Shown here piece after piece: positions 1-64,000 of a stretch of 64,000 nucleotides of DNA. The position numbers were made by a program, and so were the translations under genes. Within the stretch, counting starts at the first letter, position 1, and every line of letters begins with the position of its first letter. Where the stretch lies: NCBI RefSeq assembly GCF_040427915.1, contig NZ_JBETXJ010000002.1:1-64000 (forward strand), written 5' to 3'. Source of the DNA: Gardnerella vaginalis (lineage in GTDB: Bacteria > Actinomycetota > Actinomycetes > Actinomycetales > Bifidobacteriaceae). The notes below the pieces were generated by a model that saw only the letters and a list, made by a program, of their open reading frames with translations, was not told where the DNA came from and searched no databases.

Positions 1-1
1 G

Positions 2-3000
2 AAGCCAGCTGCTCCAACCGTCACTACCCCAGCAAACGGAGACGGTCAAGGCTCAGCCAAGATCACTCCAGCAACCGGTACTGATAGTCTGGAAATCACT
101 TATACGCCAGAAGGTGAAAACAACGAAAAGACCATCACTGTCAAGAAAGGCAATGACGGAAACTGGACTGGTGAAAACATTCCAGAAGGCGTAACCGTTG
201 ATAAAACCACTGGTGAAGTCACTATTCCAGCAAACAAAATCAAAGACAATAGTGATGTAACCGCTCAAAACTCTAAGAACGGTACCAAGAGCGAAAAAGC
301 CACTGGTAAAACAGGAACTAACCCATCAACCACTCCTGAAACTAAGCCAGCTGCTCCAACCGTCACTACCCCAGCAAACGGAGACGGTCAAGGCTCAGCC
401 AAGATCACTCCAGCAACCGGTACTGATAGTCTGGAAATCACTTATACGCCAGAAGGTGAAAACAACGAAAAGACCATCACTGTCAAGAAAGGCAATGACG
501 GAAACTGGACTGGTGAAAACATTCCAGAAGGCGTAACCGTTGATAAAACCACTGGTGAAGTCACTATTCCAGCAAACAAAATCAAAGACAATAGTGATGT
601 AACCGCTCAAAACTCTAAGAACGGTACCAAGAGCGAAAAAGCCACTGGTAAAACAGGAACTAACCCATCAACCACTCCTGAAACTAAGCCAGCTGCTCCA
701 ACCGTCACTACCCCAGCAAACGGAGACGGTCAAGGCTCAGCCAAGATCACTCCAGCAACCGGTACTGATAGTCTGGAAATCACTTATACGCCAGAAGGTG
801 AAAACAACGAAAAGACCATCACTGTCAAGAAAGGCAATGACGGAAACTGGACTGGTGAAAACATTCCAGAAGGCGTAACCGTTGATAAAACCACTGGTGA
901 AGTCACTATTCCAGCAAACAAAATCAAAGACAATAGTGATGTAACCGCTCAAAACTCTAAGAACGGTACCAAGAGCGAAAAAGCCACTGGTAAAACAGGA
1001 ACTAACCCATCAACCACTCCTGAAACTAAGCCAGCTGCTCCAACCGTCACTACCCCAGCAAACGGAGACGGTCAAGGCTCAGCCAAGATCACTCCAGCAA
1101 CCGGTACTGATAGTCTGGAAATCACTTATACGCCAGAAGGTGAAAACAACGAAAAGACCATCACTGTCAAGAAAGGCAATGACGGAAACTGGACTGGTGA
1201 AAACATTCCAGAAGGCGTAACCGTTGATAAAACCACTGGTGAAGTCACTATTCCAGCAAACAAAATCAAAGACAATAGTGATGTAACCGCTCAAAACTCT
1301 AAGAACGGTACCAAGAGCGAAAAAGCCACTGGTAAAACAGGAACTAACCCATCAACCACTCCTGAAACTAAGCCAGCTGCTCCAACCGTCACTACCCCAG
1401 CAAACGGAGACGGTCAAGGCTCAGCCAAGATCACTCCAGCAACCGGTACTGATAGTCTGGAAATCACTTATACGCCAGAAGGTGAAAACAACGAAAAGAC
1501 CATCACTGTCAAGAAAGGCAATGACGGAAACTGGACTGGTGAAAACATTCCAGAAGGCGTAACCGTTGATAAAACCACTGGTGAAGTCACTATTCCAGCA
1601 AACAAAATCAAAGACAATAGTGATGTAACCGCTCAAAACTCTAAGAACGGTACCAAGAGCGAAAAAGCCACTGGTAAAACAGGAACTAACCCATCAACCA
1701 CTCCTGAAACTAAGCCAGCTGCTCCAACCGTCACTACCCCAGCAAACGGAGACGGTCAAGGCTCAGCCAAGATCACTCCAGCAACCGGTACTGATAGTCT
1801 GGAAATCACTTATACGCCAGAAGGTGAAAACAACGAAAAGACCATCACTGTCAAGAAAGGCAATGACGGAAACTGGACTGGTGAAAACATTCCAGAAGGC
1901 GTAACCGTTGATAAAACCACTGGTGAAGTCACTATTCCAGCAAACAAAATCAAAGACAATAGTGATGTAACCGCTCAAAACTCTAAGAACGGTACCAAGA
2001 GCGAAAAAGCCACTGGTAAAACAGGAACTAACCCATCAACCACTCCTGAAACTAAGCCAGCTGCTCCAACCGTCACTACCCCAGCAAACGGAGACGGTCA
2101 AGGCTCAGCCAAGATCACTCCAGCAACCGGTACTGATAGTCTGGAAATCACTTATACGCCAGAAGGTGAAAACAACGAAAAGACCATCACTGTCAAGAAA
2201 GGCAATGACGGAAACTGGACTGGTGAAAACATTCCAGAAGGCGTAACCGTTGATAAAACCACTGGTGAAGTCACTATTCCAGCAAACAAAATCAAAGACA
2301 ATAGTGATGTAACCGCTCAAAACTCTAAGAACGGTACCAAGAGCGAAAAAGCCACTGGTAAAACAGGAACTAACCCATCAACCACTCCTGAAACTAAGCC
2401 AGCTGCTCCAACCGTCACTACCCCAGCAAACGGAGACGGTCAAGGCTCAGCCAAGATCACTCCAGCAACCGGTACTGATAGTCTGGAAATCACTTATACG
2501 CCAGAAGGTGAAAACAACGAAAAGACCATCACTGTCAAGAAAGGCAATGACGGAAACTGGACTGGTGAAAACATTCCAGAAGGCGTAACCGTTGATAAAA
2601 CCACTGGTGAAGTCACTATTCCAGCAAACAAAATCAAAGACAATAGTGATGTAACCGCTCAAAACTCTAAGAACGGTACCAAGAGCGAAAAAGCCACTGG
2701 TAAAACAGGAACTAACCCATCAACCACTCCTGAAACTAAGCCAGCTGCTCCAACCGTCACTACCCCAGCAAACGGAGACGGTCAAGGCTCAGCCAAGATC
2801 ACTCCAGCAACCGGTACTGATAGTCTGGAAATCACTTATACGCCAGAAGGTGAAAACAACGAAAAGACCATCACTGTCAAGAAAGGCAATGACGGAAACT
2901 GGACTGGTGAAAACATTCCAGAAGGCGTAACCGTTGATAAAACCACTGGTGAAGTCACTATTCCAGCAAACAAAATCAAAGACAATAGTGATGTAACCGC

Positions 3001-5782
3001 TCAAAACTCTAAGAACGGTACCAAGAGCGAAAAAGCCACTGGTAAAACAGGAACTAACCCATCAACCACTCCTGAAACTAAGCCAGCTGCTCCAACCGTC
3101 ACTACCCCAGCAAACGGAGACGGTCAAGGCTCAGCCAAGATCACTCCAGCAACCGGTACTGATAGTCTGGAAATCACTTATACGCCAGAAGGTGAAAACA
3201 ACGAAAAGACCATCACTGTCAAGAAAGGCAATGACGGAAACTGGACTGGTGAAAACATTCCAGAAGGCGTAACCGTTGATAAAACCACTGGTGAAGTCAC
3301 TATTCCAGCAAACAAAATCAAAGACAATAGTGATGTAACCGCTCAAAACTCTAAGAACGGTACCAAGAGCGAAAAAGCCACTGGTAAAACAGGAACTAAC
3401 CCATCAACCACTCCTGAAACTAAGCCAGCTGCTCCAACCGTCACTACCCCAGCAAACGGAGACGGTCAAGGCTCAGCCAAGATCACTCCAGCAACCGGTA
3501 CTGATAGTCTGGAAATCACTTATACGCCAGAAGGTGAAAACAACGAAAAGACCATCACTGTCAAGAAAGGCAATGACGGAAACTGGACTGGTGAAAACAT
3601 TCCAGAAGGCGTAACCGTTGATAAAACCACTGGTGAAGTCACTATTCCAGCAAACAAAATCAAAGACAATAGTGATGTAACCGCTCAAAACTCTAAGAAC
3701 GGTACCAAGAGCGAAAAAGCCACTGGTAAAACAGGAACTAACCCATCAACCACTCCTGAAACTAAGCCAGCTGCTCCAACCGTCACTACCCCAGCAAACG
3801 GAGACGGTCAAGGCTCAGCCAAGATCACTCCAGCAACCGGTACTGATAGTCTGGAAATCACTTATACGCCAGAAGGTGAAAACAACGAAAAGACCATCAC
3901 TGTCAAGAAAGGCAATGACGGAAACTGGACTGGTGAAAACATTCCAGAAGGCGTAACCGTTGATAAAACCACTGGTGAAGTCACTATTCCAGCAAACAAA
4001 ATCAAAGACAATAGTGATGTAACCGCTCAAAACTCTAAGAACGGTACCAAGAGCGAAAAAGCCACTGGTAAAACAGGAACTAACCCATCAACCACTCCTG
4101 AAACTAAGCCAGCTGCTCCAACCGTCACTACCCCAGCAAACGGAGACGGTCAAGGCTCAGCCAAGATCACTCCAGCAACCGGTACTGATAGTCTGGAAAT
4201 CACTTATACGCCAGAAGGTGAAAACAACGAAAAGACCATCACTGTCAAGAAAGGCAATGACGGAAACTGGACTGGTGAAAACATTCCAGAAGGCGTAACC
4301 GTTGATAAAACCACTGGTGAAGTCACTATTCCAGCAAACAAAATCAAAGACAATAGTGATGTAACCGCTCAAAACTCTAAGAACGGTACCAAGAGCGAAA
4401 AAGCCACTGGTAAAACAGGAACTAACCCATCAACCACTCCTGAAACTAAGCCAGCTGCTCCAACCGTCACTACCCCAGCAAACGGAGACGGTCAAGGCTC
4501 AGCCAAGATCACTCCAGCAACCGGTACTGATAGTCTGGAAATCACTTATACGCCAGAAGGTGAAAACAACGAAAAGACCATCACTGTCAAGAAAGGCAAT
4601 GACGGAAACTGGACTGGTGAAAACATTCCAGAAGGCGTAACCGTTGATAAAACCACTGGTGAAGTCACTATTCCAGCAAACAAAATCAAAGACAATAGTG
4701 ATGTAACCGCTCAAAACTCTAAGAACGGTACCAAGAGCGAAAAAGCCACTGGTAAAACAGGAACTAACCCATCAACCACTCCTGAAACTAAGCCAGCTGC
4801 TCCAACCGTCACTACCCCAGCAAACGGAGACGGTCAAGGCTCAGCCAAGATCACTCCAGCAACCGGTACTGATAGTCTGGAAATCACTTATACGCCAGAA
4901 GGTGAAAACAACGAAAAGACCATCACTGTCAAGAAAGGCAATGACGGAAACTGGACTGGTGAAAACATTCCAGAAGGCGTAACCGTTGATAAAACCACTG
5001 GTGAAGTCACTATTCCAGCAAACAAAATCAAAGACAATAGTGATGTAACCGCTCAAAACTCTAAGAACGGTACCAAGAGCGAAAAAGCCACTGGTAAAAC
5101 AGGAACTAACCCATCAACCACTCCTGAAACTAAGCCAGCTGCTCCAACCGTCACTACCCCAGCAAACGGAGACGGTCAAGGCTCAGCCAAGATCACTCCA
5201 GCAACCGGTACTGATAGTCTGGAAATCACTTATACGCCAGAAGGTGAAAACAACGAAAAGACCATCACTGTCAAGAAAGGCAATGACGGAAACTGGACTG
5301 GTGAAAACATTCCAGAAGGCGTAACCGTTGATAAAACCACTGGTGAAGTCACTATTCCAGCAAACAAAATCAAAGACAATAGTGATGTAACCGCTCAAAA
5401 CTCTAAGAACGGTACCAAGAGCGAAAAAGCCACTGGTAAAACAGGAACTAACCCATCAACCACTCCTGAAACTAAGCCAGCTGCTCCAACCGTCACTACC
5501 CCAGCAAACGGAGACGGTCAAGGCTCAGCCAAGATCACTCCAGCAACCGGTACTGATAGTCTGGAAATCACTTATACGCCAGAAGGTGAAAACAACGAAA
5601 AGACCATCACTGTCAAGAAAGGCAATGACGGAAACTGGACTGGTGAAAACATTCCAGAAGGCGTAACCGTTGATAAAACCACTGGTGAAGTCACTATTCC
5701 AGCAAACAAAATCAAAGACAATAGTGATGTAACCGCTCAAAACTCTAAGAACGGTACCAAGAGCGAAAAAGCCACTGGTAAA
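2..5782 (+). repeat. 342-bp tandem repeat, about 16.9 copies
   Basis: The unit is 342 bp (114 codons) and I see no substitution between copies. The array breaks at 5783, where the TGGTAAAACAGG of the other copies becomes TGGTAAAGCCGG. Base 1 of the window is G where every other copy has T, so the next copy to the left may differ slightly or the array may begin near there. The length keeps the reading frame, so copy-number change would change protein length in 114-residue steps. Confidence 0.98.
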
Positions 5783-6286
5783 GCCGGAAACAACGACGGA
5801 AATTCCGGTTCTGGTTCTGATTCTGGTTCTGGTTCTGATTCTGGTTCTGATTCTGGTTCTGGTTCTGATTCTGGTTCTGAGACTGGAAACAGCAATAGTT
5901 CTGAATCTGATTCGGGTAACGATTCCACGTCTAATAATGGCGGTTCAGATAGCGGATCTACTACTGGTGGTAGCAGCTCTACAGATTCCGGCGCTCAAAA
6001 TAGCACCAATGGATCAAGTAGCGCTGATAATGCTAACAACGCTGGTAACGCTGAAACTGGTAATACTGGCAACGGCAATGCTGGCAACAGCAAAGCTGGT
6101 AATGCATCCACTGGTGCTTCAGGTTCCAACGCATCTACTAAGTCTGGCAACAAGGTTCCTGCAAAGCATTCGTCCCAATTAGTAAACACTGGTGCTGAAG
6201 TGGAACGAGTAGGATTGATCAGCGCAATGATTGGTGTACTGGGAGCTGCAGCAGCATTCTTCTCTCGCAAGAAGAATCGCGAGTAA
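2..6286 (+). CDS. LPXTG-like repeat surface protein (3' part)
   Basis: The reading frame is open from the left edge (first full codon at base 2) to a TAA at 6284-6286, so at least 2094 residues are present and the N-terminus lies outside the window. About 17 copies of a 114-residue unit come first. Each runs KPAAPTVTTPANGDGQG, then a beta-rich stretch with TGTDSLEITYTPEG and TGEVTIPANKIKDNS, and looks like a bacterial Ig-like domain by composition and strand pattern. A Ser/Asp/Gly stalk follows (5804-5886), then an Asn/Ser/Gly-rich wall-spanning part. The end is LVNTG at 6179-6193, a hydrophobic stretch and the charged tail SRKKNRE, which is the layout of a sortase substrate. The expected role is a wall-anchored adhesin or biofilm protein. 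Ligand and exact family are not visible here. Confidence 0.9.
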   Translation, partial: KPAAPTVTTPANGDGQGSAKITPATGTDSLEITYTPEGENNEKTITVKKGNDGNWTGENIPEGVTVDKTTGEVTIPANKIKDNSDVTAQNSKNGTKSEKATGKTGTNPSTTPETKPAAPTVTTPANGDGQGSAKITPATGTDSLEITYTPEGENNEKTITVKKGNDGNWTGENIPEGVTVDKTTGEVTIPANKIKDNSDVTAQNSKNGTKSEKATGKTGTNPSTTPETKPAAPTVTTPANGDGQGSAKITPATGTDSLEITYTPEGENNEKTITVKKGNDGNWTGENIPEGVTVDKTTGEVTIPANKIKDNSDVTAQNSKNGTKSEKATGKTGTNPSTTPETKPAAPTVTTPANGDGQGSAKITPATGTDSLEITYTPEGENNEKTITVKKGNDGNWTGENIPEGVTVDKTTGEVTIPANKIKDNSDVTAQNSKNGTKSEKATGKTGTNPSTTPETKPAAPTVTTPANGDGQGSAKITPATGTDSLEITYTPEGENNEKTITVKKGNDGNWTGENIPEGVTVDKTTGEVTIPANKIKDNSDVTAQNSKNGTKSEKATGKTGTNPSTTPETKPAAPTVTTPANGDGQGSAKITPATGTDSLEITYTPEGENNEKTITVKKGNDGNWTGENIPEGVTVDKTTGEVTIPANKIKDNSDVTAQNSKNGTKSEKATGKTGTNPSTTPETKPAAPTVTTPANGDGQGSAKITPATGTDSLEITYTPEGENNEKTITVKKGNDGNWTGENIPEGVTVDKTTGEVTIPANKIKDNSDVTAQNSKNGTKSEKATGKTGTNPSTTPETKPAAPTVTTPANGDGQGSAKITPATGTDSLEITYTPEGENNEKTITVKKGNDGNWTGENIPEGVTVDKTTGEVTIPANKIKDNSDVTAQNSKNGTKSEKATGKTGTNPSTTPETKPAAPTVTTPANGDGQGSAKITPATGTDSLEITYTPEGENNEKTITVKKGNDGNWTGENIPEGVTVDKTTGEVTIPANKIKDNSDVTAQNSKNGTKSEKATGKTGTNPSTTPETKPAAPTVTTPANGDGQGSAKITPATGTDSLEITYTPEGENNEKTITVKKGNDGNWTGENIPEGVTVDKTTGEVTIPANKIKDNSDVTAQNSKNGTKSEKATGKTGTNPSTTPETKPAAPTVTTPANGDGQGSAKITPATGTDSLEITYTPEGENNEKTITVKKGNDGNWTGENIPEGVTVDKTTGEVTIPANKIKDNSDVTAQNSKNGTKSEKATGKTGTNPSTTPETKPAAPTVTTPANGDGQGSAKITPATGTDSLEITYTPEGENNEKTITVKKGNDGNWTGENIPEGVTVDKTTGEVTIPANKIKDNSDVTAQNSKNGTKSEKATGKTGTNPSTTPETKPAAPTVTTPANGDGQGSAKITPATGTDSLEITYTPEGENNEKTITVKKGNDGNWTGENIPEGVTVDKTTGEVTIPANKIKDNSDVTAQNSKNGTKSEKATGKTGTNPSTTPETKPAAPTVTTPANGDGQGSAKITPATGTDSLEITYTPEGENNEKTITVKKGNDGNWTGENIPEGVTVDKTTGEVTIPANKIKDNSDVTAQNSKNGTKSEKATGKTGTNPSTTPETKPAAPTVTTPANGDGQGSAKITPATGTDSLEITYTPEGENNEKTITVKKGNDGNWTGENIPEGVTVDKTTGEVTIPANKIKDNSDVTAQNSKNGTKSEKATGKTGTNPSTTPETKPAAPTVTTPANGDGQGSAKITPATGTDSLEITYTPEGENNEKTITVKKGNDGNWTGENIPEGVTVDKTTGEVTIPANKIKDNSDVTAQNSKNGTKSEKATGKTGTNPSTTPETKPAAPTVTTPANGDGQGSAKITPATGTDSLEITYTPEGENNEKTITVKKGNDGNWTGENIPEGVTVDKTTGEVTIPANKIKDNSDVTAQNSKNGTKSEKATGKAGNNDGNSGSGSDSGSGSDSGSDSGSGSDSGSETGNSNSSESDSGNDSTSNNGGSDSGSTTGGSSSTDSGAQNSTNGSSSADNANNAGNAETGNTGNGNAGNSKAGNASTGASGSNASTKSGNKVPAKHSSQLVNTGAEVERVGLISAMIGVLGAAAAFFSRKKNRE
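5804..5886 (+). repeat. Ser-Asp/Ser-Gly codon repeat (stalk)
   Basis: This is a run of GGTTCT and GATTCT hexamers encoding alternating SG and SD dipeptides inside the surface protein gene. Such stalks usually hold the ligand-binding part away from the wall. Short hexamer runs are prone to length change. Confidence 0.9.
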
Positions 6287-6340
6287 AAAGTTCACCTACA
6301 AAATTAAACAAAAGTAAACTAATAATTGAAAATAATTAGA

Positions 6341-6375
6341 AAAAGGAGCTGAGCCACAAACCCAGCTCCTTTTTC
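6341..6375 (+). terminator. Rho-independent terminator of surface protein gene
   Basis: The arms AAAAGGAGCTG and CAGCTCCTTTT form an 11-bp stem, the 3' arm ending in a T-run, 55 bp after the stop codon of the surface protein gene. Confidence 0.85.
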
Positions 6376-6576
6376 TATATCACTGCTCGCTTACACACAC
6401 AATCTCTTATATTGTGATTCAAAACATATCTTATTTAAGAAAAACCATCTTTGAATATATTCAAATAAACGATAAAAAAAAAATCAATAAAAACAATTTT
6501 TAACAAAACTGCAATATAAAAATTGTTCTTAAAACACATTTCCGCACATAAACAGCTGGGTGCAAAGTGTGTGCAC

Positions 6577-6722
6577 CTTTTAACGATAGCCCTCGCTAAG
6601 CCTTGCTACGCAAAGCCTAAACGCAGGAACTAAACTGCGCACATAGTAGGTGTCATCAAAACGCTATTTCGAAACAGTCACGATTTGTAAAGGAACGCAA
6701 CCGATTCTGTATGTATTGAGTG
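6577..6722 (-). repeat. att-like repeat copy A with methyltransferase 3'-end remnant
   Basis: This matches copies B (7541-7745) and C (8531-8715) through TTTTAACGATA, CGCAGGAACTAAACTGC, AGGTGTCATCAAAACG and GAAACAGTCACGATTTG. Read on the minus strand, its right part encodes SIHTESVAFLYKS plus stop, a near copy of the last residues (HHTESVAFLCKS) of the RNA methyltransferase gene at 8681-10096. Confidence 0.9.
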
Positions 6723-6777
6723 AATGGGTAGTATATTTACACTTTTTTGAGTGCACACTATAGATATTGTGCGCACT

Positions 6778-6808
6778 TTTTAACGATAGGAAAAAGCTAT
6801 CGTTAAAA
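6778..6808 (-). terminator. Hairpin at the end of the toxin gene
   Basis: TTTTAACGATAG and CTATCGTTAAAA form a perfect 12-bp stem with a 7-nt loop, two bases from the toxin stop. There is no long T-tract, so terminator activity is inferred. The left arm equals the first bases of the att-like repeats nearby. Confidence 0.6.
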
Positions 6809-6810
6809 CT

Positions 6811-7131
6811 TTAATTGCCATTTATAACTTTCTCAATATCTCTTTTCCCATAAAGCACACGAGAAACCACAACTTCATGCTTTTCTTCAAAAACAAAATA
6901 AAAAATAAGAAAATTATCACACGCCATGAACCTTAAACCTCTACTTCTCCATGGCTCAAAACTAACTAAACGATGCACAAGAGGAAACTCATCAAGACTC
7001 AATATTGCTTTCTCCAACCTATTTACCTGCCCCTGCGCGTTTTTCAAAGACAGTAAATTAAACGCAATATAAGCGTAAATACCACGCAAGTCTTCCTCAG
7101 CCTCACGCGAAATGTGCACAGCGTAAATCAT
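6811..7131 (-). CDS. RelE/ParE-family toxin
   Basis: The 106-residue protein has the RelE/ParE fold signature: an N-terminal SREAEEDLRGIYAYI helix, a central RLVSFEPWRSRGLRFMACDNFLIFYFV strand region split by short loops, and a C-terminal VVVSRVLYGKRDIEKVI. By family it would be a ribosome-dependent mRNA interferase or a gyrase inhibitor; the sequence does not decide which. Its ATG overlaps the antitoxin stop by 4 bp (ATGA), so the two are translationally coupled. It lies in a roughly 1-kb module bounded by att-like repeats A and B, which suggests acquisition as a unit. Confidence 0.88.
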   Translation of the reverse strand: MIYAVHISREAEEDLRGIYAYIAFNLLSLKNAQGQVNRLEKAILSLDEFPLVHRLVSFEPWRSRGLRFMACDNFLIFYFVFEEKHEVVVSRVLYGKRDIEKVINGN

Positions 7132-7433
7132 AAGTCAAATTCCTTATGCAAAGATTCAAAAACCTTACTCGCAGGCTTCACATCACCAGACAAAACCGAC
7201 TTATAACCCTTTTCCAACTCATCATTCAACTCACCTTGAGTCATAGAACTCACATCACACGGCTCTCTATAACCCAATTTCACATCAAAAGGAAGCCCTT
7301 GCTGTAAAACAACCTGCTTATAAAACATGGTAATAGCACTCGAAGGAGGAAGACCCAAAGAATTCAATATATACTCTGCCTGCTCTTTTAACTCTGGATC
7401 AATACGAGTATACAAGTTAGCTGTTTTCGCCAT
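7128..7433 (-). CDS. RelB/DinJ-family antitoxin
   Basis: The 101-residue protein starts MAKTANLYTRIDPELKEQAE, a ribbon-helix-helix N-terminus, then LNSLGLPPSSAITMFYKQVV and GLPFDVKL, typical of RelB/DinJ antitoxins. It should neutralise the toxin encoded immediately downstream and repress the shared promoter. An imperfect palindrome at 7471-7498, just upstream, is a good candidate operator. The C-terminal part (about residues 65-101) is the expected toxin-binding segment. Confidence 0.9.
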   Translation of the reverse strand: MAKTANLYTRIDPELKEQAEYILNSLGLPPSSAITMFYKQVVLQQGLPFDVKLGYREPCDVSSMTQGELNDELEKGYKSVLSGDVKPASKVFESLHKEFDL

Positions 7434-7470
7434 ACAATCACCCCTTATTTCTTACGGCGATTATACAACA

Positions 7471-7498
7471 TTGCATTGGCATTGCAATGGCACTGCAT
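7471..7498. promoter_or_regulatory. Putative autorepression operator of TA module
   Basis: The perfect core CATTGCAATG (7480-7489) is flanked by partly symmetric TTGCATTGG and GCACTGCAT, 38-65 bp upstream of the antitoxin ATG. Ribbon-helix-helix antitoxins commonly bind such palindromes; binding here is inferred. Confidence 0.5.
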
Positions 7499-7540
7499 TA
7501 ACATTAACATTAGAAAATTACACTTATACGTAATATTAAA

Positions 7541-7745
7541 AACGCAAAAATCACGCTCAAAAATCGCGAGAACCCGGCTTAGATCCACCGCATGCTAAAC
7601 ATTTTAACGATAGCCCTCACCAAGCCTTGCTACGCAAAGCCTAAACGCAGGAACTAAACTGCACGCAAGTAGGTGTCATCAAAACGCTATTTTGAAACAG
7701 TCACGATTTGTAAAGGAGCGCTACTGATTTTGTATGGATTGAGTG
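7541..7745 (-). repeat. att-like repeat copy B with methyltransferase 3'-end remnant
   Basis: This is the longer form of the repeat. It shares a further roughly 60 bp on its left with copy C (TCACNCTCAAAAATCGCGA and AACCNGGCTTA-like sequence). On the minus strand it encodes SIHTKSVALLYKS plus stop, a degenerate copy of the methyltransferase C-terminus. It separates the toxin-antitoxin module from the NUDIX module. The gap 7434-7871 holds this repeat, the TA operator and AT-rich sequence with no gene. Confidence 0.9.
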
Positions 7746-7871
7746 TTGGAATATATAACACAGAAAGCAAACAGTTTCAGAGTTCAGAAGGAAAAGTTTC
7801 ATTGCATACAAGAGTTAAGAAACTAGAAATAATATTTATGTAACGATCTCTTACCATAATAGCGGGATTCA

Positions 7872-8357
7872 TTAATATCTTTCATCTGAAATTATATGCT
7901 CTATTCCACTATGCTCCGATTTAAGATATTCTTTCATAAATGTCGGGTAAGCCTTGCACTTATCAAGCTCATCTATAGATAACCAATGCATTGTCTCTTT
8001 AGCACCTGACTCTGTAGTACTATGGCTCGTAAAATCTCTTTTGCCCATGGACTTCATCAAGTAGTAGAGTGTAAGCTCATGGAAGTCTACTCCATCTAAG
8101 CCGGAGCTGCCGATGAATAAGTTCTCGTGTATGACGGCAAGGTGATCGACCTCGTAATTAAGACCTGTCTCTTCAAATACTTCTCTCTTTACAGCTTCTT
8201 CTGATGTCTCACCGATGTGAACCGCTCCGCCAACTGAGTAGTAATAGTCGTCCTCATCATTTCCTGCAAATAGCACACAACCTTCTTCTACTATGATGGC
8301 TGCTGCTCTATATCTAAATGCTTTTTTATCGTTAATAAATCCGCAATTATGTTCCAT
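7872..8357 (-). CDS. NUDIX hydrolase
   Basis: The 161-residue protein carries a complete NUDIX box at about residues 43-65: GGAVHIGETSEEAV then KREVFEETGL, matching GX5EX7REUXEEXGU. These Glu residues bind the metal and activate water for hydrolysis of a nucleoside diphosphate linked to another group. The substrate cannot be read from the box. AGGAG sits 7 bases before the ATG. The gene is the only one in its module between att-like repeats B and C and runs in the same direction as the methyltransferase gene, so it reads as cargo rather than part of a pathway here. Confidence 0.9.
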   Translation of the reverse strand: MEHNCGFINDKKAFRYRAAAIIVEEGCVLFAGNDEDDYYYSVGGAVHIGETSEEAVKREVFEETGLNYEVDHLAVIHENLFIGSSGLDGVDFHELTLYYLMKSMGKRDFTSHSTTESGAKETMHWLSIDELDKCKAYPTFMKEYLKSEHSGIEHIISDERY

Positions 8358-8680
8358 AGTTTACTCCTTTATTTTTTATCTAATAACTGTGACTTATGGT
8401 TCAAATGCAAACAAGTTCCCAATCTTAATTGAAAATCCAAGTGATTGATACATTTGTATATCACACTGTGCACAAGCAACAATCATTGAACTTATTACAC
8501 TCAACCCTAGAACTTCGATATGTTTCCTCAAACAGCAAAATCACACTCAAAAATCGCGATGAATCCAGCTTAAAGCCGCTTCGCATTAAACCTTTTAACG
8601 ATATCCCTCGCTAAGAGACCTAAAACGCAGGAACTAAACTGCACGCAAGTAGGTGTCATCAAAACGATATTTTGAAACAG
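8358..8680. other. Intergenic between NUDIX gene and methyltransferase gene
   Basis: No convincing gene is present. The right part is copy C of the att-like repeat (8531-8715), which runs into the methyltransferase coding end; the left part shows no clear signal. Confidence 0.6.
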
Positions 8681-8715
8681 TCACGATTTGCAAAGGAACG
8701 CCACTGATTCTGTAT
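8531..8715 (-). repeat. att-like repeat copy C (resident copy overlapping gene 3' end)
   Basis: This copy includes the true last codons of the methyltransferase gene and its downstream flank. Compared with A and B it lacks part of the CTTGCTACGCAAAGC block. It is probably the original site from which A and B derive or into which the modules inserted. Confidence 0.85.
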
Positions 8716-10096
8716 GATGAGTTTCCGGATATAAGTCGAACGCGCGCAAAGACTGAACACTGTAGCCAAGCTCTCTAAACGTGCCAACATCGCGAGCAAG
8801 ACTAGTCGGATCGCAAGCAACATACACAACGCTTCTTGCTCCAGACTTCGCAATCTGCTTACAAACTTGAGCTTTAGCACCAGCGCGCGGAGGATCTAAC
8901 ACAACAACATCAGGATGCGCAAATCGGCGAACAATCCTAGATGACTTACTCGCCTTAAACACCTGCGATTCAAGCGTTTGCGCAACATCGCCTTCAAGCG
9001 CTTCAACAACATCCCTGCTAAGACCAGCACGCCCAATGTTTCGCCTTGCATTCTTCACAGCAATCGGCGCACCCTCAATACTAAGCACGCGCGCTGGTTC
9101 AGCAGCACCAAGAGCACCTGCAGCACCAGAAGAATCTCCGCCAACATTAGCCAAAGTCGCAAGCGGAATAGTAAACAAACCCGATCCAGAATACAAATCC
9201 CACAAAACCGTATTCTTACTACGCCCACCAAGAGCAGAACGAACTAATCCCAAAACGTAGTTCACCAAATGCTCTGGAGCTGCGCGATGAATCTGCCAAA
9301 AACCGCGCGCGTCAACATCATAATCAAAAGTACGCATACGTGATGAATCACCATCAACAGCAACGCGTACACGCTCACGCAACAAAGCCGAGCCTGCAAT
9401 CAGTTCATCATTTACTATAAGCGCATAATTTTCGCCAATCGCATCAAGAAGCGCAGCCTTGTCACCATAAACACCAAAATCCAAGCCCTCAACCCTAGGC
9501 TCTGGAACAGCAAGACGAATTTGCGAATTTGGCTCAAATTCTCGATTCCACAAATCCAAAGAATCCGCAACTGCTAAAACAGCGCGCGACGCAAGTGGCA
9601 TAGTATCAATCGCAATGCGATCATGCGACTCGCGCTTACGCATAGACAAACGCCCTTCATCATCCGCCACCAGCTCCATGCGCGTACGCCAATTAAATCC
9701 GTTAAGCTCCTCATCCCCCGGCACGCGCTCAACAGTAATATCACTAGCAGAAACATCCATATGCGCTAAACGCTGGAATTGATTGGCAATCACGGACGCC
9801 TTCCAACGAATCTGCCCAGGCAAAGAAACGTGAATTAAATCTGCTCCGCCAACTCCGCCGCCCTGAGCCAAAGGACCAGCGAGCTTCCATTGCGGCTCCA
9901 CACGATCCACACTAGGCTCCAAAACTTCCACAACTTCACCGGTGAAAAAGTGCGCTTTTGCACGCATCGGCTCATCCATGCGCACAACAACCAGCTCACC
10001 AGGTAACGCAAATCGCACGAATACAACGCGTCCGTCAAGATGACCTACGCATCTTCCTTGATCCGCATATCTCTCGATTCGCATCGTCACTTGCAT
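8681..10096 (-). CDS. TrmA/RumA-family RNA (uracil-5-)-methyltransferase
   Basis: The 471-residue protein begins with a TRAM-like RNA-binding domain (residues 1 to about 65, MRIERYADQGRCVGHLDGRV), then a central region, then a Rossmann SAM domain with DLYSGSGLFTIPLA and LDPPRAG. The nucleophilic Cys is at about residue 428 in VACDPTSLARDV. The family methylates C5 of a uridine in tRNA or 23S rRNA; the exact target is not readable. The RBS AAGGGG precedes ATG 10096; ATG 10084 is an alternative. The last 13 codons are duplicated in two downstream repeats, so the 3' end may serve as an integration site. Confidence 0.9.
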   Translation of the reverse strand: MQVTMRIERYADQGRCVGHLDGRVVFVRFALPGELVVVRMDEPMRAKAHFFTGEVVEVLEPSVDRVEPQWKLAGPLAQGGGVGGADLIHVSLPGQIRWKASVIANQFQRLAHMDVSASDITVERVPGDEELNGFNWRTRMELVADDEGRLSMRKRESHDRIAIDTMPLASRAVLAVADSLDLWNREFEPNSQIRLAVPEPRVEGLDFGVYGDKAALLDAIGENYALIVNDELIAGSALLRERVRVAVDGDSSRMRTFDYDVDARGFWQIHRAAPEHLVNYVLGLVRSALGGRSKNTVLWDLYSGSGLFTIPLATLANVGGDSSGAAGALGAAEPARVLSIEGAPIAVKNARRNIGRAGLSRDVVEALEGDVAQTLESQVFKASKSSRIVRRFAHPDVVVLDPPRAGAKAQVCKQIAKSGARSVVYVACDPTSLARDVGTFRELGYSVQSLRAFDLYPETHHTESVAFLCKS

Positions 10097-10122
10097 AAAC
10101 TACCCCTTAGCTTTGCGTTTAG

Positions 10123-10896
10123 TTAAGCTGATTTTACTTCACTTGAATTTACATCGTTTTTATCTTCGTCAATCTGATTTTCTTCACGATAATTTTCTTC
10201 GCGATTTTTATGATGAAGACGCATAAACGGCGTTGCGATAATCAAGTAAGAAACCCAAATTGCGAGCGCCCAGAACGGCAAACCCATAATCAATCGAACT
10301 GTACCAAGCCACACAACGTGATTTGTCAAATATAATGGCACTTGTAAAACGAGTCGCAGCGCAAAAACACCAATCCATAATCCAGTAACATACATGTACG
10401 CTCGCTTAAGAGGCTTATAATCAAGCCATTCGTGCAGCCACAAGCCAAAATTTTCCGTAGGCATTTTGCGAATTGACTCAATCACAAGACCTAAAGCAGG
10501 CACGCGAACAATCATCGAAATAGCAAGAAGCGCACCGTATACAGCATTTGTAATAAAGCCCATCATGTAGTAGTCGCGCGCTTGGTGACTCGTCCACACC
10601 CAAATAAGGCAAATCCCTACAGAAACCAACCCACTTAACGCGCCCATAATCGATTGGCGTTGAACAAGTCGAGCTACAACTTGCAAAACTGCGAGAGCTG
10701 CAGACGCAATAACTGTTGTTTGTACGTTTCGCGTTACAACAAAGCAAATAACAAACAGCAAGCCTGGCAGCATGGATTCGATTACGCCTCGAACTCCACC
10801 AATGGAATCAATAACAGAAAACGTGTTTCCTTCAGATCCAATAGAAGCCAAAGATGCTAATCCTGAGCGTTTTTTGCCGCGCGAATTTTTTTCCAA
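10123..10896 (-). CDS. DUF3159 multi-pass membrane protein
   Basis: The 257-residue protein has a short cytoplasmic N-terminus, the segment SIGGVRGVIESMLPGLLFVI typical of DUF3159, then about six hydrophobic segments, and a charged C-terminal tail with REENYREENQIDEDKND. The start is TTG with AAGGA eight bases upstream. It ends 26 bp before the RNA methyltransferase start and probably shares its transcript, as in other actinobacteria where DUF3710, DUF3159 and a TRAM methyltransferase cluster. Function is unknown. Confidence 0.85.
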   Translation of the reverse strand: MEKNSRGKKRSGLASLASIGSEGNTFSVIDSIGGVRGVIESMLPGLLFVICFVVTRNVQTTVIASAALAVLQVVARLVQRQSIMGALSGLVSVGICLIWVWTSHQARDYYMMGFITNAVYGALLAISMIVRVPALGLVIESIRKMPTENFGLWLHEWLDYKPLKRAYMYVTGLWIGVFALRLVLQVPLYLTNHVVWLGTVRLIMGLPFWALAIWVSYLIIATPFMRLHHKNREENYREENQIDEDKNDVNSSEVKSA

Positions 10897-10924
10897 GACA
10901 ATATCCTTTGCTGCCTTACTTTTA

Positions 10925-10993
10925 CTATCGACTTTTAACTATCGACTTTTAACTATCGACTTTTAACTATCGACTTTTAACTATCGACTTTAA
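10925..10993. repeat. 14-bp tandem repeat, 5 copies, next to DUF3710 stop
   Basis: Five head-to-tail copies of CTATCGACTTTTAA fill the space between DUF3159 and DUF3710 genes; the last is one T short. The first bases, CTATC, match the end of the DUF3710 gene including its stop (CTA on the plus strand), so the repeat appears to have grown from the gene's 3' end. Confidence 0.95.
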
Positions 10994-11809
10994 CTATCTG
11001 ATTTCAGAAAACATTGGTCCACGAGTTAGCGTGGTTTTGACTTCTACTTGCTGATCTGCACCAAGTGGACCTTTTGGACGACCTAGATTTTCTTCAGAAC
11101 CAGCAGAATCGTCAGATCCAGCAGAACCATCTTTACCTGCACTACTTGGCACAACCAAATCGTGCATTGGAATCATATCTCTAGGAGCAAGTGGCTCTGT
11201 TCCGCGCTTTATAACAATATCACTAAACCACTTGTTAAGAAGCACAGTCTCTTCGCTTGTTTTTTGTGACTCTAAAGCAGCACTCCCAGAGAACACTCCG
11301 CGGAGCATCCAACGCGGACCATCTACACCAACAATTCTGGTTTCCACTGTCTTATCGTCAACCTTGACTGGAAGTATGAGTTCCTTGCCAAAAACTCCAT
11401 TCACTTCCCTAGCATTAGAGTTTCCCTTAAGCAAATCCGCACGAACTTCACTCCATATCCCTTCTGTTTTAGGAGCTGCAAATGCTTCAACCTCAATGCT
11501 AGAAGATTTATATGTAACAGTTATGCCAAGAACTTGACCAGTTTCACGCTGCTTTTTTACTCGCAACTCTATACCTTGCAAATATGGAATATATATGGAG
11601 CCGAAATCAACATAAGTACCTAAATTAGGTAGTTTTTCATCAGATATGTCCCATGGACCTCTAAGACTTCCGCGTCCTAAGTACGTGTCTGCATCATATC
11701 CGCCTGCAGCCAGCTCGCTTAGAGCGGAATTTTGGGATTGAGATTCTGCAAGATTCTCAGCATCATCTTTGGCAGCTTTCGACTTGCGCTTGGATTTAAA
11801 CCATCCCAT
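10994..11809 (-). CDS. DUF3710 family protein
   Basis: The 271-residue protein has a basic, low-complexity N-terminus (MGWFKSKRKSKAAKDD), then the DUF3710 core GRGSLRGPWDISDEKLPNLG, YVDFGSIYIP and VDGPRWMLRGVFSG. The C-terminus from about residue 215 is disordered and Ser/Asp rich. AGAGGAACC precedes the ATG. The gene lies upstream of the DUF3159 gene, the common actinobacterial arrangement. No biochemical role is established in the family. Confidence 0.87.
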   Translation of the reverse strand: MGWFKSKRKSKAAKDDAENLAESQSQNSALSELAAGGYDADTYLGRGSLRGPWDISDEKLPNLGTYVDFGSIYIPYLQGIELRVKKQRETGQVLGITVTYKSSSIEVEAFAAPKTEGIWSEVRADLLKGNSNAREVNGVFGKELILPVKVDDKTVETRIVGVDGPRWMLRGVFSGSAALESQKTSEETVLLNKWFSDIVIKRGTEPLAPRDMIPMHDLVVPSSAGKDGSAGSDDSAGSEENLGRPKGPLGADQQVEVKTTLTRGPMFSEIR

Positions 11810-11931
11810 GGTTCCTCTTTTCTAATGGATTCTTCTTAATAAGCTCTAATGCCATTTTTCGATGAATACTTTACATATTTCTAATGGCTATTTTTACTCA
11901 ACTTCACCAGATTATCACAAGCAAAGCAAAA

Positions 11932-12795
11932 TCACACATTATATTTTATGTTTAAAGCAGCATGGTCAGACCAGCGAGAATCGTAGCTTTGAGCACGATC
12001 AATCACGAATCCGCACGCAGTTTCTGCAATTTCAGGTGTTGCAAACTGATAGTCTAATCTCCAACCAACGTTATTATCAAAAGCTTTACCTCGTTGACTC
12101 CACCAAGTGTATGGTCCTTGAATATCGCCAGCAAGCATTCGCATAACGTCCACAAATTCATACTCGTTAATCCAGCGATCAATATAAGCGCGTTCCTCTG
12201 GCAAAAATCCAGCACTTTTCTCATTCGCTTTAGCGTTTTTAATGTCAAGAGGCGTGTGTGCAATATTAAAATCACCACACAAAATCGCTTGATTTCCGCC
12301 ACTTGCAGCAATATCTCTAATCTCCCCTAATCGCTTTAACATAGTATCTAGAAAGCGGAATTTTTGCTGCATTTTCTGCGGATCATCAACGTTTCCAGCG
12401 TGAACATACACAGAAGCAACAGTAATATCATACCCTTGCGGGGTATGTACGTCAGTTTCCACCCATCGCCCAGAATCAACATCCTCGCTTAAACCAGGCA
12501 AACCGTAACGCTGCTCTACAACTGGCAAAGACGTTACAAGCGCCACACCAGCTCTACCTTTTATTTCACAAATCTGATTTGTAACAGAAAATCGCCTGTT
12601 ATTTTGCCCAGATTCATCACTCTTAGACACATACAAATCCTTGATTTTACCCATAATCGGGTCAATCGCATCTTGCGGAGCGCGAACCTCTTGCATACAC
12701 CACACATCTGGCGTGTGATCTTGAACCCAATCGAGCATCCCCTTGCGCCAAGCCGCACGAATCCCATTCAAATTTGAAGTCGTAATCGTAATCAT
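11932..12795 (-). CDS. xth: Exodeoxyribonuclease III family AP endonuclease
   Basis: The protein contains the exonuclease III motifs in order: TTSNLNGIRAAW, CMQEVRAP (metal-binding Glu), GDFNIAHTPLDIKN, WRLDYQFATP and SDHAALNI (catalytic His pair with Asp). It cuts abasic sites and trims 3' ends in base excision repair. I chose ATG 12795, giving 287 residues, because MITITTSNLNGIRAAW is where family members begin. An upstream in-frame ATG at 12864 would place the terminator hairpin of the neighbouring operon inside the coding region. Confidence 0.92.
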   Translation of the reverse strand: MITITTSNLNGIRAAWRKGMLDWVQDHTPDVWCMQEVRAPQDAIDPIMGKIKDLYVSKSDESGQNNRRFSVTNQICEIKGRAGVALVTSLPVVEQRYGLPGLSEDVDSGRWVETDVHTPQGYDITVASVYVHAGNVDDPQKMQQKFRFLDTMLKRLGEIRDIAASGGNQAILCGDFNIAHTPLDIKNAKANEKSAGFLPEERAYIDRWINEYEFVDVMRMLAGDIQGPYTWWSQRGKAFDNNVGWRLDYQFATPEIAETACGFVIDRAQSYDSRWSDHAALNIKYNV

Positions 12796-12833
12796 AAGAT
12801 CCACTCTAATATGCGCACAACACAAAATAGGCA

Positions 12834-12875
12834 AAAATAAAGGTGCAGAAGTTTTGACTCCCACACCTTTATTTT
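12834..12875 (-). terminator. Terminator of the peptide ABC operon
   Basis: AAAATAAAGGTG and CACCTTTATTTT form a perfect 12-bp stem 70 bp after the end of the ATPase gene. T-rich sequence follows on the minus strand. Confidence 0.85.
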
Positions 12876-12944
12876 AAATTTAAATTTATTTTAAATTTAT
12901 AGTTTATAAGACGCTCGTTTTGCGACTCATAAACCAGCTTGCGA

Positions 12945-14972
12945 TTAATCCAATCCAAGCTCCAAGTTTCCACCTGGGATTGCATCGAGAAGATCGCGAG
13001 TGTATTCCTTTTGAGGATGATCAAACACTTCGTCGGTTGTAGCATGTTCAACAAGTTTGCCATGTTGCATAACAACAACCTCGTCCGCAATCTGACGAAC
13101 AACAGCCAAATCGTGAGTGATGAACAAGTAGCTTAATCCTCGCTCCGCTTGCAAATCGTTAAGCAAATGCAAAACCTGATCTTGCACAAGCACGTCCAAA
13201 GCAGACACAGCCTCATCGCAAACGATTACGTCTGGATCCAATGCCATAGCACGCGCAATAGCAATGCGCTGACGCTGACCACCAGAAAGCTCGTTCGGGA
13301 AGCGAGTCATAACAGAAGCAGGCATGCGAACCATATCCAAAAGCTCGCGCACACGATTCTGTCTACTCTTTTTATCGCCAATCTTATGAATGCGCAAAGG
13401 CTCCTCAATAGAACGATAAATTGAATACATTGGGTCGAGTGAACCATAAGGATTTTGGAACACTGGTTGCACGTGTCTGCGGAAGTCAAGCAAATCAGCG
13501 CCCTTGAAATCAGCAATATTCTTGCCTTCGTAAGTAACTGTTCCACTTGTTGGATTTAGAAGTCGCAAAACCATGTTTGCAACAGTAGATTTACCAGAAC
13601 CAGACTCACCCACAATTGCCAACGTTGTTCCGCGCTTAATTGAGAACGAAACATCGTCAACAGCTTTAAAAAGTTCCTTCTTACGCGGAAGCTTAAACTC
13701 GCGAGTTAAGTGATCTACTGTAATAATGTGCTCGCTCTTTTCAAGAGTTTGCTCACCTACTACGTGATGCTCAAGCAAATTATCCGCGTTGCCTCCATGC
13801 TCCTTAACCGAGATGATTCTCTGAGAAGCCAAGCTTGGAGCCGCTGCAACTAATCGCTTAGTATACGGATGCTGCGGATGTTGCAACACATCTAGAGATG
13901 GACCAGACTCAACAACGCGGCCCTTATACATAACAACAACGTGCTGCGCGCGAGCTGCAGCCAAACCTAAATCGTGAGTAATAAAGAGCACGGAAGTGCC
14001 TAGAGAATCTGTAAGAGTATGCAAATGGTCAAGAATACGCTTTTGCACAGTTACGTCGAGAGCGGAAGTTGGCTCATCTGCAATAAGCAAGTCTGGTCGG
14101 CAAGCCAAGCCGATAGCAATCAAAGCGCGCTGACGCATACCGCCAGAAAACTCATGTGGGAATTGCCTTGCACGCGTTGCTGCATCTGGTAAACCAGCTT
14201 CATCTAGCAAACCAGCAATGCGGTCTTCAACACTTGCTCCAATAACATACTTTTTGGCGATTCCCCAAGCTTTGTCGTCGTTCACACCATACTTGATTAA
14301 ATCGTCTGCAACGCGCCAACGAGTTTCAGAGCCTGGAACCCACTCTTTTTTGTAGTATTCCATAGCTTCATTAAACTTTTCAGCATTCGTTTGCTCACTA
14401 AGACCAGACTCTGCCAAAGCCTGCTTTGCAGCGTCCAATAATGCCGTAAGTTCTTTAGAACCAAGGAAGATTTCGTCTTCGTTGCTTTTAACTTCTACAG
14501 CATCTCCTGCTAAAGCTTCTGCAAGAGCGGAACGCTTTTCATGACTAACGTCAACGCCATTTGCAAGAAGAGCTTCTTTAACTTGGGTACCAATCCTCCA
14601 AACAGGATTCAAGTTGCTCATAGGGTCTTGCGGAACCAAGCCCATTGCTGTGCCGCGCAAAGCTGCATAATCTTTAGGCTTTAGATTGCTTATTTCTTGA
14701 CCTTTAAGCTTAATAGATCCGCCAGTAACGTGACCTGTTCCAGGGAGTAAACCAAGAACCGCCATTGCGGAAGTTGACTTTCCAGAACCAGATTCACCTA
14801 CAATTGCAACCCACTGACCTGGGTAAACGTTGAAGCTCGCATCGCGAACAGCGTGTACGGCTTTTTTAGAATCCGTTGTAAAGTCAACCTGAAGATTTTT
14901 GACTTCCAGCAAAGGACCCTGTTCGCGTTGCATTGCAAGGGTATCTACATTTTTACGTGTTGCTGTGTTCAT
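12945..14972 (-). CDS. Peptide ABC transporter, double ATPase (DppD-DppF/OppD-OppF fusion)
   Basis: Two ABC ATPase domains sit in one chain of about 675 residues. Domain 1 has Walker A GESGSGKSTS, Q-loop LVPQDPMSNLNP, signature FSGGMRQR and Walker B LLIADEPTS. Domain 2 has GESGSGKSTV, VFQNPYGSLDP, LSGGQRQR and VIVCDEAVS. It should power import through the two permeases encoded just upstream. Domain 1 carries an insert of about 110 residues (roughly 145-255) between Q-loop and signature that is rich in Ala, Glu and Lys. GGAGGA is spaced better for ATG 14972 than for the in-frame GTG at 14978. Confidence 0.93.
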   Translation of the reverse strand: MNTATRKNVDTLAMQREQGPLLEVKNLQVDFTTDSKKAVHAVRDASFNVYPGQWVAIVGESGSGKSTSAMAVLGLLPGTGHVTGGSIKLKGQEISNLKPKDYAALRGTAMGLVPQDPMSNLNPVWRIGTQVKEALLANGVDVSHEKRSALAEALAGDAVEVKSNEDEIFLGSKELTALLDAAKQALAESGLSEQTNAEKFNEAMEYYKKEWVPGSETRWRVADDLIKYGVNDDKAWGIAKKYVIGASVEDRIAGLLDEAGLPDAATRARQFPHEFSGGMRQRALIAIGLACRPDLLIADEPTSALDVTVQKRILDHLHTLTDSLGTSVLFITHDLGLAAARAQHVVVMYKGRVVESGPSLDVLQHPQHPYTKRLVAAAPSLASQRIISVKEHGGNADNLLEHHVVGEQTLEKSEHIITVDHLTREFKLPRKKELFKAVDDVSFSIKRGTTLAIVGESGSGKSTVANMVLRLLNPTSGTVTYEGKNIADFKGADLLDFRRHVQPVFQNPYGSLDPMYSIYRSIEEPLRIHKIGDKKSRQNRVRELLDMVRMPASVMTRFPNELSGGQRQRIAIARAMALDPDVIVCDEAVSALDVLVQDQVLHLLNDLQAERGLSYLFITHDLAVVRQIADEVVVMQHGKLVEHATTDEVFDHPQKEYTRDLLDAIPGGNLELGLD

Positions 14973-14995
14973 AATCACTATTCCTCCACGCTAAC

Positions 14996-16027
14996 TTACG
15001 CCTTACGGCTCTTTGGATCCAACGCATCTTTTACAGCGTCGCCCATCATAATAAAGGCGAGAACAGTAATAGCGAGCGCAATAGACGGATAGAACAAAAC
15101 TTCTGGATTTGTAGTAAGAACATTCCTAGCGGTAGAAATATCTACACCCCAGCTAACGGTCGTAGTTGGCAAACCAATACCAAGGAAGCTAAGTGTCGCT
15201 TCCAAAACAATGTAAGAACCAAGGGATGTTGTTCCTACAACAATGATTGGAGCCAGCGAGTTTGGAATAATATGACGGAAAAGATTACGCATTGGAGTTG
15301 AACCTAAAGCTGTAGAAGCCGTATTAAACTCAAGATTCTTGGATTCCATAACGGCACTTCTTGCGATTCGAGCAACGCCTACCCATCCAAAGAGAACCAT
15401 AACAAACACGATTTTCCAAATCGACTTAGATGTGCGGAACATTTGCAAAACTACGATTGCGCCCAACAGCATTGGTAGAGCCAGGAAGATATCGGTGATT
15501 CGGCTGAGAATCGCATCAATCCATCCGCCGAAGAACCCAGCTAAAGCACCAATTAACGAGCCAACTAACACAACCAAAGCGGTTGCTAGCAAACCAACGC
15601 TTAGAGATGTACGAGTTCCGTATACGACTCGAGCATAAATATCACAGCCTTGCATATCAAATCCGAACGGATGCGCAGCAGAAGCCGGCTCAAGCGAATG
15701 TTCCAAAACGCAATAATTAGGATTGTGCTTTGTAAGAACACTTGGGAAAAGTGCAACAAAAATAATCGCAATAATCAAAACTGCAGAAACAATAAACAGT
15801 GGGTTTCTGCGCAAACTACGCCAAGCATCTGCCCACATGCTTGTAGCTGGAGCAGATTCATCTACGGAATCCACTTCTTGAAGAGGTGTATCGTCAAGAG
15901 GTGCTACGTAACGTTCCTGACCAGGTAGCGTATTGTATTTTGAAGCGGAAAAGTCGCCAGCAACCATAGTTGCAGCTGCTGTAGCATTATTTGTAGTCAA
16001 ATTATTTTCCATCAAATTATCTTCCAT
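14996..16027 (-). CDS. Peptide ABC transporter permease, DppC/OppC type
   Basis: The 343-residue permease has an unusually long polar N-terminus (about 70 residues), a first hydrophobic segment (PLFIVSAVLIIAIIFVALF) and the core binding-protein-dependent permease domain with the coupling motif ALGSTPMRNLFRHIIPNS. It pairs with the DppB-type permease upstream. AAGGAG precedes the ATG. The first ten codons are a 15-bp tandem duplication (MEDNLMENNL) that copies the start codon. The N-terminal tail contains VAGDF, encoded by the dispersed 20-mer motif (15953-15966). Confidence 0.93.
   Translation of the reverse strand: MEDNLMENNLTTNNATAAATMVAGDFSASKYNTLPGQERYVAPLDDTPLQEVDSVDESAPATSMWADAWRSLRRNPLFIVSAVLIIAIIFVALFPSVLTKHNPNYCVLEHSLEPASAAHPFGFDMQGCDIYARVVYGTRTSLSVGLLATALVVLVGSLIGALAGFFGGWIDAILSRITDIFLALPMLLGAIVVLQMFRTSKSIWKIVFVMVLFGWVGVARIARSAVMESKNLEFNTASTALGSTPMRNLFRHIIPNSLAPIIVVGTTSLGSYIVLEATLSFLGIGLPTTTVSWGVDISTARNVLTTNPEVLFYPSIALAITVLAFIMMGDAVKDALDPKSRKA
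15953..15966 (-). repeat. Dispersed uptake-like motif, copy 1
   Basis: The minus strand reads GGTTGCTGGCGACTTTTCC here, inside the disordered N-terminal tail of the OppC-type permease, encoding VAGDFS. Confidence 0.85.
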
Positions 16028-16041
16028 AATGTCTGCTCTCC

Positions 16042-16968
16042 TTACGCGTAGCGAATGCGCGGATCTAGAGCCGCGTACAACATGTCAACAAGAAGATTGC
16101 TGACTACAAATATCAACATAAGAAGCGTAACTATAGAAACAACAAGGTTTCCTTCTCCTTTTAGTATTCCCTGATACGTAAGGAATCCAACGCCATGAAT
16201 GTTGAAGATTGTTTCGGAAATCATAGCGCCGCCCATAAGAGCGCCCAAATCCTGACCTAAGAATGTAACAACAGGAATAAGCGAATTGCGCAAAATATGT
16301 CGAACAATAACAGAGCTTTCTTTTAAGCCCTTTGCGCGAGCCGTTCGAACATAATCGAGAGATATGTTTGACGAAACTTCCGACCTTGTAAGTCGAATAA
16401 TATACGCCATTGACACGGATCCAAGAACTATTGCAGGAAGAAGAAGATCATAGAATCCAGGATTATTGCTTGCTGTAACAGGCATAATATGCCACTTAAC
16501 ACCAAACACGTATTGTCCAATAAAGCCAGTGACAAATGTTGGCACAGAAATAAGAAGAAGTGATACAACCAGAATTACACTGTCATACCACTTCCCTTTC
16601 TTTAAGCCAGAGATTATACCAAAAGCTACGCCGAACAAGGCTTCAAAGGCAAACGCCATCAACGCAAGCTTAATGGTTACTGGAAATGCGCGACCAATTT
16701 CGTCAATTACTGGCTGACCAGCAAAAGTATGACCGAAATCAAGAGTCAAAGCATTTTTCAAAAACAGCAAATACTGAATAATAAATGGCTTATCCAAGTT
16801 ATACTCGGCACGAATCTGCGCTTCAACCGCATGGTTAATTGGCTTATCTCCAAACATTGCTTTTACTGGGTCTCCAGGCAAAGCAAACACCAAAGCGTAC
16901 ACCAACAATGTTGTGCCGAGAACCACAGGAATCATCTGCAGAACACGACGCAGAACATATTTACCCAT
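16042..16968 (-). CDS. Peptide ABC transporter permease, DppB/OppB type
   Basis: The 308-residue protein starts MGKYVLRRVLQMIPVVLGTTLLVY, the typical first helix of OppB/DppB. About five more hydrophobic segments follow, with the coupling loop VRTARAKGLKESSVIVRHILRN split by a short helix. It forms the membrane channel with the DppC-type partner 14 bp downstream. AAGGAG precedes the ATG. A long hairpin lies between this gene and the upstream binding-protein gene. Confidence 0.94.
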   Translation of the reverse strand: MGKYVLRRVLQMIPVVLGTTLLVYALVFALPGDPVKAMFGDKPINHAVEAQIRAEYNLDKPFIIQYLLFLKNALTLDFGHTFAGQPVIDEIGRAFPVTIKLALMAFAFEALFGVAFGIISGLKKGKWYDSVILVVSLLLISVPTFVTGFIGQYVFGVKWHIMPVTASNNPGFYDLLLPAIVLGSVSMAYIIRLTRSEVSSNISLDYVRTARAKGLKESSVIVRHILRNSLIPVVTFLGQDLGALMGGAMISETIFNIHGVGFLTYQGILKGEGNLVVSIVTLLMLIFVVSNLLVDMLYAALDPRIRYA

Positions 16969-17066
16969 TGGTTTCTCCTTATATAATTACTTAAAAATTC
17001 GCAGAGCACACACCCAACTTTTGTGGCTTGCATATTGATTTAACCCAACCCAAGTAAAAACACAAA

Positions 17067-17127
17067 GTGCTGCCTCGAATAGCGATAGAATTTTGCAATT
17101 TTATTCGCCATTCGAAGGCAGCAGCAC
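17067..17127 (-). terminator. Intercistronic hairpin between binding protein and permease genes
   Basis: GTGCTGCC pairs with GGCAGCAGCAC and inner segments TCGAA/TTCGA extend the stem. T-rich sequence follows on the minus strand. It could partly terminate transcription or protect the upstream message, giving more binding protein than permease, which is common in such operons; the effect is inferred. Confidence 0.65.
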
Positions 17128-17194
17128 GTTTTTACATGCTATTTAATTATGATTTATTTTTTACTATAGCTACTTGATCTTCGATCTTAGATCT

Positions 17195-18826
17195 TTACTT
17201 GTGGAGCTTGTAGTAAAGTGGCATATTCTGCCAATCCATTACAAAGCCCTTCAAGGTTGGAACCATAACAGCCTTAGCGTTCGAGTAGAACAGTGGGATG
17301 TATGGAAGATCCTCAAGAAGAATCTCGTTAGCTTGCTGATAAAGCTTAGTTGCCTCAGCTGGCTGAGAAGAAGCAGCCTTCTTAAGCAAATCATCAAACT
17401 TAGAATTCTTGTAATCAGCTTCGTTGGAGCCATTTCCATCTGCAGCAACAGAAGCAAATTCCTGAGTCAAGTAGTTTTCTGGGCTTGGGTAATCTGGCAT
17501 CCAGCCTGCACGCCATGCACCCTTAATCTGACGCTGTTCGCATGCGTTACGGAACTCTTGGAATGTTGGAACTGGAGTGGTTTCAGCATTGATACCAAGA
17601 TGGTTCTTGAGGGAGTTTACAACTGCATCGAACACAGACTTAGCATTACCATCAGCGTTGTAAGTAAAGGTAAGAGGACCATCATACTTAGAGATCTTGT
17701 CTGCCTTTGCCCAAAGTTCCTTAGCCTTTTCTGCGTTAAACTTAAGGTTTTCGTGTCCCTTAAGATCAGCCTTGTAGCCTGGAGTCAAAGGAGAAGTGAA
17801 CTCATTTGCAGGAGATGCAGTACTATTAAGAACCTTCTTGATGATGGTTTCACGGTCGATTGCCATAGAAACAGCTTGACGACGCAAGCGGCCTTCTTCG
17901 GTAGTTACATCGAAGTGTGGCAATTTTGCAGGAATACCGAACTGCTGGATTACAGAACCTGGACGGTTGTATGCCTTAACAGTGGTGTCCTTTTGGAAAG
18001 TCTTGGTTTCAGTATCTGGAATGTTATCGGTCATATCAAGATTGCCAGACTGAACATCGCGGTAAGCAGCGGTTCCATCGGTGTAAATCTTGAAGGTAAC
18101 ACCATCATTCTGAGCCTTACGTGGGCCATCGTAATCTGGGTTCTTTACAACTTCAATCTGCTTGTTGTGATCCCAGGACTTAAAGAGGTATGGACCAGAA
18201 GAAACTGGCTTTTCGCCATAAGCCTTTGGATTCTTGTAGAAGGATTCTGGAAGAGGAGCAAATGCAAGGTAACCAACCTTAATAGCAAACACAGAATCTG
18301 GCTGGTTCAAATCGACAGTAAAGGTGTACTTGTCTACAACCTTCAAGCCAGAAAGCTGCTCGTCGCCCTTAGTGTCATTCTTCTGCAAGTCTTCGTAGCC
18401 CTTAATTGTCTGGAAGAAGGAAGCGCACTTCTGAGCATTCTTAGCGTTTGCTACGAAGCTCCAAGCCTTGGTGAAGCTTTCTGCGGTGATTGGTGTGCCG
18501 TCACTAAACTTCTTATCTTTCTTAAGCTTAACAGTGTACTGAGTTGCATCAGCGTTTGGAGTTACGCTCTCGGCATCTTCGTTTACTGTATTGCCCTTTT
18601 CGTCAAAAGTGACCAACGTGGAGTTGACCAGCACAGCAGGACGGGCGCCAGCATTTTCGTTAATATTTCCTGGAACAAGCTCGTTCTGAGGCTCGGAGTC
18701 GTTTACGGTAATAACAACCTTGCCACCATTTGTTTGAGCGGTCTTCGAAGCAGAAGAACCGCATCCACCGAGCAGCATAGCAACCGAGCAAGCAGCTGCG
18801 GCAAAAAGTAATGCCTTATTCTTCAT
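17195..18826 (-). CDS. Peptide ABC transporter substrate-binding lipoprotein
   Basis: The 543-residue protein has a lipoprotein signal (MKNKALLFAAAACSVAMLLG then the lipobox GGC at about residue 22) and the SBP_bac_5 fold of OppA/DppA, with FSDGTPITAESFTKAW, KPVSSGPYLF, AVSMAIDRETI and a C-terminal YIPLFYSNAKAVMVP. It would capture oligopeptides outside the membrane for the downstream permeases and ATPase. AGGAG is seven bases upstream of the ATG. The complementary strand also carries a 545-codon open frame, which I take as a shadow. Confidence 0.95.
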   Translation of the reverse strand: MKNKALLFAAAACSVAMLLGGCGSSASKTAQTNGGKVVITVNDSEPQNELVPGNINENAGARPAVLVNSTLVTFDEKGNTVNEDAESVTPNADATQYTVKLKKDKKFSDGTPITAESFTKAWSFVANAKNAQKCASFFQTIKGYEDLQKNDTKGDEQLSGLKVVDKYTFTVDLNQPDSVFAIKVGYLAFAPLPESFYKNPKAYGEKPVSSGPYLFKSWDHNKQIEVVKNPDYDGPRKAQNDGVTFKIYTDGTAAYRDVQSGNLDMTDNIPDTETKTFQKDTTVKAYNRPGSVIQQFGIPAKLPHFDVTTEEGRLRRQAVSMAIDRETIIKKVLNSTASPANEFTSPLTPGYKADLKGHENLKFNAEKAKELWAKADKISKYDGPLTFTYNADGNAKSVFDAVVNSLKNHLGINAETTPVPTFQEFRNACEQRQIKGAWRAGWMPDYPSPENYLTQEFASVAADGNGSNEADYKNSKFDDLLKKAASSQPAEATKLYQQANEILLEDLPYIPLFYSNAKAVMVPTLKGFVMDWQNMPLYYKLHK

Positions 18827-19369
18827 ATGTTTTCTCCTAACGTTGGGTATGGCAGGATTCCATTAATTATCACGAAAAAGTCTCATTACAAGCTTTACAG
18901 GCTTTTACAGGCTTAATAAATAAAATCCACCTAGTATTTATTGCCAGATGGATTCTTTGCAAAGCCAATAAGGAGGCCTCTTCGTTGATTAAAATTCAAT
19001 CATACGGATTTTATTAAACAACGCAAGCTAAAAGTCTAAATGTAAAATTTACAGTTATTTTGTCTATTAATCATAAAAATAACTATTGCTATATAAAATT
19101 ATGGGATTAAATCGTATTTTATATGGTATTTTGCCAAGCCTTTTAAATCTACGACGATATTACAAAAATGTAAATTTGCACTAGAAATATGTAACAATCA
19201 TGTTAAACGATGCAAAATATTCAACAAGACATTCAAATATTAAACAAAATAAAAGTGGTGTAAATTCGCACCCAAATGCACGAGTTTACACCACTTAATA
19301 AATAAAATCAAATAAATATTGAAATTATTTTTAAAATATTTTTATTATATTTTCACCTATTGGTAAATA
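18827..19369. other. Intergenic upstream of peptide ABC operon
   Basis: This 543-bp AT-rich gap should hold the promoter of the peptide ABC operon, but no -35/-10 pair stands out. Visible elements are a short repeat (TTACAGGCTTTTACAGGCTT near 18896), a small palindrome GAGGCCTC (18972-18979) and the pyrG terminator at its left-hand end on the pyrG side (19253-19296). No gene is visible. Confidence 0.6.
19253..19296 (-). terminator. Terminator of pyrG operon
   Basis: AAGTGGTGTAAA and TTTACACCACTT form a 12-bp perfect stem 74 bp after the pyrG stop codon, closing the aroC-aroKB-aroQ-pyrG transcript. Confidence 0.85.
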
Positions 19370-21037
19370 CTACTTAGACTCGCTAGCCTGATGTTCAAGA
19401 GCAGCCGCAACCAATCCAGCAAACAGTGGATGAGGCTTAGTTGGACGAGACTTAAACTCTGGATGAGCCTGAGTTGCCACGTAGAATGGGTGAACTTCCT
19501 TTGGAAGCTCCACAAACTCAGTCAAATTACCATCTGGGCTTTGACCACTAATACGCAAGCCAGCTTCGCGCAAACGATCCTTATACGCCACATTCACTTC
19601 ATAACGGTGACGATGACGCTCAGTAACATGCGTAGTACCGTAAAGCTCAGCAACAATCGAGCCTTCTTCAAGCGTTGCAGGGTAAGAACCAAGTCGCATT
19701 GTATGACCCATATCTCCCTTACCGTCCACAATATCCTTCTGCTCTTCCATAGTCGCGATTACCGGATCGCCACAATCCTTCTCGAACTCAGTGGAATTAG
19801 CATCCTCAAGTCCAAGAACGTGACGAGCGTACTCAATAACCATAGATTGCAAGCCAAGGCAAAGACCAAGCGTTGGCAAACCATGCTCGCGAGCGTAACG
19901 CAAAGCGCCGATCTTACCTTCAATACCGCGAATACCGAAGCCGCCTGGAATAACCATTCCATCCATTTGATCAAGAGCCGCAGCCGCACCTTCTTGAGTT
20001 TCGCACTTGTCAGCAGCAACCCAGCGCACGTTAACCTTAGCCCAGTTTGCAAAACCGCCAGCCTTAATAGCCTCGGTAACGGAAAGATATGCATCCGGCA
20101 AATCAATGTACTTGCCAACAATCGCAATGTTTAGCTCATGCTTTGGATGATGAACGCGCTCAAGCAAATCTTCCCACTCGTTCCAATCAACATCGTGGAA
20201 TGGAAGCTCAAGCTCACGCACAACGTAAGCATCCAAGCCCTCGTTGAACAAAATCTTCGGCACATCGTAAATGCTTGGAGCGTCAACGCAGTTCACAACG
20301 CCTTCAGCATCAACATCGCACATAAGCGAAATCTTGTCTTTAATGCCTTGATTAAGCGGACGATCCGAACGCAAAACAAGCGCGTCTGGAGAAATACCAA
20401 GAGAGCGAAGCATCATCACAGAATGCTGAGTTGGCTTAGTCTTTAATTCGTGAGCTGCGGCTATATAAGGCACCAAAGAAACGTGCACAAACATGCAGTT
20501 TTCAGGACCTAAATCGCGACGAACTTCGCGAGCAGCCTCCAAAAATGGCTGGGACTCAATATCGCCAACCGTTCCACCGATTTCCGTAATAATCACGTCT
20601 ACATCGTCGCTAGCCTGCGCGCGCATACGCGACTTAATTTCGCCAGTAATATGCGGAATAACCTGCACGCACTGACCCAAATATTCGCCAGCACGCTCCT
20701 TACGAAGCACAGACTGATAAATCTGACCAGTTGTAACATTCGCTTTTTGACTTAAGAAAACATCGAGGAATCGCTCGTAATGACCAATATCAAGATCTGT
20801 TTCTGCGCCGTCTTCTGTAACATAAACCTCACCATGTTGGAATGGGTTCATTGTACCTGGGTCAACATTGATATAAGGATCGAGTTTTTGTTGTAAAACG
20901 TGAAGACCACGACTACGCAAAAGTCTGCCTAATGAAGATGCAGTAAGACCTTTTCCGAGGGACGAAACAACGCCACCAGTGACAAAAATATGCTTTGTAA
21001 TATGCTCCTGAGAGTTACCATGTTTTCTTCTAACCAT
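19370..21037 (-). CDS. pyrG: CTP synthase
   Basis: The 555-residue protein makes CTP from UTP, ATP and glutamine. The N-terminal synthase domain shows [20 protein letters not shown] and the C-terminal class I glutaminase domain shows GLCLGLQ with the nucleophilic Cys and [11 protein letters not shown] with the His-Glu pair. Length and motif order are standard. TGGAG lies four bases before the ATG. The gene is 60 bp downstream of aroQ and likely the last gene of that operon. Confidence 0.98.
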
Positions 21038-21097
21038 GGAACTCCATAGTATCTTCGAGCCTCGACTCGGAAGAATAATTGAAAAGTCAAATCAAAG

Positions 21098-21565
21098 TCA
21101 AATCAAATGAGCAACAGCCTCGAGCGCAAGCTTATAACCGTACAATCCCATGCCTGTAATAGTTCCAGTTGCAACAGGACTAATCACGCTTATTTTCCGG
21201 AAAGAATCGCGGGCAGAAGGATTAGAAATATGCACTTCCATTAGTGGCACTCCAGCATCCAAAACCATGTGCGCAGCATCCGCGAGCGCATAACTGTAGT
21301 GCGTAAAAGCAGCAGGATTCATAACTACTGGCATATGAGCATCAGCAGCTTCGTGCATCCAATGAACCATTTGCGCTTCGTCGTCGCTTTGGCGTACTTC
21401 TACCTGTAGATTAAGCTCTTGCCCCCACTTTTTGCAAAGCGCGCACAACGTTTCAAAATCTTGACTACCATAAACGTCTGGCTGACGAACACCTAACCGC
21501 CCCAAATTTGGACCATTCACTACTAAAACTTTACGGATGTTTATAGCATTTTCTGCATCTACCAT
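21098..21565 (-). CDS. aroQ: 3-dehydroquinate dehydratase, type II
   Basis: The 155-residue protein has the type II signature VVNGPNLGRLGVRQPDVYG, the catalytic region MNPAAFTHYSYALADA and VEVHISNPSARDSFR-like sequence near the end. It converts 3-dehydroquinate to 3-dehydroshikimate. It starts three bases after the aroKB stop codon, with GAGG inside the upstream gene as RBS, so translation is coupled to aroKB, which makes its substrate. Confidence 0.96.
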   Translation of the reverse strand: MVDAENAINIRKVLVVNGPNLGRLGVRQPDVYGSQDFETLCALCKKWGQELNLQVEVRQSDDEAQMVHWMHEAADAHMPVVMNPAAFTHYSYALADAAHMVLDAGVPLMEVHISNPSARDSFRKISVISPVATGTITGMGLYGYKLALEAVAHLI

Positions 21566-21568
21566 TTT

Positions 21569-23371
21569 CTAACCTCTAATCTTATTAAACGCATCTCGAA
21601 TCGCCTCCAGCGGCGGATTATCTAAGTGAATCGGGTTTCCAATCCCGTCTAAAACAACAAATCGTAAGGTGTTGCCTCTAGCTTTTTTATCTTTATGCAT
21701 CAAATCAAGAACCTTATTAAAAGCATCGTCACTGCTGCCGCCGCCATTCCAAGATATTGGCAATCCAAGTGATTTCAAAAGTGAACGATGATACTCAACG
21801 TCTTCTGGACTTAAATAGCCCAAAATTTGCGCAAGGCTCGCAACAAAAACCATTCCAACAGCAACCGCGTTTCCGTGGCGCCAAGAAAAATGCTCAATTT
21901 GTTCAATCGCATGCCCAAGAGTGTGACCGTAGTTCAAAAACTCGCGCAAACCCTTCTCTTTTAAGTCGTTAGAAACGTGGTATGCCTTAACGCGCACGCT
22001 TTTTTCTATCAAATCGCAAACCATATTATTTAAATCTGCATCGTCTAAAATAGAAGGACCATCAACAGAGCGCAACTTGCTAGCATTTTGAGGATTTTCC
22101 AGAATTTTTAAGATGCTAGAATCGCCAATAAACCCTGATTTTGCAACTTCTCCAAGTCCTTCAACAAAAATATCGTTAGGAAGAGTAGAAAACGCGCAAG
22201 TATCTGCCAAAACGCCAGCAGGAGTGTAAAAACTACCAACCAAATTCTTACCAAACGCAGTATTTACACCAGTTTTACCGCCAGTCGAAGCATCAACCAT
22301 AGCAAGAAGCGAAGTTGGGCAATTAACATAACGGATTCCACGCATCCAAGTAGAAGCAACAAATCCAGCCAAATCCGTGGCTGCTCCACCACCCAAACCA
22401 ACAATCGCGTCAGAACGCGTAAAACCAGCGTTTCCAAGACGTTCCCAAATAGAATCCGCAACCTTAACAGTTTTACCAGCCTCAGCATCTGGAATAAGAA
22501 TGTCGAAAACATCGTAGCCAGCAGCGCGCAAAATGGTTCTTGCTTTATCGCTATGTCTTTGCACAGGCTGAGTGTGGATCAAAGCTACTCGAACAGGCTC
22601 TTTTCCAAGTAGTTGCGGCAAAAGGCTCATGGCACCTGCGCCAATATGAACATTATAATCTTCAATACCTTTACCAGTTACATGCACTATTCGTTGCATA
22701 ATCATATTCTTCAACTTTCTTGCGGCAGGTTTTGGCGTCAAATTGTAAACACGAGCATGCAAATTCGCCACTTTGCAAAACACAGGATCACGCTTATCAA
22801 ACAAATCCATCCATCGTTTTGCGCCATCTTCGCCGCTTAACATAGGACGATTAGAATTCCAGCTTACGCGCTCAATTGCATCACTTGCATTTACTTGCAA
22901 ATACACAACACGACCGCCTAGCTTTGTATATTTTCTTAAGACACCTTGCGTCTCCTTACGCATTGGAGCACCGCCACCTAGGGCGACTATTGGGGCGGAT
23001 TGTGAGAGAGTTTGAGGTTCAGAAAAGTCGCAAGCTTTTGAAGAATCAGAATCTTTAACTAAATTAGAATCTGGGAAAATAGCATCTCTAACAATTTGAG
23101 CTTCAATATCTCTAAAAGACTCTTCGCCAAAAGCTTTAAAATATTGACTAATCGGCATATTGATTTTTTGCTCAATCAAATCGTCTGTGTCTATAAAAGG
23201 AACATTCAAAATATGCGCTAATTCCTTGCCAACACGCGTTTTTCCAGCTGCAGGCATACCAATTATGACAGCTAACGGGATTTGACTTTGCGATACATCT
23301 TGCGAAATGTCTTTCAAAGAATCTCGAAGCGAATCTAGTAAGGAATCATGCAAGGAATCTTCTTCGCTCAT
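21569..23371 (-). CDS. aroKB: Shikimate kinase / 3-dehydroquinate synthase fusion
   Basis: Two shikimate-pathway enzymes share one chain of 600 residues. The N-terminal kinase (about residues 25-205) has the P-loop [14 protein letters not shown] and [10 protein letters not shown]. The C-terminal synthase (about 225-600) has [37 protein letters not shown] and the metal ligand region [13 protein letters not shown]. The fusion is known in bifidobacteria. ATG 23371 overlaps the aroC stop by four bases (ATGA) and is better placed after GGAAAGAG than the in-frame TTG at 23389. The first 25 residues are Ser/Asp-rich and look unstructured. Confidence 0.96.
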
Positions 23372-24555
23372 CTCATATGCTCTTTCCAAGATTGAACGTA
23401 ATTTCTAGCATTTTTAGCGGTTTCTTCTAGCGAATCTCCGCCGAACTTTTCTAACGCATACTTCGCAAGTGTTAACCGAACCATTGCCTCTGCAACTACG
23501 GAAGCAGCTGGAACTGCCGTAAAATCGGAGCGCTGATTAATCGCTTGAGCTGGCTCGCCAGTAAGCACATCTACAGTGTGCAAAGCGCGAGGAATGGACG
23601 GAATCGGCTTCATTGCAGCGCGCACACGAATCGTCTCACCATTTGACATTCCACCTTCAATGCCACCAGCACGATTGCTAAGGCGCGTGATTTTGCCATC
23701 TTCGCCTGTTACGATCTCGTCGTGAGCAACCGAGCCAGGGCGATTTGCTTCTTCGAAACCGTCTCCAATTTCCACGCCTTTAATAGCTTGGATTCCCATA
23801 AGCGCAGCAGCTAGCGCCGCATCCAAACGGCGATCCGACTCTACATACGTTCCAACTCCAGCAGGCATGCCGTATGCCAAAACCTCTACTACGCCGCCAA
23901 GCGTATCTGCATTTGCTTTTGCTTCATCAATGCGAGCAACCATGCGAGCTTCGGCATCTTTATCGAGAGTGCGAACTGGCGAAGCATCCAGCACATCAAC
24001 ATCATCTGGAGTTGGTAGGGGTAAACTTTTGTTTATATATTCGCCGCCGATTCCAATAACATGCGCAACTGTTCGCACACCCAATGCCTGCTGCAAAAAC
24101 GCATCAGCCACAGCGCCTAAAGCCACGCGAGAAGCCGTTTCCCTGGCACTCGAACGCTCCAAAACCTCGCGAGCATCACTAAAACCATACTTACGCATGC
24201 CTGTTAAATCCGCATGCCCTGGGCGAGGCCTAGAAAGCGGCGCGTTACGACCTTCCGCACTTAAATCATGGTCTAGCGGGTCGGCGCTCATAACTTCCAC
24301 CCACTTTGGCCACTCACTATTTGCGATTTCTATAGCAATTGGCGATCCAAGAGTAACACCATGACGAACGCCCGTAAGCAAACGCACTTTATCTTGCTCA
24401 AACTTCATTCGCGCGCCGCGACCGTAACCAAGACGCCTGCGCGCAAGAGCCGAAACAATGTCCGCGCTAGTAATCTTAACTCCCGCTGGCACGCCTTCAA
24501 TCATTGCCACCAGCGCTTCACCATGCGACTCCCCTGCCGTTTGCCATCTAAGCAT
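23368..24555 (-). CDS. aroC: Chorismate synthase
   Basis: The 395-residue protein carries the family signatures [21 protein letters not shown] at its start (split here for length), [29 protein letters not shown] and [14 protein letters not shown]. It removes phosphate from EPSP to give chorismate, using reduced FMN. I chose ATG 24555 because GGAG lies five bases upstream and homologues begin MLRW; an ATG at 24582 would add nine residues. It heads the aroC-aroKB-aroQ-pyrG operon. Confidence 0.97.
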
Positions 24556-24702
24556 GCCTTCTCCAATCGCGTTGTGCGTCATATTTATTGTTATACTTCT
24601 TGCACTTAATACTGTACTTTATTTTAAATCAATACTCGATTCTAAATTCTTTATTTTACTAACAACTAAGTATTGCTAATAATCTACGAAATAAATCGCA
24701 AA

Positions 24703-24736
24703 AAGCCTTTAACCACATTGAGTGAAATTTGTTGCA
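24703..24736 (+). repeat. 34-bp inverted repeat, left arm
   Basis: It starts AAGCCTTTAACCACATTGAG and its exact reverse complement lies at 25637-25670. The two arms bracket the prepilin-peptidase-like gene. Confidence 0.95.
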
Positions 24737-24759
24737 TGCTTTCCTATTTAGCGTTGCGC

Positions 24760-24943
24760 GAGGGCTGGGTAATTCTTGTCTCACAACGCTCCGCCTCTTA
24801 CGTGTAGTCTGTTGTTGCGTTTGTTCCGATTTGGCTTTGATTTTATTTTTTTGGTTGAAGTTTGTTTGTAGTGGTTAATCATTTGGATTATTTGGTATCG
24901 GCTGCCGCTCTTATACTGTTCGACCAAGAATTACCCAGCCCTC
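24760..24943 (+). mobile_element. MITE-like element, copy 1
   Basis: This 184-bp non-coding element has 19-bp perfect terminal inverted repeats (GAGGGCTGGGTAATTCTTG and its complement). A second copy of 181 bp is inverted at 63492-63672 with high identity. No transposase for it is in the window, so a nonautonomous element is the best reading. Confidence 0.8.
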
Positions 24944-24978
24944 TTACATACTTGAACAATTGCGTGGCTTTCATCACC

Positions 24979-25066
24979 GAGATTCTCGATTTTTCTTGCT
25001 CTCTCGGCGAGTCACCACCTTCGGCGCTGAGGCTCGCCTCGCTTGCGGCGAAAAATCTCGAATCTC
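24979..25066 (+). repeat. 88-bp hairpin element, copy 1
   Basis: The ends GAGATTCTCGATTTTTC and GAAAAATCTCGAATCTC are near-perfect inverted repeats, with a smaller internal inverted repeat (GGCGAG/CTCGCC). Further copies lie at 25702-25790 and 63368-63455 and a half copy begins at 62465. Confidence 0.85.
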
Positions 25067-25102
25067 CACCTGACTTAACGCTATAAAATCGCAGCAAAAA
25101 GT

Positions 25103-25606
25103 TCAAAGCATAACAGCGATGATTGCAGATGCAGCTAATACGGGTACGAACGGGATTTTATTTTGTTCATTTTGAACAAGATGCACGCGGAAAAATCGCA
25201 AGCAGACTTTAGAGCAGATTTTCCACACTAAAATCCAAATTAATCCAAATATTCCAACTAATGCAAACCAGTAGATTATGCAATCAAATCCAAATAGCGC
25301 CAAAGCTTGAGCAATCATAGAAGCGCACGTAACGTCGCCAAATCCAAGTGCTCCGCGCACGCAAAGTTTTTGCACCAAAACGTAGAATGCAAAAACTGAT
25401 ACTGCAAAAAGCCAGCCACGTAAAAGAAAATTAACATTATGAAAAGTAATCATCGAAAAAATAAGGTTTGCGGCAGATTGCGCAAAAGCAGCTAGTACAA
25501 TCCAAAGTCTAGGAACAACGCGGCTGATTAAATCCGTTACGCACACTGCAATCATGCATATAAGCGTTGGTGTTGCAAATAAACAAGTAACAATAAACTG
25601 ACTCAT
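25103..25606 (-). CDS. Prepilin peptidase-like A24 aspartic protease
   Basis: The 167-residue polytopic membrane protein has the two Asp-bearing motifs of A24 (type IV leader) peptidases: CVTDLISRVVPRLW near residue 25 and GALGFGDVTCAS (GxGD) near residue 95. It lacks the N-terminal methyltransferase domain of PilD, so it resembles the short TadV/CpaA type that processes Flp or type IV pilins. No pilin gene is in the window. The gene sits inside a 34-bp perfect inverted repeat, which suggests that it may have moved as a unit. Confidence 0.82.
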   Translation of the reverse strand: MSQFIVTCLFATPTLICMIAVCVTDLISRVVPRLWIVLAAFAQSAANLIFSMITFHNVNFLLRGWLFAVSVFAFYVLVQKLCVRGALGFGDVTCASMIAQALALFGFDCIIYWFALVGIFGLIWILVWKICSKVCLRFFRVHLVQNEQNKIPFVPVLAASAIIAVML

Positions 25607-25636
25607 TTGATTATGCTAAATAAGCGAAAATTGCAT

Positions 25637-25670
25637 TGCAACAAATTTCACTCAATGTGGTTAAAGGCTT
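25637..25670 (-). repeat. 34-bp inverted repeat, right arm
   Basis: This is the exact reverse complement of 24703-24736. The pair defines a 968-bp unit. Confidence 0.95.
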
Positions 25671-25701
25671 GTGTGGTTATGCAGATTGCACCAAGTATGG
25701 T

Positions 25702-25790
25702 AGAGATTCGAGATTTTTCGCCGCGAACGAGGTGAGCCTCAGCGTCGCTAGATGGTGACTCGCCGAGAGAGCAAGAAAAATCGAGAATCT
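25702..25790 (-). repeat. 88-bp hairpin element, copy 2
   Basis: It starts GAGATTCGAGATTTTTC and ends GAAAAATCGAGAATCTC, with the same internal GTGACTCGCCGAGAGAGC as copies 1 and 3. The preceding 26 bp resemble those before the half copy at 62465. Confidence 0.85.
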
Positions 25791-25828
25791 CGGTGATTAA
25801 AGATACGCAAAAGTTTTAGATATTCAGA

Positions 25829-25906
25829 AGGTTTGATGTATTTCTATACGAGCAATAAAAGAGGAGCGTAGCGACGGGACTTGCGAGGAGAGAAATACTC
25901 AAACCT
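25829..25906. repeat. 78-bp element with inverted ends
   Basis: AGGTTTGATGTATTTCT at the left and AGAAATACTCAAACCT at the right are inverted with one mismatch and one gap. No second copy was found in the window. Confidence 0.6.
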
Positions 25907-25930
25907 CGCGCAACAACAAATAAGGGGAAT

Positions 25931-25967
25931 CGTTCGCGCGGTCTAAGCGCGAAGGTAGGTCGTCGCG
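25931..25967 (-). repeat. GC-rich hairpin repeat abutting mltG stop
   Basis: TTCGCGCGGTCTAAGCGCGAA forms a hairpin followed by GGTAGGTCGTCGCG, which ends exactly at the mltG stop codon. It belongs to the GGCAGGTCGTCGCG family seen at five other sites. Confidence 0.75.
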
Positions 25968-27125
25968 CTAGTTGGCGTTTTCGTTGGAACGCTTATACTC
26001 GTCGCGAATCTTCAAGAAATCATCGTAGTTATCCGCAAACTTAGTTTCGCCAGTCTTTAAGTTAGTGGTAACAAAATAAATCCATGATCCTTTTTCTGGA
26101 TTAAGAGAAGCCAGAATAGCATTATCTCCAGGAATACTTATAGGAGTAGGCGGCAATCCTTTGTGAATCCTAGTGTTGTATGGATTACTCGCATCATCTA
26201 ATTGTGCTTGCGTAAGGTTAATTGCCTTAATTCCAATACCGTAAGCAACCGTAGTGTCCATTCCCAAAGGCATGTCTTTAGCTAAACGGTTTAATATTAC
26301 GCGCGAAACTTTACCATAGTATTCACGATTATTTACTTCTGCTTCCGCAATAGACGCAATTTTGAGAATATCTTGACGCAGTTTTCCTTTAGGAACTCCC
26401 AATGAATCGAGTTTCTGAATACGCTTATCTACCATTTTGGCAAGTATTTTAGTAGCAGATTTCATGGATTTTACGTTGTAAACTCCAGGCTCCAACCATC
26501 CTTCAAAGCTTCCGCCCGCTTCTGGAGGCAAAACTCCCATTCCGCCTGCGTTCTCAATTTCTTTAAATTGAGTAATGTCAATTCCAGAGATTTGTGCAGC
26601 CTTACGAATAACGTCTGTTGATCGTTCTCCTGCTTTAACGTCTAAGAATCCGCCTGCTTTACTTTGATCTGAAAGAATATTTACAACATCAATTGAGTTC
26701 ATATGCTTTTTAAGTGCATAAATTCCTGGGTATAAAATCTTGTTGTTCGCAGCAACAATATTAGAAAAAGTGGACTGTGACTTTACAACTTGCGCTTTAA
26801 CAAGATTGTTCCCAACTTCTACAGATCCTTGACCTGGCTCAATCGTAAACTCAACAAATCCGCTTCCAGGTCCTGGCCAATCGTCCATAATCGTAGACTG
26901 ATTGTTGGTTTTTATGTAAACCGCAACCCTGTATAATCCATATCCAAGAACAAATAGTATTGCAAAAATTAGCGTAAGAATAAACGCTATTATACGTTTT
27001 CTCTTGCTTTTACGTCTTTTTTGTGCTTTTAAATCTTTGCGCGATTTTGGAGGCACAGGTGGATTATGAGTTTCGTGACTCCACTTAGCGTTTTGATCGA
27101 AAAAATCGTCGATATTCTCAGTCAT
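25968..27125 (-). CDS. mltG: Endolytic murein transglycosylase MltG
   Basis: The 385-residue protein has a basic cytoplasmic N-terminus (KSRKDLKAQKRRKSKRKR), one membrane helix (IIAFILTLIFAILFVLGYGL) and an extracellular YceG domain with the catalytic Glu in IASIAEAEVNN, then SRVILNRLAKDMPLGMDTTV and KGLPPTPISIPG. It cleaves nascent glycan strands and helps end chain elongation. GGAGGAAG precedes the ATG. It follows ruvX and alaS, a common actinobacterial order. Confidence 0.95.
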   Translation of the reverse strand: MTENIDDFFDQNAKWSHETHNPPVPPKSRKDLKAQKRRKSKRKRIIAFILTLIFAILFVLGYGLYRVAVYIKTNNQSTIMDDWPGPGSGFVEFTIEPGQGSVEVGNNLVKAQVVKSQSTFSNIVAANNKILYPGIYALKKHMNSIDVVNILSDQSKAGGFLDVKAGERSTDVIRKAAQISGIDITQFKEIENAGGMGVLPPEAGGSFEGWLEPGVYNVKSMKSATKILAKMVDKRIQKLDSLGVPKGKLRQDILKIASIAEAEVNNREYYGKVSRVILNRLAKDMPLGMDTTVAYGIGIKAINLTQAQLDDASNPYNTRIHKGLPPTPISIPGDNAILASLNPEKGSWIYFVTTNLKTGETKFADNYDDFLKIRDEYKRSNENAN

Positions 27126-27223
27126 TAAACGCTTCCTCCCGCTTGGATTGCTGGTTACTATTTCACAGTGACATTATTTCAGGATAACATTGTTTCACAA
27201 TATTGTCGTAGCTATTGGCTGCT

Positions 27224-27694
27224 TTAATTATTTTTGCAATCATTCTTATAATCGTCAATCGCAGATTGCAAAATTAACACTGCTGACTGCTGATCAACCA
27301 TAGGACGATGCTTTCTTGTCGAAAAATCTGCATCTAACAGTTGTTTATGCGCCGTAACAGTTGTTAGTCTCTCATCTTTCCAAACAACTTCTGGAATAAA
27401 ATCGAGAGACCAATCTCCATAATCAAAAAGCGACTTCATTCTTTTGACTAAATTAGCACCCCAACGACGCGCTTTTTTAGCAGATTTTCCTTCAGTTCCA
27501 TCTAATTGCAAAGGAAGACCTATTACAACACGGCTAACACTATTATCTTCGATAATGTTTAAAACATCTTCAATCGCATTAAACGAATCACCATAGGATT
27601 GAACATTCCCAGCAGGATGAGCGAAAGTGAGCTCAGGGTCGGAAAGAGCTGTTCCGACCCTTGCATCACCTAAATCAATACCTAACCACACCAT
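27224..27694 (-). CDS. ruvX: Putative Holliday junction resolvase RuvX/YqgF
   Basis: The 156-residue protein has the RNase H-like motifs GIDLGDARVGTALSDP, VVIGLPLQLDGTEG, WKDERLTTVTA and VDQQSAVLILQ of the YqgF family. It is thought to process Holliday junctions or pre-16S rRNA ends. The start codon is 57 bp downstream of alaS, and mltG follows, so alaS-ruvX-mltG are probably cotranscribed. Confidence 0.94.
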   Translation of the reverse strand: MVWLGIDLGDARVGTALSDPELTFAHPAGNVQSYGDSFNAIEDVLNIIEDNSVSRVVIGLPLQLDGTEGKSAKKARRWGANLVKRMKSLFDYGDWSLDFIPEVVWKDERLTTVTAHKQLLDADFSTRKHRPMVDQQSAVLILQSAIDDYKNDCKNN

Positions 27695-27751
27695 TCTTTG
27701 TGCCGCTTTTGGTAAAGATTACATCGTTTTATTTAAGCTGATAGCAGCACG

Positions 27752-30436
27752 CTAAGCAAGCTGAGCAACTTGCGCTTTAACAGCATCCAATGCTTCGTCA
27801 ATCTTAGAAGCATCAGTTCCGCCGCCTTGAGCGAAGTCTGGCTTGCCGCCGCCACCGCCACCAAGCACCTTGGAAGCAGTACGCACAAGATCGCCAGCCT
27901 TGGCACCTAGACCACGCGCGGCGTCGTTAGTCGCCACCGCCACCATTGCACGATCCTCCTCATTCACGCCACACAGCGCCACAATCACAGGAGCATCCTC
28001 ACCTAAGCGAGAACGAACATCCAGTGTTGTTTTGCGCAAGGCATCGAAGGAACCAAAGTTGCCAACATTCTTTACAGCAAGCTTAACCGTTGCGCCACTT
28101 TGTTTAGCCGCCTCAACCAATTCTGGAACAGCATCGTTAAGCTGAGCCTCATACACCGAAGAAAGCTTGCGGTCTGAATCCTTCATCTTGTTGAGTAAGG
28201 ACTCCAAGCGCTCAGCTAACTCATCTGGGCGTGCATTAACCATGCCAGCAAGTTGCGCCACCAAAGCGTGCTCACGAGCACCATATTCATACGCCTCTTC
28301 GCCGCACAATGCATCAATACGGCGTACACCAGAACCAATGGAAGACTCGGAAAGAATGGTTACCATACCAATCTTGCCAGTGCTCTTAGCGTGAGTACCG
28401 CCGCAAAGCTCGCGGCTCCAACCGTCGCCAATCTCAACAACGCGCACAATATCGCCGTACTTTTCGCCGAACAAGTGCATTGCTCCAAGCTTGAAAGCGT
28501 CATCGATTGGCATTTCCTTTGGAACAACCTGCAAATCGTCACGAATGCGCTCGTTTACGCGAGCTTCTACACGGAGTAGCGCATCCTTATCAACAGCCTT
28601 TGGCCACTGGAAGTCAAAGCGCAAACGATCTGGATCAACTACAGAACCGCGCTGAGTTGCCTGTGGACCAAGCTCTTCGCGCAAAGCCTTGTGAAGAGTA
28701 TGCGTAGCAGTGTGGCTTCGAGCCAAAGCAGCCCTACGAACCTGATCAATATTCGTGTTCACTGGAGCTCCAACACTCAAAGTACCTTCAGTAAGTCGGC
28801 AGCTATGAACAATCAAATCCTTAATTGGACGCTGAACATCGTCAACTTCCAGAATTGCGCCGTCATCAGAAATGATCTCACCCTGATCAGCAATCTGACC
28901 GCCGCGCTCAGCATAGAATGGCGTGCGATCGAGAATAACTTCAACGTTTGCAGGAGCGGTAACGCTTTTAACAGAGCCCTTACCTGCTTCAACAATTGCT
29001 AAAACGTTTGAACGGCTTGAGAAGTCAGTGTAGCCGAGGAAGTCGATTGGCTTTTCAAGCTCCTTCTTAATGTCGTCGTAAACGCTAACGTCCACATTGT
29101 GACGCTTCTTCAAAGCATCAGCGCGAGCGCGACCTTTCTGCTCGCTCATAAGCTCACGGAACTTAGCTTCATCAACCTTAACACCCTGCTCAGCAGCCAT
29201 CTCAAGAGTCAACTCGATTGGGAAGCCGTAAGTATCATGCAAAGTAAATGCGTCGGAACCACCAACAATAGGGTCATCCTTGTGTTCTTTCTTAGCTTTT
29301 TCAACAGCCAAGTCAAGAATAGTTGTGCCCTTTTCAAGAGTTCTGCGGAACGCGTCTTCTTCACCATATGCAGCTTCGCTAACCTCGTGGAAAGTGTTGT
29401 TAAGCTCTGGGTAGCTTGGTTCCATTGCAGCCTTAGAAACTGGGAACAAGGTTGGAAGAACTGGGTCCTGAACGCCGAGCATGCGCATTGCGCGAACAGT
29501 TCTGCGAAGAAGACGACGAAGCACGTATCCGCGTCCAACGTTACTTGGACGCACACCATCGCTCATAATCATCAAAGCGGAACGTACGTGATCTGCTACA
29601 ACGCGGAAACGCACGTCAGCATCATTATTATCGCCGTACTTTACACCGCTAAGCTTTTCTGCAGCTTCAATAACTGGATAAACTTCGTCTGTTTCGTAAA
29701 TATTTTCCTTACCCTGCATAAGGTAAGCCAAACGCTCCAAACCAGCGCCAGTATCAATATTCTTCTGGTCAAGCTCACCAACAATATGCAAATCAGTCTT
29801 GGACTTTACGTTATCTACCTGGAAGTTTTCGAAAACCAAATCCCAAATCTCAATAAAACGAGATTCGTCAGCAGCAGGACCGCCATCCTTACCGTATTCA
29901 GGACCGCGATCAACGTAGATTTCGGAGCATGGGCCGCCAGGACCAGGACCACCAGTAGTCCAGAAGTTATCTTCCATACCGAAAACTTGCATGTGCTCTG
30001 GGTCGAAGCCCTCGTTCTTCCAAATTGCACGAGCTTCATCATCGTCGGTATAAGTAGTTACCCAAAGCTTTTCAGGGTCAAATCCGTATCCGCCCTTATC
30101 TTGCGGAGTTGTTAAAAGCTCCCAAGCGTAGTGAATCGCTTCTTCCTTGAAATAATCACCAAACGAGAAGTTACCAACCATCTGGAAGAACGTGCCGTGA
30201 CGAGTAGTCTTTCCGACTTCGTCAATATCAAGAGTACGCACGCACTTCTGGTTAGACGTCATTCTGCGAGAAGGAGGCGTTTGCTCTCCCAAAAGATAAG
30301 GTATGAATGGAACCATGCCTGCAATCGTGAAAAGCGTCGTTGGATTTGGTGAAATCAGCGATGCTGAAGGCACGACCATATGACCATGATTACCAAAGTA
30401 GTCAAGATAACGCTTTGCAATTTCTGCTGTGCGCAT
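27752..30436 (-). CDS. alaS: Alanyl-tRNA synthetase
   Basis: The 894-residue protein has normal length and order: an N-terminal class II catalytic core ([27 protein letters not shown]), the editing domain with zinc ligands in SHTATHTLH and [10 protein letters not shown], and a C-terminal domain with [15 protein letters not shown]. It charges tRNA-Ala and clears mischarged Ser and Gly. AAGGAG lies seven bases before the ATG. Confidence 0.98.
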
Positions 30437-30622
30437 AGGTACGAACTCCTTGTGTTATATTAAAACGCCATGCAACAGGGCGGCACAAAAGAATATCATA
30501 CCATCATGCTTTAAGGCGCGAGTCGCAGAATGATTAATCTGCAAGACCAATTTTGATTATAAAACTTTACCTATAAAAACTTTAGTTATAAAAAACTTTC
30601 AAGACTCATTAGCAAGCTTATT

Positions 30623-30865
30623 TTATTTAGCATACTTATTAGCATACTTAGTATTAAGCTGCGACTCGTGAGTTTTTCTGCTGGAATTAAAATCCTTAAA
30701 TAAAGACAAAATCGTGGTTAAAGTAAAATTCTTCGGATCTTTATCAAAGAAAAAATCTCCAACACTTTCTGGGAATTTTCCTTTAATATAAGCGCGAGCC
30801 TTAGTAACAGACATCACGCCTATTACTATTCCTATGCAAAGCCAGAATAAACGCTTAAACATCAC
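30623..30865 (-). CDS. Small single-pass membrane protein, unknown
   Basis: The 80-residue protein has an N-terminal hydrophobic segment (LFWLCIGIVIGVMSVTKA) and a hydrophilic tail (SFPESVGDFFFDKDPKNFT-like stretch, then SSRKTHESQLN). It overlaps the upstream DUF948 gene by four bases (ATGA), so the two are coupled, which supports its being real. In actinobacteria a small protein commonly follows the DUF948 gene before alaS. I do not recognise a named family. Confidence 0.75.
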   Translation of the reverse strand: MMFKRLFWLCIGIVIGVMSVTKARAYIKGKFPESVGDFFFDKDPKNFTLTTILSLFKDFNSSRKTHESQLNTKYANKYAK

Positions 30866-31296
30866 TCCCCCTTAGACTCACTAGACTCACCAGAATTAGC
30901 TGCGTGGCGCGCAGAAGATTCTGAAAAATCTGTTGGAACTGTAGGCTTATTGAAGAATGCGTTAATAGTGTCCTTAAGAGCATATCCAGCTGCAGCAATC
31001 TTAATAATAGGTTTTCCAAGAAAAGCACCATACAAATCTGTAAGAGCACCAACATTAGTCGCAGTGGTGCGAGCAGCATCCGTAACAGCATTAACATCTT
31101 CTAAGGTTTTGTTTACTTGCTTTACCGTAGTAACAGACTCATCAATAGCAGGCAAAGCATGTTCACCTGATTCCTTAACGGTTTGAGCAATCTGATTAAA
31201 CATCTTACCCAACCTAATCAGAGGATAAATCATAAAACCAGAAAGAACCGCAAACGAAATCGCGGCAATCAGAGCGGCTATGTCTCCAACGCTCAT
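30862..31296 (-). CDS. DUF948 membrane-anchored protein
   Basis: The 144-residue protein begins MSVGDIAALIAAISFAVLSGF, an N-terminal membrane helix, followed by a long amphipathic stretch (GKMFNQIAQTVKESG and TVKQVNKTLEDVNAVTDAAR) that looks like coiled coil, and a short disordered tail. I chose ATG 31296 because AAAGAGG lies seven bases upstream and homologues start here; a start at 31341 would add 15 basic residues. It precedes a small membrane protein and alaS. The function is unknown. Confidence 0.85.
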   Translation of the reverse strand: MSVGDIAALIAAISFAVLSGFMIYPLIRLGKMFNQIAQTVKESGEHALPAIDESVTTVKQVNKTLEDVNAVTDAARTTATNVGALTDLYGAFLGKPIIKIAAAGYALKDTINAFFNKPTVPTDFSESSARHAANSGESSESKGE

Positions 31297-31456
31297 CGTA
31301 ACCTCTTTCCTGCTGTTTTTACGCGCGACCAACCCACGCAATGTATTTAAAAGATTAACGAAGAGTCAAGACTCTTCGAGTAAACCACTAACACATATCT
31401 TTCTTAATATATCAACACTAATATATCAATATATAAAAGTAGATTTACAGTACGAT

Positions 31457-32131
31457 CTACTCGTTGTAACCCTTAATGGTTATAGCCTGATCAAGTGGCT
31501 TAGAAATGTCAAAATCTAAACGAGTCACACTACCATTTTGCGGACGCTCGCTCAAATCGTAGCCAGCAGGCGCAAAACGATGCATAAGACTTAAAAGCGT
31601 GTTCCCGTGAGATATTTGCAAAACACTATCCCCATCTTTTAACACTGGATTGCTGGCGATTATTTTAAAACCGCCCTCAACACGCTTCCAATACTCAATA
31701 TCCGACTCAGCATCATGGAACGGGTCCGCCTCTTTAAGCATGTCGCGAGTAGCCGAAAGCCCAAACTTTTCAACGATTTCGTTATATGTTTTAGCACCAT
31801 GAGGCGCACCTGCCGCCCACCAAGCCATATTCATGTCTTGTCCTTCAAAATATCCGTAGCATTGCTCACGAAAATGCATATCGCTTATGAGTTGTGGTAG
31901 AGCATGAGTGTGTTTTTCGTTTTCGCTTAAAATACGCTCAGCAGTGATTTGCGCACGAGTTGTATCTGAGCAATATGCTGCAGCAAAAATGACATTCGCT
32001 AATTTTTCTGCTGCACGATCTGCGTCTGCAAGTCCTTTATCGGTAAGAGGAGAATTTGACCAGCCTTGAAGACGATTGTAGCAATTAAACATGGTTTGAC
32101 CATGACGAACTAAATAAAGATGCAGCAACAT
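31457..32131 (-). CDS. Histidine phosphatase family protein
   Basis: The 224-residue protein has the phosphohistidine motif LYLVRHGQTMFN at its start, DTTRAQITAERIL, the acid region FREQCYGYFEGQ and the second His in LQISHGNTLLSL. It belongs to the phosphoglycerate mutase-like superfamily; whether it acts on a sugar phosphate or something else cannot be told. It is transcribed in the same direction as its neighbours but separated by gaps of over 150 bp. Confidence 0.92.
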   Translation of the reverse strand: MLLHLYLVRHGQTMFNCYNRLQGWSNSPLTDKGLADADRAAEKLANVIFAAAYCSDTTRAQITAERILSENEKHTHALPQLISDMHFREQCYGYFEGQDMNMAWWAAGAPHGAKTYNEIVEKFGLSATRDMLKEADPFHDAESDIEYWKRVEGGFKIIASNPVLKDGDSVLQISHGNTLLSLMHRFAPAGYDLSERPQNGSVTRLDFDISKPLDQAITIKGYNE

Positions 32132-32164
32132 AACTTAATCATCTCACTTTTAATAAATTGTTTT

Positions 32165-32236
32165 ACACAATGTTTTATGCAATGCTTCATACAGTGCTTT
32201 AAACAATGCTTCGTATAGTGCTTCACACAGTGCTTC
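32165..32236. repeat. 12-bp degenerate tandem repeat, 6 copies
   Basis: Units resembling ACACAGTGCTTC repeat six times between the phosphatase gene and galT. Substitutions between units suggest that it is an old array. Confidence 0.85.
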
Positions 32237-32265
32237 ACACAAATTGACTTTGTTATTGTTTAATC

Positions 32266-32306
32266 AGACTAATACAAGTAAGACTAATACAGGTCAGACT
32301 AATCCA
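32266..32306. repeat. 15-bp tandem repeat overlapping galT stop
   Basis: AGACTAAT starts recur at 32266, 32281 and 32296. The third unit contains the galT stop codon (CTA on plus strand), so the array copies the last codons of galT downstream. Confidence 0.85.
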
Positions 32307-34278
32307 AATCAACATCGCCTAATTCTTGGAACCTACTTGCAATCAGCTCTGGCGTTGTATCAGAAATCCAAGATGCCATCCCAGCTTCCGATCCAGCCAA
32401 ATACTTGATTTTGTTAGCATCTCGCATAAACGAGAAGAATTGTAAATTAAGACGATAATGCGCACGACGAGAATCATGTACAGGAGCCTGATGCCATGCT
32501 GCAACATAAGGCAAGTCAACAAATTCGCTAGAATTTGCAGCACTCATACCCGAAGATAAGTTGAAAGCAGCCGAACCTGCAAACGATTTAGCACCAGAGT
32601 CGCCATTAAAACCAAAGAATTTATTAGCACGTCTAAGAAGTGTTATATAAATTTGTGCCAAATCCCAACGCTCTTGGTCATCAAGCTGATCCAAAGTAAG
32701 AACATCACGAACAGGAGCAACATGAACCTCGAGTGGCCATCGAGCAGCAGCTGGAACATACGCAACCCAACTATGATTATGCATAATCACACGCTTTTTA
32801 GCCTCAATCTCCGAATTCATCAAATCCTTAAGAAGATTACTGCCAGTACGCTCAAAATAAGCCTCTGTGTGACGCAACTCCTGCTCCAACCTAGGAGCAA
32901 TAAACGGATAAGCATAAATCTGACCGTGAGGATGATTCAAAGTCACACCAATTTGGCTGCCGTGATTTTCAAAAGGATAAATCTGCTTAATGCCATCAAT
33001 TTGGCTAATTTCCGCGGTTCTAAACGCCCAAGCTTCAACAATCGTTCGCATACGCAAAACAGAAAGATTAGCTGGAAGCATGTTTTCGTTGGAACTAAAG
33101 CAAATCACCTCACAACGACCAGCTGCAGGAGCCTGCTTCCATAACGGATTGCCGTCAACGTAGGTTGTTGTGTTTGGCACTCCTGCAACCTGAGCCATAG
33201 CTGGATAGCGGTTTTCAAAAACAACAACGTCGTAGTCTTCGTCTGGAATCTCGCCATCTTGATACTCAGATTCTGGCTTTCTACCAGCGAATGGGTCGAT
33301 TCTTGATTGCTGCTCACTATCGCTATTTAAGCTATCACTATTTGAACTCTCTCTAAGAATGGGGGCTGGTCGTTTTGCCCACAGCCTAGACATAGGAATC
33401 CAATCTCCTGTAAGCGGATCCTGACGCATCTGTGGAACTTCGCTAGGAACCTCATTACCTTCGCTATCAAAATGAGAAGTAAAGCGATACGCCAACTTTC
33501 TAGGGTCAATCAGTTCCCTTGTTTTGTGTCCGCTAACATATTCTGGATTGTCGTCGATGTAGAAAAAGTCGCGACCGTCGGAAAGCTTTGTTGCCGTAAT
33601 ACGAATATGCTCACGTGCGTAAGTTCCTGGGCGATACAACTTATACGGATACTCTCCACCGAAATCTCGAATAGGAGTTTGAACAGTCGGAATTTGTTGC
33701 GTTTGGTAGAAGGCATTATCGCCTAGCGAAGAGCGCATTGGCGACTGTAATCCTTGGTATGATTCCGAATGCGTAGTAGATTGCGCAGACTGCACGTTTT
33801 CAGCCGCCTCTTCTTCTGCTTGAGCTACAAGACTACTCAGCGAAGAATCTCCAACACCCGTGCTGGTTATCTTGTTAATAACCGAGTCGTTTGCGCCGCC
33901 AGCCTTGTTCCTAGCGCGAATTACATTAATGTCTATTGCATCAAAAGCATCTGTGTCTTCCAAGCTTTTTTCAACTTGACGCTCATCTGCCTTCTTATGC
34001 GTAGTGCCATCTTCGTCAATCTCAAATCCTGCTGCAGCGCCACCTTCAAATCCACCGCCAGGACCAGCGAAACCAGCTGTTGTTGGAATATTGTGAAGTC
34101 CTGCAACTTTTTTAGGCTTTTCCACAAAATCATCCCCTTCAAAAATGTTATTGTTTAGCACGTCTTTTGCGTCTCTTACATCTTCTGCATCTTCTGCATA
34201 CTGTGCGTTGTGCGCATTCATATATTGCTGTGCTTCTTGCACCGCTTGCGCATCTTCTTCACTGCTAATTTGAGACAT
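32299..34278 (-). CDS. galT: Galactose-1-phosphate uridylyltransferase with long N-terminal extension
   Basis: The catalytic part (about residue 205 to the end) has RQDPLTGDWIPMS, FENRYPAM, the active-site HPHGQ in TLNHPHGQIYAYPF and a C-terminal YRLNLQFFSFMRD. It transfers UMP between glucose-1-phosphate and galactose-1-phosphate in the Leloir pathway. The first 200 residues are Gln/Ala/Asp-rich then Ser/Gly-rich, apparently disordered, and not part of the usual enzyme, which is near 400 residues. GGAG six bases before ATG 34278 favours it over ATG 34290. Confidence 0.92.
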   Translation of the reverse strand: MSQISSEEDAQAVQEAQQYMNAHNAQYAEDAEDVRDAKDVLNNNIFEGDDFVEKPKKVAGLHNIPTTAGFAGPGGGFEGGAAAGFEIDEDGTTHKKADERQVEKSLEDTDAFDAIDINVIRARNKAGGANDSVINKITSTGVGDSSLSSLVAQAEEEAAENVQSAQSTTHSESYQGLQSPMRSSLGDNAFYQTQQIPTVQTPIRDFGGEYPYKLYRPGTYAREHIRITATKLSDGRDFFYIDDNPEYVSGHKTRELIDPRKLAYRFTSHFDSEGNEVPSEVPQMRQDPLTGDWIPMSRLWAKRPAPILRESSNSDSLNSDSEQQSRIDPFAGRKPESEYQDGEIPDEDYDVVVFENRYPAMAQVAGVPNTTTYVDGNPLWKQAPAAGRCEVICFSSNENMLPANLSVLRMRTIVEAWAFRTAEISQIDGIKQIYPFENHGSQIGVTLNHPHGQIYAYPFIAPRLEQELRHTEAYFERTGSNLLKDLMNSEIEAKKRVIMHNHSWVAYVPAAARWPLEVHVAPVRDVLTLDQLDDQERWDLAQIYITLLRRANKFFGFNGDSGAKSFAGSAAFNLSSGMSAANSSEFVDLPYVAAWHQAPVHDSRRAHYRLNLQFFSFMRDANKIKYLAGSEAGMASWISDTTPELIASRFQELGDVDLD

Positions 34279-34504
34279 CTTTGACTCCATCGTCTCTTTA
34301 TTCTTCTTTATCTTCTTTTATTTTCGTATAACTTCTTATTCTTGTATCTTCTTACTTACAACGCTTAATAGACGCTTAGTTATCTATTATATATTTTCTG
34401 ATTCAACACTCGCAGAATGTTATATTTTGTAATATAACGAATATTATTGTGAATAATTATATGTGATTTTGTTTTTTTATTAAACTGTTTTGTTATAAAA
34501 TGTG

Positions 34505-34518
34505 CGGTTGCTGGCGAC
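34505..34518 (+). repeat. Dispersed uptake-like motif, copy 2
   Basis: CGGTTGCTGGCGACTAATCC is found in non-coding DNA between rpsD and galT, which shows the motif is not kept for a peptide. Confidence 0.85.
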
Positions 34519-34606
34519 TAATCCCAAACAAAAGTTAATACATCACAACATATCACTATCTTTTAGCATAATTCAGACTGCTTTTGATGCAAACACGCTA
34601 TAACTT

Positions 34607-34760
34607 CCTGCTTTTGTTTACCATTTGACCCAATACGTAAACAAACACGGGCAATCGTTCCTGCTTTTGTTTACCAAAACACCAAAAAAGGGAACAAACA
34701 CGGGCAAGTGTTCCTGCTTTTGTTTACCATTTGACCCAATACGTAAACAAACACGGGCAA
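34607..34760. repeat. 53-bp tandem repeat, 3 copies
   Basis: Units start at 34607, 34660 and 34713 with CCTGCTTTTGTTTACC and end AAACAAACACGGGCAA. Each unit is internally inverted (TTTGTTTAC/GTAAACAAA). Units 1 and 3 share their central bases while unit 2 differs. The same family occurs at 62693-62844 and 41475-41555. Confidence 0.9.
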
Positions 34761-34789
34761 ATTACAGCAAAAATCGCCGCCACAACGCA

Positions 34790-34824
34790 TTGACCCCCAC
34801 TATGCAATGCACAGCAGGGGTCAA
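34790..34824 (-). terminator. Likely rpsD terminator
   Basis: TTGACCCC and GGGGTCAA form a perfect 8-bp stem 32 bp after the rpsD stop codon; there is no strong T-tract. Confidence 0.6.
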
Positions 34825-34855
34825 GCGGTATGTCCTTAAGAATGAAATCCAGAAT

Positions 34856-35482
34856 TTAGCGAGCGTAGTACTCGACGACGTACTGGATGTTGACTTCAAC
34901 TGGAATCTGATCGACTTCCGGCTTACGAGTCAAAGTAGCCTTCAAAGAGGCAAGATTCACATCGAGGTAACCAGGAACTGCTGGCAAAACGTCACGATGA
35001 ACGCCTTCAGCAGCCATCTGGAATGGCACCATTGTCTGGCTCTTAGCGCGAACCTGAATGGTCTGGCCTGGCTTAACACGGTAGGATGGGCGATCAACAA
35101 GATTGCCATCTACCAAGATGTGACGATGCACAACAAACTGGCGAGCCTGAGCGGTTGTGCGAGCAAAACCTGCGCGCAAAACCAAAGCGTCAAGACGGGT
35201 TTCCAAATCGGTGAGCATTGCGTCACCAGTCTGACCTGCAGTGTGCGTACCCTTTTCGTAAGCTGCACGAAGCTGCTTCTCGGAAAGACCGTACTGAGCG
35301 CGAAGACGCTGCTTCTCGCGAAGACGTACTGCGTAATCGGACTCGGTACGACGACGAGTGCGGCCGTGCTCACCTGGAGCATATGGACGCTTCTCGAAAA
35401 TACGCTGAGCCTTTGGGGTCAAAGCGATGCCGAGGGCGCGAGAAAGACGCACCTGACGGCGAGAACGCTGAATATTAGTCAT
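34856..35482 (-). CDS. rpsD: 30S ribosomal protein S4
   Basis: The 208-residue protein starts MTNIQRSRRQVRLSRALGI, and has the S4 RNA-binding domain (LETRLDALVLRAGFA, ARQFVVHRHILVDGN) and the usual C-terminal PVEVNIQYVVEYYAR. It is a primary 16S rRNA binder. Length matches actinobacterial S4. It stands alone here rather than in the S13-S11 operon, as expected in bifidobacteria. Confidence 0.98.
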   Translation of the reverse strand: MTNIQRSRRQVRLSRALGIALTPKAQRIFEKRPYAPGEHGRTRRRTESDYAVRLREKQRLRAQYGLSEKQLRAAYEKGTHTAGQTGDAMLTDLETRLDALVLRAGFARTTAQARQFVVHRHILVDGNLVDRPSYRVKPGQTIQVRAKSQTMVPFQMAAEGVHRDVLPAVPGYLDVNLASLKATLTRKPEVDQIPVEVNIQYVVEYYAR

Positions 35483-35735
35483 TACTAATCCTTTATTCTG
35501 TCGTTATCTGAACGGAACGTGAACCAAACATTTATGATTATTCACGCTGAGCCGGCCTCTCCAGTGCTTCTTCGTGCTAACACACGAACGCGAAAGCATT
35601 AAAACGCTGAAATAACGCCATAATTCTTACGCGCCGACCCACTGATGGGCTAAGGCTCCAGATAATGCCTACGAAAATAGGCATCGTTCCTTATGCTACT
35701 CCACACCGTAGATACTCGCGCTCGCGCAACAAAGC
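35483..35735 (-). promoter_or_regulatory. Putative structured leader of rpsD
   Basis: The 253 bp upstream of rpsD hold several small hairpins: ATGCC(T) with AGGCAT around TACGAAAAT at 35666-35685, and TTCGTG/CACGAA around 35571-35588. Ribosomal protein S4 often represses its own mRNA, so a leader is plausible, but I cannot match it to a known structure. Confidence 0.3.
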
Positions 35736-36500
35736 TCAGTCACAGAGTGCACGAAGTACGCCAGAATCCATTGTGTAAACACTGTTAGCGCTTGCAGCAA
35801 CAGATTCATCGTGAGTAACGACTAAAACAGCCGCGCCAGAAGCAACACAATCGCGCAGCAGAGACACCACAGTTTGAGTGTTTTGCGAATCCAAATCGCC
35901 CGTAGGCTCATCTAACAGCAGCAAACGCGGGTTGTTAATCAAAGAGCGCGCAATCATAACGCGTCTCATTTCTCCGCCAGAAAGCTCACGCGGATAACAA
36001 TGCGCAAGATCGTCAACATTAAGACGCTTAAGCAAATTTATAGCTCGAGAAGCCACATTCGTACAATCTTCTGGCTCAAATTTTTCCGCTGAATCGTCTA
36101 CCCGCCTAGAAGAGGAATCAGCAATCTTAACGGGTAGAATAACATTATTTAACACATTCAAATTAGCAAGCAGTGTCTGCGATTGCGTAACAAAACCAAT
36201 GTTTTTTGCGCGAATCGCAGAAATTTGCTCGTCGCTTACAGAAGGAGACGAAATATCATATTCAAAAATAGTAACGTTTCCACGCGTCGGCTTTAGAAGT
36301 CCTGCAATCATGTTTAAAAGAGTAGACTTTCCATTGCCAGATTTGCCCATAATCGCCACAAAGTCGCCAGCTTTAAGCGAAAAATCGACATTGTCTACAG
36401 CGATAAACTTCCTATTTTTGCGTTTAAATTCGCGAGTGACGTTTTTAAGATTTACTACTAAATCGTTACTAACAACTTTATTCGCCATTTTATTCGCCAT
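35736..36500 (-). CDS. ABC exporter ATPase (MacB/LolD type)
   Basis: The 254-residue ATPase has Walker A GKSGNGKSTLLN, Q-loop GFVTQSQTLLANL, signature LSGGEMRRVMIARS and Walker B LLLLDEPTGDLDS. This pattern is typical of partners of FtsX-type permeases, and the permease gene ends inside its start region. The start is duplicated: a 12-bp tandem repeat gives MANKMANK, with one ATG at 36500 inside the permease gene and a second at 36488 just past its stop. Confidence 0.92.
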   Translation of the reverse strand: MANKMANKVVSNDLVVNLKNVTREFKRKNRKFIAVDNVDFSLKAGDFVAIMGKSGNGKSTLLNMIAGLLKPTRGNVTIFEYDISSPSVSDEQISAIRAKNIGFVTQSQTLLANLNVLNNVILPVKIADSSSRRVDDSAEKFEPEDCTNVASRAINLLKRLNVDDLAHCYPRELSGGEMRRVMIARSLINNPRLLLLDEPTGDLDSQNTQTVVSLLRDCVASGAAVLVVTHDESVAASANSVYTMDSGVLRALCD

Positions 36501-37701
36501 CTCTTAAAGTCAAATACGCTTCCCTGCTTGCGATTCGCCCCACAATAATCGCAGAAGTTACCAAAACACTAGCGAGCGAAAACGCTACGGAAACTGCCGC
36601 AAGCGCGCACACAAACCAAACATTCGACTCCAAGTACGGCAATTGCAACTGTTGAGAAATAACAACATTATATGGGAACAAAATAAGCGAAGCAAAAGCA
36701 ACGCCAATCACGCCTCCACAAAAACCAATCGCCGACGATTCACGCGCGACCATCTTTAGAAGCATGCTCTTATTGGCGCCCAAAATCCTAAGAGAAGCAA
36801 ATTCTCTTTTGCGCTCCGAAGTAGAAGATGCAAAAACGCACACAAGAATCAGCATTCCCACAAGCCAAAACGCAAGAATGCCAAGAAAAATCGCCTTGTT
36901 TAGCACTTCTAAACTCTTTTTAGTCTGCTCGGTAATTCCTCCTGGAAACACCATTCCAAGACTTTTAATTCCGCTAGTTTTACGAATATTTTCCGCAACG
37001 TTTTGCGCACTAAAACCCTTACGCACTTTTACAAGAACCGCACTAACAGCCTTGCGTGCATATTTTGCAGGAATCGCAGTGTGTCCAACTTTCGACGAAT
37101 ATTTAACAACCGCTGGAATCGTATCTCTGTTTACAAACACTGAGTTGTCTAAGCTAGTGCCTGTTTTAGCAAGTTGCGCAACAATCGGCCATTCATGCCC
37201 ATACAAGCGAACTGTGTTTTGGTAAGACACAAGCACATTTGCGCCCGCAATCATCTGACCTTTTTTAAGCTCGCTTTTGTGCTGTGAATAAATCCATGGA
37301 GCGATTACAAAGTCACTAGTAGGGTCAAAACCTATGATTTGCAACTTTTCCGCACAGCATCCAGCCGATAGAGAAGATATGTAAGTCTGTACGCTTGCTT
37401 TTTCAACGCCTTTTGACTTTCGTACAAAATCCTCAATATTGTTTGTAAAGTAAAACGTGCTAGATCCGCCATTAGTTAGCAACGCTTCCGCGCGATTGTA
37501 AGTGTTTTGCGGAATAACCATAATATCCGCGCCAAGACGAGCGCGCATACTACTTAAACCATTAGAAAGATTAAGTGAGATTAGCGAGCCGCCAAAAAAC
37601 ACTGCAGCTAAGCATGCGGAAACCACGATTAACGCGGCGGTTCTAAGCGGCTTTTGCTTTAGGTTTTCTAGCGGCAATCGCTTTAATGTAATAGTGTGCA
37701 T
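36490..37701 (-). CDS. FtsX/MacB-like ABC permease
   Basis: The 403-residue protein has an N-terminal helix (TAALIVVSACLAAVFFGGSL), a large extracellular MacB-like periplasmic domain (about 45-270) and three C-terminal helices (FLGILAFWLVGMLILVCVF; GFCGGVIGVAFASLILF; WFVCALAAVSVAFSLASVLV). With the overlapping ATPase it forms an export or mechanotransmission complex. Upstream lies a DUF4418-like gene. The substrate is unknown. Confidence 0.9.
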   Translation of the reverse strand: MHTITLKRLPLENLKQKPLRTAALIVVSACLAAVFFGGSLISLNLSNGLSSMRARLGADIMVIPQNTYNRAEALLTNGGSSTFYFTNNIEDFVRKSKGVEKASVQTYISSLSAGCCAEKLQIIGFDPTSDFVIAPWIYSQHKSELKKGQMIAGANVLVSYQNTVRLYGHEWPIVAQLAKTGTSLDNSVFVNRDTIPAVVKYSSKVGHTAIPAKYARKAVSAVLVKVRKGFSAQNVAENIRKTSGIKSLGMVFPGGITEQTKKSLEVLNKAIFLGILAFWLVGMLILVCVFASSTSERKREFASLRILGANKSMLLKMVARESSAIGFCGGVIGVAFASLILFPYNVVISQQLQLPYLESNVWFVCALAAVSVAFSLASVLVTSAIIVGRIASREAYLTLRDGE

Positions 37702-37722
37702 AGTAAATTACTTAGATGCGCA

Positions 37723-38157
37723 CTAGCAAGCAGACTTAGTGTCAAGATACACGCTAACAGATGCAAACACTAATGCGAGCACAGATAGCACAATTAACGT
37801 TGGGCGCATAACAGATGTGCAATGCATCATCGGGCTTTTGCAAACACCAATAAGGAACGTTGTAGTAGCGATCATAAACAGAGAGTTAATGATTACAGCA
37901 ATATTTAAGCCAGCGCGAACGTGTTCTTTAACAAATAGCGCAATAATACCTAGAATTGCAATAACTACGCCAATTCCAATAGCCACGCGGCTGGTGTAGT
38001 AGCATGCCATAGGTTGCATCATCATAGGCATTTTAGACATTTTAGCCATTTTGTGCATGCCTCCAGTTGAGCATGGTTTTGCAAATGTCAATGGCGCTAT
38101 AGCAATAAGAATTCCAAAAATAATTGCATGAAGCGATGCGAATAATTTGTTCTTCAT
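37723..38157 (-). CDS. DUF4418-like Met/Cys-rich membrane protein
   Basis: The 144-residue protein has four hydrophobic segments. Between the first two is GGMHKMAKMSKMPMMMQPMA, followed by CYY, and PCSTGG precedes it; later come VCKSPMMHC and a C-terminal Cys. The length and layout fit DUF4418. The Met/Cys/His pattern could bind a soft metal such as copper, which I infer from composition only. It lies 21 bp upstream of an ABC permease and ATPase in the same direction, so it is probably part of that exporter. Confidence 0.8.
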   Translation of the reverse strand: MKNKLFASLHAIIFGILIAIAPLTFAKPCSTGGMHKMAKMSKMPMMMQPMACYYTSRVAIGIGVVIAILGIIALFVKEHVRAGLNIAVIINSLFMIATTTFLIGVCKSPMMHCTSVMRPTLIVLSVLALVFASVSVYLDTKSAC

Positions 38158-38532
38158 AATAAATACCTCATTAAATCTAGTTATTATTTTTAGTGTTGCT
38201 TTTTAACGCAACACGCTTTACGGCACTCACGTTTGTAAGCGCCACGCCTTTTAAAATCTCGTTTATAAATACAATCGCAATGCTTAAGAGCTTAATCAAC
38301 TTCCTCTTGAGTCACGAATCTTACAACATTTGCGGTTTCGTTTACTTTTATATTTTTCCTACTTTTATATTTTTTCGTATAGCTTAATAGAAAACAAGTC
38401 TTGAATATTTTGTTTTAGTGTATATAATCACGCACTAGTTATAACAATATTACAATTGATATTTTAAAGTAATCTTCAGTAAGATTGCATTATTTTAAGT
38501 GCAACATTTATAAAACGAAAAAAATTACAATT
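38158..38532. other. Intergenic upstream of DUF4418 operon
   Basis: This AT-rich 375-bp gap should hold the operon promoter. It contains a 7-bp stem hairpin (38193-38214, GTGTTGC/GCAACAC) and two short overlapping reading frames, one reported separately. Confidence 0.5.
38177..38299 (-). CDS. Possible 40-residue peptide upstream of DUF4418 gene
   Basis: A TTG start follows GAGGAAG, and the frame runs 40 codons (LIKLLSIAIVFINEILKGV at its start) to a TAG 19 bp before the DUF4418 ATG. The TTG overlaps the stop of another short frame ending VRFVTQEEVD. It could be a leader peptide, a gene remnant or chance. Confidence 0.25.
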   Translation of the reverse strand: MIKLLSIAIVFINEILKGVALTNVSAVKRVALKSNTKNNN

Positions 38533-41385
38533 TTACAATTTCTCAATCGGTGCAACTCTTAACATAAGTCTTTTTACACCATCCGAACCAAAGTCAACTG
38601 TAATAATTGAGTTTCTTCCCTTGTCTTGCGTTTTAAGAACAGTTCCAAGACCGTAAGTGTCGTGAGAAATTTTGTCACCTTCGTGGAAATCATTGATGTT
38701 TAAGTGATTGTCCTTTTCTTGCAAACTCTGTTTTTTGTAAGACAATGATGATGAAGATGACTGCAAATTTGATGTGGATGATTGATACTGGTAGGATGCA
38801 CTAGATTTTCTGGCGATTCGAGTGGTGACTTTTCCAGACTTTGAACCATATGAATTGCCATATGAATTAGAGCCATAAGACTTTGAACCATAAGACTTGC
38901 CATAATGCGATTTTCTGTAACTCGATCCGCCGTAAGTGGTGTACGAATCATCGTCCCAACCGCCATCGCTTCCAAAGTCACTGTCAAAATCGCGGTCAAA
39001 ATCACTACCCGCTCCCCTAAGCCCAGCTCGCATAACAGATGCCTCAGTGCGCTTCCAAGAAATCAAATCCGCAGGAATCTCGTCCAAAAACTGGCTTTGA
39101 ATCATTTCCGCAGACTTGCCCCATTGTGATCTCTCAGCCGCCCAAGTGACATACAAAATCTTCTTAGCGCGAGTTATACCAACGTATGCAAGACGACGCT
39201 CCTCGCAAAGCTCCTTTTGATTGTCAACACAACGCGAATGAGGGAAAGTGCCCTGCTCCATTCCAGTCAAAAACACAACAGGATATTCCAAACCTTTAGC
39301 TGTATGAAGTGTCATAAGCGTAACTTTTCCAGTATCTTCGCCCTGGTCTGGAAGCTGATCCGAATCTGCAACTAAAGCCGTAGTCTCCAAAAAACCAGCA
39401 ACATTAGCATCAGGCGTATTCTGTTCATATTCAGCTGCAACCGATTGCAATTGAGACAAATTATCTACTCTAAATTCGTCTTGAGGGTCCTTAGACTCTC
39501 GCAAATCCTGCAACAATCCGCTTTGATTAAGCACGTTCTCTACAACCTTAGAAGGCTTGGAATCGTTAGCTTCCATAAAGTCGATAAGCGAAGTCATAAG
39601 ATCCCTAAAACTCTTAAGCGCATTAAAAGTTCGAGATGAAATACCAATTTGTTCTGCAATCTTATCTATCTGATTAAGAGTAGACCAAAAACTTATAGAA
39701 TTTTCTTTTGCATAAGACGTAATCTGCGACTCAGCACGTGCTCCAAGACCACGCTTTGGAACGTTTAAAATGCGGCGCATATTGACATCGTCATCAGGAT
39801 TTGCAATAGATTGCAAGTAAGCAAGCGCATCTTTGACTTCGCGACGTTCATAGAACTTAGTTCCGCCAACAAGCTGATACGGTAAACCTGACTTAATAAG
39901 CGCATCTTCCAAGCTACGAGATTGCGAATTTGCGCGATACATAATCGCAATATCCGAGTAGTTTATGCCATCTTCGCCACGCAAACGCGCGATTTCTTGA
40001 GCAACCCAAGAAGCCTCACCTTGCGCATTATCAGCAACATAACCAATAATCGGCGAACCTTTACCTAAAGAAGTCCACAACTTTTTAGGCTTTCGATTAG
40101 CGTTGTTGGAGATTACAGCATTTGCAGCATCCAAAATGGTTTGCGTAGAGCGATAATTCTGCTCCAACATAATTGTTGTAGCGTTTGGAAAATCCTGCTC
40201 AAAGTCTTGAATATTGCGAATATCTGCACCGCGGAAAGCATAAATCGACTGGTCTGAATCACCAACAACCGTGATTGAAGACTGCGGAAGTTGAGTGGAA
40301 TCTGGTGAAACTGATGAATCTGGTAAATCTGCGGAATAATCATCCACACCTGCATCATCCACACCTGCAAGCTCACGAATCAACACGTATTGCGCGTGAT
40401 TAGTATCCTGATACTCGTCAACCAAAATGTAGCGGAACTTTCGTCTATAATACGCACTAACTTGCGGATTTTGGCGCAAAAGCCTAACCGTTAACATAAT
40501 CAAATCGTCAAAATCAACAGCATTCGACACGTTAAGCCTATTTTGATACTCCGCGTAAACAGCAGCGTAAAGCGCATCAGCATTGCCAGCAGCATTAAAG
40601 CTAGATGCACCAGATACAGACGCGCCTAGCTTATAATCTGGAGCACAATTTTTAAGATTTTCCTGCCAAGTAACCAAATTATTTTTAAAATCAGATATCT
40701 TAGACAATAAAAGTTTAGGCGTAAACTTTTTAATGTCGATATTCAATTCAGATTCGATTATTTTGACAAGACGCTCACAATCCGAAGAATCGTAGATAGA
40801 AAAGCCCGATTTTAAGCCGATTGAATCACCATGAGCGCGAAGAATCTTAACGCAAGCAGAATGGAAAGTGGAAACCCACATGCTGTTTGCATTATTGCCA
40901 ATTAGGTTCGCAAGACGCTCACGCATCTCAGCTGCAGCCTTGTTAGTAAACGTGATTGCAAGAATCTGACTCGGCCACGCCTTGCGATTAGCCAAAATCC
41001 AAGCAATTCGACGCGTAAGAACACGCGTTTTGCCACTGCCTGCACCTGCACCGATTAAAAGCGCGGGCCCCTCGTATTGAACAGCCTTATATTGCTGAGG
41101 ATTTAGACCTTCTAAGAGTGATTGTGGATTGATTTCGGGTAGGTCGGAAGATTGTGCGGATGTTTGAGCGTATTGGGCAGCGGAAGAAGATTGAGCTGTT
41201 TGGGAAGATTGTACGGAATTTGAAGATTGCACGGAAAAGTCGCCAGCAACCGTAGAAGCAGAAACTTCGCTCGTCATATCTTTATTAATAAGCGCATTAC
41301 TCTGCTCGCTGTCATCTTCTGGATTGCCAAACAAATCAAAATCATAACCGTACTTGCTCAAAAGCCCCTCGCTCCTGTGTTTCAA
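38533..41385 (-). CDS. pcrA: UvrD/PcrA-type DNA helicase
   Basis: The 950-residue protein has all superfamily 1A motifs: LNPQQYKAVQYEG, GAGAGSGKTRVLT, ITFTNKAAAEMRERL, ILVDEYQDTNHAQY, VVGDSDQSIYAFRGA, LEQNYRST, VTLMTLHTAKGLEYPVVFL and EERRLAYVGITRAKK. It unwinds DNA in repair and plasmid or stalled-fork processing. Two regions exceed the usual length near 750: a Ser/Gln-rich N-terminus (about residues 20-85) and a Tyr/Gly/Ser-rich stretch (about 805-895, SSYRKSHYGKSYGSKSYGS). The N-terminal region contains one dispersed motif copy reading VAGDF. Confidence 0.96.
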   Translation of the reverse strand: MKHRSEGLLSKYGYDFDLFGNPEDDSEQSNALINKDMTSEVSASTVAGDFSVQSSNSVQSSQTAQSSSAAQYAQTSAQSSDLPEINPQSLLEGLNPQQYKAVQYEGPALLIGAGAGSGKTRVLTRRIAWILANRKAWPSQILAITFTNKAAAEMRERLANLIGNNANSMWVSTFHSACVKILRAHGDSIGLKSGFSIYDSSDCERLVKIIESELNIDIKKFTPKLLLSKISDFKNNLVTWQENLKNCAPDYKLGASVSGASSFNAAGNADALYAAVYAEYQNRLNVSNAVDFDDLIMLTVRLLRQNPQVSAYYRRKFRYILVDEYQDTNHAQYVLIRELAGVDDAGVDDYSADLPDSSVSPDSTQLPQSSITVVGDSDQSIYAFRGADIRNIQDFEQDFPNATTIMLEQNYRSTQTILDAANAVISNNANRKPKKLWTSLGKGSPIIGYVADNAQGEASWVAQEIARLRGEDGINYSDIAIMYRANSQSRSLEDALIKSGLPYQLVGGTKFYERREVKDALAYLQSIANPDDDVNMRRILNVPKRGLGARAESQITSYAKENSISFWSTLNQIDKIAEQIGISSRTFNALKSFRDLMTSLIDFMEANDSKPSKVVENVLNQSGLLQDLRESKDPQDEFRVDNLSQLQSVAAEYEQNTPDANVAGFLETTALVADSDQLPDQGEDTGKVTLMTLHTAKGLEYPVVFLTGMEQGTFPHSRCVDNQKELCEERRLAYVGITRAKKILYVTWAAERSQWGKSAEMIQSQFLDEIPADLISWKRTEASVMRAGLRGAGSDFDRDFDSDFGSDGGWDDDSYTTYGGSSYRKSHYGKSYGSKSYGSNSYGNSYGSKSGKVTTRIARKSSASYQYQSSTSNLQSSSSSLSYKKQSLQEKDNHLNINDFHEGDKISHDTYGLGTVLKTQDKGRNSIITVDFGSDGVKRLMLRVAPIEKL
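41239..41252 (-). repeat. Dispersed uptake-like motif, copy 3
   Basis: The minus strand reads CGGTTGCTGGCGACTTTTCC in the Ser/Gln-rich N-terminus of PcrA, encoding TVAGDFS. Confidence 0.85.
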
Positions 41386-41474
41386 ATCGCAAAAATTAAA
41401 CTCTAACCAATTTTAACGAACACCAGCTAAACACAATCGCAGCGTTTTGCGAATCGACGATTAGTCGCGCTATT

Positions 41475-41555
41475 CCCGCGTTTGTTCCCTTTTTGGGTCG
41501 AAATGTAAACAAATGCAGGGGGAAAGAAACAAACTCGGGGAAAGAAACAAACTCG
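41475..41555. repeat. 53-bp repeat family, single unit plus half units
   Basis: CCCGCGTTTGTTCCC to GTAAACAAATGCAGGG (41475-41520) is one inverted-type unit in the opposite orientation to the other two loci, followed by two short copies of GAAAGAAACAAACTCGGGG. It lies in the divergent gap between pcrA and xpt, where promoters of both genes must lie. Confidence 0.8.
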
Positions 41556-41674
41556 TGCTATACGACATACCTTCGAGCTTAAAGAGTAACGCACTAAGTG
41601 AGTCAAAGCGGGGGGTAAGCTATACAAATACACGCTACATACGCAAAATACGGCGCAATTTGAAAGGAATAATC

Positions 41675-42256
41675 GTGCAAGAACTTGAAGAACGCATCCA
41701 AAAAGAAGGCATTGTTAAGCCGGGAAATGTTTTGAAAGTTGACGCATTCCTTAACCACCAGTGCGATTGCGCGCTTTTTGACGCAATGGGCGCAGCTTGG
41801 GCGGAGCATTTTAAAAATTCACAAATAAACAAAATTCTAACAATTGAGTCTTCGGGAATCGGAATCGCGTGCGTTGCGGCTCGTCATTTCGGAAACGTTC
41901 CAGTGGTTTTTGCAAAGAAAGCGCAATCGATCAATCTAGACGGAGACCAATACGTGTCTACCGTATTCTCGTTCACAAAGCAGCGCGAGTTCCCAGTGAT
42001 TGTGTCTAGAAAGTATTTAAACGCAGACGACCGTGTTTTAATTTTGGACGATTTTTTGGCTAATGGCAAAGCTTTACAAGGGTTGATTGACATTTGCCAC
42101 CACGCTGGAGCCACAGTTGCTGGCATCGGTATTGCAATTGAAAAAGGCTTCCAAGGCGGCGGAGATGCATTGCGCGAAGCTGGGTATGATTTGGATTCGC
42201 TTGCGATTGTGGACGCAATGGATCCTAACGATGGGTCAATCACCTTCCGCAAATAG
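41675..42256 (+). CDS. xpt: Xanthine phosphoribosyltransferase
   Basis: The 193-residue protein starts at GTG 41675 after AAAGGA, giving [14 protein letters not shown] as in known Xpt. It has [20 protein letters not shown] and the PRPP-binding loop [13 protein letters not shown]. It converts xanthine and PRPP to XMP for purine salvage. The open frame extends upstream to 41513 through the repeat region, but the length and RBS support the GTG. Confidence 0.95.
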
Positions 42257-42420
42257 ACTAGTCAATGTGATTGTGCGCAAATTGTGAAAAAATTAAGCAT
42301 AATTCTTCACAAATCGCAATTTTGCGTAAAAATACGATAAAGTAGTTCGGTTAGTGTTTTCAGCATGATACTTTCAATAGGCTAGATAGGCTAGTTTCAA
42401 CTGATTAGGCGGCTAAACGT

Positions 42421-43653
42421 ATGAGTGATGTTGTGATTGTAAGCGCAGCGCGCACACCGATAGGAAAATTCGGAGGCGCATTAAAATCGCTCACATCGGT
42501 TGAGTTAGGAACAATCGCAGCAAAAGCCGCAATCGAACGCGCAAAAATCAGTCCAAAATCTGTAGATCAAGCGATTTTTGGCAACGTGCTTCAAGCAGGC
42601 AGCGGTCAAAACGTTGCGCGCCAAATCGCCCTTAGCTCGGGGCTTGATGAGTCAAGTTGTGCAATGACAATCAACGAAGTTTGCGGATCTGGTCTTAAAG
42701 CCATACGACTCGCGCAGACGGCGATTTGCATGGGCGACGCACAGATTGTAGTTGCTGGCGGCACGGAAAGCATGAGCAACGTGCCTTTTTATGCACAAAA
42801 CGTGCGATTTGGTGGACTTCGCTACGGCAACAGCGCACTGGTTGATGGACTAAAAAAAGACGGTCTTTGTGACGCTTTTACTGGCAAAGAAATGGGAGTT
42901 ACCGCGGAAAACGTGGCTGCAAAATTTGGAATATCGCGCGAGCAGCAAGACGCTTTCGCATTAAAATCTCACCAAAAAGCTGTTTTTGCACAAAATAATG
43001 GCGATTTTGACGCAGAAATTACGCCAGTGCAGCTTTATGACGGAACTGTGATTAACCGCGATGAACATCCGCGAGCCAACACGTCTATGGAGCAGCTTGC
43101 TAAGCTTAAAACGTTGTTTAAAGCGGATTTTGATGTGCGCGAGGCGAATGAAACTCGCGAGGCGAATTTTAGCGCAAAACACTCGCCTACTGTAACCGCT
43201 GGAAACGCGAGTGGCATCAACGATGGCGCCGCAGCACTCGTCTTGATGAGCAAAGACTACGCAATCGAGCACGAAATCGACTATTTGGCAGAAATCGTGG
43301 GATTTGCAGAAGGCGGAATCAGCCCAGATCTTATGGGATACGCGCCAAAACACGTTATGGAACGCATGCTAAAAAACACGGGCTACACCGTTGAAAACAT
43401 TGACCTTTTTGAGATTAACGAAGCGTTTGCCGCACAAAGCATAGCGGTATGCCAGCAGCTGAACATTAACGAAAGCAAACTGAACATAAGAGGCGGAGCA
43501 ATCGCTCTCGGACATCCTTTGGGCGCTAGTGGAGCCAGAATTTTGACAACACTTCTTTACGCACTTAGAGACAATCACATGCAAAACGGTGTTGCAGCTC
43601 TGTGCGTGGGAGGCGGAATTGGAGTGAGCATGCAAGTTAGGATGCGAAAGTAG
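42421..43653 (+). CDS. Acetyl-CoA C-acetyltransferase (thiolase)
   Basis: The 410-residue protein has thiolase motifs: VVIVSAARTPIGKFGG, the acyl-binding Cys88 in NEVCGSGLKA, NEAFAAQSIAV, the His in GGAIALGHPLGASG and the second Cys in ALCVGGGIG. It condenses two acetyl-CoA to acetoacetyl-CoA. The neighbours encode HMG-CoA reductase and HMG-CoA synthase, so it supplies the first step of the mevalonate route to isoprenoids. Confidence 0.95.
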   Translation: MSDVVIVSAARTPIGKFGGALKSLTSVELGTIAAKAAIERAKISPKSVDQAIFGNVLQAGSGQNVARQIALSSGLDESSCAMTINEVCGSGLKAIRLAQTAICMGDAQIVVAGGTESMSNVPFYAQNVRFGGLRYGNSALVDGLKKDGLCDAFTGKEMGVTAENVAAKFGISREQQDAFALKSHQKAVFAQNNGDFDAEITPVQLYDGTVINRDEHPRANTSMEQLAKLKTLFKADFDVREANETREANFSAKHSPTVTAGNASGINDGAAALVLMSKDYAIEHEIDYLAEIVGFAEGGISPDLMGYAPKHVMERMLKNTGYTVENIDLFEINEAFAAQSIAVCQQLNINESKLNIRGGAIALGHPLGASGARILTTLLYALRDNHMQNGVAALCVGGGIGVSMQVRMRK

Positions 43654-43706
43654 TAGTAGTCTTCGTCGTCGTAGTTGTAGTAGTAGTCGTAGTCGTCCGT
43701 AGTAGT
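43650..43706. repeat. Triplet-period microsatellite
   Basis: A run of GTA, GTC and GTT triplets (AGTAGTAGTCTTCGTCGTCG and onward) begins at the thiolase stop codon and fills the start of the 220-bp gap before the HMG-CoA reductase gene. Confidence 0.85.
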
Positions 43707-43873
43707 AGCGTTGCGATACGCGAGTTTACTGGCGAATATTGCAGTACTTCTGGCGACTTTGCTGTTGATGGCGATTCGTCTGTTGCTGGCTGCTTGAAAA
43801 TAGCGTCAATAGCGTCAAAGCAACATTGCAAAAGTGAAAATCGTGAAAATAGCGCAAAAAAAAATGGAGAAAC

Positions 43874-45199
43874 ATGGCAGCTTTTCGAGAATTAAGCGTA
43901 GAACAGCGCATAAAAACTCTGGAATCAGAAGGCGCGCTTAGCGAGGATTGCGCGCAACTGCTGCTCGAACAGCTCGCACAAAGCAGCGAAACAAACATTC
44001 CTGCAAGCGTTGCGAACAGCATGATCGAAAATCAAATCGGGCGATTCAGCCTGCCAGTAGGCGTTGTGCGCGGACTAAAAGTAAACGGAGTAACGCGAAA
44101 CGTGCTGATGGCTACAGAAGAGCCATCCGTAATCGCTGCTGCATGCAACGGTGCAAAAATCGCAGCAAAAAGCCTAGAAAATGGCGTTGTGGCACACAGC
44201 GCACATTACGTTACGAGTACACAAATCGTGTTTGAAGACAAAGACGGAAGTGTAGCCAAAAAACTAGACGAAATAATGCGCGACGAGTCAAAACGCACGA
44301 CGATTAGTGAGGTTGCGCGCTCCGCACACCCATCAATATACCAACGCGGCGGCGGATTAGAACGCGCGCAGGCGGCGACATTGGACGGCTTCGCCAAACT
44401 AACACTAGACATAAACGCGTGCGACGCAATGGGAGCAAACATAGCAAACACCATTGGCGAAGCCGTGAAAACCCAGCTGGAAAGCTGGGTGGGGCGCAAG
44501 GCGCTAGTGGCAATTCTTGCCAACTCCAGCCGCGCAGCAACAGTCGCCGAAGTGCGCATACCCGTAGAAGCGCTTGTGCCTAGCGCAAAAACAGCCGCGG
44601 CTGGAGATGCCGACGGCATGCGCCTTGCGCGCCGCATCGCCGCCTTAAGCTCCCTAGCCACCGTAGACGCGGAGCGCGCTGCAACCCACAACAAAGGAAT
44701 CCTAAACGGAATAGTGGCAGCAGCACTCGCATCTGGCAACGACACACGCGCATTACAAGCAGCAGCACACGAATGGGCAACAAAATCCGGTCGTTACATG
44801 CCTCTTTCAACATGGACCTTGCAAAATTCAGGTCAAATCCTTTACGGTCGTATCGAAATCCCATTGCAAATCGGCACAGTAGGTGGCGCAATCTCCTCAC
44901 TTCCAATGTCAAAAGTCGCGCTGCAAGTTGCTGAAGTCGAAAACGCCAATGATTTCCGTAACATTCTTGCCGCCGTTGGACTCGTACAAAACCTGGCAGC
45001 CCTTCGCGCACTCGCAGGTCCTGGAATCCAAGCTGGTCACATGCGACTTCAAGCCGCAAACATCGCTATCGCATCTGGCGCACATGGAAACGAAATTCAG
45101 AAGGTTGTGCACGCGCTTCTAAACGAAAAGCGTTCAGATTTGAACACGAATTCTGCAAGGATGATTCTTGATAATTTACGAAAAGACAAAAATACTTAG
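43874..45199 (+). CDS. mvaA: HMG-CoA reductase, class II type
   Basis: The 441-residue protein has class II features: ENQIGRFSLPVGVVRG with the catalytic Glu, MATEEPSVIAAACNGAK, cofactor motif CDAMGANIANTIGEAV and GIQAGHMRLQAANIA with the catalytic His. It links HMG-CoA and mevalonate; with HMG-CoA synthase next door the direction is most likely synthesis. GGAG lies five bases before the ATG. Confidence 0.95.
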   Translation: MAAFRELSVEQRIKTLESEGALSEDCAQLLLEQLAQSSETNIPASVANSMIENQIGRFSLPVGVVRGLKVNGVTRNVLMATEEPSVIAAACNGAKIAAKSLENGVVAHSAHYVTSTQIVFEDKDGSVAKKLDEIMRDESKRTTISEVARSAHPSIYQRGGGLERAQAATLDGFAKLTLDINACDAMGANIANTIGEAVKTQLESWVGRKALVAILANSSRAATVAEVRIPVEALVPSAKTAAAGDADGMRLARRIAALSSLATVDAERAATHNKGILNGIVAAALASGNDTRALQAAAHEWATKSGRYMPLSTWTLQNSGQILYGRIEIPLQIGTVGGAISSLPMSKVALQVAEVENANDFRNILAAVGLVQNLAALRALAGPGIQAGHMRLQAANIAIASGAHGNEIQKVVHALLNEKRSDLNTNSARMILDNLRKDKNT

Positions 45200-45255
45200 A
45201 GTTTACAATAATAATTACACGTGTTACTCGGTTAACTACGACTTTCTTCTGTTTG

Positions 45256-45275
45256 GGATAAGTCGCCAGCAACCG
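45256..45275 (-). repeat. Dispersed uptake-like motif, copy 4 (exact 20-mer)
   Basis: The minus strand reads CGGTTGCTGGCGACTTATCC in the gap between mvaA and mvaS, the same 20 bases as two copies in the xerC gene. Confidence 0.9.
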
Positions 45276-45327
45276 CGCCGTAAAATTTACACCACTAAAA
45301 TCGCCCTTAAAAAAAAAATAGGAAACC

Positions 45328-46620
45328 ATGAGCAATACTTCAAAAAACACGCCAAAAGTCGGAATCGACCGCATAACTTTCGCAACTCCAAATTGCTATC
45401 TAAGCATGAAAGATCTGGCGATCGCGCGCGGAATAGACCCGAACAAATTCACGATCGGAATCGGTCAAAGCCAGCAAGCGGTGCCGCCAAATCATCAAGA
45501 TATCGTAACACTTGGCGCTCAAGCTGCGCTGCCGCTGCTGCCGTACATCGATAACAGCCGCCTCAAAATGGTGATTGTTGGCACAGAAAGCGGCGTCGAT
45601 GCCAGCAAATCCAGTGCGCTCTACATTCACCGACTGTTGGATCTCAGTCCGTGGGTGCGCTGCGTTGAAGTAAAAGAGGCATGTTATGGCGGAACTGCGG
45701 CGCTTATGATGGCTCGTGACTACGTTTTGACGCATCCTAGCGCGCAAGTTTTGGTGATTGCTGCAGACATTGCGCGCTACGGCGTGGGAACTCCTGGCGA
45801 GGTGACGCAAGGCGCTGGTGCTGTGGCGATGCTTGTAAGCGAGAATCCGCACGTGTTGCAAATCAACGACGACAGCGTTGTAAAATCGGCGGAAATCCAA
45901 GATTTTTGGCGACCCGTATATCAAAGCACAGCTTTGGCGCGCGGAAAGTTTTCAACCGAGCAATACATTCGCATGTTCTGCGACGTGTGGCAGCGGTACA
46001 GCGCGGAAAACGACTGCAATTTCAACGATTTTGAGGCGATTTGCTTCCATCTTCCATACACAAAAATGGGGCTTAAGGCGCTTCAAGCTGGGTTGGAGGA
46101 AAATTCGGGCGCGTCTCTTACGGGCGATACACGCGAACATCTTCTTGCTCGATACCAAGACAGCACACAATATAGTCGCCGAATCGGCAATATTTACACT
46201 GGTTCACTCTATTTAGGATTAATTTCTTTACTTGATTACGATTATTTTAGGAATTCTTGCGATTCATCGACGGTTGCTTGCGACTTATCTTCTGCAACGC
46301 GCACAAACGAATCGCAGACATGCCTGTCTCCCTTACTCCCAGGCCAAAAAATCGGCTTGTTCTCATACGGTTCTGGCGCTGTAGCAGAATTCTTTAGCGC
46401 AACACTTGTTCCAGACTGGCGTAGCGCGCTGTTTTCTAATCAGCACTTAAAGTCGCTAAACAATCGCACGCAATTAAGCGTTTCGCAATACGAGGAGATG
46501 TTCAACAGCGCGGCGCCTTATTCTCCGCAAGATTTTGTAAGCAGCCAGGAGAATCGAAGTGGCGCTCGATTCGTGCTTGACTCCATCAAGTCTCAAGAGC
46601 GTAACTATCGTTCTATCTAA
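45328..46620 (+). CDS. mvaS: HMG-CoA synthase
   Basis: The 430-residue protein has the bacterial HMG-CoA synthase layout: KVGIDRITFATP, the general base Glu87 in GTESGVDASKS, the nucleophile Cys119 in KEACYGGTAALM and the His in FHLPYTKMG. It adds acetyl-CoA to acetoacetyl-CoA. An Ser/Thr-rich insert at about residues 310-335 (SSTVACDLSSATRTNES) contains a one-mismatch copy of the dispersed motif. AGGAAACC precedes the ATG. Confidence 0.95.
   Translation: MSNTSKNTPKVGIDRITFATPNCYLSMKDLAIARGIDPNKFTIGIGQSQQAVPPNHQDIVTLGAQAALPLLPYIDNSRLKMVIVGTESGVDASKSSALYIHRLLDLSPWVRCVEVKEACYGGTAALMMARDYVLTHPSAQVLVIAADIARYGVGTPGEVTQGAGAVAMLVSENPHVLQINDDSVVKSAEIQDFWRPVYQSTALARGKFSTEQYIRMFCDVWQRYSAENDCNFNDFEAICFHLPYTKMGLKALQAGLEENSGASLTGDTREHLLARYQDSTQYSRRIGNIYTGSLYLGLISLLDYDYFRNSCDSSTVACDLSSATRTNESQTCLSPLLPGQKIGLFSYGSGAVAEFFSATLVPDWRSALFSNQHLKSLNNRTQLSVSQYEEMFNSAAPYSPQDFVSSQENRSGARFVLDSIKSQERNYRSI
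46271..46284 (+). repeat. Dispersed uptake-like motif, variant in mvaS
   Basis: CGGTTGCTTGCGACTTATC differs from consensus at one base (G to T) and encodes TVACDL in a linker of HMG-CoA synthase. Confidence 0.6.
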
Positions 46621-46694
46621 TCCAGTTTCCCGAAAATATATAAAAACACACAAAAACAATACAAAAACGTTGATATATCAAGGGTTTTCGACAT

Positions 46695-46727
46695 GAAAAA
46701 GGGCTTCTAGCGATTGGCTAGAAACCC
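46695..46727 (-). terminator. Terminator of tRNA-Ser
   Basis: GGGCTTCTAGC and GCTAGAAACCC-like arms form a stem just after the tRNA 3' end, followed by a run of T on the minus strand. Confidence 0.8.
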
Positions 46728-46733
46728 CGTTCG

Positions 46734-46818
46734 CGGATGAGGCGAGATTCGAACTCGCGGTAGGTTTCCCTACAACGGTTTTCAAGACCGTCTCCTTAGA
46801 CCGCTCGGACACCCATCC
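46734..46818 (-). tRNA. tRNA-Ser (UGA anticodon)
   Basis: The 85-nt sequence on the minus strand starts GGATGGGTGTCCGAGCGG, has the anticodon loop CTTGAAA (anticodon TGA), a long variable arm, the T arm GAGTTCGAATCTC and an acceptor stem GGATGGG/CTCATCC with one G-T pair. CCA is not encoded. Confidence 0.95.
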
Positions 46819-46902
46819 ATGTGTGTTAACTACGCAATATGCGCATCAATCACACAAGCGAATAGCCTACCATAATCCCTAGGAAAATGCGCACACTCGT
46901 AT

Positions 46903-47664
46903 CTAGTCGCGCCTATTTCCCAGCAACTCCAGTAAGTAGACAAACATGTTGATGAAGTCCAAATAAAGATTAAATGCGCAAATAATCGAAACACGCTTAA
47001 TCATTTCTGGCTGATCAGCATACGCTTCAAAAATCGCACGAGTCTTCTGCGCATCATAAGCCGTAAGACCTGCAAAAATCAGCACAGCAATTGCAGCAAT
47101 AAGTCGCATTGTTCCAGCACTTGGAGCAACAAACATAAGAATTACTTGGCTCACGCACAACACCAGCAAAGCCACCATAAGAATCGGGCCAGCCTTAAGC
47201 ATATTCACTTTTGTAGTGAGCGCAAGCATTGTAAGACACAGGAAGAATCCAGCAGTTAAAGCCAAAACCATTGCAATAGAGCCGAGACTAAACACAGTAA
47301 AAATCGTACTAAGCGTAAATCCAGTTAGTGCAGCATACGCATAGAACATCGCACGCGCAGCAAAAACGCTCATTTTCATAACTCGCATTCCAAGAATGAC
47401 AGCAAGCGCTACTTGCGCAATAATAATGCCAAAGAAGCCGAACCTACCCGTAGCATACAAATAAGAGTAAAGCGCACCCGTACTTTGCGTAAACATTGCC
47501 ACAAGCGTTGTAACAATTAGCCCAACAGTCATCTCTGCGTAAACTCGACGCACACTCACTCGCTCTGCCTGCTCACGCACATAAGTAGCCTGCGCGTCAA
47601 CAATTGTTGGGTTTTGTGCAAAGTTGCCAGCATAATTGCTGTTAAAATTTCCAAAATCTCCCAT
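46903..47664 (-). CDS. Bax inhibitor-1 / YccA family membrane protein
   Basis: The 253-residue protein has an N-terminal Asn-rich tail (about 25 residues), ERVSVRRVYAEMTVGLIVT at the first helix and about seven membrane segments. The last contains GLTAYDAQKTRAIFE and a terminal NLYLDFINMFVYLLELLGNR, hallmarks of the BI-1/YccA family. These proteins act as Ca2+ leak channels or regulate membrane proteolysis; the role here is unknown. GGAGGAATT precedes the ATG. Confidence 0.9.
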   Translation of the reverse strand: MGDFGNFNSNYAGNFAQNPTIVDAQATYVREQAERVSVRRVYAEMTVGLIVTTLVAMFTQSTGALYSYLYATGRFGFFGIIIAQVALAVILGMRVMKMSVFAARAMFYAYAALTGFTLSTIFTVFSLGSIAMVLALTAGFFLCLTMLALTTKVNMLKAGPILMVALLVLCVSQVILMFVAPSAGTMRLIAAIAVLIFAGLTAYDAQKTRAIFEAYADQPEMIKRVSIICAFNLYLDFINMFVYLLELLGNRRD

Positions 47665-47762
47665 AATTCCTCCTAAATCCTTATTAAGCCCTATAAATCC
47701 TTAAGTATCTAATTATAGTACATTTGTACGACTATGTGTGTCGTGCTACAAAAAGCGGAGAT

Positions 47763-47901
47763 GTAGGTCGTCGTTCGCGCGGTCTACGCGCGCGAACGTC
47801 TTCGCCGCACGTAAAGTCCACTGGACTTTACGTTTAAGCGGCTCAGCGCTCCGAATTGCCTTTTCGCGCTACGCTTTAAGCGAAAAGGCAGGTCGTCGCG
47901 C
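47763..47901 (-). repeat. GC-rich triple-hairpin mosaic near relA/spoT-like gene stop
   Basis: Three hairpins lie in a row: GTTCGCGCG/CGCGCGCGAAC, ACGTAAAGTCC/GGACTTTACGT with loop ACT, and GCCTTTTCGC/GCGAAAAGGC. The last is followed by AGGTCGTCGCGC and ends nine bases from the synthetase stop codon. Parts recur at 48789, 49975, 62491 and 63196. Confidence 0.85.
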
Positions 47902-47909
47902 ATTAGCTG

Positions 47910-48725
47910 TTACGACTCAGGCGCATCCTCCACGCGCGGCGCACCATTAATATCGCGATGAATCCCTTGCATTTGCGCCTCAATTGCCTGCAAATTCTGC
48001 GCGCATTCAAGCAGCGTCTTAGAATGCTCCGCCAACTTTGCGTCCGGCAAATCAGCCTTATAGCGCAACGCGTGCTCCAAACTCGCCCAATAATCCATTG
48101 CGATTGTACGGAATTGCACCTCCACCGGCGTGTAATGTGCACCCGACGACAAAAACACTGGCACAGCGTAAATCACATGCAAACTGCGGTACCCATTCGG
48201 CTTTGGGTTTTTAATATAATCCTTAACCTGCAAAACTTGAATATCCGTTTGCTTAGAAAGATATTGCGCAACCGCGTACACGTCGTCGCGATAGTTGCAA
48301 ATCACGCGGATTCCAGCCACGTCGAACAGGTTGTCACGAATCGAACGCGTTGATATGCTTAGGTTTCTGCGGCGCAGCTTCTCAAAAATCGAGTGCACGG
48401 ATTTTAGTCGCCGCTCCATGTGATGCACGGGATTGTGCGAAAATCGCACCTGAAACTCGCCGTCCAAAATCTCCAGCTTCGTGCTTATTTCGTACATCGC
48501 GCCTTCGTACACTTGCATCATGTTTACGAATTCGTCCATTTGATCGGGCGGAAGATGAGGCGTTTCGCTTTTTATAGATGATTTTTGCGCGGACTTTTCG
48601 TCAGCGGTTGCTGGCGACTTTTGCGCCTCTGGCGCAGCGGTTGCTGGCGATTCACCATCCCCCGCTCCTTGCAAGCTGGCGTAAAGTTCGGCCAAATTTA
48701 AACGATTATGACGATCAAGTATCAC
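47910..48725 (-). CDS. Small (p)ppGpp synthetase (RelA/SpoT domain)
   Basis: The synthetase domain is clear: YEGAMYEISTKLEILDGEF, RLKSVHSIFEKLRRR, DVAGIRVICNYRDDVY, NPKPNGYRSLHVIYAVP, VEVQFRTIAMDYWASLEH. It should make (p)ppGpp from ATP and GDP or GTP; there is no hydrolase domain, as in RelP/RelQ types. The start is uncertain. The frame is open to ATG 48878, but the extra 51 residues are encoded largely by a dispersed GC-rich repeat, so I prefer GTG 48725. A linker after about 20 residues holds two SPAT peptides from the dispersed motif. Confidence 0.85.
   Translation of the reverse strand: MILDRHNRLNLAELYASLQGAGDGESPATAAPEAQKSPATADEKSAQKSSIKSETPHLPPDQMDEFVNMMQVYEGAMYEISTKLEILDGEFQVRFSHNPVHHMERRLKSVHSIFEKLRRRNLSISTRSIRDNLFDVAGIRVICNYRDDVYAVAQYLSKQTDIQVLQVKDYIKNPKPNGYRSLHVIYAVPVFLSSGAHYTPVEVQFRTIAMDYWASLEHALRYKADLPDAKLAEHSKTLLECAQNLQAIEAQMQGIHRDINGAPRVEDAPES
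48605..48618 (+). repeat. Dispersed uptake-like motif, copy 5
   Basis: CGGTTGCTGGCGACTTTTGC lies in the N-terminal linker of the (p)ppGpp synthetase gene, antisense to it, and gives KSPATA in the protein. Confidence 0.85.
48638..48651 (+). repeat. Dispersed uptake-like motif, copy 6
   Basis: CGGTTGCTGGCGATTCACC, 33 bp from copy 5 in the same gene, gives ESPATA in the protein. Confidence 0.85.
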
Positions 48726-48788
48726 GGTTCTTATTCTACTCGTAATTTTGTTATAAATCTGATAATCGCCTGAGAATATGCATGCGCT

Positions 48789-48840
48789 CCGACCTGCCTG
48801 AGCGCTTAAAGCGTAGCGCGAAAAGGCAATTCGTAGCGCA
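48789..48840 (+). repeat. GC-rich repeat at start of synthetase frame
   Basis: CCGACCTGCCTGAGCGCTTA onward, with GCGCGAAAAGGCAATTCGTAG, matches parts of the mosaics at 47763 and 62491. It lies within the upstream extension of the (p)ppGpp synthetase frame. Confidence 0.75.
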
Positions 48841-48871
48841 CTAAAATCATCAACAATTGCTTGCATAATTA

Positions 48872-48899
48872 ATGACATTTACGTTACATCATATATAAT
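48872..48899 (+). promoter_or_regulatory. Putative promoter of RelB/YoeB-like module
   Basis: ATGACA, 16 bp, then TATAAT lies 62 bp upstream of the antitoxin ATG; the surrounding ATATATAATTAT sequence is partly symmetric and could also hold the autorepression operator. Confidence 0.45.
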
Positions 48900-48961
48900 T
48901 ATCGTATACATTTATGCAAAAGTATAAAATTCTACACTAAAACATAAGAGCAGGAACCAAG

Positions 48962-49237
48962 ATGACTACAGTAACAACAGACATAGTAAACGTAAACTTT
49001 CGCGCAAAGAAAGAAGACAAACTCAACGCAGAACGAGTTTGCAAAGAACTCGGAATCTCTATGAGCGCCGCGCTGAACGTGTTTATCAAAACGATTGGTC
49101 GCGAAAAGAGAATACCGTTAGATTTTTCGCTTGACCCATTTTACTCGCCGTCAAATCAAGCATATTTGAAATCGCAGATTGATGGCGTTAAAAATGGCAC
49201 CATAAAGCTCGAAGAGCACAATTTAATCATGGATTAG
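48962..49237 (+). CDS. RelB/DinJ-family antitoxin
   Basis: The 91-residue protein has a ribbon-helix-helix N-terminus (VNVNFRAKKEDKLNAERVCK, then ELGISMSAALNVFIKTI), matching RelB/DinJ antitoxins, followed by RIPLDF and a charged tail. It should bind and neutralise the toxin encoded 22 bp downstream. GAGCAGGA precedes the ATG. It is different in sequence from the antitoxin at 7128-7433. Confidence 0.9.
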   Translation: MTTVTTDIVNVNFRAKKEDKLNAERVCKELGISMSAALNVFIKTIGREKRIPLDFSLDPFYSPSNQAYLKSQIDGVKNGTIKLEEHNLIMD

Positions 49238-49259
49238 ATTAAACCTTAGGATTCAAACA

Positions 49260-49523
49260 GTGAGAAAAATTGCTTGGACTCCAGACGCTTGGAGTGACTA
49301 TCTCTATTGGGAAAGCGATAATAAAACTCGTAAAAAGCTTAACAATATTATTAAAGAGATTATGCGGAATCCAATCGACGGAAAAGGTAAACCCGAACCA
49401 CTTAAAGGAAACTATTCTGGTTGTTGGAGTAGACGAGTAAGCGATAAAGATAGAATCGTATACTCGTTTACAGATGACACGATTATAATTTATGCTTGCA
49501 AAGGCCACTACGACGATAAATAA
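49260..49523 (+). CDS. YoeB-family toxin (mRNA interferase)
   Basis: The 87-residue protein has the YoeB pattern: WTPDAWSDYLYWESDNKTRK, IIKEIMRNPIDGKGKPEPLKG split by short turns, and CWSRRVSDKDRIVYSF with the conserved Glu, Arg and a C-terminal CKGHYDDK. Family members cleave mRNA in the ribosome at start or A-site codons. The start is GTG. Pairing with a RelB/DinJ-like rather than a YefM-like antitoxin is a mixed arrangement. Confidence 0.9.
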   Translation: MRKIAWTPDAWSDYLYWESDNKTRKKLNNIIKEIMRNPIDGKGKPEPLKGNYSGCWSRRVSDKDRIVYSFTDDTIIIYACKGHYDDK

Positions 49524-49555
49524 CGCAAAGACACAAACAACACGGAGGCAACACT

Positions 49556-49855
49556 ACGAGCAGCTTAATTAGACGGCAGATTCTGCCAGAATTTATACCA
49601 GTTGGCGCGCGAATCGTAGTGCGAACGTACAAAATTGCGCAATTAGGCGATGCCAGCGAACAAGCAACAGACGGCAGCGCTCAAAAAATCGAATACCACG
49701 ACGCGATTGGTCACGTAATCAGCTGGGACGGAATCACATTGCATCTTATGCGCGACGCGGCAGCAAACGGAAGCCGACCAGAGCAAGAAATGTTCATTGA
49801 CGCGCGCACAATCGTAAGACTAAAGCCAATACCCGAGCGCAAACATCGCAGCTAA
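49556..49855 (+). CDS. Conserved-looking small protein, possible ACG start
   Basis: The frame reads TSSLIRRQILPEFIPVGARI, then VVRTYKIAQLGDASEQ to a C-terminal RLKPIPERKHRS, 99 codons if it starts at ACG 49556. GGAGG lies seven bases before that ACG, the ideal distance, and no ATG, GTG or TTG lies nearby in frame; the first usual start is GTG 49619, which has no RBS and would cut off the compact IRRQILPEFIPVGARIVV segment. It resembles small bifidobacterial proteins of unknown function (DUF6725-like, from memory). Confidence 0.6.
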   Translation, partial: TSSLIRRQILPEFIPVGARIVVRTYKIAQLGDASEQATDGSAQKIEYHDAIGHVISWDGITLHLMRDAAANGSRPEQEMFIDARTIVRLKPIPERKHRS

Positions 49856-49974
49856 TACGCGCTAGTGTTACAAATGTCTAACTCGCGAGACAAATATAAC
49901 GAATCCAAGCCAAAAAACGTTACAAACACCTCACGCGCGAGACAAATGTAACGCGTATACGCGCGCCCACAGCA

Positions 49975-49997
49975 GCGCGAAAAGGCAGGTCGTAGCG
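49975..49997 (-). repeat. GC-rich repeat abutting parA stop
   Basis: GCGCGAAAAGGCAGGTCGTA then GCG ends exactly at the stop codon of the ParA-like gene. Confidence 0.75.
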
Positions 49998-50837
49998 CTA
50001 TTCAACAACGCCGTTGGAAATCAGCTCGCGCGCAACCTCTCGATACTCCTTAGCAGTCTTATGCTCAGGAGCAAAAATCGTAATCGGAACCGCCGCAACA
50101 GTGGAATCTGGCAGCTTAATCGAACGCGAAATAACAGAATGCAACACGCGCCCCTGGAAAGCCTCGTAAATCCTTTGCAAAACCTCTTCGCTGTGCAAAG
50201 TACGCGTAAACATAGTAACGAGCACACCAAACACTTGCAAATCTGGGTTAATTCTGTGCTGCACTTTTTCAATCGACTGCATAAGCAGCGCCACACCTCT
50301 AAGCGCAAAGAACTCCGCAGCAACAGGAATAATCACACCATCCGCCGCCGTAAGCGCGTTTACAGTGAGCAAGCCAAGCGAAGGCTGGCAGTCAATAATA
50401 ATAACGTCGTATTCGTTACGAACTTTGCGCAACACGCCAGCCAAAATCTGCTCGCGACCAACTTCTGTAACAAGCTGCACCTCTGCAGCAGAAAGATCAA
50501 TGTTTGCAGGCATAACATCAATGTTTTCGGTGGCAGTGTGGCGAATCACATCGTGCACGTCTACAGAAGAATCAAAAAGCGCCGTATAAACCGTGTTATC
50601 AAGCGCGTTCGCATTAATCCCAAGCCCCACCGTTGCAGCGCCTTGCGGATCGAAGTCAACAATTAAAACTCGCCTACCGTATTGACTCAGCGCACCAGCG
50701 ATATTGATGGAGCTGGTAGTTTTACCAACGCCACCCTTCTGGTTACACATAGCAATAATGCGCGCAGGACCGTGCGTTGTAAGCGCATCTGGCGCGCGGA
50801 AAGTCTCATATTCGCGTCCAAGTAAATCAGTAGGCAT
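49998..50837 (-). CDS. ParA/Soj-like ATPase
   Basis: The 279-residue protein has the deviant Walker A CNQKGGVGKTTSSINIA, VLIVDFDPQGAATVGLG and DVIIIDCQPSLGLLTVN of ParA/MinD ATPases. It lies 53 bp downstream of xerD. In actinobacteria a ParA-like gene in this place usually precedes scpA and scpB and takes part in chromosome organisation; here the next gene to the left is convergent, so scpAB are not adjacent. A plasmid origin is not needed to explain it. Confidence 0.88.
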   Translation of the reverse strand: MPTDLLGREYETFRAPDALTTHGPARIIAMCNQKGGVGKTTSSINIAGALSQYGRRVLIVDFDPQGAATVGLGINANALDNTVYTALFDSSVDVHDVIRHTATENIDVMPANIDLSAAEVQLVTEVGREQILAGVLRKVRNEYDVIIIDCQPSLGLLTVNALTAADGVIIPVAAEFFALRGVALLMQSIEKVQHRINPDLQVFGVLVTMFTRTLHSEEVLQRIYEAFQGRVLHSVISRSIKLPDSTVAAVPITIFAPEHKTAKEYREVARELISNGVVE

Positions 50838-50890
50838 ACGCTCCAGTTTATCAAAAGGTATGTTCAGTGGATTTGCGCGTCTACGTGTAG

Positions 50891-51898
50891 CTACCTCGCG
50901 CGCGGATGACTCATAACATACGCCTCCATAAGCGCATCTGGGCTTATATGCGTATAAATTTGCGTTGTTGTAACGGACGCATGACCAAGCAGCTCCTGCA
51001 CAGTGCGAACATCGGCGCCTCCTGAAATCAAATGCGTTGCAAATGAATGTCGAAGCGTGTGAGGATGCAATTCTTTGCCAATTTTAGCCATTTTGCCCGC
51101 ACGCGAAATCGCCTCCCACGCGGATTGGCGAGACAGTGATTTTCCACGTTTATTTAGGAAAATCACGTGAGAATTTGCGGATTTTGACGATGAGTTTAAG
51201 GATGAGTTGAGTCGCGACTTTGCGGTTGCTTGCGACTTTTGCGCGCGACTTGCAAGAATCGGCCTAGCTTTATCTAAATAATCGCGCAACGCACGAACCG
51301 CGCACTTTCCAATCGGTACAAGTCTCTGCTTTTGCCCCTTGCCACTAAGCCGCACAACTGATTCTGCCAAATCAATGTCCTCGAATTTTAAGCCAACCGC
51401 CTCGCTCACGCGCGCGCCAGTCGCGTACAAAAATTCCACAAGCGCACGGTCTCGCAAAGAGACGGCATCCGTACTACCAAAGCCGCCAGCCGCATCGATT
51501 ACGCGCTCCACTTCGCTAATACTTAGTACGTCTGGAAGATGCTCCGCTTGCTTTGGCGCTTTGACTTCTGCAGAAGGGTCGCTTGCGATTTGCGCGTTGG
51601 AAAGCATGAATTTGTTCCACTCGTGGATGCTTGCGATTCGCCGCGCAATCGTGCGAGGCCCTAAGTTTTGTGATGCCATTGCTTGTGATGCCATTGCGCG
51701 CACGTATTCTTCAATATCTAGTTGCGTGATTTTGCTAACATCGTTGATTTTTCGGGCTTCGCGCAGCCAGTTCGTGTATTTTGTAAGATCCGACTCGTAA
51801 GCTTCAACGGTTTTTGGAGAAAGCCCGCGCTCCACGCTTATGTGGTTTAGAAACTGCTGGATTTTTGGGGAAAATGGCGATTGCTGCGATTCGGTCAT
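50891..51898 (-). CDS. xerD: Tyrosine recombinase XerD
   Basis: The 335-residue recombinase has an N-terminal SAM-like core-binding domain (SVERGLSPKTVEAYESDLTK) and the catalytic residues in ATGARVSEAVGL, HTLRHSFATHL, LGHASVTTTQIYTHI. With XerC it resolves chromosome dimers at dif. It is about 35 residues longer than usual because of a Ser/Ala/Lys linker (ASRAQKSQATAKSRLNSSLN and on), which is encoded over a one-mismatch copy of the dispersed motif (51223-51236). Confidence 0.93.
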   Translation of the reverse strand: MTESQQSPFSPKIQQFLNHISVERGLSPKTVEAYESDLTKYTNWLREARKINDVSKITQLDIEEYVRAMASQAMASQNLGPRTIARRIASIHEWNKFMLSNAQIASDPSAEVKAPKQAEHLPDVLSISEVERVIDAAGGFGSTDAVSLRDRALVEFLYATGARVSEAVGLKFEDIDLAESVVRLSGKGQKQRLVPIGKCAVRALRDYLDKARPILASRAQKSQATAKSRLNSSLNSSSKSANSHVIFLNKRGKSLSRQSAWEAISRAGKMAKIGKELHPHTLRHSFATHLISGGADVRTVQELLGHASVTTTQIYTHISPDALMEAYVMSHPRAR

Positions 51899-51922
51899 AT
51901 GTCAATTATATGCCGCTCGAAT

Positions 51923-53008
51923 CTACCACTTCGAGTTGCGTAATGCGCAAACAACCGCAGAGTCGCTAAACGTCACGCCAACAATCTGTTCGCCGCTTTG
52001 CGCGCTTTGAATCAGCTGACTTTGCCAATCACCAGCACAATCAAGCGCAAATCGAAGCTCGCGCAAATCGCCAGCCGACTCATCGCAAGCAACCGCGCGC
52101 TCCTTATACTTGTACTCGCGCCAAGAATCAGCCTTAGCAAAAAACGCGCGCTCATCACACTCATCGCGCTCATCGCTAGCAACCGCAGAATCGCCATCGC
52201 TCCCCTCAAGCATCTTCTTCGCAAAACTCAACTCCTCAATAACACTACCCAGCAAATCCGCCACATTTCGCCGATTTTCCGCAACCATTGCACGCGTGCG
52301 ATCTGGATCCGTAAGCGCCACTCGCGTCATATCTCGCCAAGAACCAGCCGACATTTGCAACGCAACATTGCGATTTTCGCTTCCGCACAAAACGTTCGCC
52401 AGCGCTGTAGAAACAACGTGCGGCATGTGCGAAATCAGCGCCGCCGAAGCATCGTGTATAGAATCGTTCAACACAAGCGCGCGATTGCCACACAACGCCA
52501 CAATAACGCGCAAAACCGCCAAAAACCGCCAAAAATCACTATTCTCATCAACGCTAACTGCCCAAAGTGCGCCGTCCAGCAGCTGCGCGCTAGACGCCTG
52601 CCAACCCGTAAACTCGCTTCCAGCCATAGGATGCGCGCCAATGTAGCAATCACCAAGCCCCGCGGCCTTAACCTGCTCGCGCACAAGCCCCTTAACGCTA
52701 CCAACATCCGTCAAAGTTGTGTGCTGCCTGTTGATTCCGCGCGAAATCTCGCCAAGAACTTCTGGCATAGAGGCAAGCGAATTGCATAAAATCAAAACAT
52801 TTGGCTGCAAGCGCGCAAGCTCCGCAACGCTTTCAACGCAAGTGATTCCAAGCGCCCTTGCTTCTTTATACATTGTTTGATGGCGATTATACGCGTACAC
52901 TTTGCAGGAGCCAGTCGCAGCCAAACGCTTTGCGATTGATCCGCCAATAAGTCCAAGTCCAACAATACCAACAGAAAATTTTTGAGAAAATCCAGCATCT
53001 TCTACCAT
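51923..53008 (-). CDS. tyrA: Prephenate dehydrogenase
   Basis: The 361-residue protein has the NAD-binding motif VGIVGLGLIGGSIAKRLA, DVGSVKGLV, GAHPMAGSEFTGW and HDASAALISHMPHVVS of TyrA enzymes, which make 4-hydroxyphenylpyruvate for tyrosine. It overlaps pheA by seven bases, so both branch enzymes from prephenate are coupled. A polar region at about residues 275-320 is specific to this protein and contains two loose variants of the dispersed motif (near 52083 and 52172). Confidence 0.94.
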   Translation of the reverse strand: MVEDAGFSQKFSVGIVGLGLIGGSIAKRLAATGSCKVYAYNRHQTMYKEARALGITCVESVAELARLQPNVLILCNSLASMPEVLGEISRGINRQHTTLTDVGSVKGLVREQVKAAGLGDCYIGAHPMAGSEFTGWQASSAQLLDGALWAVSVDENSDFWRFLAVLRVIVALCGNRALVLNDSIHDASAALISHMPHVVSTALANVLCGSENRNVALQMSAGSWRDMTRVALTDPDRTRAMVAENRRNVADLLGSVIEELSFAKKMLEGSDGDSAVASDERDECDERAFFAKADSWREYKYKERAVACDESAGDLRELRFALDCAGDWQSQLIQSAQSGEQIVGVTFSDSAVVCALRNSKW

Positions 53009-54030
53009 AATAATTCTCTTTCTGCATGCATTACGTTCAAAGCGCTCAAAGCATCAACTGAAGCATCGCCTGGAGCATCAATACACACTCCTCCATTAGG
53101 CAGCATCCAATCATTCATAACCGGATTATTGCGATTATCAGAAGGATACACCGCTAAAACTCGCACCCAATCACCATGTTCAACAACTTCTTGAATCATA
53201 GCTTTACACGTAGAATCCCAAGGAGCAGCATCAACAGTGGCAATAAAACTATATAAACCATCTTGACCTTTAATCGGCCTAGACATAAAAGAAGTCATAT
53301 TAAGACCATGATCGCGCACAACGTCAAGCAAATTTGCTAGCACTCCAGCACCTGTACAACGCGGAATAAAAGCAATAATCGAAGAAAAAGATGAATAGCA
53401 TTCGCGATGCATACTAACAAAATTTAAAGCTTCATCTCTAGGAGCTAACACTAAAAACTCAGTGCGAGCGCCAGAAAAATCTTCAACAGCTTCACTCACA
53501 ATTTGCCTATTGTATAAATCAGCACAAATTTTAGGGCACAAAGCAACTTCGCCAGGAACTAAATCCCTACAAGCAGCAGCGTTTGAAGACGCGGTTTTTT
53601 CTTTCAATCCGTGCTTTTGAGCAAACTTACGGCATTGCGCCAACGCGTGAGGATGAGCAACAATAGTCGAACAGTTATCGATTGAATCCGACTGGCAAAC
53701 AACAGCATCAAAACTTATATCAACGCCCAAGCGAGCAATGCCAACCATATTTTTCGCATCAATTAATAAATCTAAATTAGGTATTACTACGCCTTCAATA
53801 TTGTTTTCCCACGCAATAATACCCAAATGGTAGCAATCTTCAATTTTGCTAGCAATATTACGAATATTCTCACACGCAGTTGGAATAAGACGCAAAGCAT
53901 CTAACGATTTACATTGTTCTTTAACTTTTAAAGCAGCTTGATGAGTAAAAGAACCTTCCGGCCCTAAATAGCATAATTTACGGGCATTATTACTGTTCTT
54001 ATTACTATTCATGACTATATTGCTATTCAT
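53002..54030 (-). CDS. pheA: Prephenate dehydratase
   Basis: The 342-residue protein has the PDT domain (YLGPEGSFTHQAAL, AWENNIEGVV, GARTEFLVLAP) and a C-terminal ACT domain (GVLANLLDVVRDHGLNMTSF, MSRP). It makes phenylpyruvate; the ACT domain is expected to bind Phe for feedback control. The start is duplicated: an 18-bp tandem repeat gives MNSNIVMNSN with two ATG codons. It precedes tyrA and overlaps it. Confidence 0.94.
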   Translation of the reverse strand: MNSNIVMNSNKNSNNARKLCYLGPEGSFTHQAALKVKEQCKSLDALRLIPTACENIRNIASKIEDCYHLGIIAWENNIEGVVIPNLDLLIDAKNMVGIARLGVDISFDAVVCQSDSIDNCSTIVAHPHALAQCRKFAQKHGLKEKTASSNAAACRDLVPGEVALCPKICADLYNRQIVSEAVEDFSGARTEFLVLAPRDEALNFVSMHRECYSSFSSIIAFIPRCTGAGVLANLLDVVRDHGLNMTSFMSRPIKGQDGLYSFIATVDAAPWDSTCKAMIQEVVEHGDWVRVLAVYPSDNRNNPVMNDWMLPNGGVCIDAPGDASVDALSALNVMHAERELLW

Positions 54031-54160
54031 GACTATTCCTCAAAACTACTCTAAGACTATAAGACTATAAGACTTGTAAGTAAGACTACTGCATAATGTT
54101 ATTTTTGCACAAATATGCAGCAAATTCACCTATAAAAATTCACCTATAAACTAACTTACA

Positions 54161-54216
54161 CTTATTTAGCACCGCTTATTTAGCACCGCTTATTTAGCAC
54201 CGCTTATTTAGCACCA
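54161..54216. repeat. 14-bp tandem repeat, 4 copies, over a stop codon
   Basis: CTTATTTAGCACCG repeats four times. The fourth unit contains the last codons and stop of the membrane-protein gene at 54204, so the array copies that gene end downstream. Confidence 0.95.
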
Positions 54217-54638
54217 GAAATAATAAAAAATTTATTAGGCATAAAAAGCAAAACTACGTGAGCGATAATAATGCCATAAAGCCAAAAATATCCAGCATTT
54301 TGCGCTATCCACGGAAGATTATCCACGCCAAATCCAACGGCAACAAGCACGCCTCGAAACGCGCCAAAAATCCTAAACCATCCAAGCGCAATCATCCACA
54401 CAACCGAACAGCACAGGATTGAGTGCAAAATCAAACCAAACATGCCACAAAGCATGCGAGCAAAACACGCGCTCAAAGTAACAAGCAAAAGCGCGATTAC
54501 AAGACCGTACGGAAAGTTATACATAGCGCCCATTCGATGCGCAAAAGTGCCCAAAACCGCGCAAAATACCGCTAAAACGCATGAAGCCGCACACTTGCTA
54601 GCAAATAGCACGGAATGCGACTTCATGTTGAACATCAT
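54204..54638 (-). CDS. Four-helix membrane protein, unknown
   Basis: The 144-residue protein has about four hydrophobic segments (CAASCVLAVFCAVLGTFA; YGLVIALLLVTLSACFARML; GLILHSILCCSVVWMIALGW; WLYGIIIAHVVLLFMP) and six Cys. It starts 9 bp after the typA stop, so it is probably cotranscribed with typA. I recognise no family. Confidence 0.7.
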   Translation of the reverse strand: MMFNMKSHSVLFASKCAASCVLAVFCAVLGTFAHRMGAMYNFPYGLVIALLLVTLSACFARMLCGMFGLILHSILCCSVVWMIALGWFRIFGAFRGVLVAVGFGVDNLPWIAQNAGYFWLYGIIIAHVVLLFMPNKFFIISGAK

Positions 54639-54647
54639 TTTAAGGAA

Positions 54648-56570
54648 TCACGCAGCATTATTTTGACGACGCTGCTTAGCACGCCACTTATACCATTCAT
54701 CACGGCTCAAAATAATCTTGCGCACGCGAATCGACTCGGGCGTAACTTCCACACACTCATCCTCGTTAGCAAAGTCAAGCGACTCTTCCAAGCTCATCTT
54801 AATTGGTGGAGTCAAAGTCTCAAGCACATCAGCGGTTGAAGAACGCATGTTAGTCATATGCTTAGCAAGCGTAATGTTAACATCCAACTCGTCTGGCTTA
54901 TTGTTAATACCAACGATTTGACCTTCGTACACAGGGCTTTGCGGATCCACAAAGAACACGCCGCGCGCCTGCAAACGCTGCATAGCATAAGGCGTTGCAA
55001 CACCCTTACGATCGCAAACCATGGAGCCATTCTGGCGAGTTACAATCTGACCAGCCCAAGGCGCGTAGCCTGCAGAAATAGAGCTTGCGATTCCCGTTCC
55101 GCGAGTTGCAGAAAGAAGAGCTGTGCGGAAACCAATAAGACCACGCGAAGGAACAGTAAATTGCAAGCGAATCCAACCAGATCCGTGATTGCTCATAGAA
55201 TCCATGCGGCCCTTGCGATCCGCCATAAGCTGCGTAACAGTACCCATGTATTCTTCTGGAACATCAATCGTAGTGTTTTCCATAGGCTCGTTAATTTGGC
55301 CATCAATCGTCTTAGTAACAACTTGAGGGCGGCCAACTGTAAGCTCGTAGCCTTCGCGACGCATTTGCTCCGCCAAAACTGCCAACGCCAACTCGCCACG
55401 ACCCTGAACTTCCCAAGCATCTGGGCGGTCTGTTGGAAGAACCTTAATAGACACGTTACCAATAAGCTCTCGATCAAGCCTATCTTTAATCATGCGCGCT
55501 GTAAGCTTGTGATCCTTGCCTTCTGTGCCAGCAAGCGGCGAATCGTTAATGCCGAAAGTCATGGAGATAGCTGGGTCGTCAACGTGAATCAATGGAAGAG
55601 GCTTTGGATCGTTCTGGTCCACAATCGTCTCGCCAATCATAATGTCGTTAACGCCTGCAACTGCAACAATATCTCCAGGGCCTGCAGATGCAACAGGAGT
55701 GCGCTCCAAGCCTTGTGTGCGCAAAAGCTCGGAAACGCGGAAGTTTTCAATAGAGCCGTCTACACGAGAAAGCCCGTAAGTTTTACCCTTTTCCAAAGTG
55801 CCATTGTAGATTCGCACTAAACCAAGACGACCCAAGAAGTCAGAGGAATCAATGTTTGCAACGTGCGCCTGAAGAGGTGCGCCTTCCTCGTACTCTGGTG
55901 CTGGAATGTTGGAAATAATAGAGTCAAAAAGCGGCTCCAAATTATCATTGTCTGGCAAACCGCCGTTTTCTGGCTGATTCAAGGATGCATAGCCAGTTTT
56001 TGCAGCGCAATAAATAACAGGCAAATCAAGAAGCGAATCAATATCAAGATCAATTCCTTCTTCAACAACGTCTTGTGCAAGACCGAGAAGCAAATCTGTA
56101 GCTTCGCTCACAACCTCGTCAATACGCGCGTCTGGACGATCCGTTTTGTTAACGCACAAAATCACTGGCAACTTTGCCTCAAGAGCCTTGCGTAGAACGA
56201 ATCTAGTTTGCGGAAGTGGGCCTTCGGAAGCATCAACAAGCAGTACAACACCATCAACCATGGAGATGCCGCGCTCCACCTCGCCGCCAAAGTCGGCGTG
56301 ACCTGGGGTATCGATTACGTTGATTGTAATTCCCTCTGGATGACCGTACTTTTCTGCGAGCGGACCCGTGTATTGCACAGCAGTGTTCTTGGCAAGAATG
56401 GTGATGCCTTTTTCGCGCTCAAGGTCGTTGGAGTCCATTACGCGGTCTGGCACTTCTTCTCGCTCAGAGAATACGTGCGACTGCTGAAGCATGGCATTTA
56501 CGAGCGTTGTCTTACCATGGTCAACGTGCGCTACGATTGCCACATTTCTGATATCACCGCGAACAGTCAT
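54648..56570 (-). CDS. typA: Ribosome-associated GTPase TypA/BipA
   Basis: The 640-residue GTPase has G1 [15 protein letters not shown], the switch region REKGITI, G3 [11 protein letters not shown] and G4 VNKTDRPDA, and the TypA-specific C-terminal region with [17 protein letters not shown]. It associates with ribosomes under stress and in subunit assembly. Length is as expected. AGAGG lies upstream of the ATG. Confidence 0.97.
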
Positions 56571-56636
56571 TACAAACCTCTTCCGTTTTATTTAGCCAAA
56601 CTTAAACGAGTTTACTCGCGGCTTTAGACACGCCGC

Positions 56637-57413
56637 TTATGCAATCGCAGACTCGCTGGCACCTTCTGGCAAATACTTGTCGTATCCTTCTTCTTCCAAC
56701 TCGTCTGCAAGCTCTGGTCCCGCCGTCTTTACAAAGTGACCTTGCGCAAAAACGTGCACAATATCTGGCTTAATATACTTTAAGATTCGTGTGTAATGCG
56801 TAACCATCATAATTCCCAAACCAGTGCTTTCTTTGGCACGATTTACGCCTTCCGAAACAATTCGCAAAGCATCCACATCTAGACCAGAATCCGTCTCGTC
56901 TAAAATCGCAAACTTTGGCTTTAAAATTTCTAGTTGCAAAACTTCCGCACGCTTTTTCTCGCCGCCAGAAAATCCCTCGTTTACAGAGCGAGACGCAAAC
57001 TTTGGATCCATTCTTAAGCGCTTCATTGCCTCGTTAAGTTCTTTAACCCACGCGCGCAAAGTCGGAGCCTCGCCACTCACTTCTGTTTTTGCTGTACGCA
57101 AAAAGTTCGTCATCGACACGCCTGGTACTTCCACCGGGTATTGCATCGCAAGGAACAGACCAGCTTTTGCGCGCTCATCTGGAGTCATCTTCAAAATATC
57201 TTCGCCGTCGAGAAGCACTTGACCCGAATCAACTTCGTACTTTGGGTGACCTGCCAAAGTGTATGCGAGAGTAGACTTTCCAGAGCCATTAGGACCCATA
57301 ATCGCGTGCGTTTCGCCAGAATTAACTGTAAGATTTACACCCTTTAAGATTTGCTTTCGTCCTTCTTTTGTTTCTACAGACGCGTACAAATCCTTAATTT
57401 CTAAAGTTGACAT
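56637..57413 (-). CDS. sufC: Fe-S assembly ATPase SufC
   Basis: The 258-residue ABC-type ATPase has Walker A GPNGSGKSTLAYTLAGHPKYE (split after 20), the signature GFSGGEKKRAEVLQL and Walker B AILDETDSGLDVDAL typical of SufC. It drives conformational change in the SufBCD scaffold. It lies 11 bp after sufD. SufS and SufU genes, which often follow in bifidobacteria, are not here. Confidence 0.96.
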   Translation of the reverse strand: MSTLEIKDLYASVETKEGRKQILKGVNLTVNSGETHAIMGPNGSGKSTLAYTLAGHPKYEVDSGQVLLDGEDILKMTPDERAKAGLFLAMQYPVEVPGVSMTNFLRTAKTEVSGEAPTLRAWVKELNEAMKRLRMDPKFASRSVNEGFSGGEKKRAEVLQLEILKPKFAILDETDSGLDVDALRIVSEGVNRAKESTGLGIMMVTHYTRILKYIKPDIVHVFAQGHFVKTAGPELADELEEEGYDKYLPEGASESAIA

Positions 57414-57424
57414 GTTTCTATCTC

Positions 57425-58702
57425 CTATTCTTCGGTTGCTGGCGATTCGTCCGTCTTAGCTAAACGACGCTCAATCGCAGCCATCAAATGATCTACGATT
57501 TGCGGCACGCCAATCTCCTCAATAAGCTCGTTAAAGAATCCGCGCACAACAAGCTTTCTAGCATCCGCTTCACTCACTCCGCGAGATTGCAAGTAAAACA
57601 GCTCCTCGTCGTCGAATCTGCCTACAGAACTTGCGTGACCTGCGCCAATAATATTGCCGTTTTCGATTTCCAAATTCGGCTCCGAATCAGCAATCGCGCC
57701 AGGAGTTAGCACCAAATTTCGGTTCAACTCGTACGAATCCGTGCCAGGAGCTTCTGGCTTAATCAGCGCGTTTCCAACCCACGTAGAATGCGCTCCTTTG
57801 CCGTAAAGCGCGCCCTTATACACTACTCGCGACTTGCATTCTGGGTGATTGTGCACAACCATCGTGCGATGCTCAACATGCTCGCCTGGGTCCACAAAAT
57901 ACATGCCAAGCATGTTCAAATCGCCCTTTTCGCCGCCAAAATCCTGATCCATGCGGATTCGCACAACGTCTCCGCCAAGAGTGACCATCGTGTGGCGCAA
58001 AGAAGCACCCTCACCCACGTGAATCCTATGATTTCCAACGTGCTTGCTGCCTGAATCCCACTCTTGAATGAACGTTGTAGAAACATGCGCATGCTTTCCA
58101 AGAATGATTTCCACGCCTTCTGCAAGCTTTGCAACTCCCGTGTGTTCTACGATAATATCCGCGTTTGTTCTGGGATCAGCTTCAATCACTAAGTGCAAAG
58201 CGTCTAATGATTTCGCAGCGTCTAGCGATTGCAAGTTATTCACATGAATTTGCAATATTACTGGCTTTGTAACTTCGCCACAAACATGCAAAACGTACGC
58301 CGACTTTGCAGAATTCCACGCAACAGCGGCCACGCGATCCGAAGTCTTCATTTCAGTGTGCGGAGCCTCACTTTTCGGCAAAATTTGCAGCGTTGCCTGC
58401 GAATCGCCATCAACGCCTTTTAGCGCTACTGTAACGTTATTAGACGGCTCAAAGCTCTCAAAAAACTCGGAAATTCGCTCAACTGGCGTATATCGCCAAT
58501 CTTCCTGCTTTCTAGTTGGAATCGCAAAGTCTTGCACGTTAAAAGAGCGCACGGATTTATCTGCACTAGAAGGCATTGCAGCAGGAATTGCGTAAGGATC
58601 GTTAGGGTCTGCCACAGGAATATTAATTTCTTTTTCCGTCATTTTATTGCCTAAATTATCGCTCAAATTATCGCTCAAATTCTTTTTCAAATCTTCGCTC
58701 AT
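57425..58702 (-). CDS. sufD: Fe-S assembly protein SufD
   Basis: The 425-residue protein has the SufB/SufD beta-helix core (VEHRTMVVHNHPECKSRVVY, GKGAHSTWVGNALI, GRFDDEELFYLQSRGVSE). It overlaps the end of sufB. The N-terminus has a 12-bp tandem repeat giving NLSDNLSDNL, and the last residues DESPATEE come from a dispersed motif copy, so both ends look like added sequence. Confidence 0.94.
   Translation of the reverse strand: MSEDLKKNLSDNLSDNLGNKMTEKEINIPVADPNDPYAIPAAMPSSADKSVRSFNVQDFAIPTRKQEDWRYTPVERISEFFESFEPSNNVTVALKGVDGDSQATLQILPKSEAPHTEMKTSDRVAAVAWNSAKSAYVLHVCGEVTKPVILQIHVNNLQSLDAAKSLDALHLVIEADPRTNADIIVEHTGVAKLAEGVEIILGKHAHVSTTFIQEWDSGSKHVGNHRIHVGEGASLRHTMVTLGGDVVRIRMDQDFGGEKGDLNMLGMYFVDPGEHVEHRTMVVHNHPECKSRVVYKGALYGKGAHSTWVGNALIKPEAPGTDSYELNRNLVLTPGAIADSEPNLEIENGNIIGAGHASSVGRFDDEELFYLQSRGVSEADARKLVVRGFFNELIEEIGVPQIVDHLMAAIERRLAKTDESPATEE
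57433..57446 (+). repeat. Dispersed uptake-like motif, copy 7
   Basis: CGGTTGCTGGCGATTCGTCC lies at the very 3' end of sufD, giving ESPATE before the stop codon. Confidence 0.85.
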
Positions 58703-60246
58703 CACCCCACGGATCCTTCCATTTGCAATTCCACAAGACGATTAAGCTCCAAAGCATACTCCATCGGAAGCTGGCGACTAATCGGCTCCACAAATCCGCG
58801 CACAATCATTCCCATAGCCTCTTTTTCTTCAAGCCCTCGACTCATCAAGTAGAAAAGCTGATCTTCGGAAACCTTGGAAACAGTTGCCTCGTGAGCCATA
58901 GAAACGTTATCTTCGCGCACGTCAACATGCGGATAAGTGTCAGATCTCGAAAAATCGTCAACAAGCAAAGCATCGCACACAACCGAAGAGCTGGAGCCGC
59001 TAGCACCCTTAACAATCTTCACAAGACCTCGGTAAGCTGAGCGTCCACCGCCGCGCGAAATCGACTTAGCAACAATCGTGGAACTCGTGTGCGGAGCCAA
59101 ATGAATCATCTTTGCACCCGTATCCTGATACTGACCGCGGCCAGCAAAGCTCAAAGACATAGTCTCCGCTTTTGCATACGGCTCGGCGAGAATACAAGCA
59201 GGATACTTCATAGTAGCCTTGGAGCCAATGTTTCCATCAACCCACTCCATTGTGCCGCCTTCGCGCACGTAAGCTCGCTGAGTTACCAAGTTATACACGT
59301 TATTTGACCAGTTTTGTACAGTTGTATACCGCACTCGCGCATGCTTTTCCACAACGATTTCAACGTTTGCAGCGTGAAGAGAATCCGTGGAATAAATCGG
59401 AGCCGTGCAACCTTCAACGTAATGCACGTATGATCCTTCGTCTGCAATAATCAAAGTTCGCTCAAACTGACCCATGTTTGGCGTATTAATGCGGAAGTAA
59501 GCCTGAAGCGGAATATCCACATGCACGCCTTTTGGCACGTATACGAACGAGCCGCCACTCCAAGCCGCTGTGTTAAGAGCCGCAAACTTGTTGTCGTCAA
59601 CTGGAATCACAGTTGCAAAATACTTTTTTACAAGCTCCGGATACTTTTGAACTGCTGTATCCGTATCCACAAAAATCACGCCTTGAGCTGCTAAGTCCTC
59701 GCGAATCGAATTGTAAATAACTTCCGACTCGTACTGTGCTGCAACACCTGAAACTAAGCGCTTTTTCTCCGCTTCTGGAATGCCAAGCCTATCGTAAGTT
59801 TTGCGAATATCTTCTGGCAAATCATCCCAAGTTTTCGCTTGATCGTGAACTGGGCGCACGTAGTACTTAAAATCGTCTGCGTCAAAACCGCTTAAATCCA
59901 CACCCCAATCAGGCATCGGCTTTTGCAGAAACGCGCGATAGCCTTGCAAACGAAGGTTTAGCATCCACTCTGGCTCGTGTTTGTCGGCAGAAATTGCACG
60001 AACAACCGACTCATCAATACCCTTTTTAGCAGCTTCGCCTGCAGCATCAGAATCATGCCAGCCATAATTGTACTCACCAAATTCGGCAACGATTTGCTCG
60101 TCTTGGCGAATTTTCTCTTCATTTACGCGAGCGCGATCTGCCACATACTGGCTCATTTCAACGTCTGCGGCGCTGGATTCGTTTTGATTCGCTACATTCT
60201 CATTCAATGATGCGCTTGATTCAGGCTTATTTGAATCATCAACCAC
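58702..60246 (-). CDS. sufB: Fe-S assembly protein SufB
   Basis: The 514-residue protein has the SufB core: [60 protein letters not shown] (each within limits) and [18 protein letters not shown]. It is the scaffold on which the Fe-S cluster forms. The start is GTG with GGAGGG eight bases before. The first 35 residues are Ser/Asn-rich. It begins the sufB-sufD-sufC operon. Confidence 0.97.
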
Positions 60247-60389
60247 TGTTTTACCCTCCTATCAAGCTTATAAGTCGATTATACATTTAGCCACGCAACG
60301 CACGCTCCGAGATTTTTGACTTTGCGTCATTTTGCCACCAAACGTGACTCAAATCACATCTTTGCATTCTCTGCATAAACATTGTCTTA

Positions 60390-61427
60390 CTACGCACGCG
60401 GGAAGGCTTGCGAGTAACGCTGTTTAAGAGCCTGAATAGAAACATGCGTGTAGCGCTGCGTTGTGTTAAGCGATGAATGCCCCAAAAGCTCCTGAACCTC
60501 GCGAAGGTCCGCTCCCCCGTTGAGCATATGCGTTGCAGCACTGTGGCGAAGTGCGTGCGGCGCCACATCGGGCACGTTTGCAGCCGCAGCGGCAGCGTGC
60601 ACAATATCCCTAACAACGCGCTGATCTATACGTTTTGCGCGCACGCCCAAAAACAACGCTTGCGAGCTTGCGGCAGATTTTTCTTGCAGCGCATTTCGCC
60701 CACAGTCAAGCCACTTTTTACACGCTTTTGCAGCAGGAACACCGAATGGTACTACACGCTGCTTGTTTCCCTTACCTGTAACTTTTACAGTGTGATTTTC
60801 AAAATCCATATCTTGCACATTAAGACCCGTAAGCTCCCCCACTCGCATGCCCGTGGCATATAAAAGCTCTAAAATCGCAGCGTTTCTGAGTGCGATTGCA
60901 TACTCTTGTTTCGTTTTTATTTGCGATTTTAGTGGCGTATTTTCTTGATGCTCGGTTGCTGGCGACTTATCCACAGCATAATCTTCAGAACGATCCTCAG
61001 CGCAATCCAACAATTTTTCCGCCTGCGCCTCGTCTAAAACCGTAGGAAGCTCATTAGCAATCTTAGGTGTATTAAGAATTTGCGCAGGATTCGCACTAAT
61101 TAAACCAACGTGTGTAGTCCATGCAAAAAAACCGCGCACGGCTACCACTTTGCGAGCCAAACTAGAGCGCGCGTGATTCTTATTAAGCCAATACATCCAT
61201 TGGCGCAGAACGCTTGTAGACACAGAATTCAAATCAGAAAAATCGTTTACACCACACCATTCAAGGCATTGCAAAACATCTACCCTATATGCGCGAAGAG
61301 TGCGACTTCCAAGGCCTTTATTTGAACGCAAATAATCAATATACCGATCGGATAAGTCGCCAGCAACCGTTGATGATACTAAACCATTGTCAAATAATAA
61401 ATCATTATTATTACGACTGCTAGCCAT
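60390..61427 (-). CDS. xerC: Tyrosine recombinase XerC
   Basis: The 345-residue recombinase has the core-binding domain (YIDYLRSNKGLGSRTLRAYR) and catalytic residues in ATGMRVGELTGLN, HALRHSAATHMLNGG, LGHSSLNTTQRYTHV. It is the expected partner of XerD at dif. An N-terminal tail (about 20 residues) and an insert near residues 150-175 (AEDRSEDYAVDKSPATEHQE) are extra to the family, and each carries an exact copy of the dispersed 20-mer, reading VAGD and SPAT. Confidence 0.93.
   Translation of the reverse strand: MASSRNNNDLLFDNGLVSSTVAGDLSDRYIDYLRSNKGLGSRTLRAYRVDVLQCLEWCGVNDFSDLNSVSTSVLRQWMYWLNKNHARSSLARKVVAVRGFFAWTTHVGLISANPAQILNTPKIANELPTVLDEAQAEKLLDCAEDRSEDYAVDKSPATEHQENTPLKSQIKTKQEYAIALRNAAILELLYATGMRVGELTGLNVQDMDFENHTVKVTGKGNKQRVVPFGVPAAKACKKWLDCGRNALQEKSAASSQALFLGVRAKRIDQRVVRDIVHAAAAAANVPDVAPHALRHSAATHMLNGGADLREVQELLGHSSLNTTQRYTHVSIQALKQRYSQAFPRA
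60953..60972 (+). repeat. Dispersed uptake-like motif, copy 8 (exact 20-mer)
   Basis: CGGTTGCTGGCGACTTATCC lies inside xerC on the strand opposite the gene, giving DKSPATE in an insert of the protein. Confidence 0.9.
61350..61369 (-). repeat. Dispersed uptake-like motif, copy 9 (exact 20-mer)
   Basis: The same 20 bases occur in the opposite orientation near the xerC start, giving TVAGDLS in the N-terminal tail. Confidence 0.9.
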
Positions 61428-61469
61428 AGAACCGCCTCGAATCGCCTATATTACAGCAATCAGAAAAAT

Positions 61470-62369
61470 CTAATTACCGCTTTCTCCGCTAGACTTACGC
61501 CTTCTATCCAACATATGCCACGCTTTATCCGCTGCAGCAAGCTGAGCCTTGCGTTTACTGGAGCCGTCCGCCTCGCCGAGCAGCTCATCGCCGTTTTCGT
61601 GCACCAAAACCGCGCGCGCATGGAACACGGGCGCATAATCTGGTCCAGAAACAGACATTCGATACTGAGGCTCATCAAGCCCCATCTCGTGCGCCAAAAC
61701 AGTAAGCGAAGTCTTCCAATCCAGAGCAGGACCTTCTGTAAGAACCTCCGCCAAAGTGTCGTCAATCAAACGATGCACTACAGCGCGCGCCTCGTCAATA
61801 CCATGCTCAACAAAAGTCGCGCCAATAAGCGCCTCAACAATATCGCACAAAATCGAGTCTTTTTGAGCGCCGCCATGCTCCATCTCGCCATGACCCAAAA
61901 GAATATACGGCCCAACGTGCAACTTATCTCGCGCAACAGCGCTCAAAGCCCACTCCGAAACAGCCTTAGCGCGAAGCTTAGCCAACTGACCTTCCGTCAT
62001 ATCTGGGTGCGCAGAAAAAAGCGTTTCTGTAGAGACAAGCTCCAAAACAGCGTCTCCCAAAAACTCTAGACGCTCGTAGTTTTTAGTGCCTGGATGCTCG
62101 TGCGAAAACGAGCGATGAGTGAGCGCCTCCACAAGTAAATCTGGCGAAATCGTAGTACCGAGCGCGCGTAAAAGCTCCTGAGTAGGGTCTCCATCATGCG
62201 TATGTCCGTCTTTAGAACGCGTAACACCTATGCTGCTAGTTCTAGCATTTTCTGGATGATTTGGGTTCTGATAAGAGCGATTTTGAACGTCATTTTTATC
62301 ATTACTTTTTACATCACTTTTTACATCATTATTGCCATAATGCTGATCTTTTGTATTGTTCCCACTCAT
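61470..62369 (-). CDS. rnc: Ribonuclease III
   Basis: The 299-residue protein has the RNase III signature YERLEFLGDAVLELVSTETL, the second acidic motif in CDIVEALIGATFVE, and a C-terminal dsRNA-binding domain (DWKTSLTVLAHEMG to KAQLAAADKAWHML). It processes rRNA and other duplex RNA. A disordered N-terminus of about 65 residues holds short repeats (DVKSDVKSNDKND). I prefer ATG 62369, since TATAAT at 62379-62384 lies nine bases upstream and would give a leaderless message; ATG 62390 is the alternative. Confidence 0.92.
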   Translation of the reverse strand: MSGNNTKDQHYGNNDVKSDVKSNDKNDVQNRSYQNPNHPENARTSSIGVTRSKDGHTHDGDPTQELLRALGTTISPDLLVEALTHRSFSHEHPGTKNYERLEFLGDAVLELVSTETLFSAHPDMTEGQLAKLRAKAVSEWALSAVARDKLHVGPYILLGHGEMEHGGAQKDSILCDIVEALIGATFVEHGIDEARAVVHRLIDDTLAEVLTEGPALDWKTSLTVLAHEMGLDEPQYRMSVSGPDYAPVFHARAVLVHENGDELLGEADGSSKRKAQLAAADKAWHMLDRRRKSSGESGN

Positions 62370-62378
62370 ATTTTCAAC

Positions 62379-62384
62379 ATTATA
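62379..62384 (-). promoter_or_regulatory. Putative -10 box of rnc
   Basis: TATAAT on the minus strand lies nine bases before ATG 62369, which fits transcription starting at or next to the start codon. No strong -35 is visible. Confidence 0.45.
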
Positions 62385-62464
62385 GCGCATGCGTTGAAGT
62401 CGTTGATTTACAACTATTAGCCACGAAATACTACAAGTTTATGCAGATTACGCTAAGAGTGGTG

Positions 62465-62490
62465 GAGATTCGAGATTTTTCGCAGCGAAT
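62465..62490 (+). repeat. Half copy of 88-bp hairpin element
   Basis: GAGATTCGAGATTTTTCGCA then GCGAAT matches the first third of the 88-bp element. The upstream TTATGCAGATT sequence is shared with copy 2. Confidence 0.7.
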
Positions 62491-62692
62491 GAAGCGTATC
62501 GCTCGCGCGGATTAGCCGCGCTCACGCCTTCGCTTGCGTTGAAAGCACCCCACAAGGTTGGCTCTGTGACTAAGGCTCAGGCTCACGCCTTCGCTTGCGT
62601 TGAAAGCACACTGTGCTTTCAACCTTAAGCAAGCTCAGCGCTCCGAATTACTTTTTCGCGCTACGCTCTAAGCGAAAAGGCAGGTCGTCGCG
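62491..62692 (+). repeat. GC-rich hairpin mosaic upstream of rnc
   Basis: GCTCACGCCTTCGCTTGCGT onward (29 bp, 62520-62548) is repeated at 62581-62609. A hairpin TTGAAAGCACA/TGTGCTTTCAA follows, then TTTTTCGC/GCGAAAAGG and AGGTCGTCGCGC, the same 3' end as the mosaic at 47763. Confidence 0.8.
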
Positions 62693-62844
62693 CCTGCATT
62701 TGTTTACCAAAACAGCAAAAAAGGGAACAAACGTGGGAAAGTGTTCTTGCGTTTGTTTACCAAATCGACCAAAACGTAAACAAACGCGGGGAGATGTTCT
62801 TGCGTTTGTTTACCAAATCGCACTAAAAGGGAACAAACACGGGA
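62693..62844. repeat. 53-bp tandem repeat, 3 copies
   Basis: Units start at 62693, 62746 and 62799 with TGCNTTTGTTTACC and contain GGGAACAAAC or GTAAACAAAC near the end. Period and sequence match the array at 34607-34760. Both arrays lie just downstream of a ribosomal protein gene. Confidence 0.9.
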
Positions 62845-62866
62845 AAAACACAACGCAAAAACAAAA

Positions 62867-62894
62867 AACCCTGCCACCCGTCGATGGCAGGGTT
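62867..62894 (-). terminator. Terminator of rpmF
   Basis: AACCCTGCCA and TGGCAGGGTT form a perfect 10-bp stem with T-runs on both sides, 17 bp after the rpmF stop codon. Confidence 0.9.
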
Positions 62895-62911
62895 CTTTTT
62901 TAAAATACAAC

Positions 62912-63106
62912 CTACTTGGTGTGCGCAGAGCGAATTGCTTCGCGATACACGCGACCGCGGAAGTTACCGCAGGTTGGGCAAGCCATGTGAGACAACGCTG
63001 GCGAACCGCAGTTCGGGCAGGTAATAGTCTGCACGGCAGAAGCCTTCCAATTGGCGCGACGCGAATGAGTATTAGCGCGCGAGGTCTTGTACTTTGGCAG
63101 TGCCAT
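62912..63106 (-). CDS. rpmF: 50S ribosomal protein L32
   Basis: The 64-residue protein starts [20 protein letters not shown] and has the zinc-binding pairs CPNCG and CPTCG. GAGGAAAG precedes the ATG. In most bacteria it directly follows a DUF177/YceD gene; here that gene is present upstream but 611 bp away, with repeats between. Confidence 0.97.
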
Positions 63107-63195
63107 AATCTTTCCTCTATTTCGTTCAACCGATTGAGCTTAAGCGTTCTGTATATTACAGCAAGCGCCATACATTATTCAGAAACACACTACAT

Positions 63196-63356
63196 GGCAG
63201 GTCGTCGTTCGCGCGTTACAGCGCTCTATTCCTCGCGGCTATTAGTAGCCGCTCGGCTGATTTGGCATGTAAAGTCCACTGGACTTTACATTTGAGCCAA
63301 ATCACGCTTTGAAGGAGCTTGAAATGCGTTATGCAATTTCAAGCTCAGTCAAAGCG
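63196..63356 (+). repeat. Cruciform-rich repeat
   Basis: After GGCAGGTCGTCGTTCGCGCG come three hairpins: GCGGCTA/TAGCCGC, GATTTGGC-TGTAAAGTCC with GGACTTTACA-GCCAAATC, and CGCTTTGA-GAGCTTGAAAT with ATTTCAAGCTC-TCAAAGCG. The middle one shares TGTAAAGTCCACTGGACTTT with the mosaic at 47763. Confidence 0.8.
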
Positions 63357-63367
63357 CAAGTAAGGTA

Positions 63368-63455
63368 GAGATTCGAGATTTTTCGCAGCTAGCGAGGCGA
63401 GCCTCAGCGCCGAAGGTGGTGACTCGCCGAGAGAGCAAGAAAAATCGAGAGTCTC
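63368..63455 (-). repeat. 88-bp hairpin element, copy 3
   Basis: It has GAGATTCGAGATTTTTC at the left and GAAAAATCGAGAGTCTC at the right and is adjacent to MITE copy 2 in the same order as copy 1 beside MITE copy 1. Confidence 0.85.
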
Positions 63456-63491
63456 GGTGATTAAGCAATACGCAATTGTTCAGACTTGTAA

Positions 63492-63672
63492 GAGGGCTGG
63501 GTGATTCTTGGTCGAACAGTATAAGAGCGGCAGCCGATACCAAATAATCCAATGACACACGCCTACAAACAAATTTAAACCAAAAACAAAATCAAAGCCA
63601 AATCGGAACAACCGCAACAACAGAAAACACGTAAGAGGCGGAGCGTTGTGAGACAAGAAACACCCAGCCCTC
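63492..63672 (-). mobile_element. MITE-like element, copy 2
   Basis: This is the inverted homologue of 24760-24943, with shared internal CTCTTATACTGTTCGACCAA and TTGTCTCACAACGCTCCGCC (minus strand). Its terminal repeats are GAGGGCTGGGTGATTCTTG and CAAGAAACACCCAGCCCTC, with more mismatch than in copy 1. Confidence 0.8.
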
Positions 63673-63717
63673 AGCAACATTAAGCAGGAATCGCGCAACA
63701 CCAAGCAAGGATTTTAT

Positions 63718-64000
63718 TCAGGCAGATTGTTGTGCTTCAAGCTTTGCCTTAAGACCTTCAAGCGCTGCAAAACGAATATCCGTAATATCGTGATGATGCT
63801 CTGGATGTTCGTTCAAGTTTTCTCCGCACTGCGAGCAAAGACCCTTGCAATCTGGCTCACACAAAGGCTTAAGCGGCAGCTCACTAACCATTGTGTCTCG
63901 AATCAATGCCTCGATATCGGCAAAGTCGCCTCCGCCAACCAGCGGATACACGTTTCCAGAATCGTCGCCCTCGTCCCAAATATCAGCGTCTTCTAAATCA
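63718..64000 (-). CDS. DUF177/YceD family protein (3' part)
   Basis: The frame is open from the right edge (DLEDADIWDEGDDSGNVYPL) to a stop at 63718, so only the C-terminal 93 residues are seen. It has LPLKPLCEPDCKGLCSQCGE, the four-Cys motif of the YceD/DUF177 family, and a His-rich HPEHHHDI. The family is linked to 23S rRNA or L32 assembly and usually neighbours rpmF, as here. Confidence 0.9.
   Translation of the reverse strand, partial: DLEDADIWDEGDDSGNVYPLVGGGDFADIEALIRDTMVSELPLKPLCEPDCKGLCSQCGENLNEHPEHHHDITDIRFAALEGLKAKLEAQQSA

Follow-up and report, generated by a model that had tools for sequence, protein, structure and literature searches.

In Neisseriaceae and Pasteurellaceae, the sequences that mark DNA for uptake (DUS and USS, respectively) are exact words dispersed in both orientations over genes and intergenic gaps. 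Within genes, they occupy tolerant parts of the encoded proteins in a few reading frames, and they form inverted hairpin pairs and differ between clades as dialects. The uptake cores of known systems are 9-12 bp long, and uptake sequences are spaced at about one per 1-2 kb, and at about one per kb in Neisseria or Haemophilus. To our knowledge, all uptake sequences come from Gram-negative families. Chromosome-organising or division-coupling proteins, including Noc, SlmA and MatP, also use tens of dispersed conserved sites. The sites of dimeric proteins of this type are mostly palindromic, and those of Noc and SlmA are depleted overall at the terminus. One clade of Gardnerella, a Gram-positive actinobacterium, carries a dispersed word that shares the listed features of DUS and USS apart from the hairpins, for which a single inverted pair of copies is a candidate. 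However, this word extends over ~20 bp, is 10-20 times sparser than those uptake sequences and appears depleted around the terminus, and its role in uptake is putative.

The consensus of the fuller word is CGGTTGCTKGCGAYTTWTCCGC. Its 12-mer GGTTGCTGGCGA occurs in nine exact copies in the window, the whole 64-kb stretch of DNA that was analysed (15954-, 34506+, 41240-, 45263-, 48606+, 48639+, 57434+, 60954+ and 61357-). All 20 bases are common to three of the copies (45260, 60953 and 61354). An earlier note on this DNA, which used 0-based coordinates in place of our 1-based ones, had reported both counts, and our recount agrees with them. Six further sites in the window differ from the 12-mer by one mismatch (12125-, 31648+, 46272+, 51224+, 52083- and 52173-). 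Two of these had been listed as such (46271 and 51223), whereas the pair that had been described as looser (52083 and 52172) also turned out to consist of one-mismatch sites. Allowing up to one mismatch, the window holds 15 sites, compared with a mean of 0.32 and a maximum of 2 over 100 dinucleotide shuffles.

The enrichment extends to the whole 1.64-Mb genome (G000), where the exact 12-mer occurs 68 times, 39 times on the forward strand and 29 times on the reverse strand, far above the background given by the reversed control (0). For the 16-mer at up to two mismatches, there are 99 matches against 1 for the control. The genome-wide density is thus ~1 exact 12-mer per 24 kb, and the window is denser. 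When all 12-mers of a 458-kb sample were ranked, the word took the first four places; in 200-kb subsets of G000 and of the related genome G165, one intergenic repeat word ranked above it, as did several other words in G127. In the sequence logo, conservation decays in the flanks outside about -3 to +22, and the only dyad symmetry, read by eye, is CGG...CCG near the ends, which leaves the word essentially asymmetric. The copies in the window and a gene of interest are as follows; G9, T9, C14 and T14 denote the base at position 9 or 14 of the word.

15951..15966, minus strand: motif with one mismatch to the 16-mer, in an OppC-type permease (14996-16027, minus) at its N-terminal tail, frame MVAGDF
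25103..25606, minus strand: prepilin-peptidase-like protein (Peptidase_A24, 24.3 bits; Pfam cut-off 26.5)
34505..34520, plus strand: motif copy, intergenic, also present in G165 and in the T9 dialect in G. piotii
41237..41252, minus strand: exact 16-mer, N-terminal tail of PcrA/UvrD (38533-41385, minus), frame TVAGDF
45260..45275, minus strand: exact 20-mer, intergenic, with the HMG-CoA reductase and HMG-CoA synthase genes on either side
46271..46286, plus strand: T9 form, linker of HMG-CoA synthase (45328-46620, plus), frame TVACDL
48605..48620, plus strand: exact 16-mer, antisense to the gene of a RelA/SpoT-domain protein (47910-48878, minus) and in its N-terminal part, KSPATA; T9 in both G165 and G. 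piotii
48638..48653, plus strand: second copy in the RelA/SpoT-domain protein, two mismatches, ESPATA; broken up in G165 and G. piotii
51223..51238, plus strand: T9 form, antisense to the gene of a XerC-type recombinase (50891-51898, minus) and in an insert specific to the clade, KSQATA; G9 in G165
52083..52094, minus strand: one-mismatch 12-mer, C-terminal tail of prephenate dehydrogenase (51923-53008, minus)
52173..52184, minus strand: one-mismatch 12-mer, same C-terminal tail of prephenate dehydrogenase
57433..57448, plus strand: motif with two mismatches, antisense at the C-terminus of a SufB/D-type protein (57425-58705, minus), ESPATE; the tail of this protein in G. piotii has T9 copies in tandem
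60953..60968, plus strand: exact 20-mer, antisense in the interdomain linker of a XerD-type recombinase (60390-61427, minus), KSPATE
61354..61369, minus strand: exact 20-mer, N-terminal tail of the same XerD-type recombinase, frame TVAGDL

The gene names proposed earlier hold at the family level (OppC, UvrD/PcrA, RelA/SpoT, SUFBD core, two tyrosine recombinases and HMG-CoA synthase), and the copies thus lie in unrelated genes instead of being limited to one paralogous family. Of 55 sampled sites, 43 fall in genes and 12 are intergenic, as classed on gene models from our own ORF/hexamer script in place of a standard caller. The genic sites use few frames, with 20 in the sense xVAGDx frame, 21 in the antisense SPAT/SQAT type and two in the antisense RQQ frame. 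Could the repeated unit be a linker peptide that has been mistaken for a DNA motif? The coding copies indeed sit in hydrophilic linkers and tails. However, the opposite-strand frames are used equally, intergenic copies encode no peptide, and the position-9 change between dialects is non-synonymous in both main frames. Moreover, 21 of 27 VAGD peptides are encoded by GTTGCTGGCGAY, and the remaining 6 compare with 5.3 expected; likewise, 17 of 20 SPAT peptides are encoded by TCGCCAGCAACC, and the remaining 3 compare with 2.5 expected. Other codings of either peptide thus occur only at chance. This codon control rejects a peptide-level repeat for most copies and makes such an explanation exceedingly improbable. 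That the word is conserved as DNA rather than as peptide, as had been proposed, is well supported.

The placement of the coding copies is permissive. Among 35 classifiable coding sites of the G000 sample, nine lie inside Pfam envelopes, compared with 17.5 expected (P ~0.001), with domain coverage values entered by hand and eight of the 43 coding sites left out (four with no Pfam family, three unscanned and one with an unshown second stretch). For eight of these nine sites, the match is longer than the stretch of the profile that was matched. The earlier statement that copies in proteins always fall in tails, linkers or family-specific inserts therefore stands as a tendency to avoid domains, not as a rule.

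The word is enriched in only four related genomes among 12 Gardnerella-type genomes, a set that includes G053, which may lie outside Gardnerella because its typA is only 75% identical. The remaining eight have 0-3 stray near-copies each, and the Bifidobacterium genomes tested do not share the motif. Comparable words were scarce in the Gardnerella-type sequences that were searched: 140 kb of G030 contained no 12-mer at five or more places and three 12-mers of 4-5 copies, 200 kb of G138 yielded only one weak 12-mer, and 200 kb of G060 yielded several repeat words, none like the motif. A phage origin was rejected, as the 19-mer had no match in viral contigs.

Within the four genomes, the species differ by a concerted dialect. 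The G9 form of matched 14-mers occurs 64, 49, 22 and 25 times in G000, G165, G127 and G013, respectively, and the T9 form occurs 27, 32, 48 and 33 times. G9/C14 is the commonest combination in G000 and G165, and T9 and T14 are more frequent in G. piotii and strain GED7760B. At position 9, G. piotii carries T in place of the G of G000 at 19 of 38 orthologous aligned sites and the opposite difference is seen at none, and at position 14 it carries T in place of C 12 times versus once for the opposite; the two directions in which the genomes were compared overlap in part of their sites. The flanks lean the opposite way (97 G>T versus 121 T>G; contrast with position 9, p 6e-7), as do sampled CT[GT]GC control contexts (4 versus 9), and mutational bias is therefore rejected as the cause. 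The old sites are also under constraint: the two genomes differ at 44 of 470 positions in the 10-position core and at 726 of 4513 in the near flanks (p 7e-5), a comparison over 47 sites, since those at which the other genome carries an insertion were counted as well. Such a concerted one-way difference points to a trans-acting, sequence-specific protein that would read the word as DNA.

Alternatively, the word might have no cellular reader and be a selfish or mutational micro-repeat, carried by short segments that are inserted or duplicated in tolerant DNA. The copy at 15951..15966 sits in an insertion of ~42 bp that G165, G. piotii and G030 lack, some sites lie in clade-specific linkers, and tandem copies spaced 15-27 bp apart exist. 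However, we found neither a fixed insert length nor common flanks. When G000 sites were compared with their counterparts in G. piotii, which span 50 of them, 42 aligned gap-free and eight with a gap. Copying alone leaves unexplained both the constraint on the core and a one-way dialect that runs against the flank trend, and we regard a micro-repeat as improbable. REP/BIME and intergenic MITE-like elements resemble the word as short dispersed repeated DNA but differ from it in that 35 of 42 CGGTTGCTGGCG copies are in coding sequences with little conservation of the flanks. The other repeat words tested in G000 are intergenic except for single copies and have more conserved flanks. Rickettsia palindromic elements likewise reside inside coding genes; they are long palindromic insertions, whereas the Gardnerella word is short, non-palindromic and mostly gap-free. 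A mobile element or palindromic repeat was rejected on these features.

The distribution of the word along the chromosome bears on two further explanations. Replication polarity is absent, with 31 of the 68 exact copies on the leading strand and 37 on the lagging strand (p 0.54), and co-orientation with replication of the Chi or KOPS type is thus rejected. The word may still serve another sequence-specific DNA transaction, such as Chi-like steering of recombination, KOPS-like steering of a translocase or a defence mark of unknown kind. Among the genes with sites are some for AddA/AddB-like, UvrD, Mfd-like and XerC/D-type proteins. However, Chi and KOPS are far more numerous and shorter, and the word is much too rare and long for either; together with the lack of polarity, this makes such a transaction more improbable still than a micro-repeat.

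By contrast, the region within 300 kb of the terminus, 37% of the chromosome, appears poor in sites in a post hoc test. It holds 12 of 91 sites of all forms in G000 and, with the terminus placed by offset, 15 of 81 in G165, two results that are not independent because of shared ancestry. In the same post hoc comparison, C14 forms are the most strongly depleted (3/69 in G000 and 6/56 in G165), whereas T14 forms are not depleted (9/22 and 9/25). The depletion is not a plain effect of the G9 dialect, since it follows position 9 less closely than position 14 and the overall count. Given this apparent scarcity near the terminus and a density far below that of established uptake sequences, a binding site of some chromosome-organising or division-coupling protein of the clade, by which dispersed sites would signal the location of the terminus in the manner of Noc, SlmA or MatP, is a serious rival. 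Roughly 50-100 sites are of the right order for Noc or SlmA, the 10 core positions are constrained, and a co-evolving protein would likewise yield a dialect difference. Nevertheless, the asymmetry of the word, the T14 forms without terminus depletion and the lack of enrichment in the other Gardnerella-type genomes, sister species among them, differ from such systems, and we consider a chromosome organiser unlikely on balance. If the reader were one, it would be unusual in that its sites are asymmetric, mostly in genes and written in a fast-changing code.

Both readings of the earlier note, uptake sequence and chromosome-organising site, are partly supported and still lead. Among the explanations weighed, uptake is the best fit. 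We tentatively propose that CGGTTGCTKGCGAYTTWTCCGC is a self-recognition word, most likely the putative uptake sequence of a transformation system made up of a Tad pilus, ComEA and ComEC. The dialect difference, the permissive placement, the lack of polarity and the presence of ComEA, ComEC and Tad genes strengthen this proposal, and the low density, which falls short of one per 1-2 kb, the apparent depletion near the terminus, and a length of ~20 bp at high information content, beyond the 9-12 bp of known cores, weaken it. In such a system, a trans-acting protein would recognize the word as DNA, word-bearing DNA from relatives would be taken up preferentially, and recombination would then accumulate and keep the word where protein and gene function allow. 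The existence of a reader, its identity with the uptake apparatus and the occurrence of transformation itself are inferences from the genomes. A fuller version, which we put forward with somewhat greater reserve, is that one Gardnerella clade may know its own DNA by a ~20-bp Gram-positive uptake sequence through a Tad-pilus/ComEA-type system, that its species have split into dialects, and that the terminus region, which would exchange less DNA, has few sites and mostly T14 forms. An uptake sequence in an actinobacterium would mean that DNA self-recognition evolved independently, and it might help to account for gene flow between the Gardnerella species of the vagina. Close relatives with and without the word, and with differing dialects, would then be available for direct tests. 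Under either reading, a dialect difference at many sites makes the reader worth seeking.

ComEA and the Tad pilins are only candidates as receptors of the word. ComEC and a TadA-type ATPase are present in 12 of 12 Gardnerella-type genomes; since they are equally present in motif-less genomes, they do not track the motif and were rejected as a discriminating feature. A Tad cluster was also found, and a ComEA-like HHH protein adjoins ComEC in G000. Between G000 and G. piotii, ComEA is 55% and ComEC 62% identical, compared with 88% for the neighbouring HolA; fast divergence of ComEA and ComEC is also seen in some genome pairs without the motif. The prepilin peptidase that had been named in the window corresponds to the gene at 25103-25606, although its Peptidase_A24 score is just below the cut-off, and its bearing on uptake is circumstantial. 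The one inverted pair of copies (C2:217458/217493) has a counterpart in G. piotii and would fold, as RNA, into a hairpin of -28.7 kcal/mol.

The dispersed word is far more abundant in its source genome (G000) than background predicts, as the earlier note had supposed. The nine exact 12-mers and the near-copies that it named are present in the window, offset by one base from its positions; at one mismatch or fewer, the window holds 15 sites, compared with 0.32 in shuffled sequence. The exact 12-mer occurs 68 times in the whole genome (1,640,757 bases, 3 contigs), 39 times on the forward strand and 29 times on the reverse; its reversed control has no match there. The 16-mer CGGTTGCTGGCGACTT gives 99 matches at two mismatches or fewer, against 1 for its control. 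K-mers were scored in 458 kb of G000 (the window minus its tandem array, with 20 evenly spread 20-kb stretches), each by its count multiplied by the log of its ratio to the number expected under an order-4 Markov model. Fragments of the word filled the top four 12-mer ranks and the top five 10-mer ranks; in subsets of 200 kb, it is outranked by an intergenic repeat word. The tandem array, which was masked in these counts, spans window positions 1 to about 5900 in units of about 342 bp, with 17 copies recognizable through a common word at 342-bp steps.

In an alignment of 55 copies from 609 kb of G000, chosen on positions 1–16 with the remaining positions independent of that choice, positions 1–15 are near-fixed, a weaker tail (T-W-T-C-C-G-C) extends to about position 22, and a slight TC precedes the word at three and two bases; the flanks of these copies share no common sequence. 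Right-part seeds (CGACTTATC, 20 copies) recover the left-part bases in 70–100% of cases, and the word is therefore a single unit. Predicted genes contain 43 of the 55 copies and gaps contain 12 (22%, against 14% non-coding DNA). Two frames predominate among the coding copies: 20 are read in sense (xVAGDx) and 21 antisense as the SPAT or SQAT type, with 2 more antisense as RQQ. Selection had been attributed to the DNA rather than the peptide, and codon usage bears this out: 21 of 27 VAGD peptides are encoded by GTTGCTGGCGAY and 17 of 20 SPAT peptides by TCGCCAGCAACC, whereas the other 6 and 3 match the 5.3 and 2.5 expected from composition, so the repeated entity is DNA.

Within proteins, the word tends to avoid domains. 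Only 9 of 35 classifiable coding sites fall within a Pfam envelope, whereas domain coverage predicts 17.5 (P about 0.001), and at eight of these nine the match is longer than the profile stretch matched, which points to inserts. The claim that copies lie in tails, linkers or inserts thus holds as a tendency, but "always" was too strong because site 256516 lies in a PUA domain where the match is not over-long. The oppC copy sits within an insertion of about 42 bp that is lacking in G. piotii and in two other Gardnerella-type genomes (G165, which carries the word, and G030); for the copy in the XerC-type gene and the linker copy in the XerD-type gene (60953), the host stretches are absent or quite different in the other Gardnerella-type loci. 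Unlike the other G000 repeat words tested, with 0/22, 0/16, 1/15, 0/9, 0/12, 0/11 and 1/9 copies in genes, CGGTTGCTGGCG has 35 of 42 copies in genes, and its flank consensus is 0.45 compared with 0.55–0.78 for the others. Several other dispersed families (GAGGGCTGGGTG, GAGATTCGAGATTTTTCG, AAAGTCCACTGGACTTT, GTTGAAAGCACA and AGGTCGTCGCGC) are intergenic save for single copies, and their flanks are conserved.

Other dispersed repeat families in G000 (examples)
Window 62465-63500: intergenic
Loci L001 and L003: intergenic

Exact 12-mers were counted in overlapping draws, 61 genomes from the GTDB-style genus and 151 from the family. The count exceeds three in only four genomes: G000 (68), G165 (49), G127 (21) and G013 (12). 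Matching positions or counts identify G127 with G. piotii UGent 18.01 and G013 with G. vaginalis GED7760B. Eight other small Gardnerella-type genomes, seven of them matched through their counts to G. swidsinskii, G. greenwoodii, NR010, 1500E, PSS_7772B, KA00225 and NR047, may hold a few stray copies, since they give 0–3 near-matches of the 16-mer (controls 0–2) and 0–2 of the form with T at position 9 (T9; controls 0). G000 is the sole carrier of the 19-mer among 396 genomes across the phylum, and none of the viral contigs searched carries it.

The carriers differ in dialect. Matched 14-mers count the G9 form at 64, 49, 22 and 25 in G000, G165, G127 and G013, respectively, and the T9 form at 27, 32, 48 and 33. 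Among 84 sites in the G000 sequence compared, 22 have no homologous stretch in the G127 sequence compared, 12 lie beyond the alignment, 8 are gapped and 42 align, 38 of them with four mismatches or fewer. From G000 to G127, these 38 show G to T at position 9 in 19 cases and T to G in none (both G 8, both T 8, G to A 3), and C to T at position 14 in 12 cases and T to C in 1. Counted from the G127 side (69 sites, 30 aligned with four mismatches or fewer), position 9 shows T to G 14 times and G to T never. Same-strand flank substitutions number 97 for G>T and 121 for T>G, and comparable CT[GT]GC contexts elsewhere give 4 and 9, respectively; the position-9 difference therefore opposes the mutational lean (Fisher p 6e-7 at position 9, 6e-5 at position 14). 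Across the ten remaining core positions, 44/470 differ, against 726/4513 in near flanks (p 7e-5); the figures are 21/320 against 460/2945 from the G127 side and 5/220 against 146/2191 between G000 and G165. In our reading, a constrained word whose same letters differ one way at many places would imply a trans-acting reader with a changed preference.

The main rival is a chromosome-organizing site. The skew switch and five parS-like sites place the origin of G000 at about 525 kb and its terminus at about 1.33 Mb. The word shows no replication polarity in G000 (leading 31, lagging 37). The region up to 300 kb from the terminus makes up 37% of the chromosome and holds only 12 of 91 G000 sites, four forms pooled (15/81 in G165); such scarcity fits exclusion from the terminus. 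In these post hoc counts, with the G165 terminus inferred by offset, the near-terminus fractions for G9/C14, T9/C14, G9/T14 and T9/T14 are 2/52, 1/17, 3/12 and 6/10 in G000 and 3/39, 3/17, 1/10 and 8/15 in G165; depletion therefore tracks position 14 more than position 9. G+C is lower around the G000 terminus, which may favor T14 there. The pattern also fits uptake, with less exchange near the terminus.

The overall pattern is what a recognized, drifting self-sequence would give. Uptake sequences are the known kind that the word most resembles, and it probably works like one; we say "works like" rather than "is" because under a strict membership test its density falls short of theirs and its function is putative. 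As to machinery, ComEC is present in 12 of 12 genomes tested, each with one TadA-type ATPase above the cut-off, and in G000 a ComEA-like HHH protein is encoded directly upstream of ComEC. The prepilin peptidase gene reported in the window was recovered as a prepilin-peptidase-like gene. In Micrococcus luteus, also an actinobacterium, the Tad/Flp pilus is required for transformation.

Tad pilus cluster in G000
C2, about 600-605 kb (locus L008, about 9944-14842): Tad pilus cluster

Identity between the G000 and G. piotii proteins is 62% for ComEC and 55% for ComEA but 88% for the neighboring HolA. This divergence would be suggestive only as support for an uptake link, because several pairs that lack the word show comparable gaps. 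ComEA and ComEC diverge far faster than the adjoining holA in several Gardnerella species pairs (L148, L150-L152 and other comEC loci).

Some copies are paired, and the tandem ones are probably in-frame linker repeats. The inverted pair in G000 forms a strong hairpin and resembles the terminator-like pairs known for DUS.

Paired copies of the word
G000:C2:217458-217508 (L003): inverted pair, strong hairpin
G127:C2:282305-282355: G. piotii counterpart of the inverted pair
G013:C10:3140-3195, G127:C2:479089/479107 and G165:C1:1046717/1046735: tandem copies, 15-27 bp apart

At the G165 counterpart of window site 61354, a perfect palindrome, CGGAAGCTTCCG, stands in place of the word and differs from it at four bases, a change that resembles a template-switch mutation; the G127 counterpart of G000 site 254521, GGAAGCTTCCGAC, has the same core.
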